Virus record (IMG/VR): IMGVR_UViG_3300009151_000135
Span: 1-42,569 of that record
From: a virus
Length of the DNA stretch: 42,569 nt
Strand: one strand, 5' to 3'
The position numbers and the translations under genes were made by a program. Positions 1-42,569 of the stretch are shown piece after piece. Under the pieces are notes generated by a model that was not told the origin of the DNA, did not search any database, and saw nothing but the letters and a program-made list of their open reading frames with translations. Every line of letters begins with the position of its first letter. Position 1 is the first letter of the stretch.

Positions 1-1
1 C

Positions 2-3000
2 TTAACCGCAACTAATAGTGCTCAGATTAGTGTGATAGGACAACTAGTAGTAGCAGCCACTGACACTGCATTAACTGGAGCCTATGCAGGTATGCGTGTG
101 CAATTGACTGCTGGTACAGGTGTAGGACAATATGCAAATATTTTAACATTTACTAACGGTAACAAAGTTGCTACAATTGTGAAAGATAGCTTTGCACCAT
201 TAATTATTACCGCTGCCGCAACAACAAATAATTTGTTTACAGTTGCTAGCACAGCAGGTATGTATACAGGTATGCCAGTGTATGTCTATACTGCATTCAG
301 CTCATTGCTATCGGTGCAGACTTTGTATTATGTAAATTCTGCCAACTTTAGTGCAACGCAATTCCAGTTGAGTCTAACATCAGGCGGTGCTGGCTCAGCA
401 GTTAATATTGGTAGTAACGTGGCAGCGGTCACAGTTACCGTTACAGCAACAGCCGTTATAAACAACTTGATAACAGCCACTAATACACTAACAGCTGGGC
501 AAGCAATAACTTTCAACAGTAGTTTTAACGGTATTGATTCTGGTACAACATATTTTGTACTAGCAACAAACCTGACAACCAGTTCATTTGCTGTCGCAAG
601 AGATCCATGGACCAATGTGGCAGTGACTATCACAGCAACTGGCAGTGCTACATCTACAGGTACTGTTGGGTCAGCAATGTATGCCGCTGGATGGGACCAC
701 GTATTGCCAGGTGTTGCAATCAATAATGGACCAGACTTGACCACTGGATATGTTATTGAACCGCGCATCAGCTACACTGCCCCGGGGTATCTGGCAACTG
801 CTAGAACACTCAACAACGCTGTAACAGGTGGCGCAGTGGCGTTTGGCAATGGGCGTTATATCACCGTAGGTACGGGTACAACTACCAACGTGTCAACAGA
901 TGGAAAAACTTTTGCAAATGGCGGAACACTCACAAGCGCAACTTGGAACGGAGTTGTATATGGTGGTGGTGCTGGTGCTACAGCCACAGCAGTGATTGGC
1001 GGACTTGGCGGAACGGGTGCTGTATTAACCGCAGTGGTTGGTACTGGTGCTTATGCTACACAAATTGTAAGTATAACTATTGTTAGTGGCGGATATAATT
1101 ATCTTACACCTCCGAGCATTGTTATTGTCGGTGGTGGTGGAAGCGGTGCTACAGCCATATGTACTGTGTTGAATGGTGCTATTCAAACAGTGACTTTGAG
1201 TGTTAATGGTTCTGGTTATTCTAGCGCACCAACTGTGACTGCTAATACTTCAATTTTGGCAAGTATCACTGCCAATCAATACGGTCGTAATTATTTTAGT
1301 AGTCCACAAATCACAGTAAGTCAGCCACAAGGATTAAGCCCAACGGCATATCCGCAAAGTGCTTCGGCAACACAGGGGACATACTATCAAACAGCAGCCG
1401 GAAGAATTTATCTATGTATAACAGCTGGTACGACAAGTGCTACAATTCCATCATTTGATTATACAACTACGTCTGGTTATACAAATATTCAGAACGGTAG
1501 TGCGTACTTCACTTACATTGCTACACAAGCTCAAGTGGCATCGCCAACATTGACCAATAACGGTGTAAGTGCATTACCACTAAGCGTTGCAGGATACGGC
1601 TATACCAGTACACCAACAGTGACAATAACTGATACCAGTGCAAAGTTTGTAGCAATAAGCAACAGTGCAAGCACAAGTACAAATACCAGTTACAGTTCAA
1701 ACAACGGTACCAGTTGGACCAACACCACAACCACTGTATTGAACTTGCGTTCACTAGCATATGGCAACGGTGTATATGTGGCAGTGGGCGGCGCAAGCGG
1801 TACAGCTACCGCAGTATCTACTTCAGATATTGTGAGCGGCTGGACCAATCGCTCATCAAACATCACAGCTCTAGTGTCTGGCTATTATTCAGCAGTTACA
1901 TACGGCGGATCATACTTTGTAGCTGTTCAAAACGGTGCATTGATAACCAGTGTTACGCAAAATGCCAATACATGGACTCAGGGTGCCAACTTACCGTCAG
2001 GATTTACAGATGCAGTAAGTATTGCTTATGGTAATAATCGATATGTGGTACTGGGAACAAGTGGCAAGATTGCCTACAGTATCAACAACGGCGGAACACA
2101 ATCTGTTGCAGGTTGGACCACGGCACCATCATGTACTGGCACAACCACAAGTGTGTTGTCATCCACATATACTTGGACAGCAATCACATACGGTCAAGGT
2201 CAGTTTGTTGCAGTGGCACAAGGTACTGTGGCAGCAACCAGCTGGGACGGTATCAACTGGTATAGAACAACATTGCCAACCAGCACAAACTGGGGCAGTA
2301 TAGCATTTGGCAACCCAATCAGTGCTACATTAGGAGCTCAACCATTGTTTGTTGCAGTGACCACACAAGGTACCACAGCGGCCGCCAGCATTAGAACTGG
2401 AACTCAACCACTGGGACGCATGAAGGCGGCCAGCGGAGTGATTACAGAAATACGTATGGTTGAACCAGGTAGCGGATTTGCCAAAGGCAACGTTAGTTCA
2501 ACAGTTGCACAAACTACTGTGACAGTCAACTCTAGTAGCGGTACTACAATCACATTGAGTGCAAGCGCCACACTAACAGTTGGAGCACCAATTACATTTG
2601 CCAGTGCAGTTGGATCTATATCAGCCAGTCCTGTAGTTTATTATGTACAAGCAAGTTCAGGTACAAGTTTATCGGTAGCTACAACACCAACAGGCAGTGC
2701 GGCAACTGCGGGAACAACTTCGGCATTGACTGTAGTTGCAACTGTACAACCAGTGTTGGTTGTAGATGATACTACCAACATGCCAACCAGTATTGCCAAC
2801 AATTATCCAGTTGAATTTAGTGTAGCCAGCGGTACATTGACAACCAACACCACTTATTATGTGATTGGTTCAAGTGTGGGAGCATCTACATTCCAAGTTA
2901 CTGCTACATCAGGCAGTACAACACCGGTTGCACTGACATCAACTACACCAACTGGTATGATTTACACTGTGGGACCATTGGTTCAACAGTTTGATACCAA

Positions 3001-4144
3001 CAGAGTTAAAACTGCGGCAACTCGTGTGCGTACTGGAAATGGTATTTTAGGCAATCCAAGTATTACCAACAAAGGTGCAGGCAACGCTACAGGAACTGTA
3101 TCTACACTTGGTGATGGATATTCCGACTTGTTCCAAAACAGTGCATATATCAACGTGGCTGGATTGTACAGTATGCCAAGTCCAGGTGCAAACGTTCAGT
3201 TTGGTACTACATATACTGGTGTTCCTTGGACTGCAAACACAGTGGTTAGAACTGGTGTACAGTTAATTGCAACCAACTCAGTTGTAGTTGGCAGTACAAC
3301 AACTTATTACTACAATGTATATACTGTTTCTAACGGTGGTACTACAGGATCAACTGCTCCGACAAGCACTGGTTCAAGTGTAAGTGATGGTACAGCAACA
3401 CTAAGCTATGTGGGACAAAATCCAAACACTTGGTACAAATTAGTTACTATCAGCAATCAATTGGGAATTGCTGGCAATTACACAGCCACATTCCAAGTGA
3501 ATCCTGCACTGACCACTGCTACAGCAGGTGTACACAACACTACAATCACTACAAGATTGAAATACAGTCAAGTACGCTTGACTGGACATGATTTCTTGTA
3601 CATTGGTACTGGAAATCAAACACAGACCAACTACCCATATGTCAATGCGGCCAACGCGATACAGGCAAATCAACAGTATCCTGTAGCTGGCGGACGTGTG
3701 TTCTTTACGTCAACTGACCAAGACGGTAACTTTAACGTGGGTAACTTGTTTGGAGTTCAACAGTCAACTGGTACTGCTACATTGAATGCCAGTGCGTTTA
3801 ACTTGGCTGGTTTGCAGAGTTTGACATTGGGTGCTATTAACTTGGGGGTTGGATCAGCTACTATTACACAATTTAGTACAGATCCATACTTTACAGCCAA
3901 TAGCGATAATATTGTTCCAACACAGAAAGCAATTAAAAGCTATATTACAGCTCAAATTGGTGGCGGATCAAGCAGTTTGAACGTAAATACACTGACAGCT
4001 GGACAGGTATATATTGCAAACAACTCTATAGGATTGGCAGCAACAGTTACTGGTACAACAACAATTAACGTTACAAGTAAAATGAACTTTACAGGCGGAA
4101 TAGACGGAGCACCAGTGGCTTTGATATTCTTTGGACAGAAATAA
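2..4144 (+). CDS. Large tail fibre / baseplate-associated structural protein, 5' truncated by window edge
   Basis: The frame is open to the left edge, so the true start lies outside the window; a GTG at 32 is only an internal codon. About 1380 residues are visible, rich in Thr, Ser, Gly and Ala with almost no charged residues, as in phage fibres. The middle holds repeats of the form GxGYxxxPxVxI (for example VSGGYNYLTPPSIVIVGGG) and a run of BNR/propeller-like units (FVAVAQGTVAATSWDGINWY; YGNNRYVVLGTSGKIAYS). The C-terminus has the segment GGRVFFTSTDQDGNFNVGNLF followed by a strand-rich tail that, from memory, ends many large structural proteins of marine T4-like phages. It precedes the smaller fibre genes on the same strand. 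Structural role is confident; the exact position in the particle (baseplate or fibre) is not. Confidence 0.75.
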   Translation, partial: LTATNSAQISVIGQLVVAATDTALTGAYAGMRVQLTAGTGVGQYANILTFTNGNKVATIVKDSFAPLIITAAATTNNLFTVASTAGMYTGMPVYVYTAFSSLLSVQTLYYVNSANFSATQFQLSLTSGGAGSAVNIGSNVAAVTVTVTATAVINNLITATNTLTAGQAITFNSSFNGIDSGTTYFVLATNLTTSSFAVARDPWTNVAVTITATGSATSTGTVGSAMYAAGWDHVLPGVAINNGPDLTTGYVIEPRISYTAPGYLATARTLNNAVTGGAVAFGNGRYITVGTGTTTNVSTDGKTFANGGTLTSATWNGVVYGGGAGATATAVIGGLGGTGAVLTAVVGTGAYATQIVSITIVSGGYNYLTPPSIVIVGGGGSGATAICTVLNGAIQTVTLSVNGSGYSSAPTVTANTSILASITANQYGRNYFSSPQITVSQPQGLSPTAYPQSASATQGTYYQTAAGRIYLCITAGTTSATIPSFDYTTTSGYTNIQNGSAYFTYIATQAQVASPTLTNNGVSALPLSVAGYGYTSTPTVTITDTSAKFVAISNSASTSTNTSYSSNNGTSWTNTTTTVLNLRSLAYGNGVYVAVGGASGTATAVSTSDIVSGWTNRSSNITALVSGYYSAVTYGGSYFVAVQNGALITSVTQNANTWTQGANLPSGFTDAVSIAYGNNRYVVLGTSGKIAYSINNGGTQSVAGWTTAPSCTGTTTSVLSSTYTWTAITYGQGQFVAVAQGTVAATSWDGINWYRTTLPTSTNWGSIAFGNPISATLGAQPLFVAVTTQGTTAAASIRTGTQPLGRMKAASGVITEIRMVEPGSGFAKGNVSSTVAQTTVTVNSSSGTTITLSASATLTVGAPITFASAVGSISASPVVYYVQASSGTSLSVATTPTGSAATAGTTSALTVVATVQPVLVVDDTTNMPTSIANNYPVEFSVASGTLTTNTTYYVIGSSVGASTFQVTATSGSTTPVALTSTTPTGMIYTVGPLVQQFDTNRVKTAATRVRTGNGILGNPSITNKGAGNATGTVSTLGDGYSDLFQNSAYINVAGLYSMPSPGANVQFGTTYTGVPWTANTVVRTGVQLIATNSVVVGSTTTYYYNVYTVSNGGTTGSTAPTSTGSSVSDGTATLSYVGQNPNTWYKLVTISNQLGIAGNYTATFQVNPALTTATAGVHNTTITTRLKYSQVRLTGHDFLYIGTGNQTQTNYPYVNAANAIQANQQYPVAGGRVFFTSTDQDGNFNVGNLFGVQQSTGTATLNASAFNLAGLQSLTLGAINLGVGSATITQFSTDPYFTANSDNIVPTQKAIKSYITAQIGGGSSSLNVNTLTAGQVYIANNSIGLAATVTGTTTINVTSKMNFTGGIDGAPVALIFFGQK

Positions 4145-4162
4145 AATTTTGGAGAAATTAAA

Positions 4163-4483
4163 ATGGCAACAGGAAGATTAGGAACTTTTGCACTGGCAGC
4201 TACTACTCTAACTACAGTGTATACTGTACCGAGTAATAACTACGCAGTGTTTAACGTTTCATTTACAAATACAAACTCTACATCAGTGACTATTCGATTG
4301 GCAATAGCAACATTGGCTACACCTGCGACCAGTGAATATATCGAGTACGATACAACAATCATCCCCAAGGGTGTTTTTGAACGCAGTGGGCTAGTGGCCA
4401 ACGGAAACTTATTAATAGTTGCATATTCCAGCGCCTCTGGTGTAAACGCAAACGTTTACGGCATTGAAACATCTACAGTATAA
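4163..4483 (+). CDS. Small beta-rich virion-type protein, unknown function
   Basis: This 106-residue protein is made almost entirely of predicted beta strands with small polar residues and has no signal peptide or membrane segment. GGAG lies 7-10 bases before the ATG. It begins MATGRLGTFALAATTLTTVY, a style common in small fibre-associated or decoration proteins of aquatic phages. It sits 18 bases after the giant fibre gene and 10 bases before the next fibre gene, so it is probably co-transcribed with both. I do not recognise a named family. A structural or fibre-connector role is inferred only from composition and neighbours. Confidence 0.6.
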   Translation: MATGRLGTFALAATTLTTVYTVPSNNYAVFNVSFTNTNSTSVTIRLAIATLATPATSEYIEYDTTIIPKGVFERSGLVANGNLLIVAYSSASGVNANVYGIETSTV

Positions 4484-4493
4484 GTGAGATATT

Positions 4494-5261
4494 ATGGCAC
4501 GTTATAACACCGTTAATCCGACATCTGTTTCAAGCGGGGCCGTTACTGTTGGAGCTCCAACCCAAGGTTTAGTTACCACTTTGACAGGGTCATCGGGTTA
4601 CACTGTAACGTTGTCTGCACCAAACTTATTTTCTGGTATATCACAACTATTTTACAATGCCACTGGCGGCAACGTAACAATTGCTTCACCAACTGGCAAC
4701 ATCAAAGGTCCTGGTTTTACAGCAGCCACCACACAGATTATTCCTGCCAATGCAGTGTATACACTAACATCAGACGGCACTGACTTTATTGTAACCAACA
4801 ATGAAGGCGGCCCACAGTTATCATCCACTATCAATGCAACTGGATTATTGACAGCGGCAGCCAACGTGTCTATGACTGGCACTTTGATTCAAACCAGTTC
4901 CGCTCAAACAATAACCACATCTTATGATTTGGTACACCTAAATTATTTGCAAACTAACTATGGACAGGCTTGGTCAGTAAAAAGTGCAGGTTTTACAGCC
5001 ACTGCTGGTGGTAGATATTTTATCGATACTGGAGTCACTGCATTTACCATGACTTTACCATCTAGTCCAGCCTCGGGCGACATGGTACATATTATTGACT
5101 ATGCTGGAACACTCAGTTCCCGTAACTTGACTATTGCTCCCGGTGGTAACAGAATTCAGCGTGTGGCAGATACTATGACAGTATCAACCAACGGTGCCGC
5201 ATTTGTCCTACTGTACTCAGGCGCAGCCAATCCAGGTTGGTTAGTGGCAACAGGTATTTAA
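4494..5261 (+). CDS. Tail fibre-like structural protein
   Basis: This 255-residue protein opens with a Ser/Thr/Gly/Val-rich segment (MARYNTVNPTSVSSGAVTVG) typical of small fibre proteins in marine T4-like phages. The rest is a beta-rich, low-charge sequence ending in a compact domain with MTLPSSPASGDMVHIIDYAG, a pattern seen in trimeric phage fibre tips. It lies between the small virion protein and the three adhesin paralogues on the same strand. No enzymatic motif is visible. The fibre assignment rests on composition and context; its partner and place in the fibre are unknown. Confidence 0.6.
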   Translation: MARYNTVNPTSVSSGAVTVGAPTQGLVTTLTGSSGYTVTLSAPNLFSGISQLFYNATGGNVTIASPTGNIKGPGFTAATTQIIPANAVYTLTSDGTDFIVTNNEGGPQLSSTINATGLLTAAANVSMTGTLIQTSSAQTITTSYDLVHLNYLQTNYGQAWSVKSAGFTATAGGRYFIDTGVTAFTMTLPSSPASGDMVHIIDYAGTLSSRNLTIAPGGNRIQRVADTMTVSTNGAAFVLLYSGAANPGWLVATGI

Positions 5262-5273
5262 TAAGGGAATAAC

Positions 5274-6125
5274 ATGGCGTTTGACTATCAAACACTCAAG
5301 AACATACGTACTGACGCAGTCATTGACGGTACTGTGGCCACTGCTGACTTGTCTGATAACAGTGTCACAGCCACAACAATTGTTGCTGGCAATATTACTG
5401 CGGCAAAACTTGCTAGCGGAGCCATTGACAACACGTCATCAGTGACCACCGGCACTTTGCCTTACAGTAAAGGGGGTACACAATTAACCAGTTTTCCAGG
5501 TGCCAATCAAGCAATTTACAGTGACGGCGGCAATTTGAGTTTTACCAATCATGGTATTCAAGGACTCAGTGTGTTCACTGGCGGTGGTACATGGAATAGA
5601 CCAAGCGGAGTGCGATACATCAGAGTGCAGTGTCAAGCAGGCGCAGGCGGTGGATCAGGACATGGAGAAGGTGGTGGCGCTGGCGGGTACAGTGAACGAT
5701 TCTTGGATGTAACTGGTATCAGTTCAGTGACTGTCACCATTGGCGGCGGAGGCGGTGGCACATATTATGCCAACGCAGGCGGCGATGGCGGCGCAAGTTC
5801 ATTTGGACCATACTGCTCTGCATCAGCTGGCCATGGCGCAAATAGACAAAATCAACACTCAGGTGGTGTTAGTGGTGTAGGCTCAGGCGGTGACTTAAAC
5901 CTACACATGGGTGGCGGCCTAAGCCACCATGCTTATTCAGCACAAAGCTGTGCAGATACATATTTTGGCGGTGGCGCCCCGAGTAGCCACCCACAAGGCG
6001 GACATTTTGCACATGTGCATCAAGGCCATACTGCTCCGGGAACTGGTGGTGCAGGCGCACACTTCCACGGACATAGAGGATCAGATGGCAGGCCCGGTAT
6101 TGTTATTGTTACTAATTACTATTAA
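5274..6125 (+). CDS. Glycine/histidine-rich tail fibre adhesin, paralogue A
   Basis: This 283-residue protein is the first of three tandem paralogues that all start MAFDYQTLKN. Residues 1-95 form a repetitive N-terminal module resembling fibre shafts or attachment domains. From about residue 99 comes the common phage domain with VFTGGGTWNRPSGVRYI. Residues 120-275 are glycine-rich loops (for example GGGGGGTYY, GGDGGASSFGPYCSASAGHG) punctuated by His motifs such as GGHFAHVHQGH. This architecture recalls distal adhesins of T-even-like phages, where conserved polyglycine segments carry variable host-recognition loops. The segment at residues 208-232 and the stretch after residue 258 differ most from the two paralogues, as expected for receptor-contact loops. 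AAGGGA before the ATG gives a ribosome site. Confidence 0.7.
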   Translation: MAFDYQTLKNIRTDAVIDGTVATADLSDNSVTATTIVAGNITAAKLASGAIDNTSSVTTGTLPYSKGGTQLTSFPGANQAIYSDGGNLSFTNHGIQGLSVFTGGGTWNRPSGVRYIRVQCQAGAGGGSGHGEGGGAGGYSERFLDVTGISSVTVTIGGGGGGTYYANAGGDGGASSFGPYCSASAGHGANRQNQHSGGVSGVGSGGDLNLHMGGGLSHHAYSAQSCADTYFGGGAPSSHPQGGHFAHVHQGHTAPGTGGAGAHFHGHRGSDGRPGIVIVTNYY

Positions 6126-6136
6126 TAGAGGCATAT

Positions 6137-7000
6137 ATGGCATTTGATTATCAAACACTTAAAAATTTAGTTGCATCATCGTTTATTGCAAACACTATTA
6201 CTGGTTCAGACATTGGTTCACAGCAGGTTACAACAAACAAATTTGTAGGTACAACTCTGACTGCAAACGAATTTGCCACTAGCTCGGTAGATTTGACATC
6301 GGGCACAGTTACAGGAGTTACTCCGGTATCCAAGGGCGGTACCAGTCTCAGTGGTGTAGGTTCAGCTTACCAGGTTCTAGCAACCAACAGTGCCAATAAC
6401 GCATTGAACTTTGTACCGTCGGGCATCTATAGAATGCAGGTATTCACCAGCAACGCCACATGGACTAGAGCCGCCAACGTGCGCTATATTCACATTCAGC
6501 TACAAGCTGGCGGCGGCGGAGCGTCGGGTCATGGTGAATCAGGAGCCGCAGGCGGATATACCGAGCGTGTGCTTGAAGTGATGCAAAGCGGTATTAATTC
6601 TGTGGGTATTACCATAGGCGGCCAAGGCGGCGGCACATACTATTCAAGTGCAGGTGGCGATGGTGGTGCAAGCTCATTTGGGCCTTATTGCTCAGCATCA
6701 GGCGGGCATGGCGCAAATAGACAAAATCAACACAACGGTGGTGTTAGTGGTACTGGATCAGGCGGAGATGTGAATTTGTACCAAGGATCAGGCGGTGGTC
6801 ACGAACAGCGTAGTTCAGGCATGGGCGGAAGCACATTCTTCGGCGGGCCAGCACCCAGCGGCCACCCACAAGGCGGACACTTTAGTCACATTCACCAAGG
6901 CCATTCAGCACCGGGTACAGGCGGCACCAGCGGTTATTTCAGTGGACACAGAGGTTCAGATGGACGTCCAGGAATTTGTGTGATCACGGAATATTATTAA
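6137..7000 (+). CDS. Glycine/histidine-rich tail fibre adhesin, paralogue B
   Basis: This 287-residue paralogue has the same start (MAFDYQTLKN) and the same glycine-rich scaffold as its neighbours, including GGDGGASSFGPYCSASGGHG and GGHFSHIHQGHSAPGTGG. Its variable segment between the conserved SGGD and FGG motifs reads VNLYQGSGGGHEQRSSGMGG, quite unlike paralogue A at the same place. It ends GRPGICVITEYY. It is separated by 11-base gaps from both neighbours, with GAGG upstream of the ATG. It is probably a distal receptor-binding fibre component. Whether the three proteins are co-assembled, alternative tips or an evolving reserve cannot be decided from sequence. Confidence 0.7.
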   Translation: MAFDYQTLKNLVASSFIANTITGSDIGSQQVTTNKFVGTTLTANEFATSSVDLTSGTVTGVTPVSKGGTSLSGVGSAYQVLATNSANNALNFVPSGIYRMQVFTSNATWTRAANVRYIHIQLQAGGGGASGHGESGAAGGYTERVLEVMQSGINSVGITIGGQGGGTYYSSAGGDGGASSFGPYCSASGGHGANRQNQHNGGVSGTGSGGDVNLYQGSGGGHEQRSSGMGGSTFFGGPAPSGHPQGGHFSHIHQGHSAPGTGGTSGYFSGHRGSDGRPGICVITEYY

Positions 7001-7010
7001 AAGGTAAATT

Positions 7011-7865
7011 ATGGCGTTTGACTATCAAACATTAAAAAATATTAATAGTGCCGCAATTACTGACGGTACGTTAGTGACCTCTAATATTGCAAATAGTACC
7101 ATTTCATCAGGCAACATTGCCGATGGCAACGTGACTGCGGCAAAAATTAGCAACAGCGCAATCAACTATACTTCAACTATTGTAGCCAATGCCATGCCAA
7201 TCAGCAAGGGTGGTACTGCACTTACTAGTGTAGGCGGAGCCAATACAGCACTTAGAACCAACAGCAGTGCCAACGGTTACGAGTATGCCAAACTTGGTTT
7301 TTCAAGTATGCAGGTATTTACCGGTGGCGGTACATGGAACAGACCAGCTGGTGTCAGATTCATCAAGGTCAAATGTCAAGCTGGTGGTGGTGGTGCAAGC
7401 GGGCACGGAGAATCAGGAGCTGCCGGTGGATACAGTGAACGTGTATTGGATGTAACAGGTATTGGTTCAGTGACTGTTACTGTTGGGGGTGGTGGTGGCG
7501 GCACATACTATTCAGGTGCAGGTGGCGACGGCGGCGCCAGTTCATTTGGCCCTTACTGCTCAGCATCAGCTGGTCATGGGGCAAATAGACAAAATCAACA
7601 CTCAGGCGGAGTTAGTGGTAGTGGCTCAGGAGGCGATCTAAACATTCATACTGGATCAGGTGGCTCACATCACCACTCATTTGGACCCGGCGGCACCAGT
7701 CACTTTGGTGGCCCAGCACCCAGCGGTCATCCACAAGGTGGACATTTTAGTCACAATCATCAAGGTCATGCGGCTCCAGGTTCTGGGGGCACAGGCGGTT
7801 ATTTCACTGGACACAGGGGTTCAGATGGAAGACCAGGAATTATAGTCATCGAGGAGTATAAATAA
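7011..7865 (+). CDS. Glycine/histidine-rich tail fibre adhesin, paralogue C
   Basis: This 284-residue protein is the third paralogue. It keeps the N-terminal MAFDYQTLKN module, the VFTGGGTWNRPAGVRFI segment, the poly-Gly loops and the His motif GGHFSHNHQGH. Its variable loop (LNIHTGSGGSHHHSFGPGG) is particularly rich in His. It ends in EEYK, and its last two codons plus stop spell a perfect late promoter octamer that may serve the next gene. Function is inferred as receptor binding at the fibre tip by analogy with glycine-rich T-even adhesins. The conserved HxH triplet could bind a metal, as in other phage tail tips, but this is not demonstrated here. Confidence 0.7.
   Translation: MAFDYQTLKNINSAAITDGTLVTSNIANSTISSGNIADGNVTAAKISNSAINYTSTIVANAMPISKGGTALTSVGGANTALRTNSSANGYEYAKLGFSSMQVFTGGGTWNRPAGVRFIKVKCQAGGGGASGHGESGAAGGYSERVLDVTGIGSVTVTVGGGGGGTYYSGAGGDGGASSFGPYCSASAGHGANRQNQHSGGVSGSGSGGDLNIHTGSGGSHHHSFGPGGTSHFGGPAPSGHPQGGHFSHNHQGHAAPGSGGTGGYFTGHRGSDGRPGIIVIEEYK
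7857..7864 (+). promoter_or_regulatory. Late promoter octamer TATAAATA
   Basis: This is a perfect T4 late consensus overlapping the last codons of adhesin C. By T4 spacing (start six bases after the final A) transcription would begin at 7870, the A of the next ATG. It could be a coincidence of the YK-stop codons, but the same spacing recurs elsewhere in the window. Confidence 0.5.
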
Positions 7866-7869
7866 CATT

Positions 7870-8364
7870 ATGAAAAAAGCACTAGTAACATATCAAGGTT
7901 ATGTCCAGGACATTAGAGATCCAGGCGAGCATTTTGAGATCTACGAAGGTCCAGATGCCACATTTGTATGGGTAGACGCCCCAGACGAAATCCAAAAAGA
8001 ATGGACACTTGAATGGAGTCCCAGCCGTCAAGAAATGATATGGATTGAACGAGAAGGCGCATTTACCAGTAACGAAGTTGCTCGTAAAGTGGCATACGGT
8101 GAAATAGGAGCTCAATTAGGTCAGATATTTGACGACATCAAAGAGCACGGAGCATTAAGTGCTGAAACAAGTGTGTGGTTCGCTCACATTCAAAACGTAA
8201 AAAATCTAATTGAAAAACCAGTTTACGAAGTACCGATCACAATGGAAGAAATGATGATTCGTGCGAATACTATGGAGCCACATGTTGATAATCCACATCA
8301 AATATCTACTCCTGAATTACCAGCATGGAAACGTTATCCTGGATGGAAAGGATTTGGACAATAA
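7870..8364 (+). CDS. Fibre-associated small protein with XkdW-like helical segment
   Basis: The 164-residue protein has an N-terminal beta-rich part (residues 1-60) containing YVQDIRDPGEHFEIYEG, and a central helical segment, EVARKVAYGEIGAQLGQIFD. That segment resembles the YxxIGDQLD pattern found in small proteins beside phage fibre genes (XkdW-like, recalled from memory). The tail of the protein is Pro/Trp-containing. It is the last gene of the fibre cluster and is followed directly by a strong terminator. It may be an assembly chaperone or minor fibre component. The only purine-rich motif upstream (GAGGAG) is 13 bases from the ATG, which fits poorly, so a leaderless transcript from the overlapping octamer is possible. 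Confidence 0.6.
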   Translation: MKKALVTYQGYVQDIRDPGEHFEIYEGPDATFVWVDAPDEIQKEWTLEWSPSRQEMIWIEREGAFTSNEVARKVAYGEIGAQLGQIFDDIKEHGALSAETSVWFAHIQNVKNLIEKPVYEVPITMEEMMIRANTMEPHVDNPHQISTPELPAWKRYPGWKGFGQ

Positions 8365-8381
8365 TATCTAGTATATTATAC

Positions 8382-8407
8382 AAAAAGGCGCTTGAAGCGC
8401 CTTTTTT
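8382..8407 (+). terminator. Rho-independent terminator after fibre cluster
   Basis: A GGCGCT stem pairs with AGCGCC across a TGA loop, extended by A5/T5 pairing and followed by six T residues. It separates the fibre genes from the halogenase/oxygenase operon. Confidence 0.9.
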
Positions 8408-8429
8408 AACGACTGCAAAACTCTGTGGT

Positions 8430-8437
8430 TATAAATA
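8430..8437 (+). promoter_or_regulatory. Late promoter TATAAATA for the halogenase/oxygenase operon
   Basis: This perfect T4-type late octamer lies in the short gap after the terminator and 24 bases before the halogenase ATG. The predicted start at about 8443 leaves a 19-base leader containing AAAGGA. It implies late transcription of the operon through 18067. Confidence 0.8.
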
Positions 8438-8461
8438 CTCGGCAATAGCAAAGGATAAATT

Positions 8462-10078
8462 ATGCAGATAAAAACGGTAATGATTGTTGGTGGTGGTAGT
8501 TCTGGCTGGATGACTGCGGCCGCATTATCAAAACTATGCCCTCATTTAAAAGTGTCATTGGTAGAGTCTATAAAGATAGGTACTATTGGAGTGGGTGAAA
8601 GTACTCTTGGACATATCAATAAATTTTTTGGTATGCTGGGATTGAAGGATGAAGACTGGATGGCAGAATGCAATGCCACTTACAAAAATTCTATCCGCTT
8701 TACCAACTTTAGAGAAAACGACGGCACTCATTTTGAATATCCGTTCAGTGCGGGGCTGGATTTTACTGACAAGCCTGCGGGCACTGGTGCATGGTCAGAA
8801 CTGGCAACGCTATATCCCGAAGAATACACTCCTGAGACTTTTGCAGAATTTTATTGTACTGGTAACACGATGCTGGCCAAATACAACAAACAGACCCGCG
8901 ATGAAAAAGGTATTTTGCGTAACTATGATTTTGCATGGGATACTGCATATCATCTTGATGCACAATTGCTAGGACAGTATTTGAAAAATAAAATTGCAAT
9001 TCCCAACGGAGTTACACATCTTGATGCAGAGATTCATTCTTATAAAAAAGATTATCTTGGCAATTTAACGGATATTTTGTGTGTTGATGGTACTGTACTC
9101 CGTGCAGATTTGTTTATTGACTGTACTGGATTTAAATCAATGCTGTTGGAAGGATGGATGGGATCAGAATTTAGATCGTTTGACAAGTATTTGGCAAATG
9201 ACAGTGCATGGGCCTGCCGTATTCCTTATGAAGATCGCGAAAAAGAAATGCACAATATTACTGACTGCCATGCACTTGGTAATGGATGGGTATGGAACAT
9301 TCCCTTGTGGAATCGCATAGGAACAGGCTATTGCTATTCATCCAAGTTTACCACAGACGAAGAAGCCAAGCGTGAGTTTCGCAATCACTTGGCAACTACT
9401 GGATCAAAAGAACGTGCAGAAAATGCAGAAATGATGCATGTTAAGATCAAACACGGCCGCAGACGTCGTGCATGGGTGCAGAATGTGGTAGGAGTTGGAC
9501 TGAGTTATGGATTTGTCGAACCACTTGAGTCAACTGGATTGCTGACTACACATGAAAATATTATCAAACTTGTGGAGCAGTTGAATCGCCGTCAGGGATA
9601 CATAACTCGTACAGAAATTGAAGGCTTTAACTTTTCTGTTGAGAACGAAGTATTACGTTTTAGAGATTTCGTTAGCCAACACTATGCACTTTCTCAAAGA
9701 ACTGATACTCCATATTGGCGCTGGTGCACCCAGTTGCATGAGTATTGCCCAGACCAGATGGGAGACTACATGTTGACTCAGGCACAGTATCCCAACTTGA
9801 TGGCTAACATTGTTGGTAATCAACGCTATTACGGTGAGTATGTGGGCAATATGTTTATTGCGGGTGGTATGGGGGTTAAGTCTATCTCGACCAAAGAACT
9901 AATCTTTTTTAATGGTACTAGACAGGCTAAAACGCTCAAACAAGAAGAAATTGGATACACTAAACGTCGATACGAAGAATATAGAGATTATGTAATTGAT
10001 TACGTGAAAACATTACCAAGTCATTATGCATTCTTGAAGAAAGAAATCTATGGCGGAAAAGATGACCACGCTGTGTAA
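8462..10078 (+). CDS. Flavin-dependent halogenase (tryptophan halogenase family) 1
   Basis: The 538-residue protein matches the length and motif order of flavin-dependent halogenases, which use FADH2, O2 and halide to halogenate aromatic or other substrates. The FAD motif GGGSSGWMTA starts at residue 10. The catalytic lysine equivalent to Lys79 of PrnA is K75 (NATYK). The W276-V-W278-N-I-P motif that keeps the family from acting as an ordinary monooxygenase is intact. E353-P-L-E356-S carries the conserved glutamate. All key residues are present, so it should be active if FADH2 is supplied; no flavin reductase is visible nearby. A cyanophage member of this family, VirX1, is a known halogenase. 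This gene opens the late operon and overlaps the next gene by 29 bases. Its substrate is unknown. Confidence 0.93.
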   Translation: MQIKTVMIVGGGSSGWMTAAALSKLCPHLKVSLVESIKIGTIGVGESTLGHINKFFGMLGLKDEDWMAECNATYKNSIRFTNFRENDGTHFEYPFSAGLDFTDKPAGTGAWSELATLYPEEYTPETFAEFYCTGNTMLAKYNKQTRDEKGILRNYDFAWDTAYHLDAQLLGQYLKNKIAIPNGVTHLDAEIHSYKKDYLGNLTDILCVDGTVLRADLFIDCTGFKSMLLEGWMGSEFRSFDKYLANDSAWACRIPYEDREKEMHNITDCHALGNGWVWNIPLWNRIGTGYCYSSKFTTDEEAKREFRNHLATTGSKERAENAEMMHVKIKHGRRRRAWVQNVVGVGLSYGFVEPLESTGLLTTHENIIKLVEQLNRRQGYITRTEIEGFNFSVENEVLRFRDFVSQHYALSQRTDTPYWRWCTQLHEYCPDQMGDYMLTQAQYPNLMANIVGNQRYYGEYVGNMFIAGGMGVKSISTKELIFFNGTRQAKTLKQEEIGYTKRRYEEYRDYVIDYVKTLPSHYAFLKKEIYGGKDDHAV

Positions 10079-10862
10079 AACTCTGTTTGGGTGGATGCGT
10101 AGAGAATCAAAACCTTTTATTCGCTTTTACTCGCTAGAGCCAGGTACTGCAACTCTATTTCCTATTGTAAAATCATCATCTATCGATCGTAATTTTTTAT
10201 CAAATATTCAACCGGGTGATCAACCAGAAACACTATCTTCAAAAAACTGCCCCGGCATTAAGAAGATTGTGTCAAGCGGTTGGATAGTACCTGCCCCAGC
10301 AGACTTTACAATAAACACCAACGGTGACGGAATTAGTTTTGACTGGGCTCAACCGTATCGATTCAGTAAAATCACTCCTGGCATGGAAGCGTATGTCAAC
10401 AGTCATACTCGCAGTCAAACGGAACCATTGCTCGATGACGAAACTTCTACATTGAAAACTGTAGTGAAAGTTGAAACTCCTTGGCGAATTGAAGCAAGTG
10501 ACGATACAGTACTGTTACTAATGCCAGTGACATACAACAACGAAAGCAGATTCTCGGCAGCTACTGGAATATTAGATCCCAAATACGGACACGTTGTTAA
10601 TATTCAATTATTCTGGAAAGTGTTAAATGGAGCAACTACCGTAAAAGCAGGAACACCGTTGTGTCAAATTATTCCAATTTCAAGAAAAGCCTTGTCCGGA
10701 TCGTTTTATGATGTTACAATAGATACAGCTACTGATAATGACACTAAAAAAGAACACGAATTTAACTATGCATCAAACTGTGCATTTTTAGCAAATGATT
10801 CGCTGTCTTCAAGACTAAGCCGTGTAATAACTATTTTAAATAAGTACAAGACTAAAGGATAA
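10050..10862 (+). CDS. DUF6065-like protein, copy 1
   Basis: The 270-residue protein is clearly paralogous to the minus-strand gene at 23509-24339. Shared blocks include RFYSLEPGTATLFPIVK, GWIVPAPADF, VKVETPWRIEASDD, PVTYNNESRFSAATGILDP and VKAGTPLCQIIPISR. The order of motifs (a CPxIK region, a GY/GW-xxxxAPxDF strand, an ETPW segment, a GTPLxQ-PIS segment) recalls DUF6065, a beta-rich family of unknown function; this is from memory and needs a profile search. It sits directly after halogenase 1, and its paralogue lies beside the second halogenase group. ATG codons at 10050 and 10062 are both possible starts; the paralogue aligns from about residue 12. A carrier, adaptor or substrate-recognition role is only a guess. 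Confidence 0.6.
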   Translation: MAEKMTTLCKTLFGWMRRESKPFIRFYSLEPGTATLFPIVKSSSIDRNFLSNIQPGDQPETLSSKNCPGIKKIVSSGWIVPAPADFTINTNGDGISFDWAQPYRFSKITPGMEAYVNSHTRSQTEPLLDDETSTLKTVVKVETPWRIEASDDTVLLLMPVTYNNESRFSAATGILDPKYGHVVNIQLFWKVLNGATTVKAGTPLCQIIPISRKALSGSFYDVTIDTATDNDTKKEHEFNYASNCAFLANDSLSSRLSRVITILNKYKTKG

Positions 10863-10865
10863 CCT

Positions 10866-11117
10866 ATGAACTACAAAGAACAACTTCAAACCATCATCGT
10901 AAAAATTACCGAGCAAAAAGAAGGTGCTAGCGCAGAACTTGCTAAATTGGAAGAAGAGTTTGCTAACGTGAAATTAAATCCGTATGGCATCACAGCCATT
11001 GATTTTGCTAAACGTCAAGAACTCAGCACAGATGTTCTAAAAATGGAAGGCGTACTCATGGGTTTACAACTTGCATTAGAAACATTTGACGGAGCTCAGC
11101 AAGGTGATCCAGCTTAA
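10866..11117 (+). CDS. Small coiled-coil protein, unknown function
   Basis: This 83-residue acidic, helical protein has a heptad-like N-terminal half (EQKEGASAELAKLEEEF) and no Cys. AAAGGA is placed 6 bases before the ATG. It lies between the DUF6065-like gene and the first oxygenase and overlaps the likely start of the latter by 14 bases, so it is part of the same operon. It could be an oligomerisation or adaptor peptide for the neighbouring enzymes. No family is recognised. Confidence 0.6.
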   Translation: MNYKEQLQTIIVKITEQKEGASAELAKLEEEFANVKLNPYGITAIDFAKRQELSTDVLKMEGVLMGLQLALETFDGAQQGDPA

Positions 11118-11691
11118 GAATGGCGGCTTATTTTTATTTCCTCCAGATGTTTGGAAATTCAAGTACGATTTTAATTTTGAAGAATTAAAACCAAAGATAG
11201 ATCATTTGTTGAACATTACTGAGAATAACTCAGAACTTGAATCAGGCGATGCTCTATCTACTGTTGCATTGGACGAAAGTATGCAACCACATTCGTGGGC
11301 GGAGTTGGCACATTTTCAAAACTGGTTAGGAGAAAAAATTGCTCTTATCCGGAGAGAAAATGCATTCAACTACACACGTTCTGAAGTATCCAGATCATGG
11401 GTCAATCGTCACGGGTTTGGCGGCGAAACAATTGAACACAATCATAATCAAACTACATTCGTAGTAACATGTTATCTTCAGTTACCACCTGATTCGGGAT
11501 TTATTGAATTCAAAGACCCGCTGGAATATCATAAAACTCTTTACCCTATAATTCCTGAAGAAAGTTCTTATCAGGCAGTGCCTTGCGAAACTAATGATGT
11601 ATTGATATTTCCTGGATATATGCGTCATAGAGTGCAACAAAATAAAAACAAGACCGACGAACGACTTGTTCTAACGCTCAATATCAAATGA
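11104..11691 (+). CDS. 2OG-Fe(II) oxygenase family protein 1
   Basis: This 195-residue protein has the layout of the small phage 2-oxoglutarate/Fe(II) oxygenases of the 2OG-FeII_Oxy_5 type: the iron-ligand region H112-N-H114 followed by a strand (TTFVVTCYLQ), a late strand with LIFPGYMRHRV giving the distal H175, and R187 in DERLVLTLNI, which would bind 2-oxoglutarate. I chose the GTG at 11104, which has GGAG nine bases upstream; a TTG at 11086 would add six residues but lacks a ribosome site. It overlaps the coiled-coil gene by 14 bases and ends in ATGA with the next gene. Likely a hydroxylase acting on protein or carbohydrate; the substrate is unknown. Confidence 0.8.
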   Translation: MIQLKNGGLFLFPPDVWKFKYDFNFEELKPKIDHLLNITENNSELESGDALSTVALDESMQPHSWAELAHFQNWLGEKIALIRRENAFNYTRSEVSRSWVNRHGFGGETIEHNHNQTTFVVTCYLQLPPDSGFIEFKDPLEYHKTLYPIIPEESSYQAVPCETNDVLIFPGYMRHRVQQNKNKTDERLVLTLNIK

Positions 11692-12485
11692 GAGAATTCA
11701 AAGTTTGCTATCCTGATGCCAACAACATCAATAAAGTTCTTAAACTCAAACCCATTAAGGACTTCAATGTCAAGTATGTAAAACTTGACAAGGAAATCGG
11801 GTATTGGGTGTCGGATCACCCGTTTATTGACAACGGTTTTGATATCTTTAGAGAATTAATAGCTTCATTTCCTATACAGAAAGACAATAATCATCCTGAT
11901 AATATGGATCCCAACCCATTTGATACCATACATGTACCCGAGTGGGTCAGTGGAAATATTGTCTCAGTGGTTGAAGAATTTTATCGCATGAGCAACACAA
12001 AAACTATCTTTGTACCGCAACTGCATGAATGGGGTAATGTTTATTTCAAAGCAAAAGCCCGCCCCATAACCTGCTGGCGAATTCCACATATTGATTATAT
12101 ACATGGCTTGGTTGCAAATTTATGGTTTACAGATCATGATATTACAGACAGCGGAACCAAATTGTATCACTACACCGGCAAGATGTATAACGAAATTTAC
12201 GACTTTCAGCAAGATACTGATCATCCAAGATACAAAGAATGGCAACAGTTGGCTGACAAACCTACTCGCGCAGATGCTTGGTTTAATATTCCCGATGAAG
12301 AATTACGAACTTGGGGATTTGAATGTGTAGGCATTGCCCCAACCAAAGAAGGCACAATGACCTGGTACAATTCAAATGTTTGCCACCTTGCATATATTTC
12401 TGAAAAAGTAGATTTTAGATGGAGTCATACATTTGCATTTAGCCATGAAACACACCCTAGTACTATGGGAGATTTGTTTAGATGA
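11688..12485 (+). CDS. Probable 2OG-Fe(II) oxygenase-like protein 2
   Basis: The 265-residue protein is longer than its neighbours. It carries an HxD element H134-I-D136 in the context RIPHIDYIHGLVANLWFTD, an intermediate GTKLYHY strand, a late H233 (MTWYNSNVCHLAYI) and R244, in the order and spacing of the double-stranded beta-helix oxygenases. It is too divergent for me to place in a named family with certainty. It overlaps both neighbours by the four bases ATGA, so its translation is coupled to theirs. The expected activity is hydroxylation or a related oxidation with 2-oxoglutarate. Confidence 0.7.
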   Translation: MREFKVCYPDANNINKVLKLKPIKDFNVKYVKLDKEIGYWVSDHPFIDNGFDIFRELIASFPIQKDNNHPDNMDPNPFDTIHVPEWVSGNIVSVVEEFYRMSNTKTIFVPQLHEWGNVYFKAKARPITCWRIPHIDYIHGLVANLWFTDHDITDSGTKLYHYTGKMYNEIYDFQQDTDHPRYKEWQQLADKPTRADAWFNIPDEELRTWGFECVGIAPTKEGTMTWYNSNVCHLAYISEKVDFRWSHTFAFSHETHPSTMGDLFR

Positions 12486-13105
12486 ACTATGATTTATATT
12501 TTCCAACTCCCATATGGTGGGAGGATACCAATTTTGATACCGAAGACATGCTTAAACTATGTTATTCAGTAAAAGAACAAGATCCTATTGGAAGAAAATT
12601 AAGCAATGACGGTGGCTGGCAAAGCAAAGACTTTAGGCCTGGAAAATACCCCGAGCTAAAAGTCTTAGAAGATAGAATAATGGCGCAGGCACAGCAATGT
12701 ATACGTGATTTTGGATTTGATGAAAATTCATGTTTTCCTGTGTTAGAGAATATATGGCTCAATGTCAACGGCAAGCACAATTCCAACATGGTCCATATGC
12801 ATGATGCATCGTTTGTGTCGGGCGTATTTTACCTAAAGGCTCGCCCCGGGCAGGGTAAAATTACCATGTATAAAAATATGATGCAAGATTTTGCCACAAT
12901 GTCATTTGCAAATTTAGAAAAATTTACTCAGATCAGCGCATCTGCAATCAGCTATGATCCATTTACTAGTAGGTTGATCATGTTCCCGGGATGGTTGCCT
13001 CACGGAGTATCTGCTAACGAGTTAGACGAAGATCGAGTTTCACTTTCATTTAATGTAAAAATAATTAGGACCGACGATGAACGCTATAGGCCAACGATTA
13101 GTTAA
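12482..13105 (+). CDS. 2OG-Fe(II) oxygenase (2OG-FeII_Oxy_5 type) 3
   Basis: This 207-residue protein is the clearest member of the phage-type small oxygenase family. It has H105-M-H107-D108 followed by SFVSGVFYLKARPGQGKI, then LIMFPGWLPHGV with H174, and R185 in DRVSLSFNV. The opening YFPTPIWW is also typical of this family, in which proteins start with a short phrase naming the N-terminal strand. It overlaps the preceding gene by four bases and the next by 29, where TAGGA inside this gene serves as the next ribosome site. Probably a peptidyl or small-molecule hydroxylase; the substrate is unknown. Confidence 0.85.
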   Translation: MNYDLYFPTPIWWEDTNFDTEDMLKLCYSVKEQDPIGRKLSNDGGWQSKDFRPGKYPELKVLEDRIMAQAQQCIRDFGFDENSCFPVLENIWLNVNGKHNSNMVHMHDASFVSGVFYLKARPGQGKITMYKNMMQDFATMSFANLEKFTQISASAISYDPFTSRLIMFPGWLPHGVSANELDEDRVSLSFNVKIIRTDDERYRPTIS

Positions 13106-13802
13106 CGAGACCAATCTTCTATACGAGGATAAACCGCATTATTTTAAAAACTTATTACCAGGTGTAAAAGAAATGCTGACCTGGGCTGATGTTGAAAAAT
13201 GTGCTAACAACCCTGCCCTTTATAATTTTGAAATGATTGGTAAAGATAATATCAAAATTGAAATTCCAATGCATAAAAAAGCATGGGTATTTTCTAAACC
13301 AGTGCAGGATAAGGCATTTATAGTGGATCATATCAACAAAGGCAACGGTTTTGTCATCATGGACTATGGGTTTTACAGTGAAAAGACCAATGAACTACTA
13401 AAAATACTTGAAACAATCTATGATGTAAATGGTGCTATCCACGTGTATGGCGGACTTGCTGATGCAAAGTCATTCTGGATACACGAGGATTATCCGTCTA
13501 ACTTTATTTTTCAAGCAGAAGGTAAAACTAGATGGAAAGTGTACAACAATCGGATTTCTGCCATGTATAGAACTGGCACAATGAATCATAAATTAAAACA
13601 TCAAGACCTTGACTTGGCATTCGATGTGGTACTTGAACCAGGTGATGCAATATACATACCATCCAGAGCATACCACATTGCAGAACCAATGGGACAGCGA
13701 TTGAGTATGAGTGTTCCGTGTTGGACTAGATTGCCTACAGATGATCCCCGCGAAATGAATGACAGAAACAATTATAGGATTAACTATGACAGAAATATTT
13801 AA
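13077..13802 (+). CDS. JmjC/cupin-type 2OG oxygenase 4 (ribosomal-oxygenase-like)
   Basis: The 241-residue protein differs from its neighbours and resembles the cupin/JmjC hydroxylases such as bacterial YcfD. The metal-binding H136-E-D138 stands in FWIHEDYPSNFIFQAEGKTRW, close to the family's HxD...FxxQxxGxKxW pattern. A basic residue follows on the next strand (K154), and LEPGDAIYIPSRAYHIAEP provides the distal H200. Known relatives hydroxylate ribosomal proteins or other protein side chains, so a protein substrate is the best guess for this member. It lacks the C-terminal winged-helix extension of full ribosomal oxygenases. Its end overlaps the start of the next oxygenase by 17 bases. Confidence 0.78.
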   Translation: MNAIGQRLVNETNLLYEDKPHYFKNLLPGVKEMLTWADVEKCANNPALYNFEMIGKDNIKIEIPMHKKAWVFSKPVQDKAFIVDHINKGNGFVIMDYGFYSEKTNELLKILETIYDVNGAIHVYGGLADAKSFWIHEDYPSNFIFQAEGKTRWKVYNNRISAMYRTGTMNHKLKHQDLDLAFDVVLEPGDAIYIPSRAYHIAEPMGQRLSMSVPCWTRLPTDDPREMNDRNNYRINYDRNI

Positions 13803-14373
13803 ACCAAGGGAGTACTCGGGGGGTGTGAATTTTGACTATCAGAAAGCCATGTATGCTTATCTAACTGATATCAAGTTTGACTGGCATTACATGGAAGATA
13901 CTACCACTGAAAAAACCAATCTTCCACAATATTCTACCCCAGCATTTGGAAATTTATTATACTATTCACAGCACGAATCAAATCCGCACTACGAATTTTT
14001 TAAACCGCTGATTGAAGCATTGGAACAAACCGCTGGATTTAAAATTAAAAAACTGCTGAGAATGCGAGCTGGTATGTTGCTCAACACCAAATATGTACTG
14101 CCAGGTATGCCTTACAAATATAATACGCCTCACATAGATTATGATATTGATCATTATACAGTAGTGTATTATGTGAACGAGTGTGACGGTGATACTGTGG
14201 TATTTCGTGAAATTGCTCCTGCTGAAAAATACTATAGCCTGCACAAGTGTACCCCACACCAAGGAAAGTTCTTGTTGTTTAACGGGCGGCATTATCATGC
14301 AAGTACCTGTCCCAAAGTGTACACCAAGCGTATTGCTATCACAATCAATTTTACTGCTGATATAGATGGATAA
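13786..14373 (+). CDS. 2OG-Fe(II) oxygenase family protein 5
   Basis: With the ATG at 13786 (AGGA six bases upstream; an ATG at 13759 is in frame but has no ribosome site) the protein has 195 residues. H116-I-D118 lies in TPHIDYDIDHYTVVYYVNE, followed by CDGDTVVF, then GKFLLFNGRHYHAST with H171, and K181-R182 in the last strand. The pattern HID...YYVN..DGDT is shared with the ninth oxygenase at 16285-16893, so the two are paralogues separated by three other genes. It belongs to the prolyl-hydroxylase-like 2OG superfamily by motif. Substrate unknown. Confidence 0.8.
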   Translation: MTEIFKPREYSGGVNFDYQKAMYAYLTDIKFDWHYMEDTTTEKTNLPQYSTPAFGNLLYYSQHESNPHYEFFKPLIEALEQTAGFKIKKLLRMRAGMLLNTKYVLPGMPYKYNTPHIDYDIDHYTVVYYVNECDGDTVVFREIAPAEKYYSLHKCTPHQGKFLLFNGRHYHASTCPKVYTKRIAITINFTADIDG

Positions 14374-15073
14374 TTTGTTTTTAAATAAATTCATAAACAC
14401 CAAAAACTTGAGTAGTTCAGAGTTTATTAAATCTCACGACATTAAAAATCGGTTCCTGTATCCATATATGCCGACCATTGTGATTGATAATTTCTATAAC
14501 GATCCTAATTTATGGAGAGAATTTGCGTTAGATCAAAAGTTTTTCAAAGGTGATCGGGGTAACTGGCCCGGCTTGAGAACTGAATTGTTGCATAAACTAC
14601 ACTATGATCTATTTAAAATCACGTTGAAAAAAATATTATTTGTTTTAAAAGATTACGGAATTACTCAAGTGGTCGAACTACAAACAGGATTCCAACTGAT
14701 AGCTGAAGAGTATGGGCGCGGCTGGGTGCATGATGATGATCCATCGTTTCAATATGCAGGCATCATATATCTAAGCAAGGACGCTCCAATTGGTTCCGGC
14801 ACTACAATATATGAAGACTCTGTGGACTTTGACGGAGATGTATATAACAAAATGTTTGAAACAGATGTTAACAATGCCTCTGCAGAAGATCGAGAAATAT
14901 ATGCAAAATACAGAGCAGAACAAGTGTCAAAATTTAAAAAAAGTATAGTGGTAGAAAATGTATACAATCGCTTTGTATTGTTTGATTCGCGTTGTTGGCA
15001 CAGTGCTGATAATTTTTTTGGTAGCACACCGGACGATACTAGATTAACGCAGGTATTTTTTATCAAACAATGA
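14366..15073 (+). CDS. 2OG-Fe(II) oxygenase-like protein 6
   Basis: The 235-residue protein starts after an 8-base overlap with its predecessor. Residues 38-50 read IVIDNFYNDPNLW, then FALDQKFF and WPGLRT, a signature shared with the next gene. The HxD element is H122-D-D124 in GWVHDDDPSFQYAGIIYL, followed by GSGTTIYED, a late W211-H212 and R226 (TRLTQVFF). The pattern resembles DUF6445-type proteins, which I recall as oxygenase-like but cannot verify here. It ends in ATGA with its paralogue. The enzymatic assignment rests on the triad order and context. Confidence 0.75.
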   Translation: MDNLFLNKFINTKNLSSSEFIKSHDIKNRFLYPYMPTIVIDNFYNDPNLWREFALDQKFFKGDRGNWPGLRTELLHKLHYDLFKITLKKILFVLKDYGITQVVELQTGFQLIAEEYGRGWVHDDDPSFQYAGIIYLSKDAPIGSGTTIYEDSVDFDGDVYNKMFETDVNNASAEDREIYAKYRAEQVSKFKKSIVVENVYNRFVLFDSRCWHSADNFFGSTPDDTRLTQVFFIKQ

Positions 15074-15681
15074 AAACATTAAAACAACCAATCAAGGTTA
15101 TTGATAACTTTTTTGAAGCTCCTGATTTATGGCAACACTATGCCCTGAAGCAACAGTTTGCTCGAGACAACAACTCAACTTGGCCCGGAACTCGAACTAC
15201 TACACTGGATCAATTGGATATGGAACTGTTTAATTCCGTTGCATCTACTCTCATTAGTCATACACACGGTAAACAGTTCTTTTCTCTCTTAAAGATAAAC
15301 TTTGCATCTGTTGACAGCAGTTATAATATTGGATGGATGCACCAAGACGAGCCGCAGTACAATGTTGCTGGCGTCATATTCTTGAATAAATTTGCTCCTG
15401 CCAATACTGGATTATCGTTTTACACAAAGGTTGCAGATAATAATCAAGACTACAACAGTTTGTTCTTTGAAGAATTAAAAGCTGATCCAGCCGATCGATC
15501 AGCGTTCGTTAAATTTAAAGAAGAACAACGTAGATTGTTCAAGCGGAATATGACTGTTGAAAATATTTTTAATAGATGTGTGATGTTTCCACCGGAACAA
15601 TTCCATGCGGCTGACGGATACTTTGGCAATACACTAGATGATGCTAGATTAACAATTAATTTTTTTGGAATTTCAATATGA
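15070..15681 (+). CDS. 2OG-Fe(II) oxygenase-like protein 7
   Basis: This 203-residue protein is a tandem paralogue of the preceding gene: VIDNFFEAPDLW, WPGTRT, then H91-Q-D93 in GWMHQDEPQYNVAGVIFL, GLSFYTK, F178-H179 and R193 (DDARLTINFF). It lacks the roughly 30-residue N-terminal extension of its neighbour. The pair probably arose by duplication and divergence inside the operon. Four-base ATGA overlaps on both sides indicate coupled translation. Substrate unknown. Confidence 0.75.
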   Translation: MKTLKQPIKVIDNFFEAPDLWQHYALKQQFARDNNSTWPGTRTTTLDQLDMELFNSVASTLISHTHGKQFFSLLKINFASVDSSYNIGWMHQDEPQYNVAGVIFLNKFAPANTGLSFYTKVADNNQDYNSLFFEELKADPADRSAFVKFKEEQRRLFKRNMTVENIFNRCVMFPPEQFHAADGYFGNTLDDARLTINFFGISI

Positions 15682-16292
15682 CATCGGCTTTTGGTCACTT
15701 TAGTAATTTTGGGTTTGTTAGAGATACAGTGCCACCAGAACTGCTCGATGAATTACAAACAGAAATCGATTCAATCGATTTAACAGAACCAATAAAAGAT
15801 AAACTGGCAGGCAATTTAGAGACTTCATACGTTCTTGAAAAATCAAGAACTAATTTGGAAAAGTTTGTATTGGGGTTGGCAAACGCATACTCTGCTGGGT
15901 TCGATGCAACTCAGACTGGTAAAAATCTCACAGGGGATAATTTATCTTTAAGATTGTTTTGGGTAAATTTTCAAAGAAAACACGAGTTCAATCCTATACA
16001 CATGCACGATGGTGATTTCAGCTTTGTGATATGGTTAAAAGTTCCGTATAAACTTGCCGATGAAGTGAATATGCCCCGGGCCAAAAATTCTAATATGCCT
16101 CGAGGTGGTATGTTTAGTTTTTTCTATACTAATATATTTGGTGAAATTCGAGAAGCTGAATTTCCTATAGACAAGTTATGGGAAGGGCAAATATTGCTAT
16201 TCCCAGCATGTTTACAACACATGGTATATCCATTTGCATCAACGGATGATGTGCGTATATCAATTTCAGGGAACATAAAAAGAAATGAATGA
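15678..16292 (+). CDS. 2OG-Fe(II) oxygenase family protein 8
   Basis: The 204-residue protein carries H108-M-H110-D111 in NPIHMHDGDFSFVIWLKVPY, a late strand QILLFPACLQHMVYPF with H181, and R193 in DVRISISGNI. It is close in layout to the third oxygenase (HMHD...LLFP...H...R) but has a longer insert between residues 124 and 168. Four-base and eight-base overlaps join it to its neighbours. Predicted to be an iron- and 2-oxoglutarate-dependent hydroxylase; the substrate is not evident. Confidence 0.8.
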   Translation: MTSAFGHFSNFGFVRDTVPPELLDELQTEIDSIDLTEPIKDKLAGNLETSYVLEKSRTNLEKFVLGLANAYSAGFDATQTGKNLTGDNLSLRLFWVNFQRKHEFNPIHMHDGDFSFVIWLKVPYKLADEVNMPRAKNSNMPRGGMFSFFYTNIFGEIREAEFPIDKLWEGQILLFPACLQHMVYPFASTDDVRISISGNIKRNE

Positions 16293-16893
16293 CATTATAG
16301 AAGTTGACAATATTATCCCGCTTGATTATCAGAATCATTTACTTGATACATTCACAGGCTGGGAATTTCCATGGGTCCTTAATAAGAATATGGTGTCGGG
16401 CGACGAGTGTTTTAAGAACATGTCAAACAATCCTCCGGGATTTAATCACTTCTTTTACGAAAAAAGTGCGCCAGTGAGTAATTTCTTTCAACTGGTGTAC
16501 CCGCTAGTATTAAGTATAACCAGTCAAGCAAAGGTACCCTTTAACAGACTATACAGAATGCGAGCCAATTTGACACTGGCAAATCAAAAATCGGACTCTG
16601 ATATGTTGATGCCGCACATTGACAGTTTCCACCCGCACTGGAATGCAATTTACTATGTGAATGACAGCGACGGAGATACTATTATTTTTAACGAAACCAA
16701 TGACGAGTTTGATCCGGGGCAAAAAGATATAGACAAAATTAAAAATGGTGAATTTACAATCAAACATAGAATTACTCCCAAGAAGGGTAAACTGATTGCG
16801 TTCCCAGGCAAATATTATCATACTGCAAGTTTCTGTAAAGAAGCAGACTATAGATGTTTAATCAATATTAACTTGGGAAATTTATTTGTATGA
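16285..16893 (+). CDS. 2OG-Fe(II) oxygenase family protein 9
   Basis: The 202-residue protein has H111-I-D113 in MPHIDSFHPHWNAIYYVND, SDGDTIIFNE, then GKLIAFPGKYYHTASF with H179, and R190 near the C-terminus. It is paralogous to the fifth oxygenase, sharing LYRMRA/LLRMRA upstream of the HxD, YYVN, DGDT and GRHYHA/GKYYHT. An eight-base overlap precedes it and an ATGA overlap follows. All expected ligands are present, so it is probably active. Confidence 0.82.
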   Translation: MNDIIEVDNIIPLDYQNHLLDTFTGWEFPWVLNKNMVSGDECFKNMSNNPPGFNHFFYEKSAPVSNFFQLVYPLVLSITSQAKVPFNRLYRMRANLTLANQKSDSDMLMPHIDSFHPHWNAIYYVNDSDGDTIIFNETNDEFDPGQKDIDKIKNGEFTIKHRITPKKGKLIAFPGKYYHTASFCKEADYRCLININLGNLFV

Positions 16894-17432
16894 CAGACTA
16901 CACACTATATCAGTCAGAATTTATTGCCAACAATCAAGATTTAATATTTGAAGATATCAATCGTGCCCACGATTTATTTAGAGAAGTATTTCCTAATCAA
17001 GACTCAACTTGGACTTATCACAAGTATAATATATTTGCGCTAACTGCGCCGTCAACAGCATTTTATCAAATATACACAGAATTGAGAAACTTGGTCAGAT
17101 CACAGTTGGGTAACGATAGGCCATTGTGGTTTCAAGCATGGATCAATTACCATCAACAATCCGAATTGTTAAAATGGCACGGGCACGAGTTTGATTATCA
17201 CGGGTATATTGCAATTGACCCCAAGAATACCAAGACAGTATTTGAAGGGTATGAAATTGTAAACAAACCAGGACAGATTTACTTTGGTCCAGGCTGGAGA
17301 GAACATATGGTGGAAGCAATCTCACCATTTCAAGGAGTTAGAACTACAATTGGGTTTGATATATTTACAACTCCGGATAACCGCCATGTAGCCCACCCTT
17401 ACACCAATATGAGTCTAATGCCATTGCTATGA
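16890..17432 (+). CDS. 2OG-Fe(II) oxygenase family protein 10
   Basis: This 180-residue protein is the shortest of the array. H97-G-H99-E100 lies in LLKWHGHEFDYHGYIAID, with TVFEGYEI following, then GQIYFGPGWREHMV with H139 and R151 in GVRTTIGFDI. The IYF-GPGW-x-EH pattern replaces the FPxxxxH motif of its relatives but keeps its position. It overlaps both neighbours by ATGA. Family-level function is likely; the substrate is unknown. Confidence 0.78.
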   Translation: MTDYTLYQSEFIANNQDLIFEDINRAHDLFREVFPNQDSTWTYHKYNIFALTAPSTAFYQIYTELRNLVRSQLGNDRPLWFQAWINYHQQSELLKWHGHEFDYHGYIAIDPKNTKTVFEGYEIVNKPGQIYFGPGWREHMVEAISPFQGVRTTIGFDIFTTPDNRHVAHPYTNMSLMPLL

Positions 17433-18067
17433 AACAAGATTACTATATTATCAAAAATGCTATCAGCAAAGAACTGGCTGAATTTATTGCTCTTGAGTTT
17501 AGCATGATGGAAACTACTTGCAAGCATTTGTATCCCGATGCTGATTTGTCAGATTTATGTAAAGGCACATTCGCTCGTTACAGTCCGCTAATGGTAGAAG
17601 CATTGTCAGTATCACTACAGCCCAAGATTGAACAAGCAGTTGGAATGAAATTGTTGCCAACATACTCTTATGCACGTATCTACTACAAAGACACTGATTT
17701 AAAATCCCATTTTGATCGTGCAAGTTCTGAAGTCACAGTTAGTGTGTGCCTACAACAAACAGCCACATGGCCCTTGTATGTAAAAAATGCCGAAGGAGTA
17801 ATCCACGCAATCAATTTGGAAGTGGGCGATGCTGGAATTTATTGCGGCCGCAAGCACGAACACTGGCGAGAACCTTTACAAGAAGAAGGTCAGCATGTTC
17901 AAGCATTTTTACAATACGTTGACGCTGAAGGTGACGATGCCTGGCTTAAATGGGATACTCGACCCTGTTTAGGGTTACCTTTTGAGTATGCCAGCCAGGC
18001 AATACAATCAGAATTAAGTCACATTAAGAATGTTAAAAACTTAATGGATTCTGTTGGTAAACTGTAA
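17429..18067 (+). CDS. 2OG-Fe(II) oxygenase family protein 11
   Basis: The 212-residue protein follows the prolyl-4-hydroxylase-like pattern: YSYARIYYKDTDLKSHFDR contains H94-F-D96, followed by the strand SEVTVSVCLQ, then GDAGIYCGRKHEHWRE with H145 and R147. Proteins of this type are common in marine T4-like phages. A helical C-terminal extension (residues 180-212) is not part of the core fold. It is the last gene of the plus-strand operon and abuts, end to end, the minus-strand gene at 18068 with no terminator between them. Confidence 0.83.
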   Translation: MKQDYYIIKNAISKELAEFIALEFSMMETTCKHLYPDADLSDLCKGTFARYSPLMVEALSVSLQPKIEQAVGMKLLPTYSYARIYYKDTDLKSHFDRASSEVTVSVCLQQTATWPLYVKNAEGVIHAINLEVGDAGIYCGRKHEHWREPLQEEGQHVQAFLQYVDAEGDDAWLKWDTRPCLGLPFEYASQAIQSELSHIKNVKNLMDSVGKL

Positions 18068-18283
18068 TCAAGCGGGTTTGCTGTTAATAAACACAGCACC
18101 TTCTGGAACTTTGGATTCTTCAACTTTCAAAGGGCCAGCCACGTGCCAACGTGGTCCGTCGACATCATTGAATATCACACCTGCTTCGTTACGTGTGTTT
18201 GCATAACAATACTTTTCAATGGTATGTAATGCTGATGTGTTTGGGTTATCACCATCTCTTAAAATTACTTTGTAAATGTTCAT
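18068..18283 (-). CDS. Small protein, unknown function, end of halogenase operon
   Basis: The 71-residue protein has strands near both ends (NIYKVILRDGD; GAVFINSKPA) and no recognised motif. A ribosome site TAGGAG stands 7-12 bases before the ATG, and a late-promoter-like octamer ACTAAATA lies 23 bases upstream inside the end of halogenase 2, so it can be transcribed on its own. It ends exactly where the opposite-strand oxygenase ends. The good ribosome site and its place in the operon make it a real gene, but nothing indicates a function. Confidence 0.65.
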   Translation of the reverse strand: MNIYKVILRDGDNPNTSALHTIEKYCYANTRNEAGVIFNDVDGPRWHVAGPLKVEESKVPEGAVFINSKPA

Positions 18284-18305
18284 TTACTATCTCCTACGAT
18301 AAATG

Positions 18306-18313
18306 TATTTAGT
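18306..18313 (-). promoter_or_regulatory. Late promoter-like octamer ACTAAATA
   Basis: On the minus strand this octamer predicts a start near 18300, giving a 17-base leader with GGAG before the 71-residue gene. It overlaps the last codons of halogenase 2. Confidence 0.5.
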
Positions 18314-19853
18314 TTGTTTTATCCAGCCATTCTTCAATGGTCCAAAATGGCTCAACAAGAATCTTGTACTTGTCTCTGTTGATATTTAGTACTTTTTCTC
18401 CTACCTTGAGAAACTTTTCATTTGTTTTTGCTAAATTGGTGTGATCAAATACAGACAGCCCCTGCAACACCATGAGCCAAGCACTTGCAGAATATCCGTG
18501 ACAATACGGTTCAGGGCGATCGCTGTTAAAATATTCTCCCCAAGCAGTTAATTTTTCCTTTAAACTTGGAGGAATACGAAATTCGTCATATGCATGACTT
18601 TTCCAGAAGTCAGTGTCTCTACGTTGCCCTCTATAATGCAATGCTAGAAAGTCTCTAATATCTTCGGTAATATACCATATGCGATCGTTGAATCTCTTAA
18701 TTGTTTCAGTGGGATGGTTGGCTTCGTAAGGGCTCCAATAGTCCTGTAAACCAAACAAACTTTCAACAATAACTGCAATTCCGTTAGCTTCAAGCGGTTC
18801 TAAAAAGCCACTACTGAGTCCTATAGCAACAACATTGTTTTTCCAAGCGTTGCGCATCATGCCAGGGTCGAACTGAAAATTAGCAATTGGTTCTATCTTT
18901 TTATTGAATCGTAATTCAGCTTCCTGCACTGCTTGATCAAGTGTTATATGATCCGGATCATAAATGTATCCGTTGCCAGACCTGTTGCGAATATTGATGT
19001 TCCAACTCCAACCGTATTTCATAGCAGTGGCATTGGTAGTCACACACGGACAAGTTTCATCCCACCATGCCACAACTGCTCTGGATGGAAAATAACTGGT
19101 GGCATCAACAATTGGTTCTTTCAGTTGTTTACCCAACAGTAATCTTGCAAATCCTGAGCAATCAAAAAACCAGTCACCTTCTGCAACACGCCCATTGGTT
19201 AGTGTTATACTGGTAACGTCACCGTTGAGATCCTGCATGGTCTGCTGGAACTCGCCTTCTAATAAAGTGATACCCCGTTCCAGTCCTATTTTTTTAAGAT
19301 AGGCAGCGGTGCTTCTGCTTTCAAAATGCCACATGGGCACACATGGAATATCAGAGGCAGCTCCAAACGGTACTTTGTTCTCTTTGATAAAATAATTGGC
19401 ATAGAATGCGTCTGCTGTAGGAATACGGTTTGCCAATATGGTACGCATGTATCTATCCTTGGCGCTCTCGGCATTCATGAGGGACATCAAAGTTCCCACA
19501 GTCAATTCATCTCGATTTTCTGCAAAATAATCAGTCCAACCGTTGAGATATGGTGCATAATCAGTTTGAAGTGAATGAATAAATTCTGTGCCTACTCCAT
19601 TCCAGTCAGTGAACTTGCCACCCAACTTGGGTGTGGCATTAACCTGTCGAATAAAATCATTTATATCAATTCGTAAATGTTTTAATAATGTTACAAATGT
19701 AGTATTACCGCTTTCGCCTGCAATAATAGGCGGCTGATTAGGATTCTCAATAACAGTAACTTGTGCCCTGTGCCAATTGCGTTGGACGAACAGGGCAGTT
19801 AACCATCCTGCTGTACCGCCTCCTAATACAACAACTTTAGAATTTGTATACAT
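18309..19853 (-). CDS. Flavin-dependent halogenase 2
   Basis: The 514-residue protein has GGGTAGWL at residues 11-18, K76 in NATPKLGGKF at the PrnA Lys79 position, the family FDCSGF segment (residues 230-235) and LEPLEANG with E352 and E355. The tryptophan motif reads W282-S-W284-N-I-N, so the usual final Pro is Asn. It has the most divergent sequence of the four halogenases here: IIAGESGNTTF replaces the usual IGVGE segment. It overlaps halogenase 3 by 17 bases and is the last enzyme gene of the minus-strand operon. Substrate and halide preference are unknown; the altered motif and segment may change specificity. Confidence 0.9.
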   Translation of the reverse strand: MYTNSKVVVLGGGTAGWLTALFVQRNWHRAQVTVIENPNQPPIIAGESGNTTFVTLLKHLRIDINDFIRQVNATPKLGGKFTDWNGVGTEFIHSLQTDYAPYLNGWTDYFAENRDELTVGTLMSLMNAESAKDRYMRTILANRIPTADAFYANYFIKENKVPFGAASDIPCVPMWHFESRSTAAYLKKIGLERGITLLEGEFQQTMQDLNGDVTSITLTNGRVAEGDWFFDCSGFARLLLGKQLKEPIVDATSYFPSRAVVAWWDETCPCVTTNATAMKYGWSWNINIRNRSGNGYIYDPDHITLDQAVQEAELRFNKKIEPIANFQFDPGMMRNAWKNNVVAIGLSSGFLEPLEANGIAVIVESLFGLQDYWSPYEANHPTETIKRFNDRIWYITEDIRDFLALHYRGQRRDTDFWKSHAYDEFRIPPSLKEKLTAWGEYFNSDRPEPYCHGYSASAWLMVLQGLSVFDHTNLAKTNEKFLKVGEKVLNINRDKYKILVEPFWTIEEWLDKTN

Positions 19854-21342
19854 GTGGGTTTGCTCGTTGTTTAATTATTTCTAGTGCTTGTCTATGTGAA
19901 TAGAACGTGTCATTTTCATCACTTAGCTTGGTGGCTTTCATAAATTCATCAGTGTCTGCTGAGTGTGCTAACATATGAGCTTCATACTTGTCTCGAATAC
20001 TTGTATTATCAAACATACCCAGACCATGCATAACTTGACCATAATTTAAATATGAAAACAGTATCATGGGATGATTAAACAGATTAATGTTTGGATATCC
20101 TTTCTTGAAATAGTCTAAGTATTTTGCGTTAAATTCTGTAGGTACAATTTCATTTTTGCACCAACGCCAGAACTCACTGTTGTCACGTTTGGTAAAATAA
20201 TGTAGTTGTATAAAGTCTATAATATTTTCTGAAATAGTTTTCATATGTTTGTTATAGCGTTCGGCAGTTAGTTCTTCACCTCGTTCATAAAAGAACAAAT
20301 CAGGTAGCATCATAGATGCTTGCTGTATAGTAGTGCCAATACTGCTAGCTTCGAGCGGCTCGACAAATATACCGCTTAACCCAACCATAACACAATTTTT
20401 AATCCAGTAGTTTTCTACATAGCCTGCACTAAATTTAACCTTCTTACCAATAGTAAGTGTCTGATCAATGCCAAGATTATTTTTATAATGTTGTGAAACT
20501 TCATCAAACGCATGGGTCTCATTCATAAACTCATCGCAGAATACATAGCCATTGCCGTAACGCTCTTGCGTGGGTATGCGCCACACCCATCCACTGCTTA
20601 GGGCCGTTGCTTCCGTGTAGGAAGGTATAACTTCAGTGTAATCTGTTGGAAATGCAATAGCACTGTTCATAGGCAACTGCTTGGAACAGTCAACCCATTT
20701 AGCACCTAACTTGCTGCCAATAATTCTTTTGAATCCACTACAGTCAATATAAAACTCATATGCATGATGTGTACCGGTTACGTCAACTAGTTCTTTAACA
20801 TACCCATCTTCATCAAGAATGACATCTTCAACTTCAGTGTCTATAACTGTAATTTTTCTTTCTTTACACACTCTATGTAAGAAGTCATTGAGTTTATTAG
20901 TGTCAAAGTGATATTGACTTAATATATCATGTACCGGCTCAATATGCAGACCGTCTTGCGCCTTGCGCCACACGGTATCTAACGGATCCCAATCTTCACC
21001 AATCATACGCAACCAAGTAAATGGAAGTCCGTGTACTTTCGACACAGAACCATACTGCTCTGATAAACTATGGAAATAACTTTTGCCATCACCGTTCCAG
21101 TCAGTAAACTTAATACCTATTTTAAATGTAGCACCAGTTTCTCGAACTAACGAAAAAATATCAATATCCACGTGCCGCATAAACACACGCCAGTGCTCAG
21201 TTGATCCTTCGCCTACCCCGATAATACCTATCTTTGAACTTTCAATCATGGTGATTTTAATCTCTGGCCATGCTTTGCGTAGCATCAATGCGGTGACTAG
21301 GCCGCTAGTTCCGCCACCGAGTATACAAACTGAATTGATCAT
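19837..21342 (-). CDS. Flavin-dependent halogenase 3
   Basis: This 501-residue protein has GGGTSGLV at residues 9-16 (Leu in place of the usual Trp), IGVGEGSTEHW, K74 in GATFKIGIKF, the intact W252-V-W254-R-I-P257 and VEPLEASS with E328 and E331. It is closely paralogous to halogenase 4, sharing GEGSTEHW, FDxxKLN, KLGAxWVD, LPMNSA and HYFTxRxxxEFWRWCK. The two genes overlap by four bases, consistent with a tandem duplication. Expected reaction: FADH2- and O2-dependent halogenation; substrate unknown. Confidence 0.92.
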   Translation of the reverse strand: MINSVCILGGGTSGLVTALMLRKAWPEIKITMIESSKIGIIGVGEGSTEHWRVFMRHVDIDIFSLVRETGATFKIGIKFTDWNGDGKSYFHSLSEQYGSVSKVHGLPFTWLRMIGEDWDPLDTVWRKAQDGLHIEPVHDILSQYHFDTNKLNDFLHRVCKERKITVIDTEVEDVILDEDGYVKELVDVTGTHHAYEFYIDCSGFKRIIGSKLGAKWVDCSKQLPMNSAIAFPTDYTEVIPSYTEATALSSGWVWRIPTQERYGNGYVFCDEFMNETHAFDEVSQHYKNNLGIDQTLTIGKKVKFSAGYVENYWIKNCVMVGLSGIFVEPLEASSIGTTIQQASMMLPDLFFYERGEELTAERYNKHMKTISENIIDFIQLHYFTKRDNSEFWRWCKNEIVPTEFNAKYLDYFKKGYPNINLFNHPMILFSYLNYGQVMHGLGMFDNTSIRDKYEAHMLAHSADTDEFMKATKLSDENDTFYSHRQALEIIKQRANPHVYKF

Positions 21343-22841
21343 AATGCGTATTCTATTCCTTTTAATCGCTGTTTAACAAGGGCAATAGCATCCTTGTGTT
21401 TCATCCACCCATCTGTAGTAGAACTATGCATTTGTTTAATGTTGCTTTCACACCGCTCTCTATATTTTGCTCCGTATTGTGCATCGTATAACTGTTTAAT
21501 TTTAGCAGTATCAAACATTCTTAGCCCATGCATAACTTGTGTCCAGTTTAAACAATCATAAATTCTAAACAACGACATTAAACCGTCTTCTGGTAATACT
21601 ATTTGATTAATAAAATTTGTTTTAAAATTTTCTATGTTAGCTTTATTAAACTCTGTCATCTTTATATCATGTTTACACCAGCGCCAGAACTCTGTATCTT
21701 CTCGCTGTGTGAAATAGTGTAGCTGAATAAAGTCTAACACGTTTAGCATCATATCGTCAAATACTCTATTATACTCGTTAATTGTTGCAGAGTCATTACG
21801 ATGCCAGTTCCATAATCCAGCAACTAATAATCTTGATTGTTGAATAGTAGTTGAGATACTGCTAGCTTCAAGGGGCTCTACAAAGTTACTGCTAAGACCA
21901 ATACTTACACAGTTCTTGATCCATGCCTTGTTTACTCTTCCTGATACAAAGTTAATCTTTCTGCCAATATTAATAGTGTCTTTAAAATGTGTTTGTATTT
22001 CTGCGATCGCTTGATCTTCAGTAATAAATTGATCGCTGAATACGTATCCATTACCAAAGCGCCCCTGTACCGGACTGCGCCAGTGCCATCCACTGTCCAT
22101 GGCTTTCGATAATGTGTATACTGGTATGTCATCTTGATCAGTAGTTTGAAAGGCTACTGCACTGTTCATTGGTAAATGAGCCGACCAGTCAACCCACGTA
22201 GCACCAAGTTTGGATGCAATTACTCGTCTAAATCCGCTACTGTCAATAAAGAAGTCTGCAGAGTAGTGTTGATTATCAGAGCTAACAATTGATTTGACAA
22301 AACCAGCATCGTCTAAAACACAGTCTACAACTTCAGCTTCAACTATAGATATACCTCGTCCAGTACATAATTTTTCTAAGTATGCATTTAATTTTTCACT
22401 GTCAAAGTGAAACTGATAGTAATCAGTTAACGGTTCCGCCACCATGTTGTCTTCAAGGATCATCTTCCAGTGCATATCCTCAGCTTTTATACCGTCACCT
22501 ATTATTCGCATCATAGAGTATGCCGCGCCAGTATGTGGATCCATTCCGACATATCCTTCGGGTAAACTATGAAAATAGCTAGTACCGTCACCGTGCCAAT
22601 TTTCAAACTTAATACCTGTTTTAATAGTCGCACCGCAATGCTCAATTAATTCTATAAAACTAATACCAACTGCATTAGCAAATCGTGTCCAGTGTTCAGT
22701 AGATCCCTCTCCGACACCTATGGTTCCAATTTTGCTGGATTTGACCAAGGTAATATCAAGGTGCGGAATAGATGCCTTGAGGTACAGTGCATTCATTAAA
22801 CCAGCGTTGCCGCCACCTAGTACACAAATTGAGTTTATCAT
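21339..22841 (-). CDS. Flavin-dependent halogenase 4
   Basis: The start at the ATG at 22841 gives 500 residues and places GGGNAGLM at residues 9-16, matching halogenase 3; an in-frame GTG at 22892 would add 17 unlikely residues. K74 (GATIKTGIKF), the W252-H-W254-R-S-P257 motif (Ile replaced by Ser), and VEPLEASS with E322 and E325 are present. It is the first gene of the minus-strand halogenase operon. I see neither a clear ribosome site nor a late octamer in the 80-base gap upstream, so its promoter is unresolved. It probably arose together with halogenase 3 by duplication. Confidence 0.92.
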   Translation of the reverse strand: MINSICVLGGGNAGLMNALYLKASIPHLDITLVKSSKIGTIGVGEGSTEHWTRFANAVGISFIELIEHCGATIKTGIKFENWHGDGTSYFHSLPEGYVGMDPHTGAAYSMMRIIGDGIKAEDMHWKMILEDNMVAEPLTDYYQFHFDSEKLNAYLEKLCTGRGISIVEAEVVDCVLDDAGFVKSIVSSDNQHYSADFFIDSSGFRRVIASKLGATWVDWSAHLPMNSAVAFQTTDQDDIPVYTLSKAMDSGWHWRSPVQGRFGNGYVFSDQFITEDQAIAEIQTHFKDTINIGRKINFVSGRVNKAWIKNCVSIGLSSNFVEPLEASSISTTIQQSRLLVAGLWNWHRNDSATINEYNRVFDDMMLNVLDFIQLHYFTQREDTEFWRWCKHDIKMTEFNKANIENFKTNFINQIVLPEDGLMSLFRIYDCLNWTQVMHGLRMFDTAKIKQLYDAQYGAKYRERCESNIKQMHSSTTDGWMKHKDAIALVKQRLKGIEYAL

Positions 22842-22921
22842 AACCAGTTCTTCTCGAAGTTTTTTTGTAGTGTAATATATATCATTGTACACGCAGATGT
22901 TCTGCAGACCTGAAAGGAACT

Positions 22922-23512
22922 ATGTCCGAAAAGCAACTATGGCCTTTGTTTTCAAAGCCAATTTTTAAAACACACTTAGACGTTTCTAAAGTGGACTTGT
23001 CTAATATCAAATGGGCAAGGAACTATCAAAACTGGATTAGCGAATCTCAAAAAGTGCTTGACGATCCTGTATTAACTGACTTTGCCAATCAGATTTCAGA
23101 TAACCTTGTGGAATACTTTTACGGAATCATGGGTGCAAATCCAAATGTAAAGATGTATGTTACTGAAAGTTGGTTTAACAAAACAGAAAAAGGACAAAGT
23201 CATCATAGACATTGGCATCCTAACAGTATCTTATCAGGTGTAGTTTATCTTGACAGCGAAGGCGACAGCGGCCGCATTAAATTTATTACCAGCCAGTATG
23301 ACACAATTGAATACAATATTGTTGAGTCTAACTTGTATAATTCACGTAGTTGGTCAGTAGTTCCGGAAGCTGGTACTATGCTAATATTCCCCAGTAATGT
23401 AGAGCACATGGTTGAAGAGTACATTGGCGACAAACCGCGATTTAGTCTGTCGTTTAACACATTTATCAGCGGTGACATCAACGTAGATCCGTTGACTCGA
23501 CTTAAAATTTAA
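22922..23512 (+). CDS. 2OG-Fe(II) oxygenase (2OG-FeII_Oxy_5 type) 12
   Basis: The 196-residue protein opens LWPLFSKPIFKT, the usual N-terminal phrase of this family. It has H97-W-H99 in SHHRHWHPNSILSGVVYL, then TMLIFPSNVEHMV with H162, and R173 in PRFSLSFNT. AAAGGA lies before the ATG. Unlike the other eleven oxygenases it stands alone, divergent from halogenase 4 and convergent with the DUF6065-like gene, whose end it overlaps by four bases. No late octamer is visible in the short upstream gap. Family assignment is strong; substrate unknown. Confidence 0.87.
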   Translation: MSEKQLWPLFSKPIFKTHLDVSKVDLSNIKWARNYQNWISESQKVLDDPVLTDFANQISDNLVEYFYGIMGANPNVKMYVTESWFNKTEKGQSHHRHWHPNSILSGVVYLDSEGDSGRIKFITSQYDTIEYNIVESNLYNSRSWSVVPEAGTMLIFPSNVEHMVEEYIGDKPRFSLSFNTFISGDINVDPLTRLKI

Positions 23513-24339
23513 ATTTTATTCTTGGGATATTTGTTTCTAAAATAGCGAAACAGGTCAGTAATAATCCTGATTTTGTTACCCACTGTATCTGTCTTAGGGA
23601 ATCGGCTGTGATTTGAAAACACATAAGCATCCTCTATTTCACGATCGACGTCGTCTGCACTATCAACTATAAATTCTATATTGTTACTGTTCAGTAACTC
23701 TCTGCTGATCGGTACATACTGTACAAGCGGTGTGCCTGCTTTGACAAGAACTTCGCCTTCAATTATATGCCAAAATAGTTGTACACTGATTGCATGCATG
23801 TAGCGTGGATCAACAATGCCAATAGCCGCAGTAAAGCGTTCTTCATTGGTATAAGTCACTGGAATTTGTAGGAATACAATATCGTCACTGGCTTTGACAC
23901 GCCATGGCGTTTCCACTTTAACCCCACTATGATGATACTGTTTTTCGCTGTGCGGGCATTCTCGAGGTATTAACGGTTCAACCTGCGGAGGACTGTGCCA
24001 GCTGATGTAATAATCAGTGCCGCCAAATGTATATTTGTTGCTGTGACGTTTGAATGAAAATGGATGCTCCCAGGATATATCTGTAGGGCCCTTGCCTGTT
24101 TTGATAATAAAATCAGCCGGCGCACAAATCACATAGCCCGCTCGATTAATTTGTTTTATCGCCGGACAATTTAGTACAGTTTGATTGCCTTGTTCAGGAC
24201 GATTGCGATCAAGATTACCTAATCCGTTCCAGTCGCGCTCAACAAGTGTATTTTTTATAACTGGATAAATGGTTGATACATTTTGATCAAGGGAATAAAA
24301 TCTTACCCAGCTTTTTTTCTTTTTAAACCAATCAAACAT
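23509..24339 (-). CDS. DUF6065-like protein, copy 2
   Basis: This 276-residue paralogue of the gene at 10050-10862 shares VRFYSLDQNVSTIYPVIK, NCPAIKQI, GYVICAPADF, VKVETPWRVKASDD, PVTYTNEERFTAAIGIVDP and VKAGTPLVQYVPISR. An insert around residues 100-120 (YYISWHSPPQVEPLI) includes a HSPPQ segment. The start overlaps the stop of the NUDIX gene by one base, which places it in the gp14-gp15-NUDIX late operon. The duplicate family at the two ends of the halogenase/oxygenase region suggests a shared role with those enzymes. Its similarity to DUF6065 is from memory. Confidence 0.6.
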   Translation of the reverse strand: MFDWFKKKKSWVRFYSLDQNVSTIYPVIKNTLVERDWNGLGNLDRNRPEQGNQTVLNCPAIKQINRAGYVICAPADFIIKTGKGPTDISWEHPFSFKRHSNKYTFGGTDYYISWHSPPQVEPLIPRECPHSEKQYHHSGVKVETPWRVKASDDIVFLQIPVTYTNEERFTAAIGIVDPRYMHAISVQLFWHIIEGEVLVKAGTPLVQYVPISRELLNSNNIEFIVDSADDVDREIEDAYVFSNHSRFPKTDTVGNKIRIITDLFRYFRNKYPKNKI

Positions 24340-24788
24340 TAGATTAACTCCACTAGATCGAAGACAGTTTGTAATTTTGTGCGAATAGTTTTGCTTGAAA
24401 AACTATTACGGAGTCCTTGATGCAAAGGTTTTGGAGAACGATCCATTGTAGCCCATGCCCAACCTTGATGTTCATCACTTAGCACAGGTACAAATTCTGC
24501 GTCAACTACACACAGGTAAGTGTGAAAGTTGAATACACGATCGTTTGATACAAATGTTTCTAGCGGAATAGTTTTTATTATGCTGGGGTGACTACCAATT
24601 TCTTCGGTAATTTCACGCTGTAGACCCTGCCAAGGCGTTTCGCCTGTGACATTGGTACCGCCCACTAGGCCCCAAGTACCTTCATGCTTACCTGTAGCTT
24701 TTTGTAGCAGTAGAAAACGTCTCGTAGATTTGGCATAAAACAATGCTCCGCTACAGACTATTTGTTCTTTTACAATATGATTTTCCAT
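24339..24788 (-). CDS. NUDIX hydrolase
   Basis: The 149-residue protein contains a complete NUDIX box, G44-x5-E50-x7-R58-E59-x2-E62-E63-x-G65, which binds Mg2+ and cleaves nucleoside diphosphates linked to another group. The size and the final helix fit a single-domain NUDIX enzyme of the MutT/NudA type. It overlaps the end of gp15 by 19 bases and the DUF6065-like gene by one base. Phage NUDIX enzymes may clean damaged nucleotides, hydrolyse signalling nucleotides or process mRNA caps or NAD-derived products; the substrate cannot be told from sequence. Co-transcription with neck genes is unusual for a housekeeping role. Confidence 0.88.
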   Translation of the reverse strand: MENHIVKEQIVCSGALFYAKSTRRFLLLQKATGKHEGTWGLVGGTNVTGETPWQGLQREITEEIGSHPSIIKTIPLETFVSNDRVFNFHTYLCVVDAEFVPVLSDEHQGWAWATMDRSPKPLHQGLRNSFSSKTIRTKLQTVFDLVELI

Positions 24789-26236
24789 TGTGCGGCAGTA
24801 TATTCACCCTCGAAACTCTTGACCCATGAAACACCGTTCCATAAGTATTGAACTCCTGTGTATATATTAGTTTGCCACACCATGGTATCGTGTTCTTGAT
24901 TGCTGTTGAAAATAACACGCCATACAGTTCCTGTATATTCTATAATGTCATTGGCTTGAGCCACCAACGACCCCCACACAGACGACGGACTGGTATTGAT
25001 ACTACTGCCAATATCTTCAATCACAAGATATCGTCTTCCTGCCACAGCGCCAGTGGGCACATAGGTTTGTGGATTGATAATAGCATCAAATGTGCCAGGG
25101 CTATTGGGCCTACGACTGGCAGCGGCGTTGTAGTGTGCAGTATCTGTGCTGAGATACCCGTTGCTGTCAATACCCGTGTTGCTGGGATAAGTGTCTGGAT
25201 TGTAATTGATCTGCAATAATTTTGTATCCAAACTGTTGACTGCAATAGTTCCTATCACATAGTTTCCGCTGGACTGCTGTAGGAATATTTGACTAGAACC
25301 TGCGGTATATTGTCCAGGATACAATTGGAACAGTTGTGCCCAATCTACAGGACTACCAGTGCTTGCAGGAATATCCAGAGTGGGTGCTAGGGGCACATAT
25401 CCATCTGTACCACTGTACAATCTGGCCTGTCCGTTGTACACTTGAATGGTGTAGCCTGTGATAGTGGTAGTTTCTGTAGCCAGCAGTTGACCCAAGCTGG
25501 GTGCCACTCCGTCTGTTTGTAATGTAGGATCGATGCCCAGTCCGTCTATATAGCCTGCAGGATATGCACCTGATCCCTGATGTATGTTGGTGATAATTTT
25601 TGTAATAACACCAAGATGTTTGACTTTGACTGGCGGACTGATCCATATAGGCGATTCTAAAGTCAAGCTAGCAACATCTATGGCTGTGTCAGCGCCCTGG
25701 GGAACCTGTCTGCTGGACCATGTAGTATCAGTTAGATTTAACACACTGATACTGGTCCAGTCAATGTAGTTATCTGTGGTTTGTATTTCAAGACTGGGAT
25801 TGAACAGCACCAGTATCTGTTCCAGTATTTGCAGTTTCTGATCAGTGCTTGATGCCCAGATGTCGCATTTCATTTTTAGATTAAATGGAGTTGGCATCAA
25901 ACGTTCCACTGTGTAGTTACGTCCCTGTGCTGAAGTGTATTCGCCTGCACTGTTTACATCACGTTCACGAAAATGCAATTTGCCCACATAGGTTTGATCA
26001 GCCAGTCTGTTACGATCCAGTTCTAAACCTGTGATATACACTGCTATACGGGGTATAGTACTGATGGAGTTTTCTGAATTATTGTTCAATATACTGGCAA
26101 CTTGTCGGTCAGCATCACCGTAAGTTACAGGCACTTGATGCAGTGTGCCATCACCATATTTGACCACAAAGTTACTGAACACACGAATTGTCTGTGTGAG
26201 ATATCGTCTTATCTGCCCGTCATAGAACCATTGCAT
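24770..26236 (-). CDS. 15: Tail sheath stabiliser/completion protein (T4 gp15-like)
   Basis: The first 250 residues resemble T4 gp15, the protein that caps the tail tube and sheath: WFYDGQIRRYLTQTIRVFSN, the VPVTYGDADRQVASILN segment and PRIAVYITGLELDRNRL. At 488 residues it is far longer than T4 gp15 (272). The added C-terminal part contains Trp-rich units such as NDIIEYTGTVWRVIF and YTGVQYLWNGVSWVK, similar to units in the sheath and gp14. It starts one base inside the gp14 stop codon, so translation is coupled. Role in the neck is confident; the function of the extension is unknown. Confidence 0.82.
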   Translation of the reverse strand: MQWFYDGQIRRYLTQTIRVFSNFVVKYGDGTLHQVPVTYGDADRQVASILNNNSENSISTIPRIAVYITGLELDRNRLADQTYVGKLHFRERDVNSAGEYTSAQGRNYTVERLMPTPFNLKMKCDIWASSTDQKLQILEQILVLFNPSLEIQTTDNYIDWTSISVLNLTDTTWSSRQVPQGADTAIDVASLTLESPIWISPPVKVKHLGVITKIITNIHQGSGAYPAGYIDGLGIDPTLQTDGVAPSLGQLLATETTTITGYTIQVYNGQARLYSGTDGYVPLAPTLDIPASTGSPVDWAQLFQLYPGQYTAGSSQIFLQQSSGNYVIGTIAVNSLDTKLLQINYNPDTYPSNTGIDSNGYLSTDTAHYNAAASRRPNSPGTFDAIINPQTYVPTGAVAGRRYLVIEDIGSSINTSPSSVWGSLVAQANDIIEYTGTVWRVIFNSNQEHDTMVWQTNIYTGVQYLWNGVSWVKSFEGEYTAAQWKIIL

Positions 26237-27693
26237 TAGAAATCCGCCTTAGGTCTGAGTGCAGTAGATAGACTTGATCTTTCTGCTTCTCTTGTGTTAT
26301 ATAGTGTGATGCTCCACTGTCCTGTACTAGGTATGACTTGCTGTATGCCATTGATCGTGGGCAAGTTGATTCGTAAACAAGCACTGGTAGTGCCAACTGG
26401 GCTGATATAGTTATATGAAGTGTACAGGGTTGTTGGATAATCGCTCAGTGCAAATCCCAGTGTGGTAACGCCTATTTTGATCACAGCATACTTGGCCACG
26501 CTGCCTGTCGCAAAAGTTATTCTAGTGTTGATAAATGTAGCATTTGCAACCAAGTTGACCACATCGGTAGCCACTTCGCTGTTGTAAGTGTAGTTGTTGT
26601 TGTTGATAAAACTGGTCTTGAGGGTACTGCGCGAGTCAGTCTGTGTCATGTCCATACGCACTGCATCCTCTACTTTGATCCAACTGTTGCCTTCAAATCT
26701 AAATAGTCTGTTGGGTAAAAAATCTGTTCTAAGATAAAAATCATTCTCACCGGGATATTCTGGAAACTGTATACCAAATCCAAAGGCATAGCCGTTGTCT
26801 GGAATTCCGTCGCCTATCAAATAGCCAGTGTAACCTGTGCGAACAGGAACTCCGGCATTTTCGTTTGCAAGATAATTTATCTGACTGGTATCCAGTGTTG
26901 ACTCGTCGGCTGTCTGAACCACCGGCTTGCCTGTTGCAGGATCTACAGCCAATGTATAAAATTGTCTTGTTTCGTAACCGCTTTTTGGTGCATCTGCTTG
27001 ACCTTGTGCCACCACTTGGTCGCCCACATTTACTATGGTATTGTAGTTGCTCAGTAGCTCGGCCAAGGTGGTGTTGGAACCAACTATAGGATCACCGTTG
27101 CTGTCAGCAATGGGTGCATTGAATATAGATGTAAACTGTTGTTGATTGGCCACCTTCTTGAGTTTTAATCTGTAGAGATGCGGAGCCCAGGTTACTGAAA
27201 ATCCTTCACTTGCACGACCCACATCAGTAACTTGATAGTATCTGGGCAAACTGACATTGTAATTGTTTAGGGCAAAATCATCTCGTAGATGTGGCAGTTC
27301 TAATACATCACCAGTAATGGGCTTGCGCCCTATAATTTTTTGTATGTCATTGATGTGTACAGTCATGTAGACTGTGTCATTTTCAATGAAAAGTCCAAAC
27401 TGACTAACATTAAAGTCAATGTTTTGAACTTGATATAGCCCACGAATTCTATAGATTTCTTTATCGTAGGTGCGATCTCGGTTTTCTAAAAACAGCAGAT
27501 CTTGTATGTTGGTCACGCTGGTATTGGCATAGTTGGGCTGTGCCGCAGTGGCATTTTCAGCTGATGTATTGGCACCTAGATATTTGTGCCAATACACATC
27601 AGTTCCGCCCACAGTGAACATCTCTGAGGCTTGTCGGTCAATGAACTTGTAGTCCTTGCCTTTTTCTGGTTTGTATAGGGATAAGCGTGGCAT
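26236..27693 (-). CDS. 14: Neck protein (T4 gp14-like)
   Basis: The N-terminus, MPRLSLYKPEKGKDYKFIDR followed by SEMFTVGGTDVYWHKYLG, closely follows neck protein gp14 of marine T4-like phages, which joins the portal/neck to the tail. The protein has 485 residues against 256 in T4. The central addition includes FPEYPGENDFYLRTDFLPNR and LFRFEGNSWIKVEDAVR, a unit also found in related phages. It is transcribed leftward while gp13 goes rightward. A late octamer GATAAATA on the minus strand ends eight bases before the ATG with no ribosome site between, suggesting a nearly leaderless mRNA. Confidence 0.85.
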   Translation of the reverse strand: MPRLSLYKPEKGKDYKFIDRQASEMFTVGGTDVYWHKYLGANTSAENATAAQPNYANTSVTNIQDLLFLENRDRTYDKEIYRIRGLYQVQNIDFNVSQFGLFIENDTVYMTVHINDIQKIIGRKPITGDVLELPHLRDDFALNNYNVSLPRYYQVTDVGRASEGFSVTWAPHLYRLKLKKVANQQQFTSIFNAPIADSNGDPIVGSNTTLAELLSNYNTIVNVGDQVVAQGQADAPKSGYETRQFYTLAVDPATGKPVVQTADESTLDTSQINYLANENAGVPVRTGYTGYLIGDGIPDNGYAFGFGIQFPEYPGENDFYLRTDFLPNRLFRFEGNSWIKVEDAVRMDMTQTDSRSTLKTSFINNNNYTYNSEVATDVVNLVANATFINTRITFATGSVAKYAVIKIGVTTLGFALSDYPTTLYTSYNYISPVGTTSACLRINLPTINGIQQVIPSTGQWSITLYNTREAERSSLSTALRPKADF

Positions 27694-27700
27694 AGTAACA

Positions 27701-27708
27701 TATTTATC
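27701..27708 (-). promoter_or_regulatory. Late promoter octamer GATAAATA for gp14 operon
   Basis: The minus-strand octamer predicts transcription start at about 27695, two bases before the gp14 ATG. It would drive gp14, gp15, the NUDIX gene and the DUF6065-like gene. Confidence 0.7.
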
Positions 27709-27712
27709 GATA

Positions 27713-27720
27713 GCTAAATA
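27713..27720 (+). promoter_or_regulatory. Late promoter octamer GCTAAATA for gp13
   Basis: The octamer lies five bases from the opposing octamer for gp14, forming a divergent late promoter pair. The predicted start at about 27726 leaves a 13-base leader with CGAGG before gp13. Confidence 0.65.
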
Positions 27721-27738
27721 TAGTACGAGGACAATTAT

Positions 27739-28527
27739 ATGGCAGATTCACTACCGTCAAGCACCCAAAGTACATCAACTGTAGAGCGTAACAAAGTATT
27801 TGAGTACGTCAAACTCATGCTGGGCGATGGTATGGTTGAAGTAGAACTTGATCCCGTTCACTATGAGATGGCTCTAGATCGTGCCCTAAATAGAATGCGT
27901 CAGCGCAGTCCCAACGCTGTAGAAGAAAGCTACATGTTTTTAGAACTAATACAGGACGAAAATGAATACAGATTACCTGATGAAGTTATCACAGTACGTC
28001 AAGTGTTTCGTAGAGCTATTGGCTCAAGAACTGGTATTGGTGCAGGCGGTACGCTATTTGAGCCGTTTAATCTAGCATATACCAATACCTATTTGATGAG
28101 TGGAAGTATGATGGGCGGATTGGCCACATACGATGCATTTGCTGGCTATCAGAAACTAGTGGGGCGTATGTTTGGTAGTTATATAGAATTCCTTTGGAAG
28201 CCTACCACACACATTTTGAACATTTTACAACGTCCTTTTGCACAGGGCGAACAGATTCTAGTGCAGACCTATAACTATCGCCCTGACTGGGTATTGTTAC
28301 AAGATCCGTACGCCAAACAATGGATACGTGATTACACTTTGGCCACTAGTAAAGAAATGCTGGGCGAGGCACGTAGCAAGTTTGGATCAATATCGGGTCC
28401 TAGCAGTCCTGTAACATTGAACGGAACTGCACTAAAAAGCGAAGCCAAAGAGATGATTGAAAAATTGGACAAGGAATTAGAAATGCTAGTTCCCGGCGGT
28501 TCGGGCTATTATTTCGTAATAGGTTAA
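27739..28527 (+). CDS. 13: Neck protein (T4 gp13-like)
   Basis: The 262-residue protein carries blocks typical of gp13 in marine T4-like phages: YVKLMLGDGMVEVELDPVHY, EESYMFLELIQDENEYRLPD, the run GGTLFEPFNLAYTNTYL, YQKLVGRMFGSYIEF and QWIRDYTLATSKEMLGEARS. It forms part of the neck that seals the filled head and docks the tail. Length is normal for this group. It is separated from its usual partner gp14 by a change of strand. A GAGG ribosome site lies eight bases before the ATG. Confidence 0.87.
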   Translation: MADSLPSSTQSTSTVERNKVFEYVKLMLGDGMVEVELDPVHYEMALDRALNRMRQRSPNAVEESYMFLELIQDENEYRLPDEVITVRQVFRRAIGSRTGIGAGGTLFEPFNLAYTNTYLMSGSMMGGLATYDAFAGYQKLVGRMFGSYIEFLWKPTTHILNILQRPFAQGEQILVQTYNYRPDWVLLQDPYAKQWIRDYTLATSKEMLGEARSKFGSISGPSSPVTLNGTALKSEAKEMIEKLDKELEMLVPGGSGYYFVIG

Positions 28528-28535
28528 AAAATATA

Positions 28536-28565
28536 TTGACCCCTGTAATAAAAGTGTTATATACT
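28536..28565 (+). promoter_or_regulatory. Sigma70-like promoter for dNMP kinase
   Basis: TTGACC and TATACT are separated by 18 bases, with a predicted start near 28572. No late octamer is present, so this gene is probably expressed early or middle, unlike its structural neighbours. Confidence 0.65.
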
Positions 28566-28582
28566 AGCACTACTTACAGGGG
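28540..28582 (+). repeat. Perfect 9-bp inverted repeat over dNMP kinase promoter and ribosome site
   Basis: CCCCTGTAA (28540-28548) and TTACAGGGG (28574-28582) flank the -10 box; the right arm contains the ribosome site AGGGG. A transcript from upstream could fold and hide the ribosome site, whereas one starting at about 28572 would lack the left arm. Alternatively the repeat is an operator. Confidence 0.75.
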
Positions 28583-28588
28583 ATTCTT

Positions 28589-29278
28589 ATGATCATAGGT
28601 GTGTGCGGTTTTATTGGCTCGGGCAAAGATACTATTGCAGATTATCTAACTAACTTTCACGGGTTTAGACGAGAATCATTTGCCAACAGTCTTAAGGATG
28701 CTGTCAGCGCAGTGTTTGGTTGGGACAGAACCATGCTGGAAGGCCGCACAAAACAGGCCCGTGAATGGCGAGAACAAGTGGATCCTTGGTGGGCCGAAAG
28801 ACTGGGCATGCCACATTTGACTCCGCGTTGGATCTTGCAATACTGGGGTACAGAAGTTTGCCGTCAGGGATTCCACGATGACATGTGGATTGCGGCACTG
28901 GAAAACAAACTGCGCACAAGTACAGACAATATTGTTATTAGTGATTGCCGATTCCCTAACGAAATCAAATCAATCAAAAGTGCAGGTGGACAAATTGTGT
29001 GTGTCGAACGCGGTATTCAACCACATTGGTTGGACATTGCTGTACAGGCAAATCGAGGCAGTGCCAATGCACAAGACTGGTTAAAAACTGAAATGATCCA
29101 CGCAAGTGAAACTGCTTGGGTTGGTACTAGTTTTGATGCTGTGCTCAATAACAATGGCACTATTGACGATCTTTATCAACAGGTCAAACTGCTTATAGAT
29201 CCGGAACTAGATCACCTTGACGCCAACGAACGCCCTCTTTATGTAGGACTCTCTGACAGTTTGCACATACAGTCTTGA
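28589..29278 (+). CDS. 1: Deoxynucleoside monophosphate kinase (T4 gp1-like)
   Basis: The 229-residue protein has a P-loop G7-F-I-G-S-G-K-D14 and the dNMP kinase features FANSLKDAVSAVFGWDR, WILQYWGTEVCRQGF, ENKL and VISDCRFPNE. T4 gene 1 product (241 residues) phosphorylates dTMP, dGMP and hydroxymethyl-dCMP to diphosphates for DNA synthesis. This gene sits alone among structural genes and has its own sigma70-like promoter. The end overlaps the opposite-strand HNH gene by 86 bases. Whether a modified base is a substrate cannot be read here. Confidence 0.92.
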   Translation: MIIGVCGFIGSGKDTIADYLTNFHGFRRESFANSLKDAVSAVFGWDRTMLEGRTKQAREWREQVDPWWAERLGMPHLTPRWILQYWGTEVCRQGFHDDMWIAALENKLRTSTDNIVISDCRFPNEIKSIKSAGGQIVCVERGIQPHWLDIAVQANRGSANAQDWLKTEMIHASETAWVGTSFDAVLNNNGTIDDLYQQVKLLIDPELDHLDANERPLYVGLSDSLHIQS

Positions 29279-29519
29279 GATTTGCATGATGGCAATTGTC
29301 TAAATTGCCATCAACATGAAACACAGCAAACACTTCTTTGTGCTGTGACTTAAACCCGCATTTATCGCAACTGAGTTTTACTTTGTATCCAGCACGAAGC
29401 CATCGTGCTGTTCCTTTGCCACCAAGGCAAGTTTCACACTTACGTCTGTAGTAAGTACGTCCGTTTTTGTGATAATTAACAGCGGCTGGCCTTAGGCCGC
29501 ACATACACAGTGGTCTCAT
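29193..29519 (-). CDS. HNH-type zinc-binding endonuclease-like protein
   Basis: The 108-residue protein has two zinc-binding parts: CMCG...CETC near the N-terminus, then CDKCGF and CANC enclosing an HNH-like core with FHVDGN, a following N, and HHANLKTVCANC. This order fits small HNH nucleases. Phage genes of this kind are often mobile homing endonucleases, though some aid packaging. It is antisense to the last 86 bases of the dNMP kinase gene. A minus-strand octamer CTTAAATA ends six bases before the ATG, and there is no ribosome site at normal spacing, so leaderless late expression is possible. Confidence 0.72.
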   Translation of the reverse strand: MRPLCMCGLRPAAVNYHKNGRTYYRRKCETCLGGKGTARWLRAGYKVKLSCDKCGFKSQHKEVFAVFHVDGNLDNCHHANLKTVCANCQRVLHKEGVRWRQGDLVPDL

Positions 29520-29524
29520 ACAAT

Positions 29525-29532
29525 TATTTAAG
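29525..29532 (-). promoter_or_regulatory. Late promoter-like octamer CTTAAATA
   Basis: The minus-strand octamer is separated from the HNH gene ATG by five bases, which puts the predicted transcript start exactly on the A of the ATG. Confidence 0.45.
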
Positions 29533-29584
29533 CCTTTTTATCCCCTTTTTGTGGTAGTATAACTGCACCAAAAAGTCCAAATGC

Positions 29585-29592
29585 CATAAATA
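29585..29592 (+). promoter_or_regulatory. Late promoter octamer CATAAATA for tail sheath
   Basis: The predicted start at about 29598 gives a 27-base leader with TGGAG before the sheath ATG. It likely drives sheath and tube genes up to the terminator at 33793. Confidence 0.75.
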
Positions 29593-29624
29593 CATTAACA
29601 GCATGTCATCATGGAGATAACACA

Positions 29625-32600
29625 ATGGCTCAATTAAGTTCACCAGGAATTAGCGTAACGGTTGTAAATGAATCGTTCTATACACCCGCTGCCCCAGGTA
29701 CCATACCCCTAATCGTAGTAGCTTCACAAGCAAACAAAGCAAATTCAGCTGGCACAGGAATTGCCCCGGGCACGTTGGCTGCCAACGCTGGTGTAGTATA
29801 TACACTGACCAGCCAAGCAGACCTAGGTGCCACATTTGGTGTACCTTACTTTCAAACAGACGCCAGCAACAATCCAGTAAATGCAGGTGAGATCAATGAA
29901 TACGGTCTACAAGCTGCCTACAGTTTCTTGGGTGTTAGCAATCAAGCCTATGTGGTACGTGCTCCAGTTGACCTCGGACAACTGACAGGATCAACCAGCA
30001 TACCAGTAGGTTCGCCAACAGCCGGTACATATTGGTGGAACACAACTGCCACAAACTATGGTGTATTTGAATGGAATGCCAATGCGGCAACTGCAACAAA
30101 CGGACAAACATTTCAAGAACAGCAGTCAATAGGCAATCTGTTAGTTATTACCAACACAGCATACCTAAGTCCGTCAACAGGGTTTGATGGGTTAGATGTG
30201 TATGATAGCCCATTGGCCAGCTACGGAGCTTCAGGTAACTATGCCGTGGTTGCAAATTCATCAGCAACCAACACACATATTCTATGGTACAAAACAAAAA
30301 ATACAGCAAACGACGGTACAGGTGGCTCAACTATTGCTGTCAGCAACAGTAGTTGGGTACAAGTTGGTACAACTGCTTGGGCCAAATCACAGCCAACTAT
30401 CACTTCAACTGCACCAAGTCCAACATTTACTGCCAGTCAAACAATAATAATCAATGCCAACACAATCACCAATGCTGGCACAACGCTGGCAGGTTTGTCC
30501 ACAGCGATCAACGCCAGCTCAGCATTGACCTCAGCAGGTATCACATCTAGTGTGCGCAACGGTTTCCTAAATATCTATTCAACCGGTGCTCAGGTTACTA
30601 TCGCAGCCGGCACAATGTCGTTGACCACACTGGGTATTACAGCTGGTACATATAATCCACCAGTGTTGGTTATTGCACCGCATTATCAAGTTCCACAATT
30701 CGGCAATTATTCATCAGGCACACTGACCGGCACTACAGGATTCCCGTCAGGTTCAGTATGGATCAAAACAACTACAGTCAATCTAGGCGCCAACTTCAAT
30801 ATCAGTTTGTACAATGGTACAACTGCCAGCTGGATACAACAAACTTCAGTTACACAGTTGTATGCCAACAATCAGTCAGCGATGGCTGCATTGGATCCAT
30901 TAGGTGGCGGTGCAAACATACCAGTGGGACAAGTTTATGTCAAGTTTAACGATACAGAATCACTCACAACAATCAACAGCATCAACTATCCAACCTACGC
31001 CAACTATAAAATTTACTATCGTGCGTCAACAGGTGCTACAACTGTAACATCTAATATCATCACAGCAAGTACATTTACTAGCGGTTCGAACACAATCGTA
31101 GCTGTGGCATCTAGTCAGATAGGCAGTTCTACACTAACATCAGCACCACAAGTGAGTGGTGCGGCAGTTACATTTACTGCTTCGGGCAACGCTACATCAG
31201 ATGCACAGGCATTTGTGGCCGCGTTCAATGCCGCTGTACAAACATTGACCAACGTGGTAGCCAGCATTAATGCAAACAATCAGATTGTTATATCTCATAC
31301 ACAGGGTGGTGACATACGCTTTACTGATGGTACTAACACTCCGCTAAACAAGGCCTTTACCACAAGTGGCACTATCAGTATCAGCAATTTCTTTGCCGCT
31401 CCTGATTCAACAGGCAGCGACGGCAAGTATTTGGTATCAGCATGGGCCAATACACTGTCAATCTCTAGTAATACTCCTTGGGTAACAGTGAGCCCAACAG
31501 CACCTACATCAACTCCTGCCAACGGTACCCTATGGTATGACACAGTGATCACTGATTTAGACATCATGATCAATGATGGCACACGCTGGAGAGGCTACTG
31601 CTCAACTGCAGGAAAAGTTGTTGTCAACCAAGGTGTTGGCTATGCAAACAGTGCCACAACTACAGACATCAATGGTCCTATTATTTCTGCTACACAACCG
31701 ACCACTAACTCATCAGGTGCAAGTTTACAGCACGGTGATTTATGGTTAAATTCAAGCAATACAGAAGCTTGGCCAACGCTGTACACATGGAATGCATTGA
31801 CCAAAGTATGGGTACTGATTGTCAACAGCGATCATACCACACAAAATGGTATTGTATTCGCCGATGCTCGCTGGTATGACGACAGCACCAACTCGGCCAG
31901 CGCAAAAACAGGCGCAGCCAGTCCACAAACTATTGCAGGCGCCGCAACTGGCACACTGATTACTAGTGACTTTGTAGATTTTGACTGTCCTAATCCAGCA
32001 CTGTATCCAAAAGGTATGTTGTTGTGGAACACACGTCGTTCAGGATTCAACGTTAAGAAGTATGTTACTAATTATGTTAATGTGGCCGCTCAAAACACAA
32101 TCCTAAGTGGTTCTCCTTACATGACTTATTACTATCCAGATCGTTGGGTAACAGCAAGTCCTAATGATTATTTAGGTGTAGGACAGTTTGGCCGTAAGAG
32201 TCAACGTGCAGTGGTGGTAGCATCATTGAACGGATTGATCAACAGCAATCAAAACATGCGTAACGAAGACAGTCTCACTTACGATTTACTATGTTGCCCA
32301 GGATATATTGAAACAACCAGTTCTTTGGTTAATTTAAACACAGGACGCGGTCTACTATCATTTATCGTAGCAGATGCTCCGGCACGTTTGACACCAGATG
32401 CAACAAGCCTAAGTGCTTGGGGCAGTAACTCAAAGAATGCCACAGGTGACGGTGAAATTGGTCTGATTACAACTGACAGTAATACAGCAGTATATTATCC
32501 ATGGGGTGAAACCACTGACTTGTACGGCAACAATATTGCTGTACCTCCAAGCCATATCATGCTACGCACAATCGCACTAAGCGACAACGTGAGTTATCCA

Positions 32601-33143
32601 TGGTTTGCACCAGCAGGTGTACGTCGCGGTGGAGTTACCAATGCAAACTCAGTTGGTTACATTGTTGGACAAACAGGTGTGTTTATGCCAACATCACTAA
32701 ACACAGGACAACGCGATACGCTGGCCAAAGTACAGGTTAATCCTATTACCTATATTGGTGGCACAGGTCTAGTTGTATATGGGCAGTTTACACGTTCGTT
32801 AGTTGCCAGTGCAGTGAATCGTATCAATGTGGCACGTTTGGTAATTTATCTACGCTACCAGTTGAATGCTATTGCTAAACCATATGTATTTGAACCAAAC
32901 GATACAATTACACGTAACTCAATCAAACAACAAATTGAAAAATTAATGCTGAATCTCACAGGAGAACGAGCCTTGTACGATTACTTGATAGTATGCGATA
33001 CAACTAACAATACTCCGAGCAGAATAGATGCTAATGAGTTACACGTTGATATAGCTATTGAGCCAGTCAAGGCAGTGGAATTTATTTACATTCCATTACG
33101 TTTAGAGAACACTGGCGCTATTGCTGGTTTAGGTAGCAAATAA
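29625..33143 (+). CDS. 18: Contractile tail sheath protein (T4 gp18-like), enlarged
   Basis: The N-terminus LSSPGISVTVVNESFYTPAA with LGATFGVPYF, GLQAAYSFLGVSNQAYVVRA matches contractile sheath subunits. The C-terminus, with PITYIGGTGLVVYGQFTRS, RINVARLVIYLRYQL and IEPVKAVEFIYIPLRL, is the sheath core fold. At 1172 residues it far exceeds T4 gp18 (659). The extra 500 or so residues lie between about 120 and 770 and include four Trp-containing units: GTYWWNT...FEWN (about 134), SGSVWIKT...LYNGTTASW (about 375), GTLWYDT...NDGTRWRGY (about 633) and HGDLWLNS...YTWN..TKVW (about 700). These would decorate the outside of the tail. Confidence 0.92.
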   Translation: MAQLSSPGISVTVVNESFYTPAAPGTIPLIVVASQANKANSAGTGIAPGTLAANAGVVYTLTSQADLGATFGVPYFQTDASNNPVNAGEINEYGLQAAYSFLGVSNQAYVVRAPVDLGQLTGSTSIPVGSPTAGTYWWNTTATNYGVFEWNANAATATNGQTFQEQQSIGNLLVITNTAYLSPSTGFDGLDVYDSPLASYGASGNYAVVANSSATNTHILWYKTKNTANDGTGGSTIAVSNSSWVQVGTTAWAKSQPTITSTAPSPTFTASQTIIINANTITNAGTTLAGLSTAINASSALTSAGITSSVRNGFLNIYSTGAQVTIAAGTMSLTTLGITAGTYNPPVLVIAPHYQVPQFGNYSSGTLTGTTGFPSGSVWIKTTTVNLGANFNISLYNGTTASWIQQTSVTQLYANNQSAMAALDPLGGGANIPVGQVYVKFNDTESLTTINSINYPTYANYKIYYRASTGATTVTSNIITASTFTSGSNTIVAVASSQIGSSTLTSAPQVSGAAVTFTASGNATSDAQAFVAAFNAAVQTLTNVVASINANNQIVISHTQGGDIRFTDGTNTPLNKAFTTSGTISISNFFAAPDSTGSDGKYLVSAWANTLSISSNTPWVTVSPTAPTSTPANGTLWYDTVITDLDIMINDGTRWRGYCSTAGKVVVNQGVGYANSATTTDINGPIISATQPTTNSSGASLQHGDLWLNSSNTEAWPTLYTWNALTKVWVLIVNSDHTTQNGIVFADARWYDDSTNSASAKTGAASPQTIAGAATGTLITSDFVDFDCPNPALYPKGMLLWNTRRSGFNVKKYVTNYVNVAAQNTILSGSPYMTYYYPDRWVTASPNDYLGVGQFGRKSQRAVVVASLNGLINSNQNMRNEDSLTYDLLCCPGYIETTSSLVNLNTGRGLLSFIVADAPARLTPDATSLSAWGSNSKNATGDGEIGLITTDSNTAVYYPWGETTDLYGNNIAVPPSHIMLRTIALSDNVSYPWFAPAGVRRGGVTNANSVGYIVGQTGVFMPTSLNTGQRDTLAKVQVNPITYIGGTGLVVYGQFTRSLVASAVNRINVARLVIYLRYQLNAIAKPYVFEPNDTITRNSIKQQIEKLMLNLTGERALYDYLIVCDTTNNTPSRIDANELHVDIAIEPVKAVEFIYIPLRLENTGAIAGLGSK

Positions 33144-33155
33144 AGGAGAAATTAA

Positions 33156-33788
33156 ATGGCAATCGCGGCACTATCAAACTTCACAGTACCATTAGCTTCA
33201 GATCAAAGCGCGGCTTCACAGGGCATGTTGATGCCAAAGTTAAAATATAGATTTCGTATCATGTTTGAAAACTTTGGTGTAAGCACTCCTACAACTGAGC
33301 TGACAAAGCAAGTTGCAGAAGCATCTCGCCCACAGGTCAAATTTACTGATCAAGTTATTGAAATCTACAACAGCAAAATCCACTATGCAGGCAAGCCAAG
33401 CTGGGAACCAATTCCTATCAAACTACGTGATGATGTCACTGGTGCTGTTAGCAAGCTAGTAGGCGAACAAAATCAGAAACAGTTTGACTTCTTTGAACAA
33501 AGTTCAGCGGCGTCAGCTGGTGATTACAAGTTTACCATGCGTATTGAAATTCTAGACGGAGGCAACGGCAATGTTGCTCCGGGTGTACTAGAAACATGGT
33601 TATGTTATGGATGCTATGTTGAATCAACTAACTGGCAAGATTTAAAATATAGTGAACAAGGTCCAGCTATGATCGACTTATCAATACGTTTTGACAATGC
33701 GGTACAAACTGCGCCTGTTCCAGCTATCGGTAGTCCAACACCGGTAATGAACAATGTTAAAACTGGTCGCAACGTACTAGGTTCATAA
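33156..33788 (+). CDS. 19: Tail tube protein (T4 gp19-like)
   Basis: The 210-residue protein follows the sheath gene by 12 bases with AAGGAG before the ATG. The PKLKYRFRIMFENFG strand, VTKQ-type helix (TELTKQVAEASRPQVKF), VIEIYNSKIHYAGKPSWEPI and YKFTMRIEILDGG are typical of the tube subunit in marine T4-like phages. It forms the inner tube through which DNA passes. It is longer than T4 gp19 (163), with a low-complexity Pro/Val tail. A terminator follows five bases after its stop. Confidence 0.87.
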   Translation: MAIAALSNFTVPLASDQSAASQGMLMPKLKYRFRIMFENFGVSTPTTELTKQVAEASRPQVKFTDQVIEIYNSKIHYAGKPSWEPIPIKLRDDVTGAVSKLVGEQNQKQFDFFEQSSAASAGDYKFTMRIEILDGGNGNVAPGVLETWLCYGCYVESTNWQDLKYSEQGPAMIDLSIRFDNAVQTAPVPAIGSPTPVMNNVKTGRNVLGS

Positions 33789-33792
33789 AACT

Positions 33793-33816
33793 AAGCCTGC
33801 ACTTGCAGGCTTTTTA
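33793..33816 (+). terminator. Rho-independent terminator after tail tube gene
   Basis: AAGCCTGC pairs with GCAGGCTT across an ACTT loop and is followed by T residues. It ends the sheath-tube transcript. Confidence 0.88.
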
Positions 33817-33850
33817 TTGACTATCCATTAACTACGCACTTTATACATAG

Positions 33851-33858
33851 AATAAATA
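33851..33858 (+). promoter_or_regulatory. Late promoter octamer AATAAATA
   Basis: The octamer follows the terminator and is separated from the ATG at 33863 by four bases; the predicted start falls inside the start codon. No ribosome site is present upstream. Confidence 0.6.
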
Positions 33859-33862
33859 CTGT

Positions 33863-34876
33863 ATGGCATTCACAAGTAATGATAAATTAAAGTCTGATGC
33901 ATTTACCCATCTGCGAGATCAACGTCACGCGGCAGATCTGTTTAATGCTGATCAATTTAGACTCGCTCCCAAGTTTGGCTTTCAATTTCATGTGGCATTC
34001 GGAATCAATACAGGCGCTCTACAGAACACAGCTATAGTACAGCGATACGGTGCTGAGATCAACATGCTGGTCAAGAGTATAGCTTTACCAAACTATACAG
34101 TACAAACAGAAACGCTGAATCAATACAATAGAAAAAAGATAGTGCAGTACTATCACAAGCCCGGTGAGATTGAAGTCAAGTTTCATGATGATAATATGGG
34201 TTTGATAAATCAGTTGTGGCAAAACTACTACACTTACTATTATGCAGACCCAATGTCGGCAAAGGTGCCGGGAGCATATGCAAGAAATGCCATGCAGAGC
34301 TATGACTATATTCCTACCAGTTACGGCCTTGACAATGGCAGTACAGACCCATTCTTTAATTATATAAAAATCTATCAAATAGCTAGACACGAATACGTTG
34401 AATATATTTTAACTAATCCCATAATCACCAGTTGGAATCACAACAGAGTTGATTACGCTGACACAAAGACACGCGAATTTGACATGAAGATCATGTATGA
34501 AGCAGTAAGCTATAACATCGGAGCAGTTGATCCAAACAAAGATCCTGCCGGAGGTGTTGAAGGATTCGGAGAAGCTCATTATGATAAAGGTCCTAGTCCA
34601 CTTCTGGGTATTAATCCTGATCCAACTGTGATAGATCCCAGTTTTGTACAAAGTTTAGATTTAGAAGGTGCTCGTGGATCCATACTGGCCAGTGTGATAA
34701 ATCAGATAGCCGGCGCTCAGAATACACAACCATCTATCAATGATTCGGGTACAGCAGGATTGCTAACTCCGCCTACCGGCACAAACGTAGGAGGTTTATC
34801 GGGTATTTCATTTCCACAAAATAACACTGCAGGAAATGCGTCTACCACAGCCACAACATCAGGAATTACAGAATGA
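33863..34876 (+). CDS. Second tube-fold protein (gp19/gp54 family, tube initiator-like)
   Basis: The 337-residue protein shares the tube fold pattern: FRLAPKFGFQFHVAFGI, MLVKSIALPNYTVQTETLNQ, RKKIVQYYHKPGEIEVKF and a closing strand TKTREFDMKIMYEAVSY. It is longer than gp19, resembling in size the T4 baseplate tube initiator gp54 (320), with a flexible Gly/Asn/Thr-rich tail of about 110 residues. It may nucleate or cap the tube. It starts a new transcript after a terminator and overlaps the next gene by four bases. Which T4 protein it replaces is uncertain. Confidence 0.68.
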   Translation: MAFTSNDKLKSDAFTHLRDQRHAADLFNADQFRLAPKFGFQFHVAFGINTGALQNTAIVQRYGAEINMLVKSIALPNYTVQTETLNQYNRKKIVQYYHKPGEIEVKFHDDNMGLINQLWQNYYTYYYADPMSAKVPGAYARNAMQSYDYIPTSYGLDNGSTDPFFNYIKIYQIARHEYVEYILTNPIITSWNHNRVDYADTKTREFDMKIMYEAVSYNIGAVDPNKDPAGGVEGFGEAHYDKGPSPLLGINPDPTVIDPSFVQSLDLEGARGSILASVINQIAGAQNTQPSINDSGTAGLLTPPTGTNVGGLSGISFPQNNTAGNASTTATTSGITE

Positions 34877-35241
34877 TAACAGGTAATCTTCCTATCTCCC
34901 CACATGCAGGAGCAACTGATGTCAAAATGTTTTTTGACAATTATTTTACAACTCAGGTAAGTTTTCCCGCAGCCGAGATAGATGCCGCTATAGGTTTTTT
35001 TGCAAAAAGAGGGTTTGATGATAGCAGTGCCAGTTCAACTGCTATAATTTTACTTAATCAAGCTAGAGTAGAAAATGTTTCAGTGTTTAGCCTACTTGAT
35101 AAATTGAAAGGACTAACTGACATTCAGTTGGGCCAGGTTATAGCACAGGTTCTAAATGCATATAGAGAAAAGACCAGTTTGTTGGGCTACAGAACTGCGG
35201 TAGTTACTGATACATTCGAAGCTCGTAACATACTGGTATAA
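34873..35241 (+). CDS. Conserved-looking phage protein, unknown function
   Basis: The 122-residue, mostly helical protein (FPAAEIDAAIGFFAKRGFDD, SLLDKLKGLTDIQLGQVIAQ) starts with an ATGA overlap with the tube-fold gene and ends one base before the gp4 gene. Position between tail and head-completion genes suggests a morphogenesis role. No catalytic motif or named family is recognised. Confidence 0.6.
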   Translation: MITGNLPISPHAGATDVKMFFDNYFTTQVSFPAAEIDAAIGFFAKRGFDDSSASSTAIILLNQARVENVSVFSLLDKLKGLTDIQLGQVIAQVLNAYREKTSLLGYRTAVVTDTFEARNILV

Positions 35242-35242
35242 C

Positions 35243-35671
35243 ATGGCCAAGTTTGCTCGCGGCAAGTTCAGTATGAAAAACCCAGAAAAGTATGTGGGCA
35301 ACAAGATGCCAACCTACAGAAGCAGTTGGGAGTGGAGTTTTATGAACTTTTGCGACAACAACGACAGTGTGGTCAAATGGGCCAGTGAAGCTGTACAGAT
35401 CCCCTATAGAGACCCCCTTACTGAACGCCAAACTGTTTATGTGCCTGATTTTTTTATACAGTACGTGGATAAAAATGGCCGCATGCTACTGGAACTGATT
35501 GAGATAAAACCTGCCAGTCAAACTATATTAGAGCGGGTGGGCAAGAACAAATTTAATCAAGCACAGTTTGTAAAGAATCAGGCCAAATGGGCTGCCGCCG
35601 GTGCTTGGTGCAAGCAACAGGGCTTGAAGTTTCGTATTCTCAATGAAAATGACATATTCAGTCACCGCTAG
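35243..35671 (+). CDS. 4: Head completion nuclease-like protein (T4 gp4/gp50/gp65)
   Basis: The 142-residue protein resembles T4 gp4 (150 residues), needed to finish filled heads before tail joining. It carries a PD-(D/E)xK-type nuclease layout: E30 in YRSSWEWSF, D69 in YVPDFFIQY and E87-x-K89 in LLELIEIKP. It starts one base after the preceding gene, without an obvious promoter, so it is co-transcribed. The catalytic residues appear intact. Confidence 0.85.
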   Translation: MAKFARGKFSMKNPEKYVGNKMPTYRSSWEWSFMNFCDNNDSVVKWASEAVQIPYRDPLTERQTVYVPDFFIQYVDKNGRMLLELIEIKPASQTILERVGKNKFNQAQFVKNQAKWAAAGAWCKQQGLKFRILNENDIFSHR

Positions 35672-35672
35672 G

Positions 35673-35680
35673 TATAAGTA
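35673..35680 (+). promoter_or_regulatory. Late promoter-like octamer TATAAGTA
   Basis: One mismatch from consensus. A five-base spacer separates it from the ATG at 35686, so the predicted start is the first base of the gp16 start codon. Confidence 0.45.
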
Positions 35681-35685
35681 ATACT

Positions 35686-36165
35686 ATGACAAAGAAATTA
35701 GAAGAAGTGTTGAATCTTCCCGAAAGCAAGAAGATTGTCAAGGAAGAAGAAAAGAAACAGGCCAAAGCTGATCTAGCGCAACCGTTTCTTCGCGATATCA
35801 GTGAGTATGACAAGATATCGGCTGCACTGCCACAGGTCAAAGGCTTGGGTGATTTGGGTGATAGTGAGCTGGATGAACTGGCTCAAAAAGCCAAAGATGC
35901 CTACGAGGACATCATGGATTTGGGCATGAATGTAGAAGCTAGATACAGCGGTAGGTTATTTGAAGTTGCGGCCAGCATGCTGGGTCATGCTATTCAAGCC
36001 AAAACTGCCAAACTGGATAAAAAGCTAAAAATGATCGACTTGCAGATTAAGAAGCAAAAATTAGATCAAGATACTAATAATGACGACAGCGTTACAATAC
36101 AAGGTGACGGCGTTATTATCACAGATCGCAACAGTTTGTTAGAGAAATTAAAGAATTTAAAATAA
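35686..36165 (+). CDS. 16: Terminase small subunit (T4 gp16-like)
   Basis: The 159-residue protein has the T4 gp16 layout: an N-terminal charged part, a long central helical hairpin (ARYSGRLFEVAASMLGHAIQ followed by KLDKKLKMIDLQIKKQKLD) that forms the oligomeric ring, and a C-terminal strand (VTIQGDGVIITDRNSLLEKL). It recognises DNA and stimulates the gp17 motor. Length equals T4 gp16 (164). The large subunit follows after two other genes. Only a weak TAGG at 13 bases precedes the ATG. Confidence 0.83.
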   Translation: MTKKLEEVLNLPESKKIVKEEEKKQAKADLAQPFLRDISEYDKISAALPQVKGLGDLGDSELDELAQKAKDAYEDIMDLGMNVEARYSGRLFEVAASMLGHAIQAKTAKLDKKLKMIDLQIKKQKLDQDTNNDDSVTIQGDGVIITDRNSLLEKLKNLK

Positions 36166-36168
36166 ATA
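36161..36168 (+). promoter_or_regulatory. Late promoter octamer AATAAATA
   Basis: The octamer overlaps the gp16 stop codon. The predicted start at about 36174 leaves a 13-base leader with TAGGA before the gene at 36187. Confidence 0.6.
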
Positions 36169-36186
36169 TATGACTAGGATCATACT

Positions 36187-36819
36187 ATGAAATCATTCAA
36201 ACACTACTTGACAGAAAGTACAAAAACATACGAATTTAAAATAAAGATCGCCGGGGATCATACCAAAGATGCTGTGGCGCAGATCAAAGCTAGTCTAGCT
36301 GAATTCCATTGCGGCAAAGTATCTTCTGGTAAGACTACTCCGATCAGCGAGCGTCAATCAGATTTCCCCGAGCACAGAAATACAGAAATGACTGTGTATG
36401 ATATTGAAACTAATTATCCAGCTACCAGCTTGCAAATACGTGATCGTATCTCAGTGGGTTTGGGAGTAACACACAATCACGTCAAAGTACACAGCATGTA
36501 CGAAGAGCTTGAGAACGAAATTAATCATCAGCATGACAATCCTACAGGTGAAGCATTTATTGGTCGAGAACAAGATCCCAGCAACAACGGCAATATGGTC
36601 AATGACGAGTACAAATATAATCTATTAAAAGAATTGGGTAAAACCAAACATCAGGGTACACAGTTTAAAGGATACAATGATCAACTCCTAGCTGACAGTG
36701 TTCCAGGCCTTGCTCCAGAATATCGTAAAGAAAAACAATCCAAGCAAGATGGTAAACACTTGAGTACTATTGGCACAACGCAAAATAATATGCCTGCTAT
36801 AGTTAAAGGAGCAAGATAA
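36187..36819 (+). CDS. Probable internal head protein with capsid-targeting N-terminus
   Basis: The 210-residue protein starts MKSFKHYLTES, very like the capsid-targeting peptides of T4 internal proteins (MKTYQEFIAEA in IPIII). LTE followed by Ser fits the (L/I)xE cleavage rule of the T4 prohead protease, so removal of the first ten residues is expected. The following domain (TYEFKIKIAGDHTKDAVAQI) looks like a small alpha/beta fold, then a hydrophilic tail. It may be packed in the head or act in the prohead core. It lies between the two terminase genes. Confidence 0.65.
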   Translation: MKSFKHYLTESTKTYEFKIKIAGDHTKDAVAQIKASLAEFHCGKVSSGKTTPISERQSDFPEHRNTEMTVYDIETNYPATSLQIRDRISVGLGVTHNHVKVHSMYEELENEINHQHDNPTGEAFIGREQDPSNNGNMVNDEYKYNLLKELGKTKHQGTQFKGYNDQLLADSVPGLAPEYRKEKQSKQDGKHLSTIGTTQNNMPAIVKGAR

Positions 36820-37367
36820 TGAACTTAAAAGATCTAATAGCAAAAATGGATGCTATCGAGGAAGGTGTAGCTGAATGTGGCGCAATGCCCATGCCTGGCG
36901 CAATTATGTCAATAGGACCACAGGCACATCAAGGCCAACCAGATAATGTGTCAATGACTATCAATGTCAACGGTCAGGGCGAAGGCGGCCTTCGTAGCAT
37001 TATGAATATCCTACGCGATATTGAAGCCGGCGAAGAGTCAGGTCACGATGAGCCAATTATGGGAACTGAAGAAGTTCTAAATGTGCAAGGCGATGAAAGT
37101 CCATTGTCTGTATCACCCGATGAAGAGATGGAAGAAGTCATCCATGACGATGAAGAAAGTTGGGGCAATTCTGCACACGGTGGTCACAAGCATCATACAC
37201 ACGGTGCAGAGGCTGTTACATTCAGCGGTGACGACATGAATAGCAAAGGCAAGATTAGCCCTGTATCACGTGCTCCTGGTACTAACTCATTACGTGAGCC
37301 AAGCCAATTTGATGAAGCATTGGTCAGTCGCTTGACAGCAATGTATCAAGAAATCAAAGAAGCATAA
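36819..37367 (+). CDS. Acidic, His-containing protein, probable head-related
   Basis: The 182-residue protein begins one base inside the previous stop codon. It is strongly acidic (PDEEMEEVIHDDEE) with a His cluster HGGHKHHTHG. The N-terminal helix MNLKDLIAKMDAIEEG contains IEE followed by Gly, another possible prohead-protease site. The central part (NVSMTINVNGQGEGGLRSIM) recurs, as I recall, in marine T4-like phages without assigned function. A core or internal head role is inferred. Confidence 0.6.
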   Translation: MNLKDLIAKMDAIEEGVAECGAMPMPGAIMSIGPQAHQGQPDNVSMTINVNGQGEGGLRSIMNILRDIEAGEESGHDEPIMGTEEVLNVQGDESPLSVSPDEEMEEVIHDDEESWGNSAHGGHKHHTHGAEAVTFSGDDMNSKGKISPVSRAPGTNSLREPSQFDEALVSRLTAMYQEIKEA

Positions 37368-37426
37368 AAGATAAATTTAAGAAAAAGAAAAAAATTCGTC
37401 GCAGTTAGCACTCTGTTTCCAGTGCC

Positions 37427-37455
37427 AAATAGACCCCTAGGGGTCTATTTTTTTG
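37427..37455 (+). terminator. Rho-independent terminator upstream of gp17
   Basis: A perfect 12+12 palindrome (AAATAGACCCCT and its complement, 37427-37450) is followed by further T residues. It insulates gp17 from upstream genes. Confidence 0.9.
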
Positions 37456-37463
37456 ATTAAATA
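37456..37463 (+). promoter_or_regulatory. Late promoter octamer ATTAAATA for gp17
   Basis: It lies directly after the terminator, with a five-base spacer to the gp17 ATG; the predicted start is the A of the ATG. There is no ribosome site. Confidence 0.6.
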
Positions 37464-37468
37464 AACAT

Positions 37469-39070
37469 ATGGCAAAATCACTCGACGGCGTCTTAACAAA
37501 AAAGGCGCATACCAAAGAAAAGTTTACAGAGGAGCAGGTACAGCACTTGCAGGCCTGTGCTGATCCTACCAATGGATACCTGCATTTTGCTAGGAATTTT
37601 TTCCATATACAGCATCCGGTCAAAGGCAAGGTAAAATTTGAACCTTACGATTATCAAGTAAGGTTATTGCAGGCCTATCATGATTATCGCTTTAACATTA
37701 ATATGCTGCCGCGGCAGAGTGGCAAGACAACTTGTGCCGCAGGCTATCTATTATGGTTTGCTATGTTTCATCCAGATCAGACTATTCTGGTTGCCGCACA
37801 CAAATACACAGGCTCACAGGAGATTATGCAACGTATTCGTTATGGATACGAATTATGCGATGACTACATACGTGCTGGGGTTGTCAATTACAACAAAGGG
37901 AGCATTGAATTTGAAAACGGATCTAGAATTGTTTCAGCTACTACTACTGGTAATACCGGTCGTGGTATGTCCATATCCTTACTATATTGCGATGAGTTTG
38001 CTTTCGTACAACCTAACATTGCTACAGAATTTTGGACTTCAATATCGCCGACACTAGCAACTGGTGGACGAGCAATTATCACAAGTACACCTAACTCAGA
38101 TGAAGATGAATTTGCTATCATCTGGAAGGAAAGCCAGGACCTATTTGACGAGTTTGGCAATGCACGAGATGACGGCAAAGGTCGCAATGGATTTCACGGA
38201 TTCCGGGCAGAGTGGTATGAACACCCAGATCGGGATGAGGAATGGAAACGTGTTGAGACCGGACGTATCGGCGAAGAACGTTTCCGTCGTGAGTACGGTT
38301 GTGAATTCATCGTGTATGATGAAACACTTATCAGTTCACTTAAACTTATTGATCTAGTGGGCAGAGATCCGCTATGGAAAATGGGGCAAGTGCGATGGTA
38401 TAAGAAACCCGAACAGGATCGTGTATATCTTGTGGCATTGGATCCCAGTCTAGGCACAGGTGGCGACTACGGTGCCATTGAAGTGTTTGAAATGCCATCC
38501 ATGATACAGATAGCAGAGTGGCAACACAACATTACTCCTATACAGCAACAGGTCAAAATATTTAGAGATGTGCTGAAATATATCGCAGACGAAATTGGTG
38601 AAAACAGTTATTCAAGTATCTACTGGAGTGTGGAAAATAACACTGTGGGTGAAAGCGCACTGGTGGTTATTGACAACTTGGGAGAAGAAACTTTTCCGGG
38701 AATATTTCTCAGCGAGCCGGCACGTAAAGGGCATGTGAAAAAATTCCGCAAAGGATTCAACACCACATTTGGTAACAAAATAGCCACTTGCGCTAAAACA
38801 AAATTCCTCGTTGAAGAGGAAAAAATGACCATAAACAGCAGACCCTTGATATCAGAACTCAAAACTTTCATAGCCGCAGGCACTACGTTCAAGGCCAAAG
38901 AAGGACAGCACGATGATCTAGTATCTGCCCTGCTTTTGGTAGTACGTATGAGTCAAGTGCTAGCAGAATGGGATCCTCAAGTGCTGGAACGTATTAGAGT
39001 TACCAGCGATTGGGCTGAAGATCCAGAATTTGAACCGCCTATGCCTATATTCGTATCTTCGGGTATGTGA
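37469..39070 (+). CDS. 17: Terminase large subunit (T4 gp17-like)
   Basis: The 533-residue packaging motor has both domains. The ATPase has Walker A P81-R-Q-S-G-K-T-T88, Walker B LLYCDE (residues 171-176) and the coupling motif TSTPN (205-209). The nuclease has D325 in VALDPSLG, E389 in YWSVENN and H481-D-D in AKEGQHDDLVSAL. It translocates DNA into proheads and cuts concatemers. T4 gp17 has 610 residues; the difference is mainly at the N-terminus. A terminator and a start-proximal late octamer precede it, and no Shine-Dalgarno is visible. Confidence 0.96.
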   Translation: MAKSLDGVLTKKAHTKEKFTEEQVQHLQACADPTNGYLHFARNFFHIQHPVKGKVKFEPYDYQVRLLQAYHDYRFNINMLPRQSGKTTCAAGYLLWFAMFHPDQTILVAAHKYTGSQEIMQRIRYGYELCDDYIRAGVVNYNKGSIEFENGSRIVSATTTGNTGRGMSISLLYCDEFAFVQPNIATEFWTSISPTLATGGRAIITSTPNSDEDEFAIIWKESQDLFDEFGNARDDGKGRNGFHGFRAEWYEHPDRDEEWKRVETGRIGEERFRREYGCEFIVYDETLISSLKLIDLVGRDPLWKMGQVRWYKKPEQDRVYLVALDPSLGTGGDYGAIEVFEMPSMIQIAEWQHNITPIQQQVKIFRDVLKYIADEIGENSYSSIYWSVENNTVGESALVVIDNLGEETFPGIFLSEPARKGHVKKFRKGFNTTFGNKIATCAKTKFLVEEEKMTINSRPLISELKTFIAAGTTFKAKEGQHDDLVSALLLVVRMSQVLAEWDPQVLERIRVTSDWAEDPEFEPPMPIFVSSGM

Positions 39071-39076
39071 TAAATA
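39069..39076 (+). promoter_or_regulatory. Late promoter octamer GATAAATA
   Basis: It overlaps the gp17 stop codon and lies four bases before the ATG at 39081, so the predicted start falls within the start codon. No ribosome site is present. Confidence 0.55.
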
Positions 39077-39080
39077 TAAC

Positions 39081-41249
39081 ATGAACAAGAATTTAAATAA
39101 AATTGCACAAGATCTGTATGGGAAGATTGAAACACGGTTTCCTAATATCAAGATCGGTGATGAAAATGCTGGTGTTTTGAGCAAAAAGACCGATATTCCC
39201 GATGCACGTTTTTTCGAATTTGAATACGAAGATGACGGAGAAAAGTTGGGAACTATTGCCATCACGCTGGATGCAGATGACGGAATCGTTATTCAAGTCA
39301 GCGGACAGTTGGCTGACAGCAAGCACTACGGAGCATTTAGATTTATCCGCAGTTTTAGACAATTTGCCAAAAATCGCTTGTTAAAATTCCATGTGCAAAA
39401 TATCGGCAAAGATCATCTAGACAAACGTGATTACAATTTTCAAGCGAAACCTAAGGAAGAACCAGTTATGCTATCGCAACAACAACCCATGATGGAAAGT
39501 AAGATGTACGGTAACGCTCGCATGAGTTACCAGGATCTAGGCGAAGCACGCCTAGTGATCAAACACAGTCAACCGGTGAATCCAGAGATTGCCGCTGGCC
39601 GCACCATGCACATTGACAGCATCTATGTTGAAAACTCACAAGGTGAACGTTTCAAATATCCATTCAAACATCTCAGTGGTGCTCGTGCAATGGCTGAACA
39701 TCTCAAACATGACGGAATTCCCTATGATGCAATCGGCAAACATATTACCAGTCTAAGCGAAGAACTGGCTCAACTACGCAAGTTCAAAGGCTATGTTACA
39801 CGCAACTCCACACTGGCAGAAGCAATGAACGACATCACCCCACGGGTGCTGGAGCGCATTGAAGCAGTTAAAAAAGAAGTAGACATGTTACAACGTCCAG
39901 CATACTATGAAACATTTGCTGAATCATTTGAAGATCAAGAAGACCAAATGATACCAGAAGACATCATGAGTGATTGGATTGATCGACTAACAATACGCAC
40001 ATTCAACGAAGAATTAAAAACAGCATTTCCTTACATCTTCCGTTTAGTTGATGAAACATCTATCCCAACAAAAGAAGTAACGCCAGATGATTTGCTAGAT
40101 GAAGCAGGCGCTGGCGCTATACAAGCCGCTGTTGCAATTGCCAAGAAGAAATCAGGCAAATATGACAAAGATGGCAAACGTTTGAAAGAAAGCCCAGAAG
40201 ATCAATTTGAATCATTCCTTGACAGCATTATGACTGAAGCAGAAGATGACGGCCACAATAATCTTTTTAGTCCAGACATTGAGAAAAGGTCTCAAGCACT
40301 TGAACAACTAAAACAGCTGATGTCAAACGGAGAATTCAGTGCAGGCGACGGCGGAATGAATGCTATTGCTAGTATTAAAGGCATAATTGACAGCGAATAT
40401 CTAAATGACGAGTTATCAAGTTTGAGCGGTGATGACGATGCAGGGACAGCAATCAAATTGTATCTTAAACATGTGGCAGATGAAAAAATTAGAGAGCCGT
40501 TATCACCCAAGGCTAAAGAGATTGCACAGGAAATTATAGCTGCCAAGTCACTGGATCAAACAGATGAGGGAGAGCCTCCGATAGGTGGAGAAGAAGTTCC
40601 TCCAATGCCGGACGCAGGTGCTATGCCTCCCCCAGCACCTATGCCTCCCCCAGAAGCAGGAGCTCCCCCCGTTGATATGGCAATGCCGCCGCCCGATGCA
40701 GGGTCTGTTCCCCCTGTACCAGGCGCAGTTCCGCCGGCACCTCCAATGGCTGAAAGTACTGCTATGTCTCGAGTCAAGGCCAAACTGATCAAAGCAATGG
40801 AGTGTGGAGCACAACCAGACGATGTATTAGACTTTGGCCATAGAACCATGACATTTGCAGAAGCCTGTACCACAGTTGGAATGAAACCAATGCAACAAAG
40901 TCATGACGAGCCGCTTAAAGAAATAATCAAATCGATCTCGGGATTCTTTAATCCCCAGAAACAGAATTTTACCATAGGCGGTACTCGTGCCAAAATCAAA
41001 GTTTTAAAAGATTTTAAGAACGGTACCTACAAAGGTGCCAAACCACACCACGTCAAGCAAGTGTTGATGATGATTGATAAATTGGATCCAAGCGGGCAAC
41101 AGACCCAACCATCAATGGATCATGCTAGTCACGCAGAGCCTGGCAATCCTCAAGATGTGCATGTCACAATAGGCAAGGAACAGGCCATGGCTGAAACAAC
41201 TACCTACGACGATTTGAAAAGAATTGTCAACTTAGTACATCATAGATAA
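39081..41249 (+). CDS. Large phage protein with Pro-rich linker, unknown function, probably virion-associated
   Basis: The ATG at 39081 gives 722 residues; the open frame extends upstream into gp17 but without reason to use it. Residues 1-120 form a compact domain (FFEFEYEDDGEKLGTIAITL). The middle is charged and helical. A Pro/Gly/Ala/Met-rich linker (VPPMPDAGAMPPPAPMPPPE, about residues 515-565) precedes two small C-terminal domains. No enzymatic motif is seen. Similar large proteins occur near gp17 and gp32 in marine T4-like phages, as I recall, without known role. A late octamer fits a structural or assembly function. Confidence 0.65.
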   Translation: MNKNLNKIAQDLYGKIETRFPNIKIGDENAGVLSKKTDIPDARFFEFEYEDDGEKLGTIAITLDADDGIVIQVSGQLADSKHYGAFRFIRSFRQFAKNRLLKFHVQNIGKDHLDKRDYNFQAKPKEEPVMLSQQQPMMESKMYGNARMSYQDLGEARLVIKHSQPVNPEIAAGRTMHIDSIYVENSQGERFKYPFKHLSGARAMAEHLKHDGIPYDAIGKHITSLSEELAQLRKFKGYVTRNSTLAEAMNDITPRVLERIEAVKKEVDMLQRPAYYETFAESFEDQEDQMIPEDIMSDWIDRLTIRTFNEELKTAFPYIFRLVDETSIPTKEVTPDDLLDEAGAGAIQAAVAIAKKKSGKYDKDGKRLKESPEDQFESFLDSIMTEAEDDGHNNLFSPDIEKRSQALEQLKQLMSNGEFSAGDGGMNAIASIKGIIDSEYLNDELSSLSGDDDAGTAIKLYLKHVADEKIREPLSPKAKEIAQEIIAAKSLDQTDEGEPPIGGEEVPPMPDAGAMPPPAPMPPPEAGAPPVDMAMPPPDAGSVPPVPGAVPPAPPMAESTAMSRVKAKLIKAMECGAQPDDVLDFGHRTMTFAEACTTVGMKPMQQSHDEPLKEIIKSISGFFNPQKQNFTIGGTRAKIKVLKDFKNGTYKGAKPHHVKQVLMMIDKLDPSGQQTQPSMDHASHAEPGNPQDVHVTIGKEQAMAETTTYDDLKRIVNLVHHR

Positions 41250-41299
41250 TTGAGTAAACTGCTCACATTTAGAGCATAATTCCTCTTGTAGAACTAAAT

Positions 41300-41331
41300 A
41301 AAAGTGCGTATACTGTGTATATGCACTTTTT
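41300..41331 (+). terminator. Terminator hairpin before gp32
   Basis: AAAAGTGC pairs with GCACTTTT, with a further short pairing of GTAT and ATAT inside, followed by T residues. It ends the transcript of the 722-residue gene. Confidence 0.8.
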
Positions 41332-41352
41332 GTTTTACAGGTGTAAAACAAA
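41329..41352 (+). promoter_or_regulatory. 24-base palindrome upstream of gp32
   Basis: TTTGTTTTACA and TGTAAAACAAA flank a GG centre, 11+11 bases with no mismatch, 45 bases before the gp32 ATG. It may be an operator or an RNA hairpin used in control of gp32, which in T4 represses its own translation by binding its leader. Confidence 0.6.
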
Positions 41353-41397
41353 TATAGGCACAAAAAGCAATCAAAGGCTATTAATAGGAGAACAATT

Positions 41398-42375
41398 ATG
41401 GCAACTTTAGCTGAAATACGAGCAAAACTTAAGGCATCAGAATCAAAAGGTTCTGGAGAACGTACAGGCGGAGATAATTCAATTTATCCGTTTTGGAATC
41501 TCAAAGAAGGCGGCGAATCTACTCTACGATTCCTACCAGACGGCAATTCAGACAACACTTTTTTCTGGGTTGAACGTGCAATGATCAAACTTCCCTTTGC
41601 AGGCATCAAAGGCGAATCTGAAAGCAAAAATATCACAGTACAAGTACCCTGCATGGAAATGTATGGCGACACTTGCCCAATCTTATCAGAAGTGCGTCCT
41701 TGGTTCAAGGATCCAGCATTGGAAGATATGGGTCGTAAATACTGGAAAAAGCGTAGTTATGTTTTCCAAGGTTTTGTTGTTGAAGACGGCCTTGCAGAAA
41801 AAGAAACCCCCGAAAATCCAATCCGTCGTTTCATTATCGGTCCTCAGATTTTCCAATCAATCCGTGCGGCATTGGTGGATCCAGAATTGGAAGACTTGCC
41901 AACTGACTTTGTACATGGTTTAGACTATCGCATGAAGAAAACTTCAAAAGGCGGTTATGCTGACTACTCAACATCAAGTTGGGCACGTCGTGAGCGTCCA
42001 CTAAGCGACATCGAAAACGCCGCTGTCAAACAACATGGCTTGTATACCTTGTCAGACTTCTTGCCAAAGAAACCAGGCGAAGTTGAGTTGAAAGTTATGA
42101 AAGAAATGTTTGAAGCAAGTGTTGACGGCGAAGCATATGACTTGGAACGTTGGGGACAATACTTCAAGCCAGCAGGCATTGGTCAAAATACCGGTGATCC
42201 TGTTAGGTCAACTCCTAAAGCAAGTGCTCCGGTAGATAACGACATTGATCCGGATGACATTCCTGCACCAGTTGCAAAGTCAACACCAGCACCAGCCCCA
42301 AAAGCTGAAGCGGCAGCCAGCGGCGATCGTGCCCAAGACATCTTGGCAATGATTCGCAATCGTCAAAAGGCATAA
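41398..42375 (+). CDS. 32: Single-stranded DNA-binding protein (T4 gp32-like)
   Basis: The 325-residue protein matches gp32 in order: a basic N-terminus for cooperative self-binding (LAEIRAKLKASE), an OB-fold core beginning IYPFWNLKEGGESTLRFLPD and containing YWKKRSYVFQGFVVEDGL and FIIGPQIFQSI, and an acidic/Pro/Ala-rich C-terminal tail for partner binding. TAGGAG lies before the ATG. Only C85 and C93 remain of the zinc-binding set found in T4 (one His and three Cys), so zinc binding is altered or lost. It protects and organises ssDNA in replication and recombination. Confidence 0.95.
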   Translation: MATLAEIRAKLKASESKGSGERTGGDNSIYPFWNLKEGGESTLRFLPDGNSDNTFFWVERAMIKLPFAGIKGESESKNITVQVPCMEMYGDTCPILSEVRPWFKDPALEDMGRKYWKKRSYVFQGFVVEDGLAEKETPENPIRRFIIGPQIFQSIRAALVDPELEDLPTDFVHGLDYRMKKTSKGGYADYSTSSWARRERPLSDIENAAVKQHGLYTLSDFLPKKPGEVELKVMKEMFEASVDGEAYDLERWGQYFKPAGIGQNTGDPVRSTPKASAPVDNDIDPDDIPAPVAKSTPAPAPKAEAAASGDRAQDILAMIRNRQKA

Positions 42376-42381
42376 AAACGG

Positions 42382-42414
42382 CTTGGGCCTCTGCAACCTA
42401 GTTGTACGCCCAGG
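42382..42414 (+). other. Intergenic stem-loop after gp32
   Basis: A seven-pair outer stem (42382-42388 with 42408-42414, one G-U) encloses TGCAAC pairing with GTTGTA across a CTA loop. No T run follows, so it is not a standard terminator; it may protect or process the mRNA between gp32 and the next gene. Confidence 0.45.
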
Positions 42415-42435
42415 TTATCTATTTAGGAGAAACAC

Positions 42436-42569
42436 ATGGCAACAGCAAAAACAGTAAAGTCTTTTGGTGACAAATTGACTAAGGTAAATGAATCATTTAC
42501 AATTAATATGTATGATAATGGCTTCATGGTAGAAGCAGGTGGACGCAACAAGAAAGGCGATTATGTCAA
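42436..42569 (+). CDS. Unknown protein, 3' truncated by window edge
   Basis: ATG at 42436 with TAGGAGA upstream starts a frame that stays open to the window end (44 codons: MATAKTVKSFGDKLTKVNES, then TINMYDNGFMVEAGGRNKKG). It is downstream of gp32 on the same strand. Too little is visible to name a family. Confidence 0.6.
   Translation, partial: MATAKTVKSFGDKLTKVNESFTINMYDNGFMVEAGGRNKKGDYV

Follow-up and report, generated by a model that had tools for sequence, protein, structure and literature searches.

A large T4-like phage encodes 16 modifying enzymes, 12 of hydroxylase type and four of halogenase type, directly 3′ of its tail-fibre-tip genes; phage contigs by the hundreds show this arrangement, as do several cultured cyanophages. 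We show computationally the gene content, the intact catalytic residues, purifying selection, the conservation of gene slots, the strict linkage of a VirX1-type halogenase and oxygenase array to fibre tips, and the joint transfer of both. The strict linkage points to the glycine-rich fibre tip as the candidate substrate for VirX1 and the cyanophage 2-oxoglutarate (2OG) oxygenases. It is an even call, with the substrate inferred, whether the cassette serves as a mobile unit of late infection whose enzymes hydroxylate and halogenate the receptor-binding tips of the same phage.

Locus layout and enzymes

The window is the whole 42,569-nucleotide stretch analysed here (positions 1-42,569 of IMG/VR record IMGVR_UViG_3300009151_000135). 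The locus comprises positions 8430-23512 plus flanking genes, and all open reading frames were located where the original prediction had placed them.

32-4144: long fibre gene, upstream of the glycine-rich tips
5274..6125, +: glycine-rich fibre-tip paralog 1; PF21722 Gly_rich_2, Pfam E 3e-10; aligns with the tips of all carriers
6137..7000, +: glycine-rich fibre-tip paralog 2; PF21722 E 6e-8; phrog_863 "tail fiber assembly"
7011..7865, +: glycine-rich fibre-tip paralog 3; PF21722; AlphaFold2 (AF2) model resembles the Pam3 fibre
7870..8364, +: putative fibre chaperone p1787 (phrog_1787), by its position in all carriers
8386..8408, +: intrinsic terminator GGCGC-TTGAA-GCGCC-TTTTTT, read straight from the sequence
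8430..8437, +: T4-type late promoter match TATAAATA
8462..10078, +: HalA, flavin-dependent halogenase (FDH), VirX1 ortholog by sequence; PF04820
10050..10862, +: D1, DUF6065-like protein; phrog_7084
10866..11117, +: small helical protein; invariant LNPYGIT core in the alignment
11104..11691, +: O1, 2OG oxygenase; PF13759
11688..12485, +: O2, 2OG oxygenase, DUF6445-like; phrog_1644/3234
12482..13105, +: O3, 2OG oxygenase; PF13759
13077..13802, +: O4, JmjC_2-type oxygenase; PF08007
13759..14373, +: O5, 2OG oxygenase; phrog_274 family
14366..15073, +: O6, 2OG-type oxygenase; DUF6445
15070..15681, +: O7, 2OG-type oxygenase, O6 paralog; DUF6445
15678..16292, +: O8, 2OG oxygenase; PF13759
16285..16893, +: O9, 2OG oxygenase; phrog_274 family
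16890..17432, +: O10, 2OG oxygenase, HxH type; phrog_2696, weak phrog_81; triad and Arg
17429..18067, +: O11, prolyl-4-hydroxylase-fold oxygenase (AF2 and Foldseek); HxD...H conserved
18309..19853, -: HalB, FDH; PF04820; K76 conserved
19837..21342, -: HalC, FDH; PF04820; K74 conserved
21339..22892, -: HalD, FDH; PF04820; K91 conserved
22922..23512, +: O12, detached 2OG oxygenase; PF13759
23509..24339, -: D2, D1 paralog; phrog_7084; 37% identity to D1

Neither RNA families nor tRNAs were found in the 42,569-nt window, and megablast of the region against phages gave no match.

The original prediction counted twelve 2OG oxygenase genes, eleven overlapping (11104-18067) and one detached (22922-23512), and the open reading frames, Pfam/PHROG families and the fold of O11 bear this out. 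Above the Pfam cut-off, O1, O3, O8 and O12 fall in PF13759 and O4 in JmjC_2 (PF08007); O6 and O7 match DUF6445 (PF20043). PHROGs assign O5 and O9 clearly, although both lie slightly below the cut-off in PF13640/PF13759; O2 and O10 are recognised by PHROGs only, and O10 aligns with O1 (hhalign 95%). These distinct families, in one-to-one conserved slots, agree with the earlier view that the genes are more than copies of a single gene. The only sequence families of O11 are phrog_2954/3531, labelled "ferrochelatase", an identity ruled out by its predicted prolyl-4-hydroxylase fold: its AF2 model (pLDDT 85) matches prolyl-4-hydroxylases in Foldseek (P. putida P4H, E 8e-9; PHD2; PBCV-1 vCPH). The HMM searches proposed for each gene, together with structure prediction for O11, recovered oxygenase families and a P4H fold. 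The double-stranded beta-helix is seen in O11 by AF2/Foldseek and in the other oxygenases through profile families (Pfam/PHROGs) only.

An HxD motif is present in O2, O4, O5, O6, O9 and O11, plus O7 in the window lineage, and HxH in five slots (O1, O3, O8, O10 and O12); the distal His is conserved in all slots but the marine O7. Metal residues are conserved in eleven slots, and O7 keeps them in the window lineage, being a pseudoenzyme in one marine lineage where they are lost. An Arg follows the distal His at +8 to +14 in O1-O6, O8-O10 and O12. The predicted HxD/HxH...H...R order therefore holds for the metal residues in all window slots, but O11 lacks a conserved Arg at that spacing. The cassette genes that were measured against near relatives have dN/dS values of 0.02-0.15, indicating strong purifying selection; together with the Pfam/PHROG scores and the triads, these values rule out an array of pseudogenes or one arisen by chance.

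The array additionally holds genes absent from the original prediction, namely the DUF6065-like D1 (10050-10862; paralog at 23509-24339) and the small helical gene (10866-11117). D1 has a weak PF19541 match in 2 of 17 orthologs, and its homology to the O genes is ruled out (hhalign near 0%).

All four FDHs match PF04820 over the whole domain at E <= 3.2e-89. Their Lys and Glu residues are intact, as predicted: every ortholog keeps the catalytic Lys (K75 in HalA, K76 in HalB, K74 in HalC and K91 in HalD) and a downstream Glu (100%). The GxGxxG motif occurs in all four (GGGSSG, GGGTAG, GGGTSG and GGGNAG), and the WxWxIP motif is intact in HalA (WVWNIP) and HalC (WVWRIP) and altered in HalB (WSWNIN) and HalD (WHWRSP). 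VirX1, which prefers iodide, was the first viral halogenase to be characterised; we know of no biological substrate for it. HalA aligns with VirX1 (PDB 6QGM) at 647 bits across residues 2-532, the next best match scoring 265 bits, and occupies the same cassette slot as VirX1 in Syn10. By this full-length match and shared gene neighbourhood, HalA is a VirX1 ortholog. Neither this orthology nor the tie of the cassette to glycine-rich fibre-tip genes featured in the original prediction.

Linkage of the cassette to fibre tips

The glycine-rich genes beside the long fibre gene putatively encode adhesins of the Pam3 gp24/S16 gp38 type, that is, predicted receptor-binding tips. The best PDB match to the AF2 model of paralog 3 is the cyanophage Pam3 fibre 7YPX (E 2e-6); the model is of moderate confidence (pLDDT 66), which we count against tip modification. 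In carriers, two to four such genes precede the cassette, plus p1787, which always sits between the fibre tips and the halogenase. p1787 has no sequence match in the PDB, including tail-fibre chaperones of the Pam3 gp25/Mu Tfa kind, and we call it a putative fibre chaperone because its position fits, by analogy with Pam3 gp25. PDB sequence searches with the fibre, D1, O2 and O11 profiles returned weak, chance-level matches only.

A conserved terminator and late promoter separate the fibre tips and putative chaperone from the cassette, a point in favour of tip modification. Position 8430 is the late-promoter match and no gene starts there; the same TATAAATA is located 32-40 nt 5′ of the halogenase start in the gaps of 23 distinct relatives, with variants in many more. 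A stem and T run occur in 38 of the 47 relatives' gaps of at least 60 nt, in 20 different stem sequences. Judged from these signals, cassette expression is probably late.

Linkage was assessed in both directions. Among viral loci retrieved through the fibre domain only, with at least 4 kb of downstream sequence, FDH and 2OG genes were present in 48/48 and 86/86 loci (134/134 in total). With all sets pooled, every one of 214 loci had an FDH and 211 had both FDH and 2OG genes; these loci represent 120 distinct tip proteins, which fall into 69 clusters at 90% identity. Neither FDH nor array was present at six loci whose fibre domain is a diverged relative (five with a weak p1787). Conversely, fibre domain and p1787 lay upstream in 47 of the 67 VirX1-clade FDH loci having at least 2.5 kb of upstream sequence. 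Most of the other 20 adjoin fibre-like genes (among them independent PF21722, collagen-like and tandem phrog_15750 proteins), and eight VirX1-clade loci without a clear fibre neighbour count against modification of the tips. So do the FDHs of phages Syn1 and HTVC008M, which accompany 2OG genes away from fibres, so that FDH and 2OG pairs can have other roles, and HalB-HalD, which fall outside the VirX1 clade.

The phage is T4-like, as originally predicted; its terminase, however, is nearest those of PA5oct-like jumbo phages and not of cyanophages. Cyanophage descent is unsupported, given this terminase and the absence of a Photo_RC gene from the ten large relatives examined, some of them fragments. 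Identity to Kyanoviridae homologs is 41-63% for HalA and up to 54% for D1, against 34-36% for terminases. Since HalA and D1 exceed the terminases in identity, fibre and cassette travel together, and on these sequence comparisons they have moved jointly between phages with terminases about 35% identical.

Candidate substrate and alternatives

We propose that the three tandem tips and putative chaperone, followed by the terminator, late promoter, HalA, D1 and up to eleven 2OG oxygenases, would form one system, to which the convergent block would contribute HalB-HalD, O12 and D2. In late infection, the enzymes would act on side chains of the fibre-tip domain, the oxygenases placing hydroxyls at separate sites and the halogenases placing halogen on aromatic residues, e.g., Tyr167. 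Modification would precede or accompany chaperone-assisted trimerisation, and the outcome may be a tip that is hardened chemically or tuned in its specificity. We rate slightly below even the fuller statement that phages of at least two distant T4-like lineages share a transferable machine hydroxylating and halogenating (perhaps iodinating) their own glycine-rich tips at as many as twelve sites, each specific to one enzyme.

The fold groups of O11 and O4 are known for protein hydroxylation, which favours tip modification, as does the higher conservation of the tip domain (0.80 versus 0.58 for the N-terminus). So does the large open active site of VirX1, an enzyme for which a review supplies neither biosynthetic context nor native substrate (PMC8407142). 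Weakly, the conserved tip residues E134, E143, Y167, N192, Q196 and H197 are changed in cassette-free relatives (reactive versus other positions, Fisher p 0.012, with four cassette-free sequences); sequence alone is too weak a basis to name the exact modified residues. On the other side, the text of the S-SZBM1 paper names the adjacent long fibre, and not the glycine-rich proteins, among virion proteins. A RiPP-like precursor was rejected because the conserved block of the small gene is central and p1787 is not leader/core-like. Collagen was likewise rejected as substrate, the "collagen-like" label in S-CREM1 denoting a glycine-rich, non-GXY protein.

Classically, FDHs chlorinate free tryptophan, and the enzymes might make or decorate a small molecule. 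This could be a polysaccharide or a secondary metabolite resembling an antibiotic, in line with proposals for the S-SSM6a cluster and for PrnA in Syn9. The halogenase/2OG/cupin cluster of the jumbo cyanophage S-SSM6a was interpreted in that way (PMC7824862), and VirX1 accepts many small aromatics (PMC8407142). We consider this explanation unlikely. The 42.6-kb window yielded no scaffold-building core enzyme (NRPS, PKS, ligase, carrier protein) and no synthase, transporter or carbamoyltransferase; the cassette is probably late and locked to fibre tips, not to metabolic genes; and twelve non-redundant oxygenases would be extreme for a single small molecule.

The fibre-cassette linkage would also fit if the target of the enzymes were a protein or glycan of the host surface, or the fibre's receptor, e.g., as a guard against superinfection or unproductive re-binding of progeny, since enzymes and fibre would then co-travel by concerning one receptor. 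DUF6445 genes do adjoin FDH genes in bacterial genomes, a pairing familiar from TonB-receptor loci. Such a role is rather improbable: the conserved tip domain itself differs in phages that lack the cassette, and an unsystematic look noticed no secretion signal or membrane anchor in the enzymes.

We give a similarly low rating to incidental linkage, in which a fibre-side hotspot gathers unrelated auxiliary genes and each oxygenase differs in role (2OG-level control, DNA repair, nucleotide/tRNA modification). Gene shuffling at such a hotspot can produce fibre linkage, which counts against tip modification; cyanophages have many scattered 2OG genes (14 PF13759 matches in P-SSM2), and 2OG/NtcA control or DNA repair has been proposed (PMC3037559; PMC2984593). 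However, slot order, gene overlaps and one-to-one orthology persist over the whole range from near-identical sequences to ~35% identity, across lineages with distant terminases, and an FDH accompanies every cassette-type fibre-domain locus with enough downstream DNA. Finally, a substrate elsewhere in the virion (the long fibre, baseplate or capsid) is highly improbable: carriers have long fibre genes immediately upstream and expression is probably late, but the cassette tracks the tip domain tightly and the window's long fibre (32-4144) is matched in almost no carrier loci.

If tip modification is true, VirX1-type viral halogenases would gain a native substrate and virion protein maturation a new kind. 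Host recognition by phages may then rest on residues that are made by enzymes and not encoded, and these fibres would be missed by proteomic searches ignoring such masses. The PHROG labels "DNA endonuclease V", "minor coat protein" and "ferrochelatase", now spreading to many oxygenase genes, would also be corrected.

Comparison with known systems

VirX1 of Syn10 shares full-length orthology, slot and cassette with HalA. VirX1 has been studied as an isolated iodinating biocatalyst; HalA is a predicted halogenase. The S-SSM6a cluster (PMC7824862) is similar in its viral mix of FDH, 2OG and cupin enzymes; it also holds carbamoyltransferases and phosphatases, was interpreted as a secondary-metabolite system, and does not figure in the phage records listed as matches to D1, O4 or p1787. 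Bacterial multi-FDH loci (Caulobacter, Sphingomonas, Colwellia) resemble the cassette in having FDHs in a row, with DUF6445, the O6/O7 family, adjoining FDH in several genomes. In contrast, bacterial FDHs show at most 40% identity to the VirX1-clade query, and HMMs of D1, the fibre tip and p1787 found no match around 80 cellular FDH loci. Pam3 gp24 with its chaperone gp25 and the gp38 adhesin of Salmonella phage S16 parallel the glycine-rich receptor-binding tip and adjacent putative chaperone gene seen here. The Pam3 paper (PMC9608196) describes no modifying enzymes and reports a hypervariable tip, unlike the tandem paralogs of the window with their conserved tip domain.

The closest counterparts are the cultured Syn9, Syn10 and S-CREM1, which carry the same collinear array, its genes going by names like "DNA endonuclease V" or "ferrochelatase"; shorter arrays occur in P-TIM40, S-RIM44, Sf-FR1, Sf-CH3, S-WAM1, P-RSM6 and S-SZBM1. 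The survey of related phages that had been suggested thus found the set conserved slot by slot and not unique. The multistep tailoring originally envisaged fits these distinct, intact, selected enzymes, but novelty in number and linkage does not stand, with ten 2OG genes reported in S-CREM1 (PMC9964418) and 24 genome-wide in S-SCSM1 (PMC9602691). The gp38-gp54 region of Syn9/Syn10 and ORF67-80 of S-CREM1 share with the window the tips, p1787, one or two FDHs, D1, the small gene and nine or ten 2OG genes, all collinear. They differ in the location of O10 elsewhere, fewer oxygenases, a missing HalB-HalD block and misleading gene names. Their fibre linkage is undiscussed in the papers examined, and the fibre-linked context of the cassette appears to be new.

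Catalytic identity of the enzymes

The original prediction had placed twelve 2OG oxygenases and four flavin-dependent halogenases (FDHs) here; its ORF coordinates were correct, and the enzymes proved real by Pfam and PHROG matches, the fold of O11, conserved catalytic residues, and low dN/dS. Among the oxygenase slots (O1 to O12), O1, O3, O8, and O12 (PF13759) and O4 (JmjC_2) scored above the Pfam cut-offs, O6 and O7 matched DUF6445, O5 and O9 fell slightly below the cut-offs with strong PHROG matches, and O2 and O10 were recognized via PHROG profiles. O11 matched no oxygenase profile in Pfam or PHROG; folded with its orthologs (pLDDT 85), its best structural matches were P. putida prolyl-4-hydroxylase, PHD2, and the PBCV-1 viral collagen prolyl hydroxylase. 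The first two metal residues and the distal His were kept in every slot across orthologs, bar the marine O7. An Arg followed 8 to 14 residues past the distal His in all slots but O11, the marine O7 having lost its own. Five slots carried HxH in place of HxD. With two near relatives as comparison, dN/dS was 0.02 to 0.15 for the genes where it was computable. The one-to-one conservation of slots suggests that each oxygenase may have its own site.

The marine O7 (relatives' loci L018, L021, L022, L027, and L031) is shortened, its metal residues and Arg gone, and it retains its position and its N-terminal and C-terminal motifs beside the active paralog O6. Judged by these features, it is a retained pseudoenzyme. 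The PHROG names "minor coat protein" (phrog_1644), "DNA endonuclease V" (phrog_274), and "ferrochelatase" (phrog_2954) are misleading for these 2OG families, and RefSeq phage annotation repeats all three.

Window genes under the misleading PHROG names
11688-12485, 2OG-family gene
13759-14373, 2OG-family gene
14366-15681, two 2OG-family genes (O6 and O7)
16285-16893, 2OG-family gene
17429-18067, 2OG-family gene

PF04820 (tryptophan halogenase) covered nearly the full length of the four window halogenases (E 3e-89 to 3e-105, Pfam), whose Lys and Glu were invariant across orthologs. In a sequence search of the PDB, HalA, the first of them, matched VirX1 best (6QGM; 647 bits over 531 residues), against 265 bits for the second-ranked halogenase; by these scores, HalA is the VirX1 ortholog. 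VirX1 comes from Syn10, and equal scores indicated CPUG_00131, in the same cassette slot. According to a review (PMC8407142), VirX1 is trimeric, its active site is large and accessible, and it prefers iodide; the review names no biosynthetic context. HalA is tandemly duplicated in some relatives (L008), two FDHs in a row also occur in Syn9 and Syn10, and a 265.7-kb relative has a fifth halogenase far from the cassette (G001:C1:209303-210685).

Distribution and probable transfer of the cassette

The array is not unique, the same gene order occurring in about 30 IMG/VR contigs (first scan) and in the cultured phages S-CREM1, Syn9, and Syn10, whose oxygenases go by labels including DNA endonuclease V, minor coat protein, and ferrochelatase. 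Shorter arrays of about 3 to 7 oxygenases occur in P-TIM40, S-RIM44, Sf-FR1, Sf-CH3, S-WAM1, P-RSM6, and S-SZBM1. The closest cellular homologs of the VirX1 clade have at most 40% identity. FDH matches number as many as 17 in some proteobacterial genomes, frequently as consecutive genes, and in several DUF6445 lies directly beside an FDH gene; thus, the FDH and DUF6445 pairing exists in cells too.

The window terminase (37469-39070) shares 51 to 52% identity with PA5oct-like Pseudomonas jumbo phages and a Sinorhizobium phage and 34 to 36% with cyanophages, yet HalA (41 to 63%) and D1, the DUF6065-like gene after it (up to 54%), are closer to the cyanophage versions. A photosystem reaction-centre gene was found in none of ten large relatives. 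The distant terminases and closer HalA and D1 argue for joint movement, and tips and cassette were most likely transferred together between lineages. IMGVR_UViG_3300028393_000019 (265,680 bases) includes the window locus, with 100% protein identity where compared. The window tail sheath (29625-33143), at 1172 aa, is above the size expected for usual T4-like sheaths, and an HNH-like ORF (29193-29519, opposite strand) overlaps the end of the deoxynucleoside monophosphate kinase gene.

Linkage to fibre tips

Preceding the cassette are three paralogs alike in their N-terminus and in a glycine-rich domain (PF21722) at the C-terminus. The model of one, of moderate confidence (pLDDT 66), best matched the cyanophage Pam3 fibre and the Bxb1 tail tip in the PDB. 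The corresponding domain serves Pam3 as its receptor-binding tip, and the phage has a chaperone gene alongside that of the fibre (PMC9608196). The gene p1787 (phrog_1787), before HalA, holds the position of that chaperone gene; no known chaperone matched it by sequence, so its putative chaperone role is inferred from position.

The order long fibre, two to three glycine-rich tips, p1787, halogenase, and oxygenases held in all ten cultured carriers examined. The cassette-type tip domain was not found in the non-carriers S-H38 and S-SCSM2R and was weak in P-SSM2 and Syn30. Among loci with this domain followed by 4 kb or more of sequence, fetched via the fibre domain alone, halogenase and oxygenases were present in 48/48 and 86/86 (two sets), the three fibre-domain scans sharing contigs and each comprising best hits only. 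All sets pooled, including loci fetched via halogenase or oxygenase, the halogenase was present in 214/214 loci and oxygenases too in 211 (120 distinct tip proteins; 69 clusters at 90% identity). Where the domain had diverged (six loci; profile score 79 to 95 versus at least 190), both halogenase and array were missing.

Starting conversely from VirX1-clade halogenases, tips and p1787 were present in 47 of the 67 loci with enough upstream DNA. Most of the other 20 adjoin fibre-like genes (independent PF21722, collagen-like, or phrog_15750 triplets by a long fibre), a clear fibre neighbour being absent at eight. In Syn1 and HTVC008M, other-clade halogenases with 2OG genes lie away from fibres; therefore, VirX1-type halogenases show the firmest link to fibres. 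At L267, L300, and L327, a VirX1-clade FDH adjoins three tandem paralogous tip-like proteins (phrog_15750) with a C-terminal RIYxxHxxFxGxLI-like motif; L267 and L327 additionally have D1-like genes.

Ahead of the cassette lie a terminator and a late-promoter match:
8430, TATAAATA, after a terminator, between p1787 and HalA

The count of TATAAATA alone is not significant (two found versus three expected). It lies 32 to 40 nt ahead of the halogenase start in 23 distinct relatives, with CTAAATA or NATAAATA at that spot in many others. Of 47 gaps measuring 60 nt or more, 38 hold a terminator-like stem, in twenty different stem sequences. This recurrence before the halogenase suggests that the cassette is probably a separate late transcription unit.

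Possible substrates and known systems

Mean conservation was 0.80 in the glycine-rich domain versus 0.58 in the N-terminus, the opposite pattern to the Pam3 tip, which is described as hypervariable. The carrier-conserved glycines are mostly common to cassette-free relatives, whereas E134, E143, Y167, N192, Q196, and H197 are not shared with the four cassette-free sequences compared, a small basis with which modified side chains would be compatible. We give about an even chance that the cassette enzymes modify the phage's own fibre tips. Computation gave the gene content and catalytic residues, the selection on the genes, their linkage and joint transfer, and probable late expression. Protein as the substrate, the tip as the protein concerned, the residues targeted, and the effect for the phage are inferred. 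Alternatively, a small molecule could be the product or substrate, as was proposed for S-SSM6a (PMC7824862); the target could also lie on the host surface, a different virion protein could be the substrate, or the linkage could be the accident of a gene hotspot. For S-SZBM1 (ORFs 48 to 52), the long fibre (ORF 52), whose gene lies upstream of those for the glycine-rich tips, was found in virions, but the text of the virion paper does not mention tips 48 and 49, as could happen if the tips were modified or protease-poor.

Ten 2OG genes in S-CREM1 (PMC9964418) and 24 in S-SCSM1 (PMC9602691) have been published. The components are already known, and databases have contained the array from the time of the Syn9 deposition. 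In the papers searched, mostly open-access ones, we found no report linking the cassette to a receptor-binding tip, and there is a substantial chance that the system is more than a variation on known parts. Compared with other carriers, the window lineage and its marine relatives have a longer array and an added convergent block of three halogenases (HalB to HalD).
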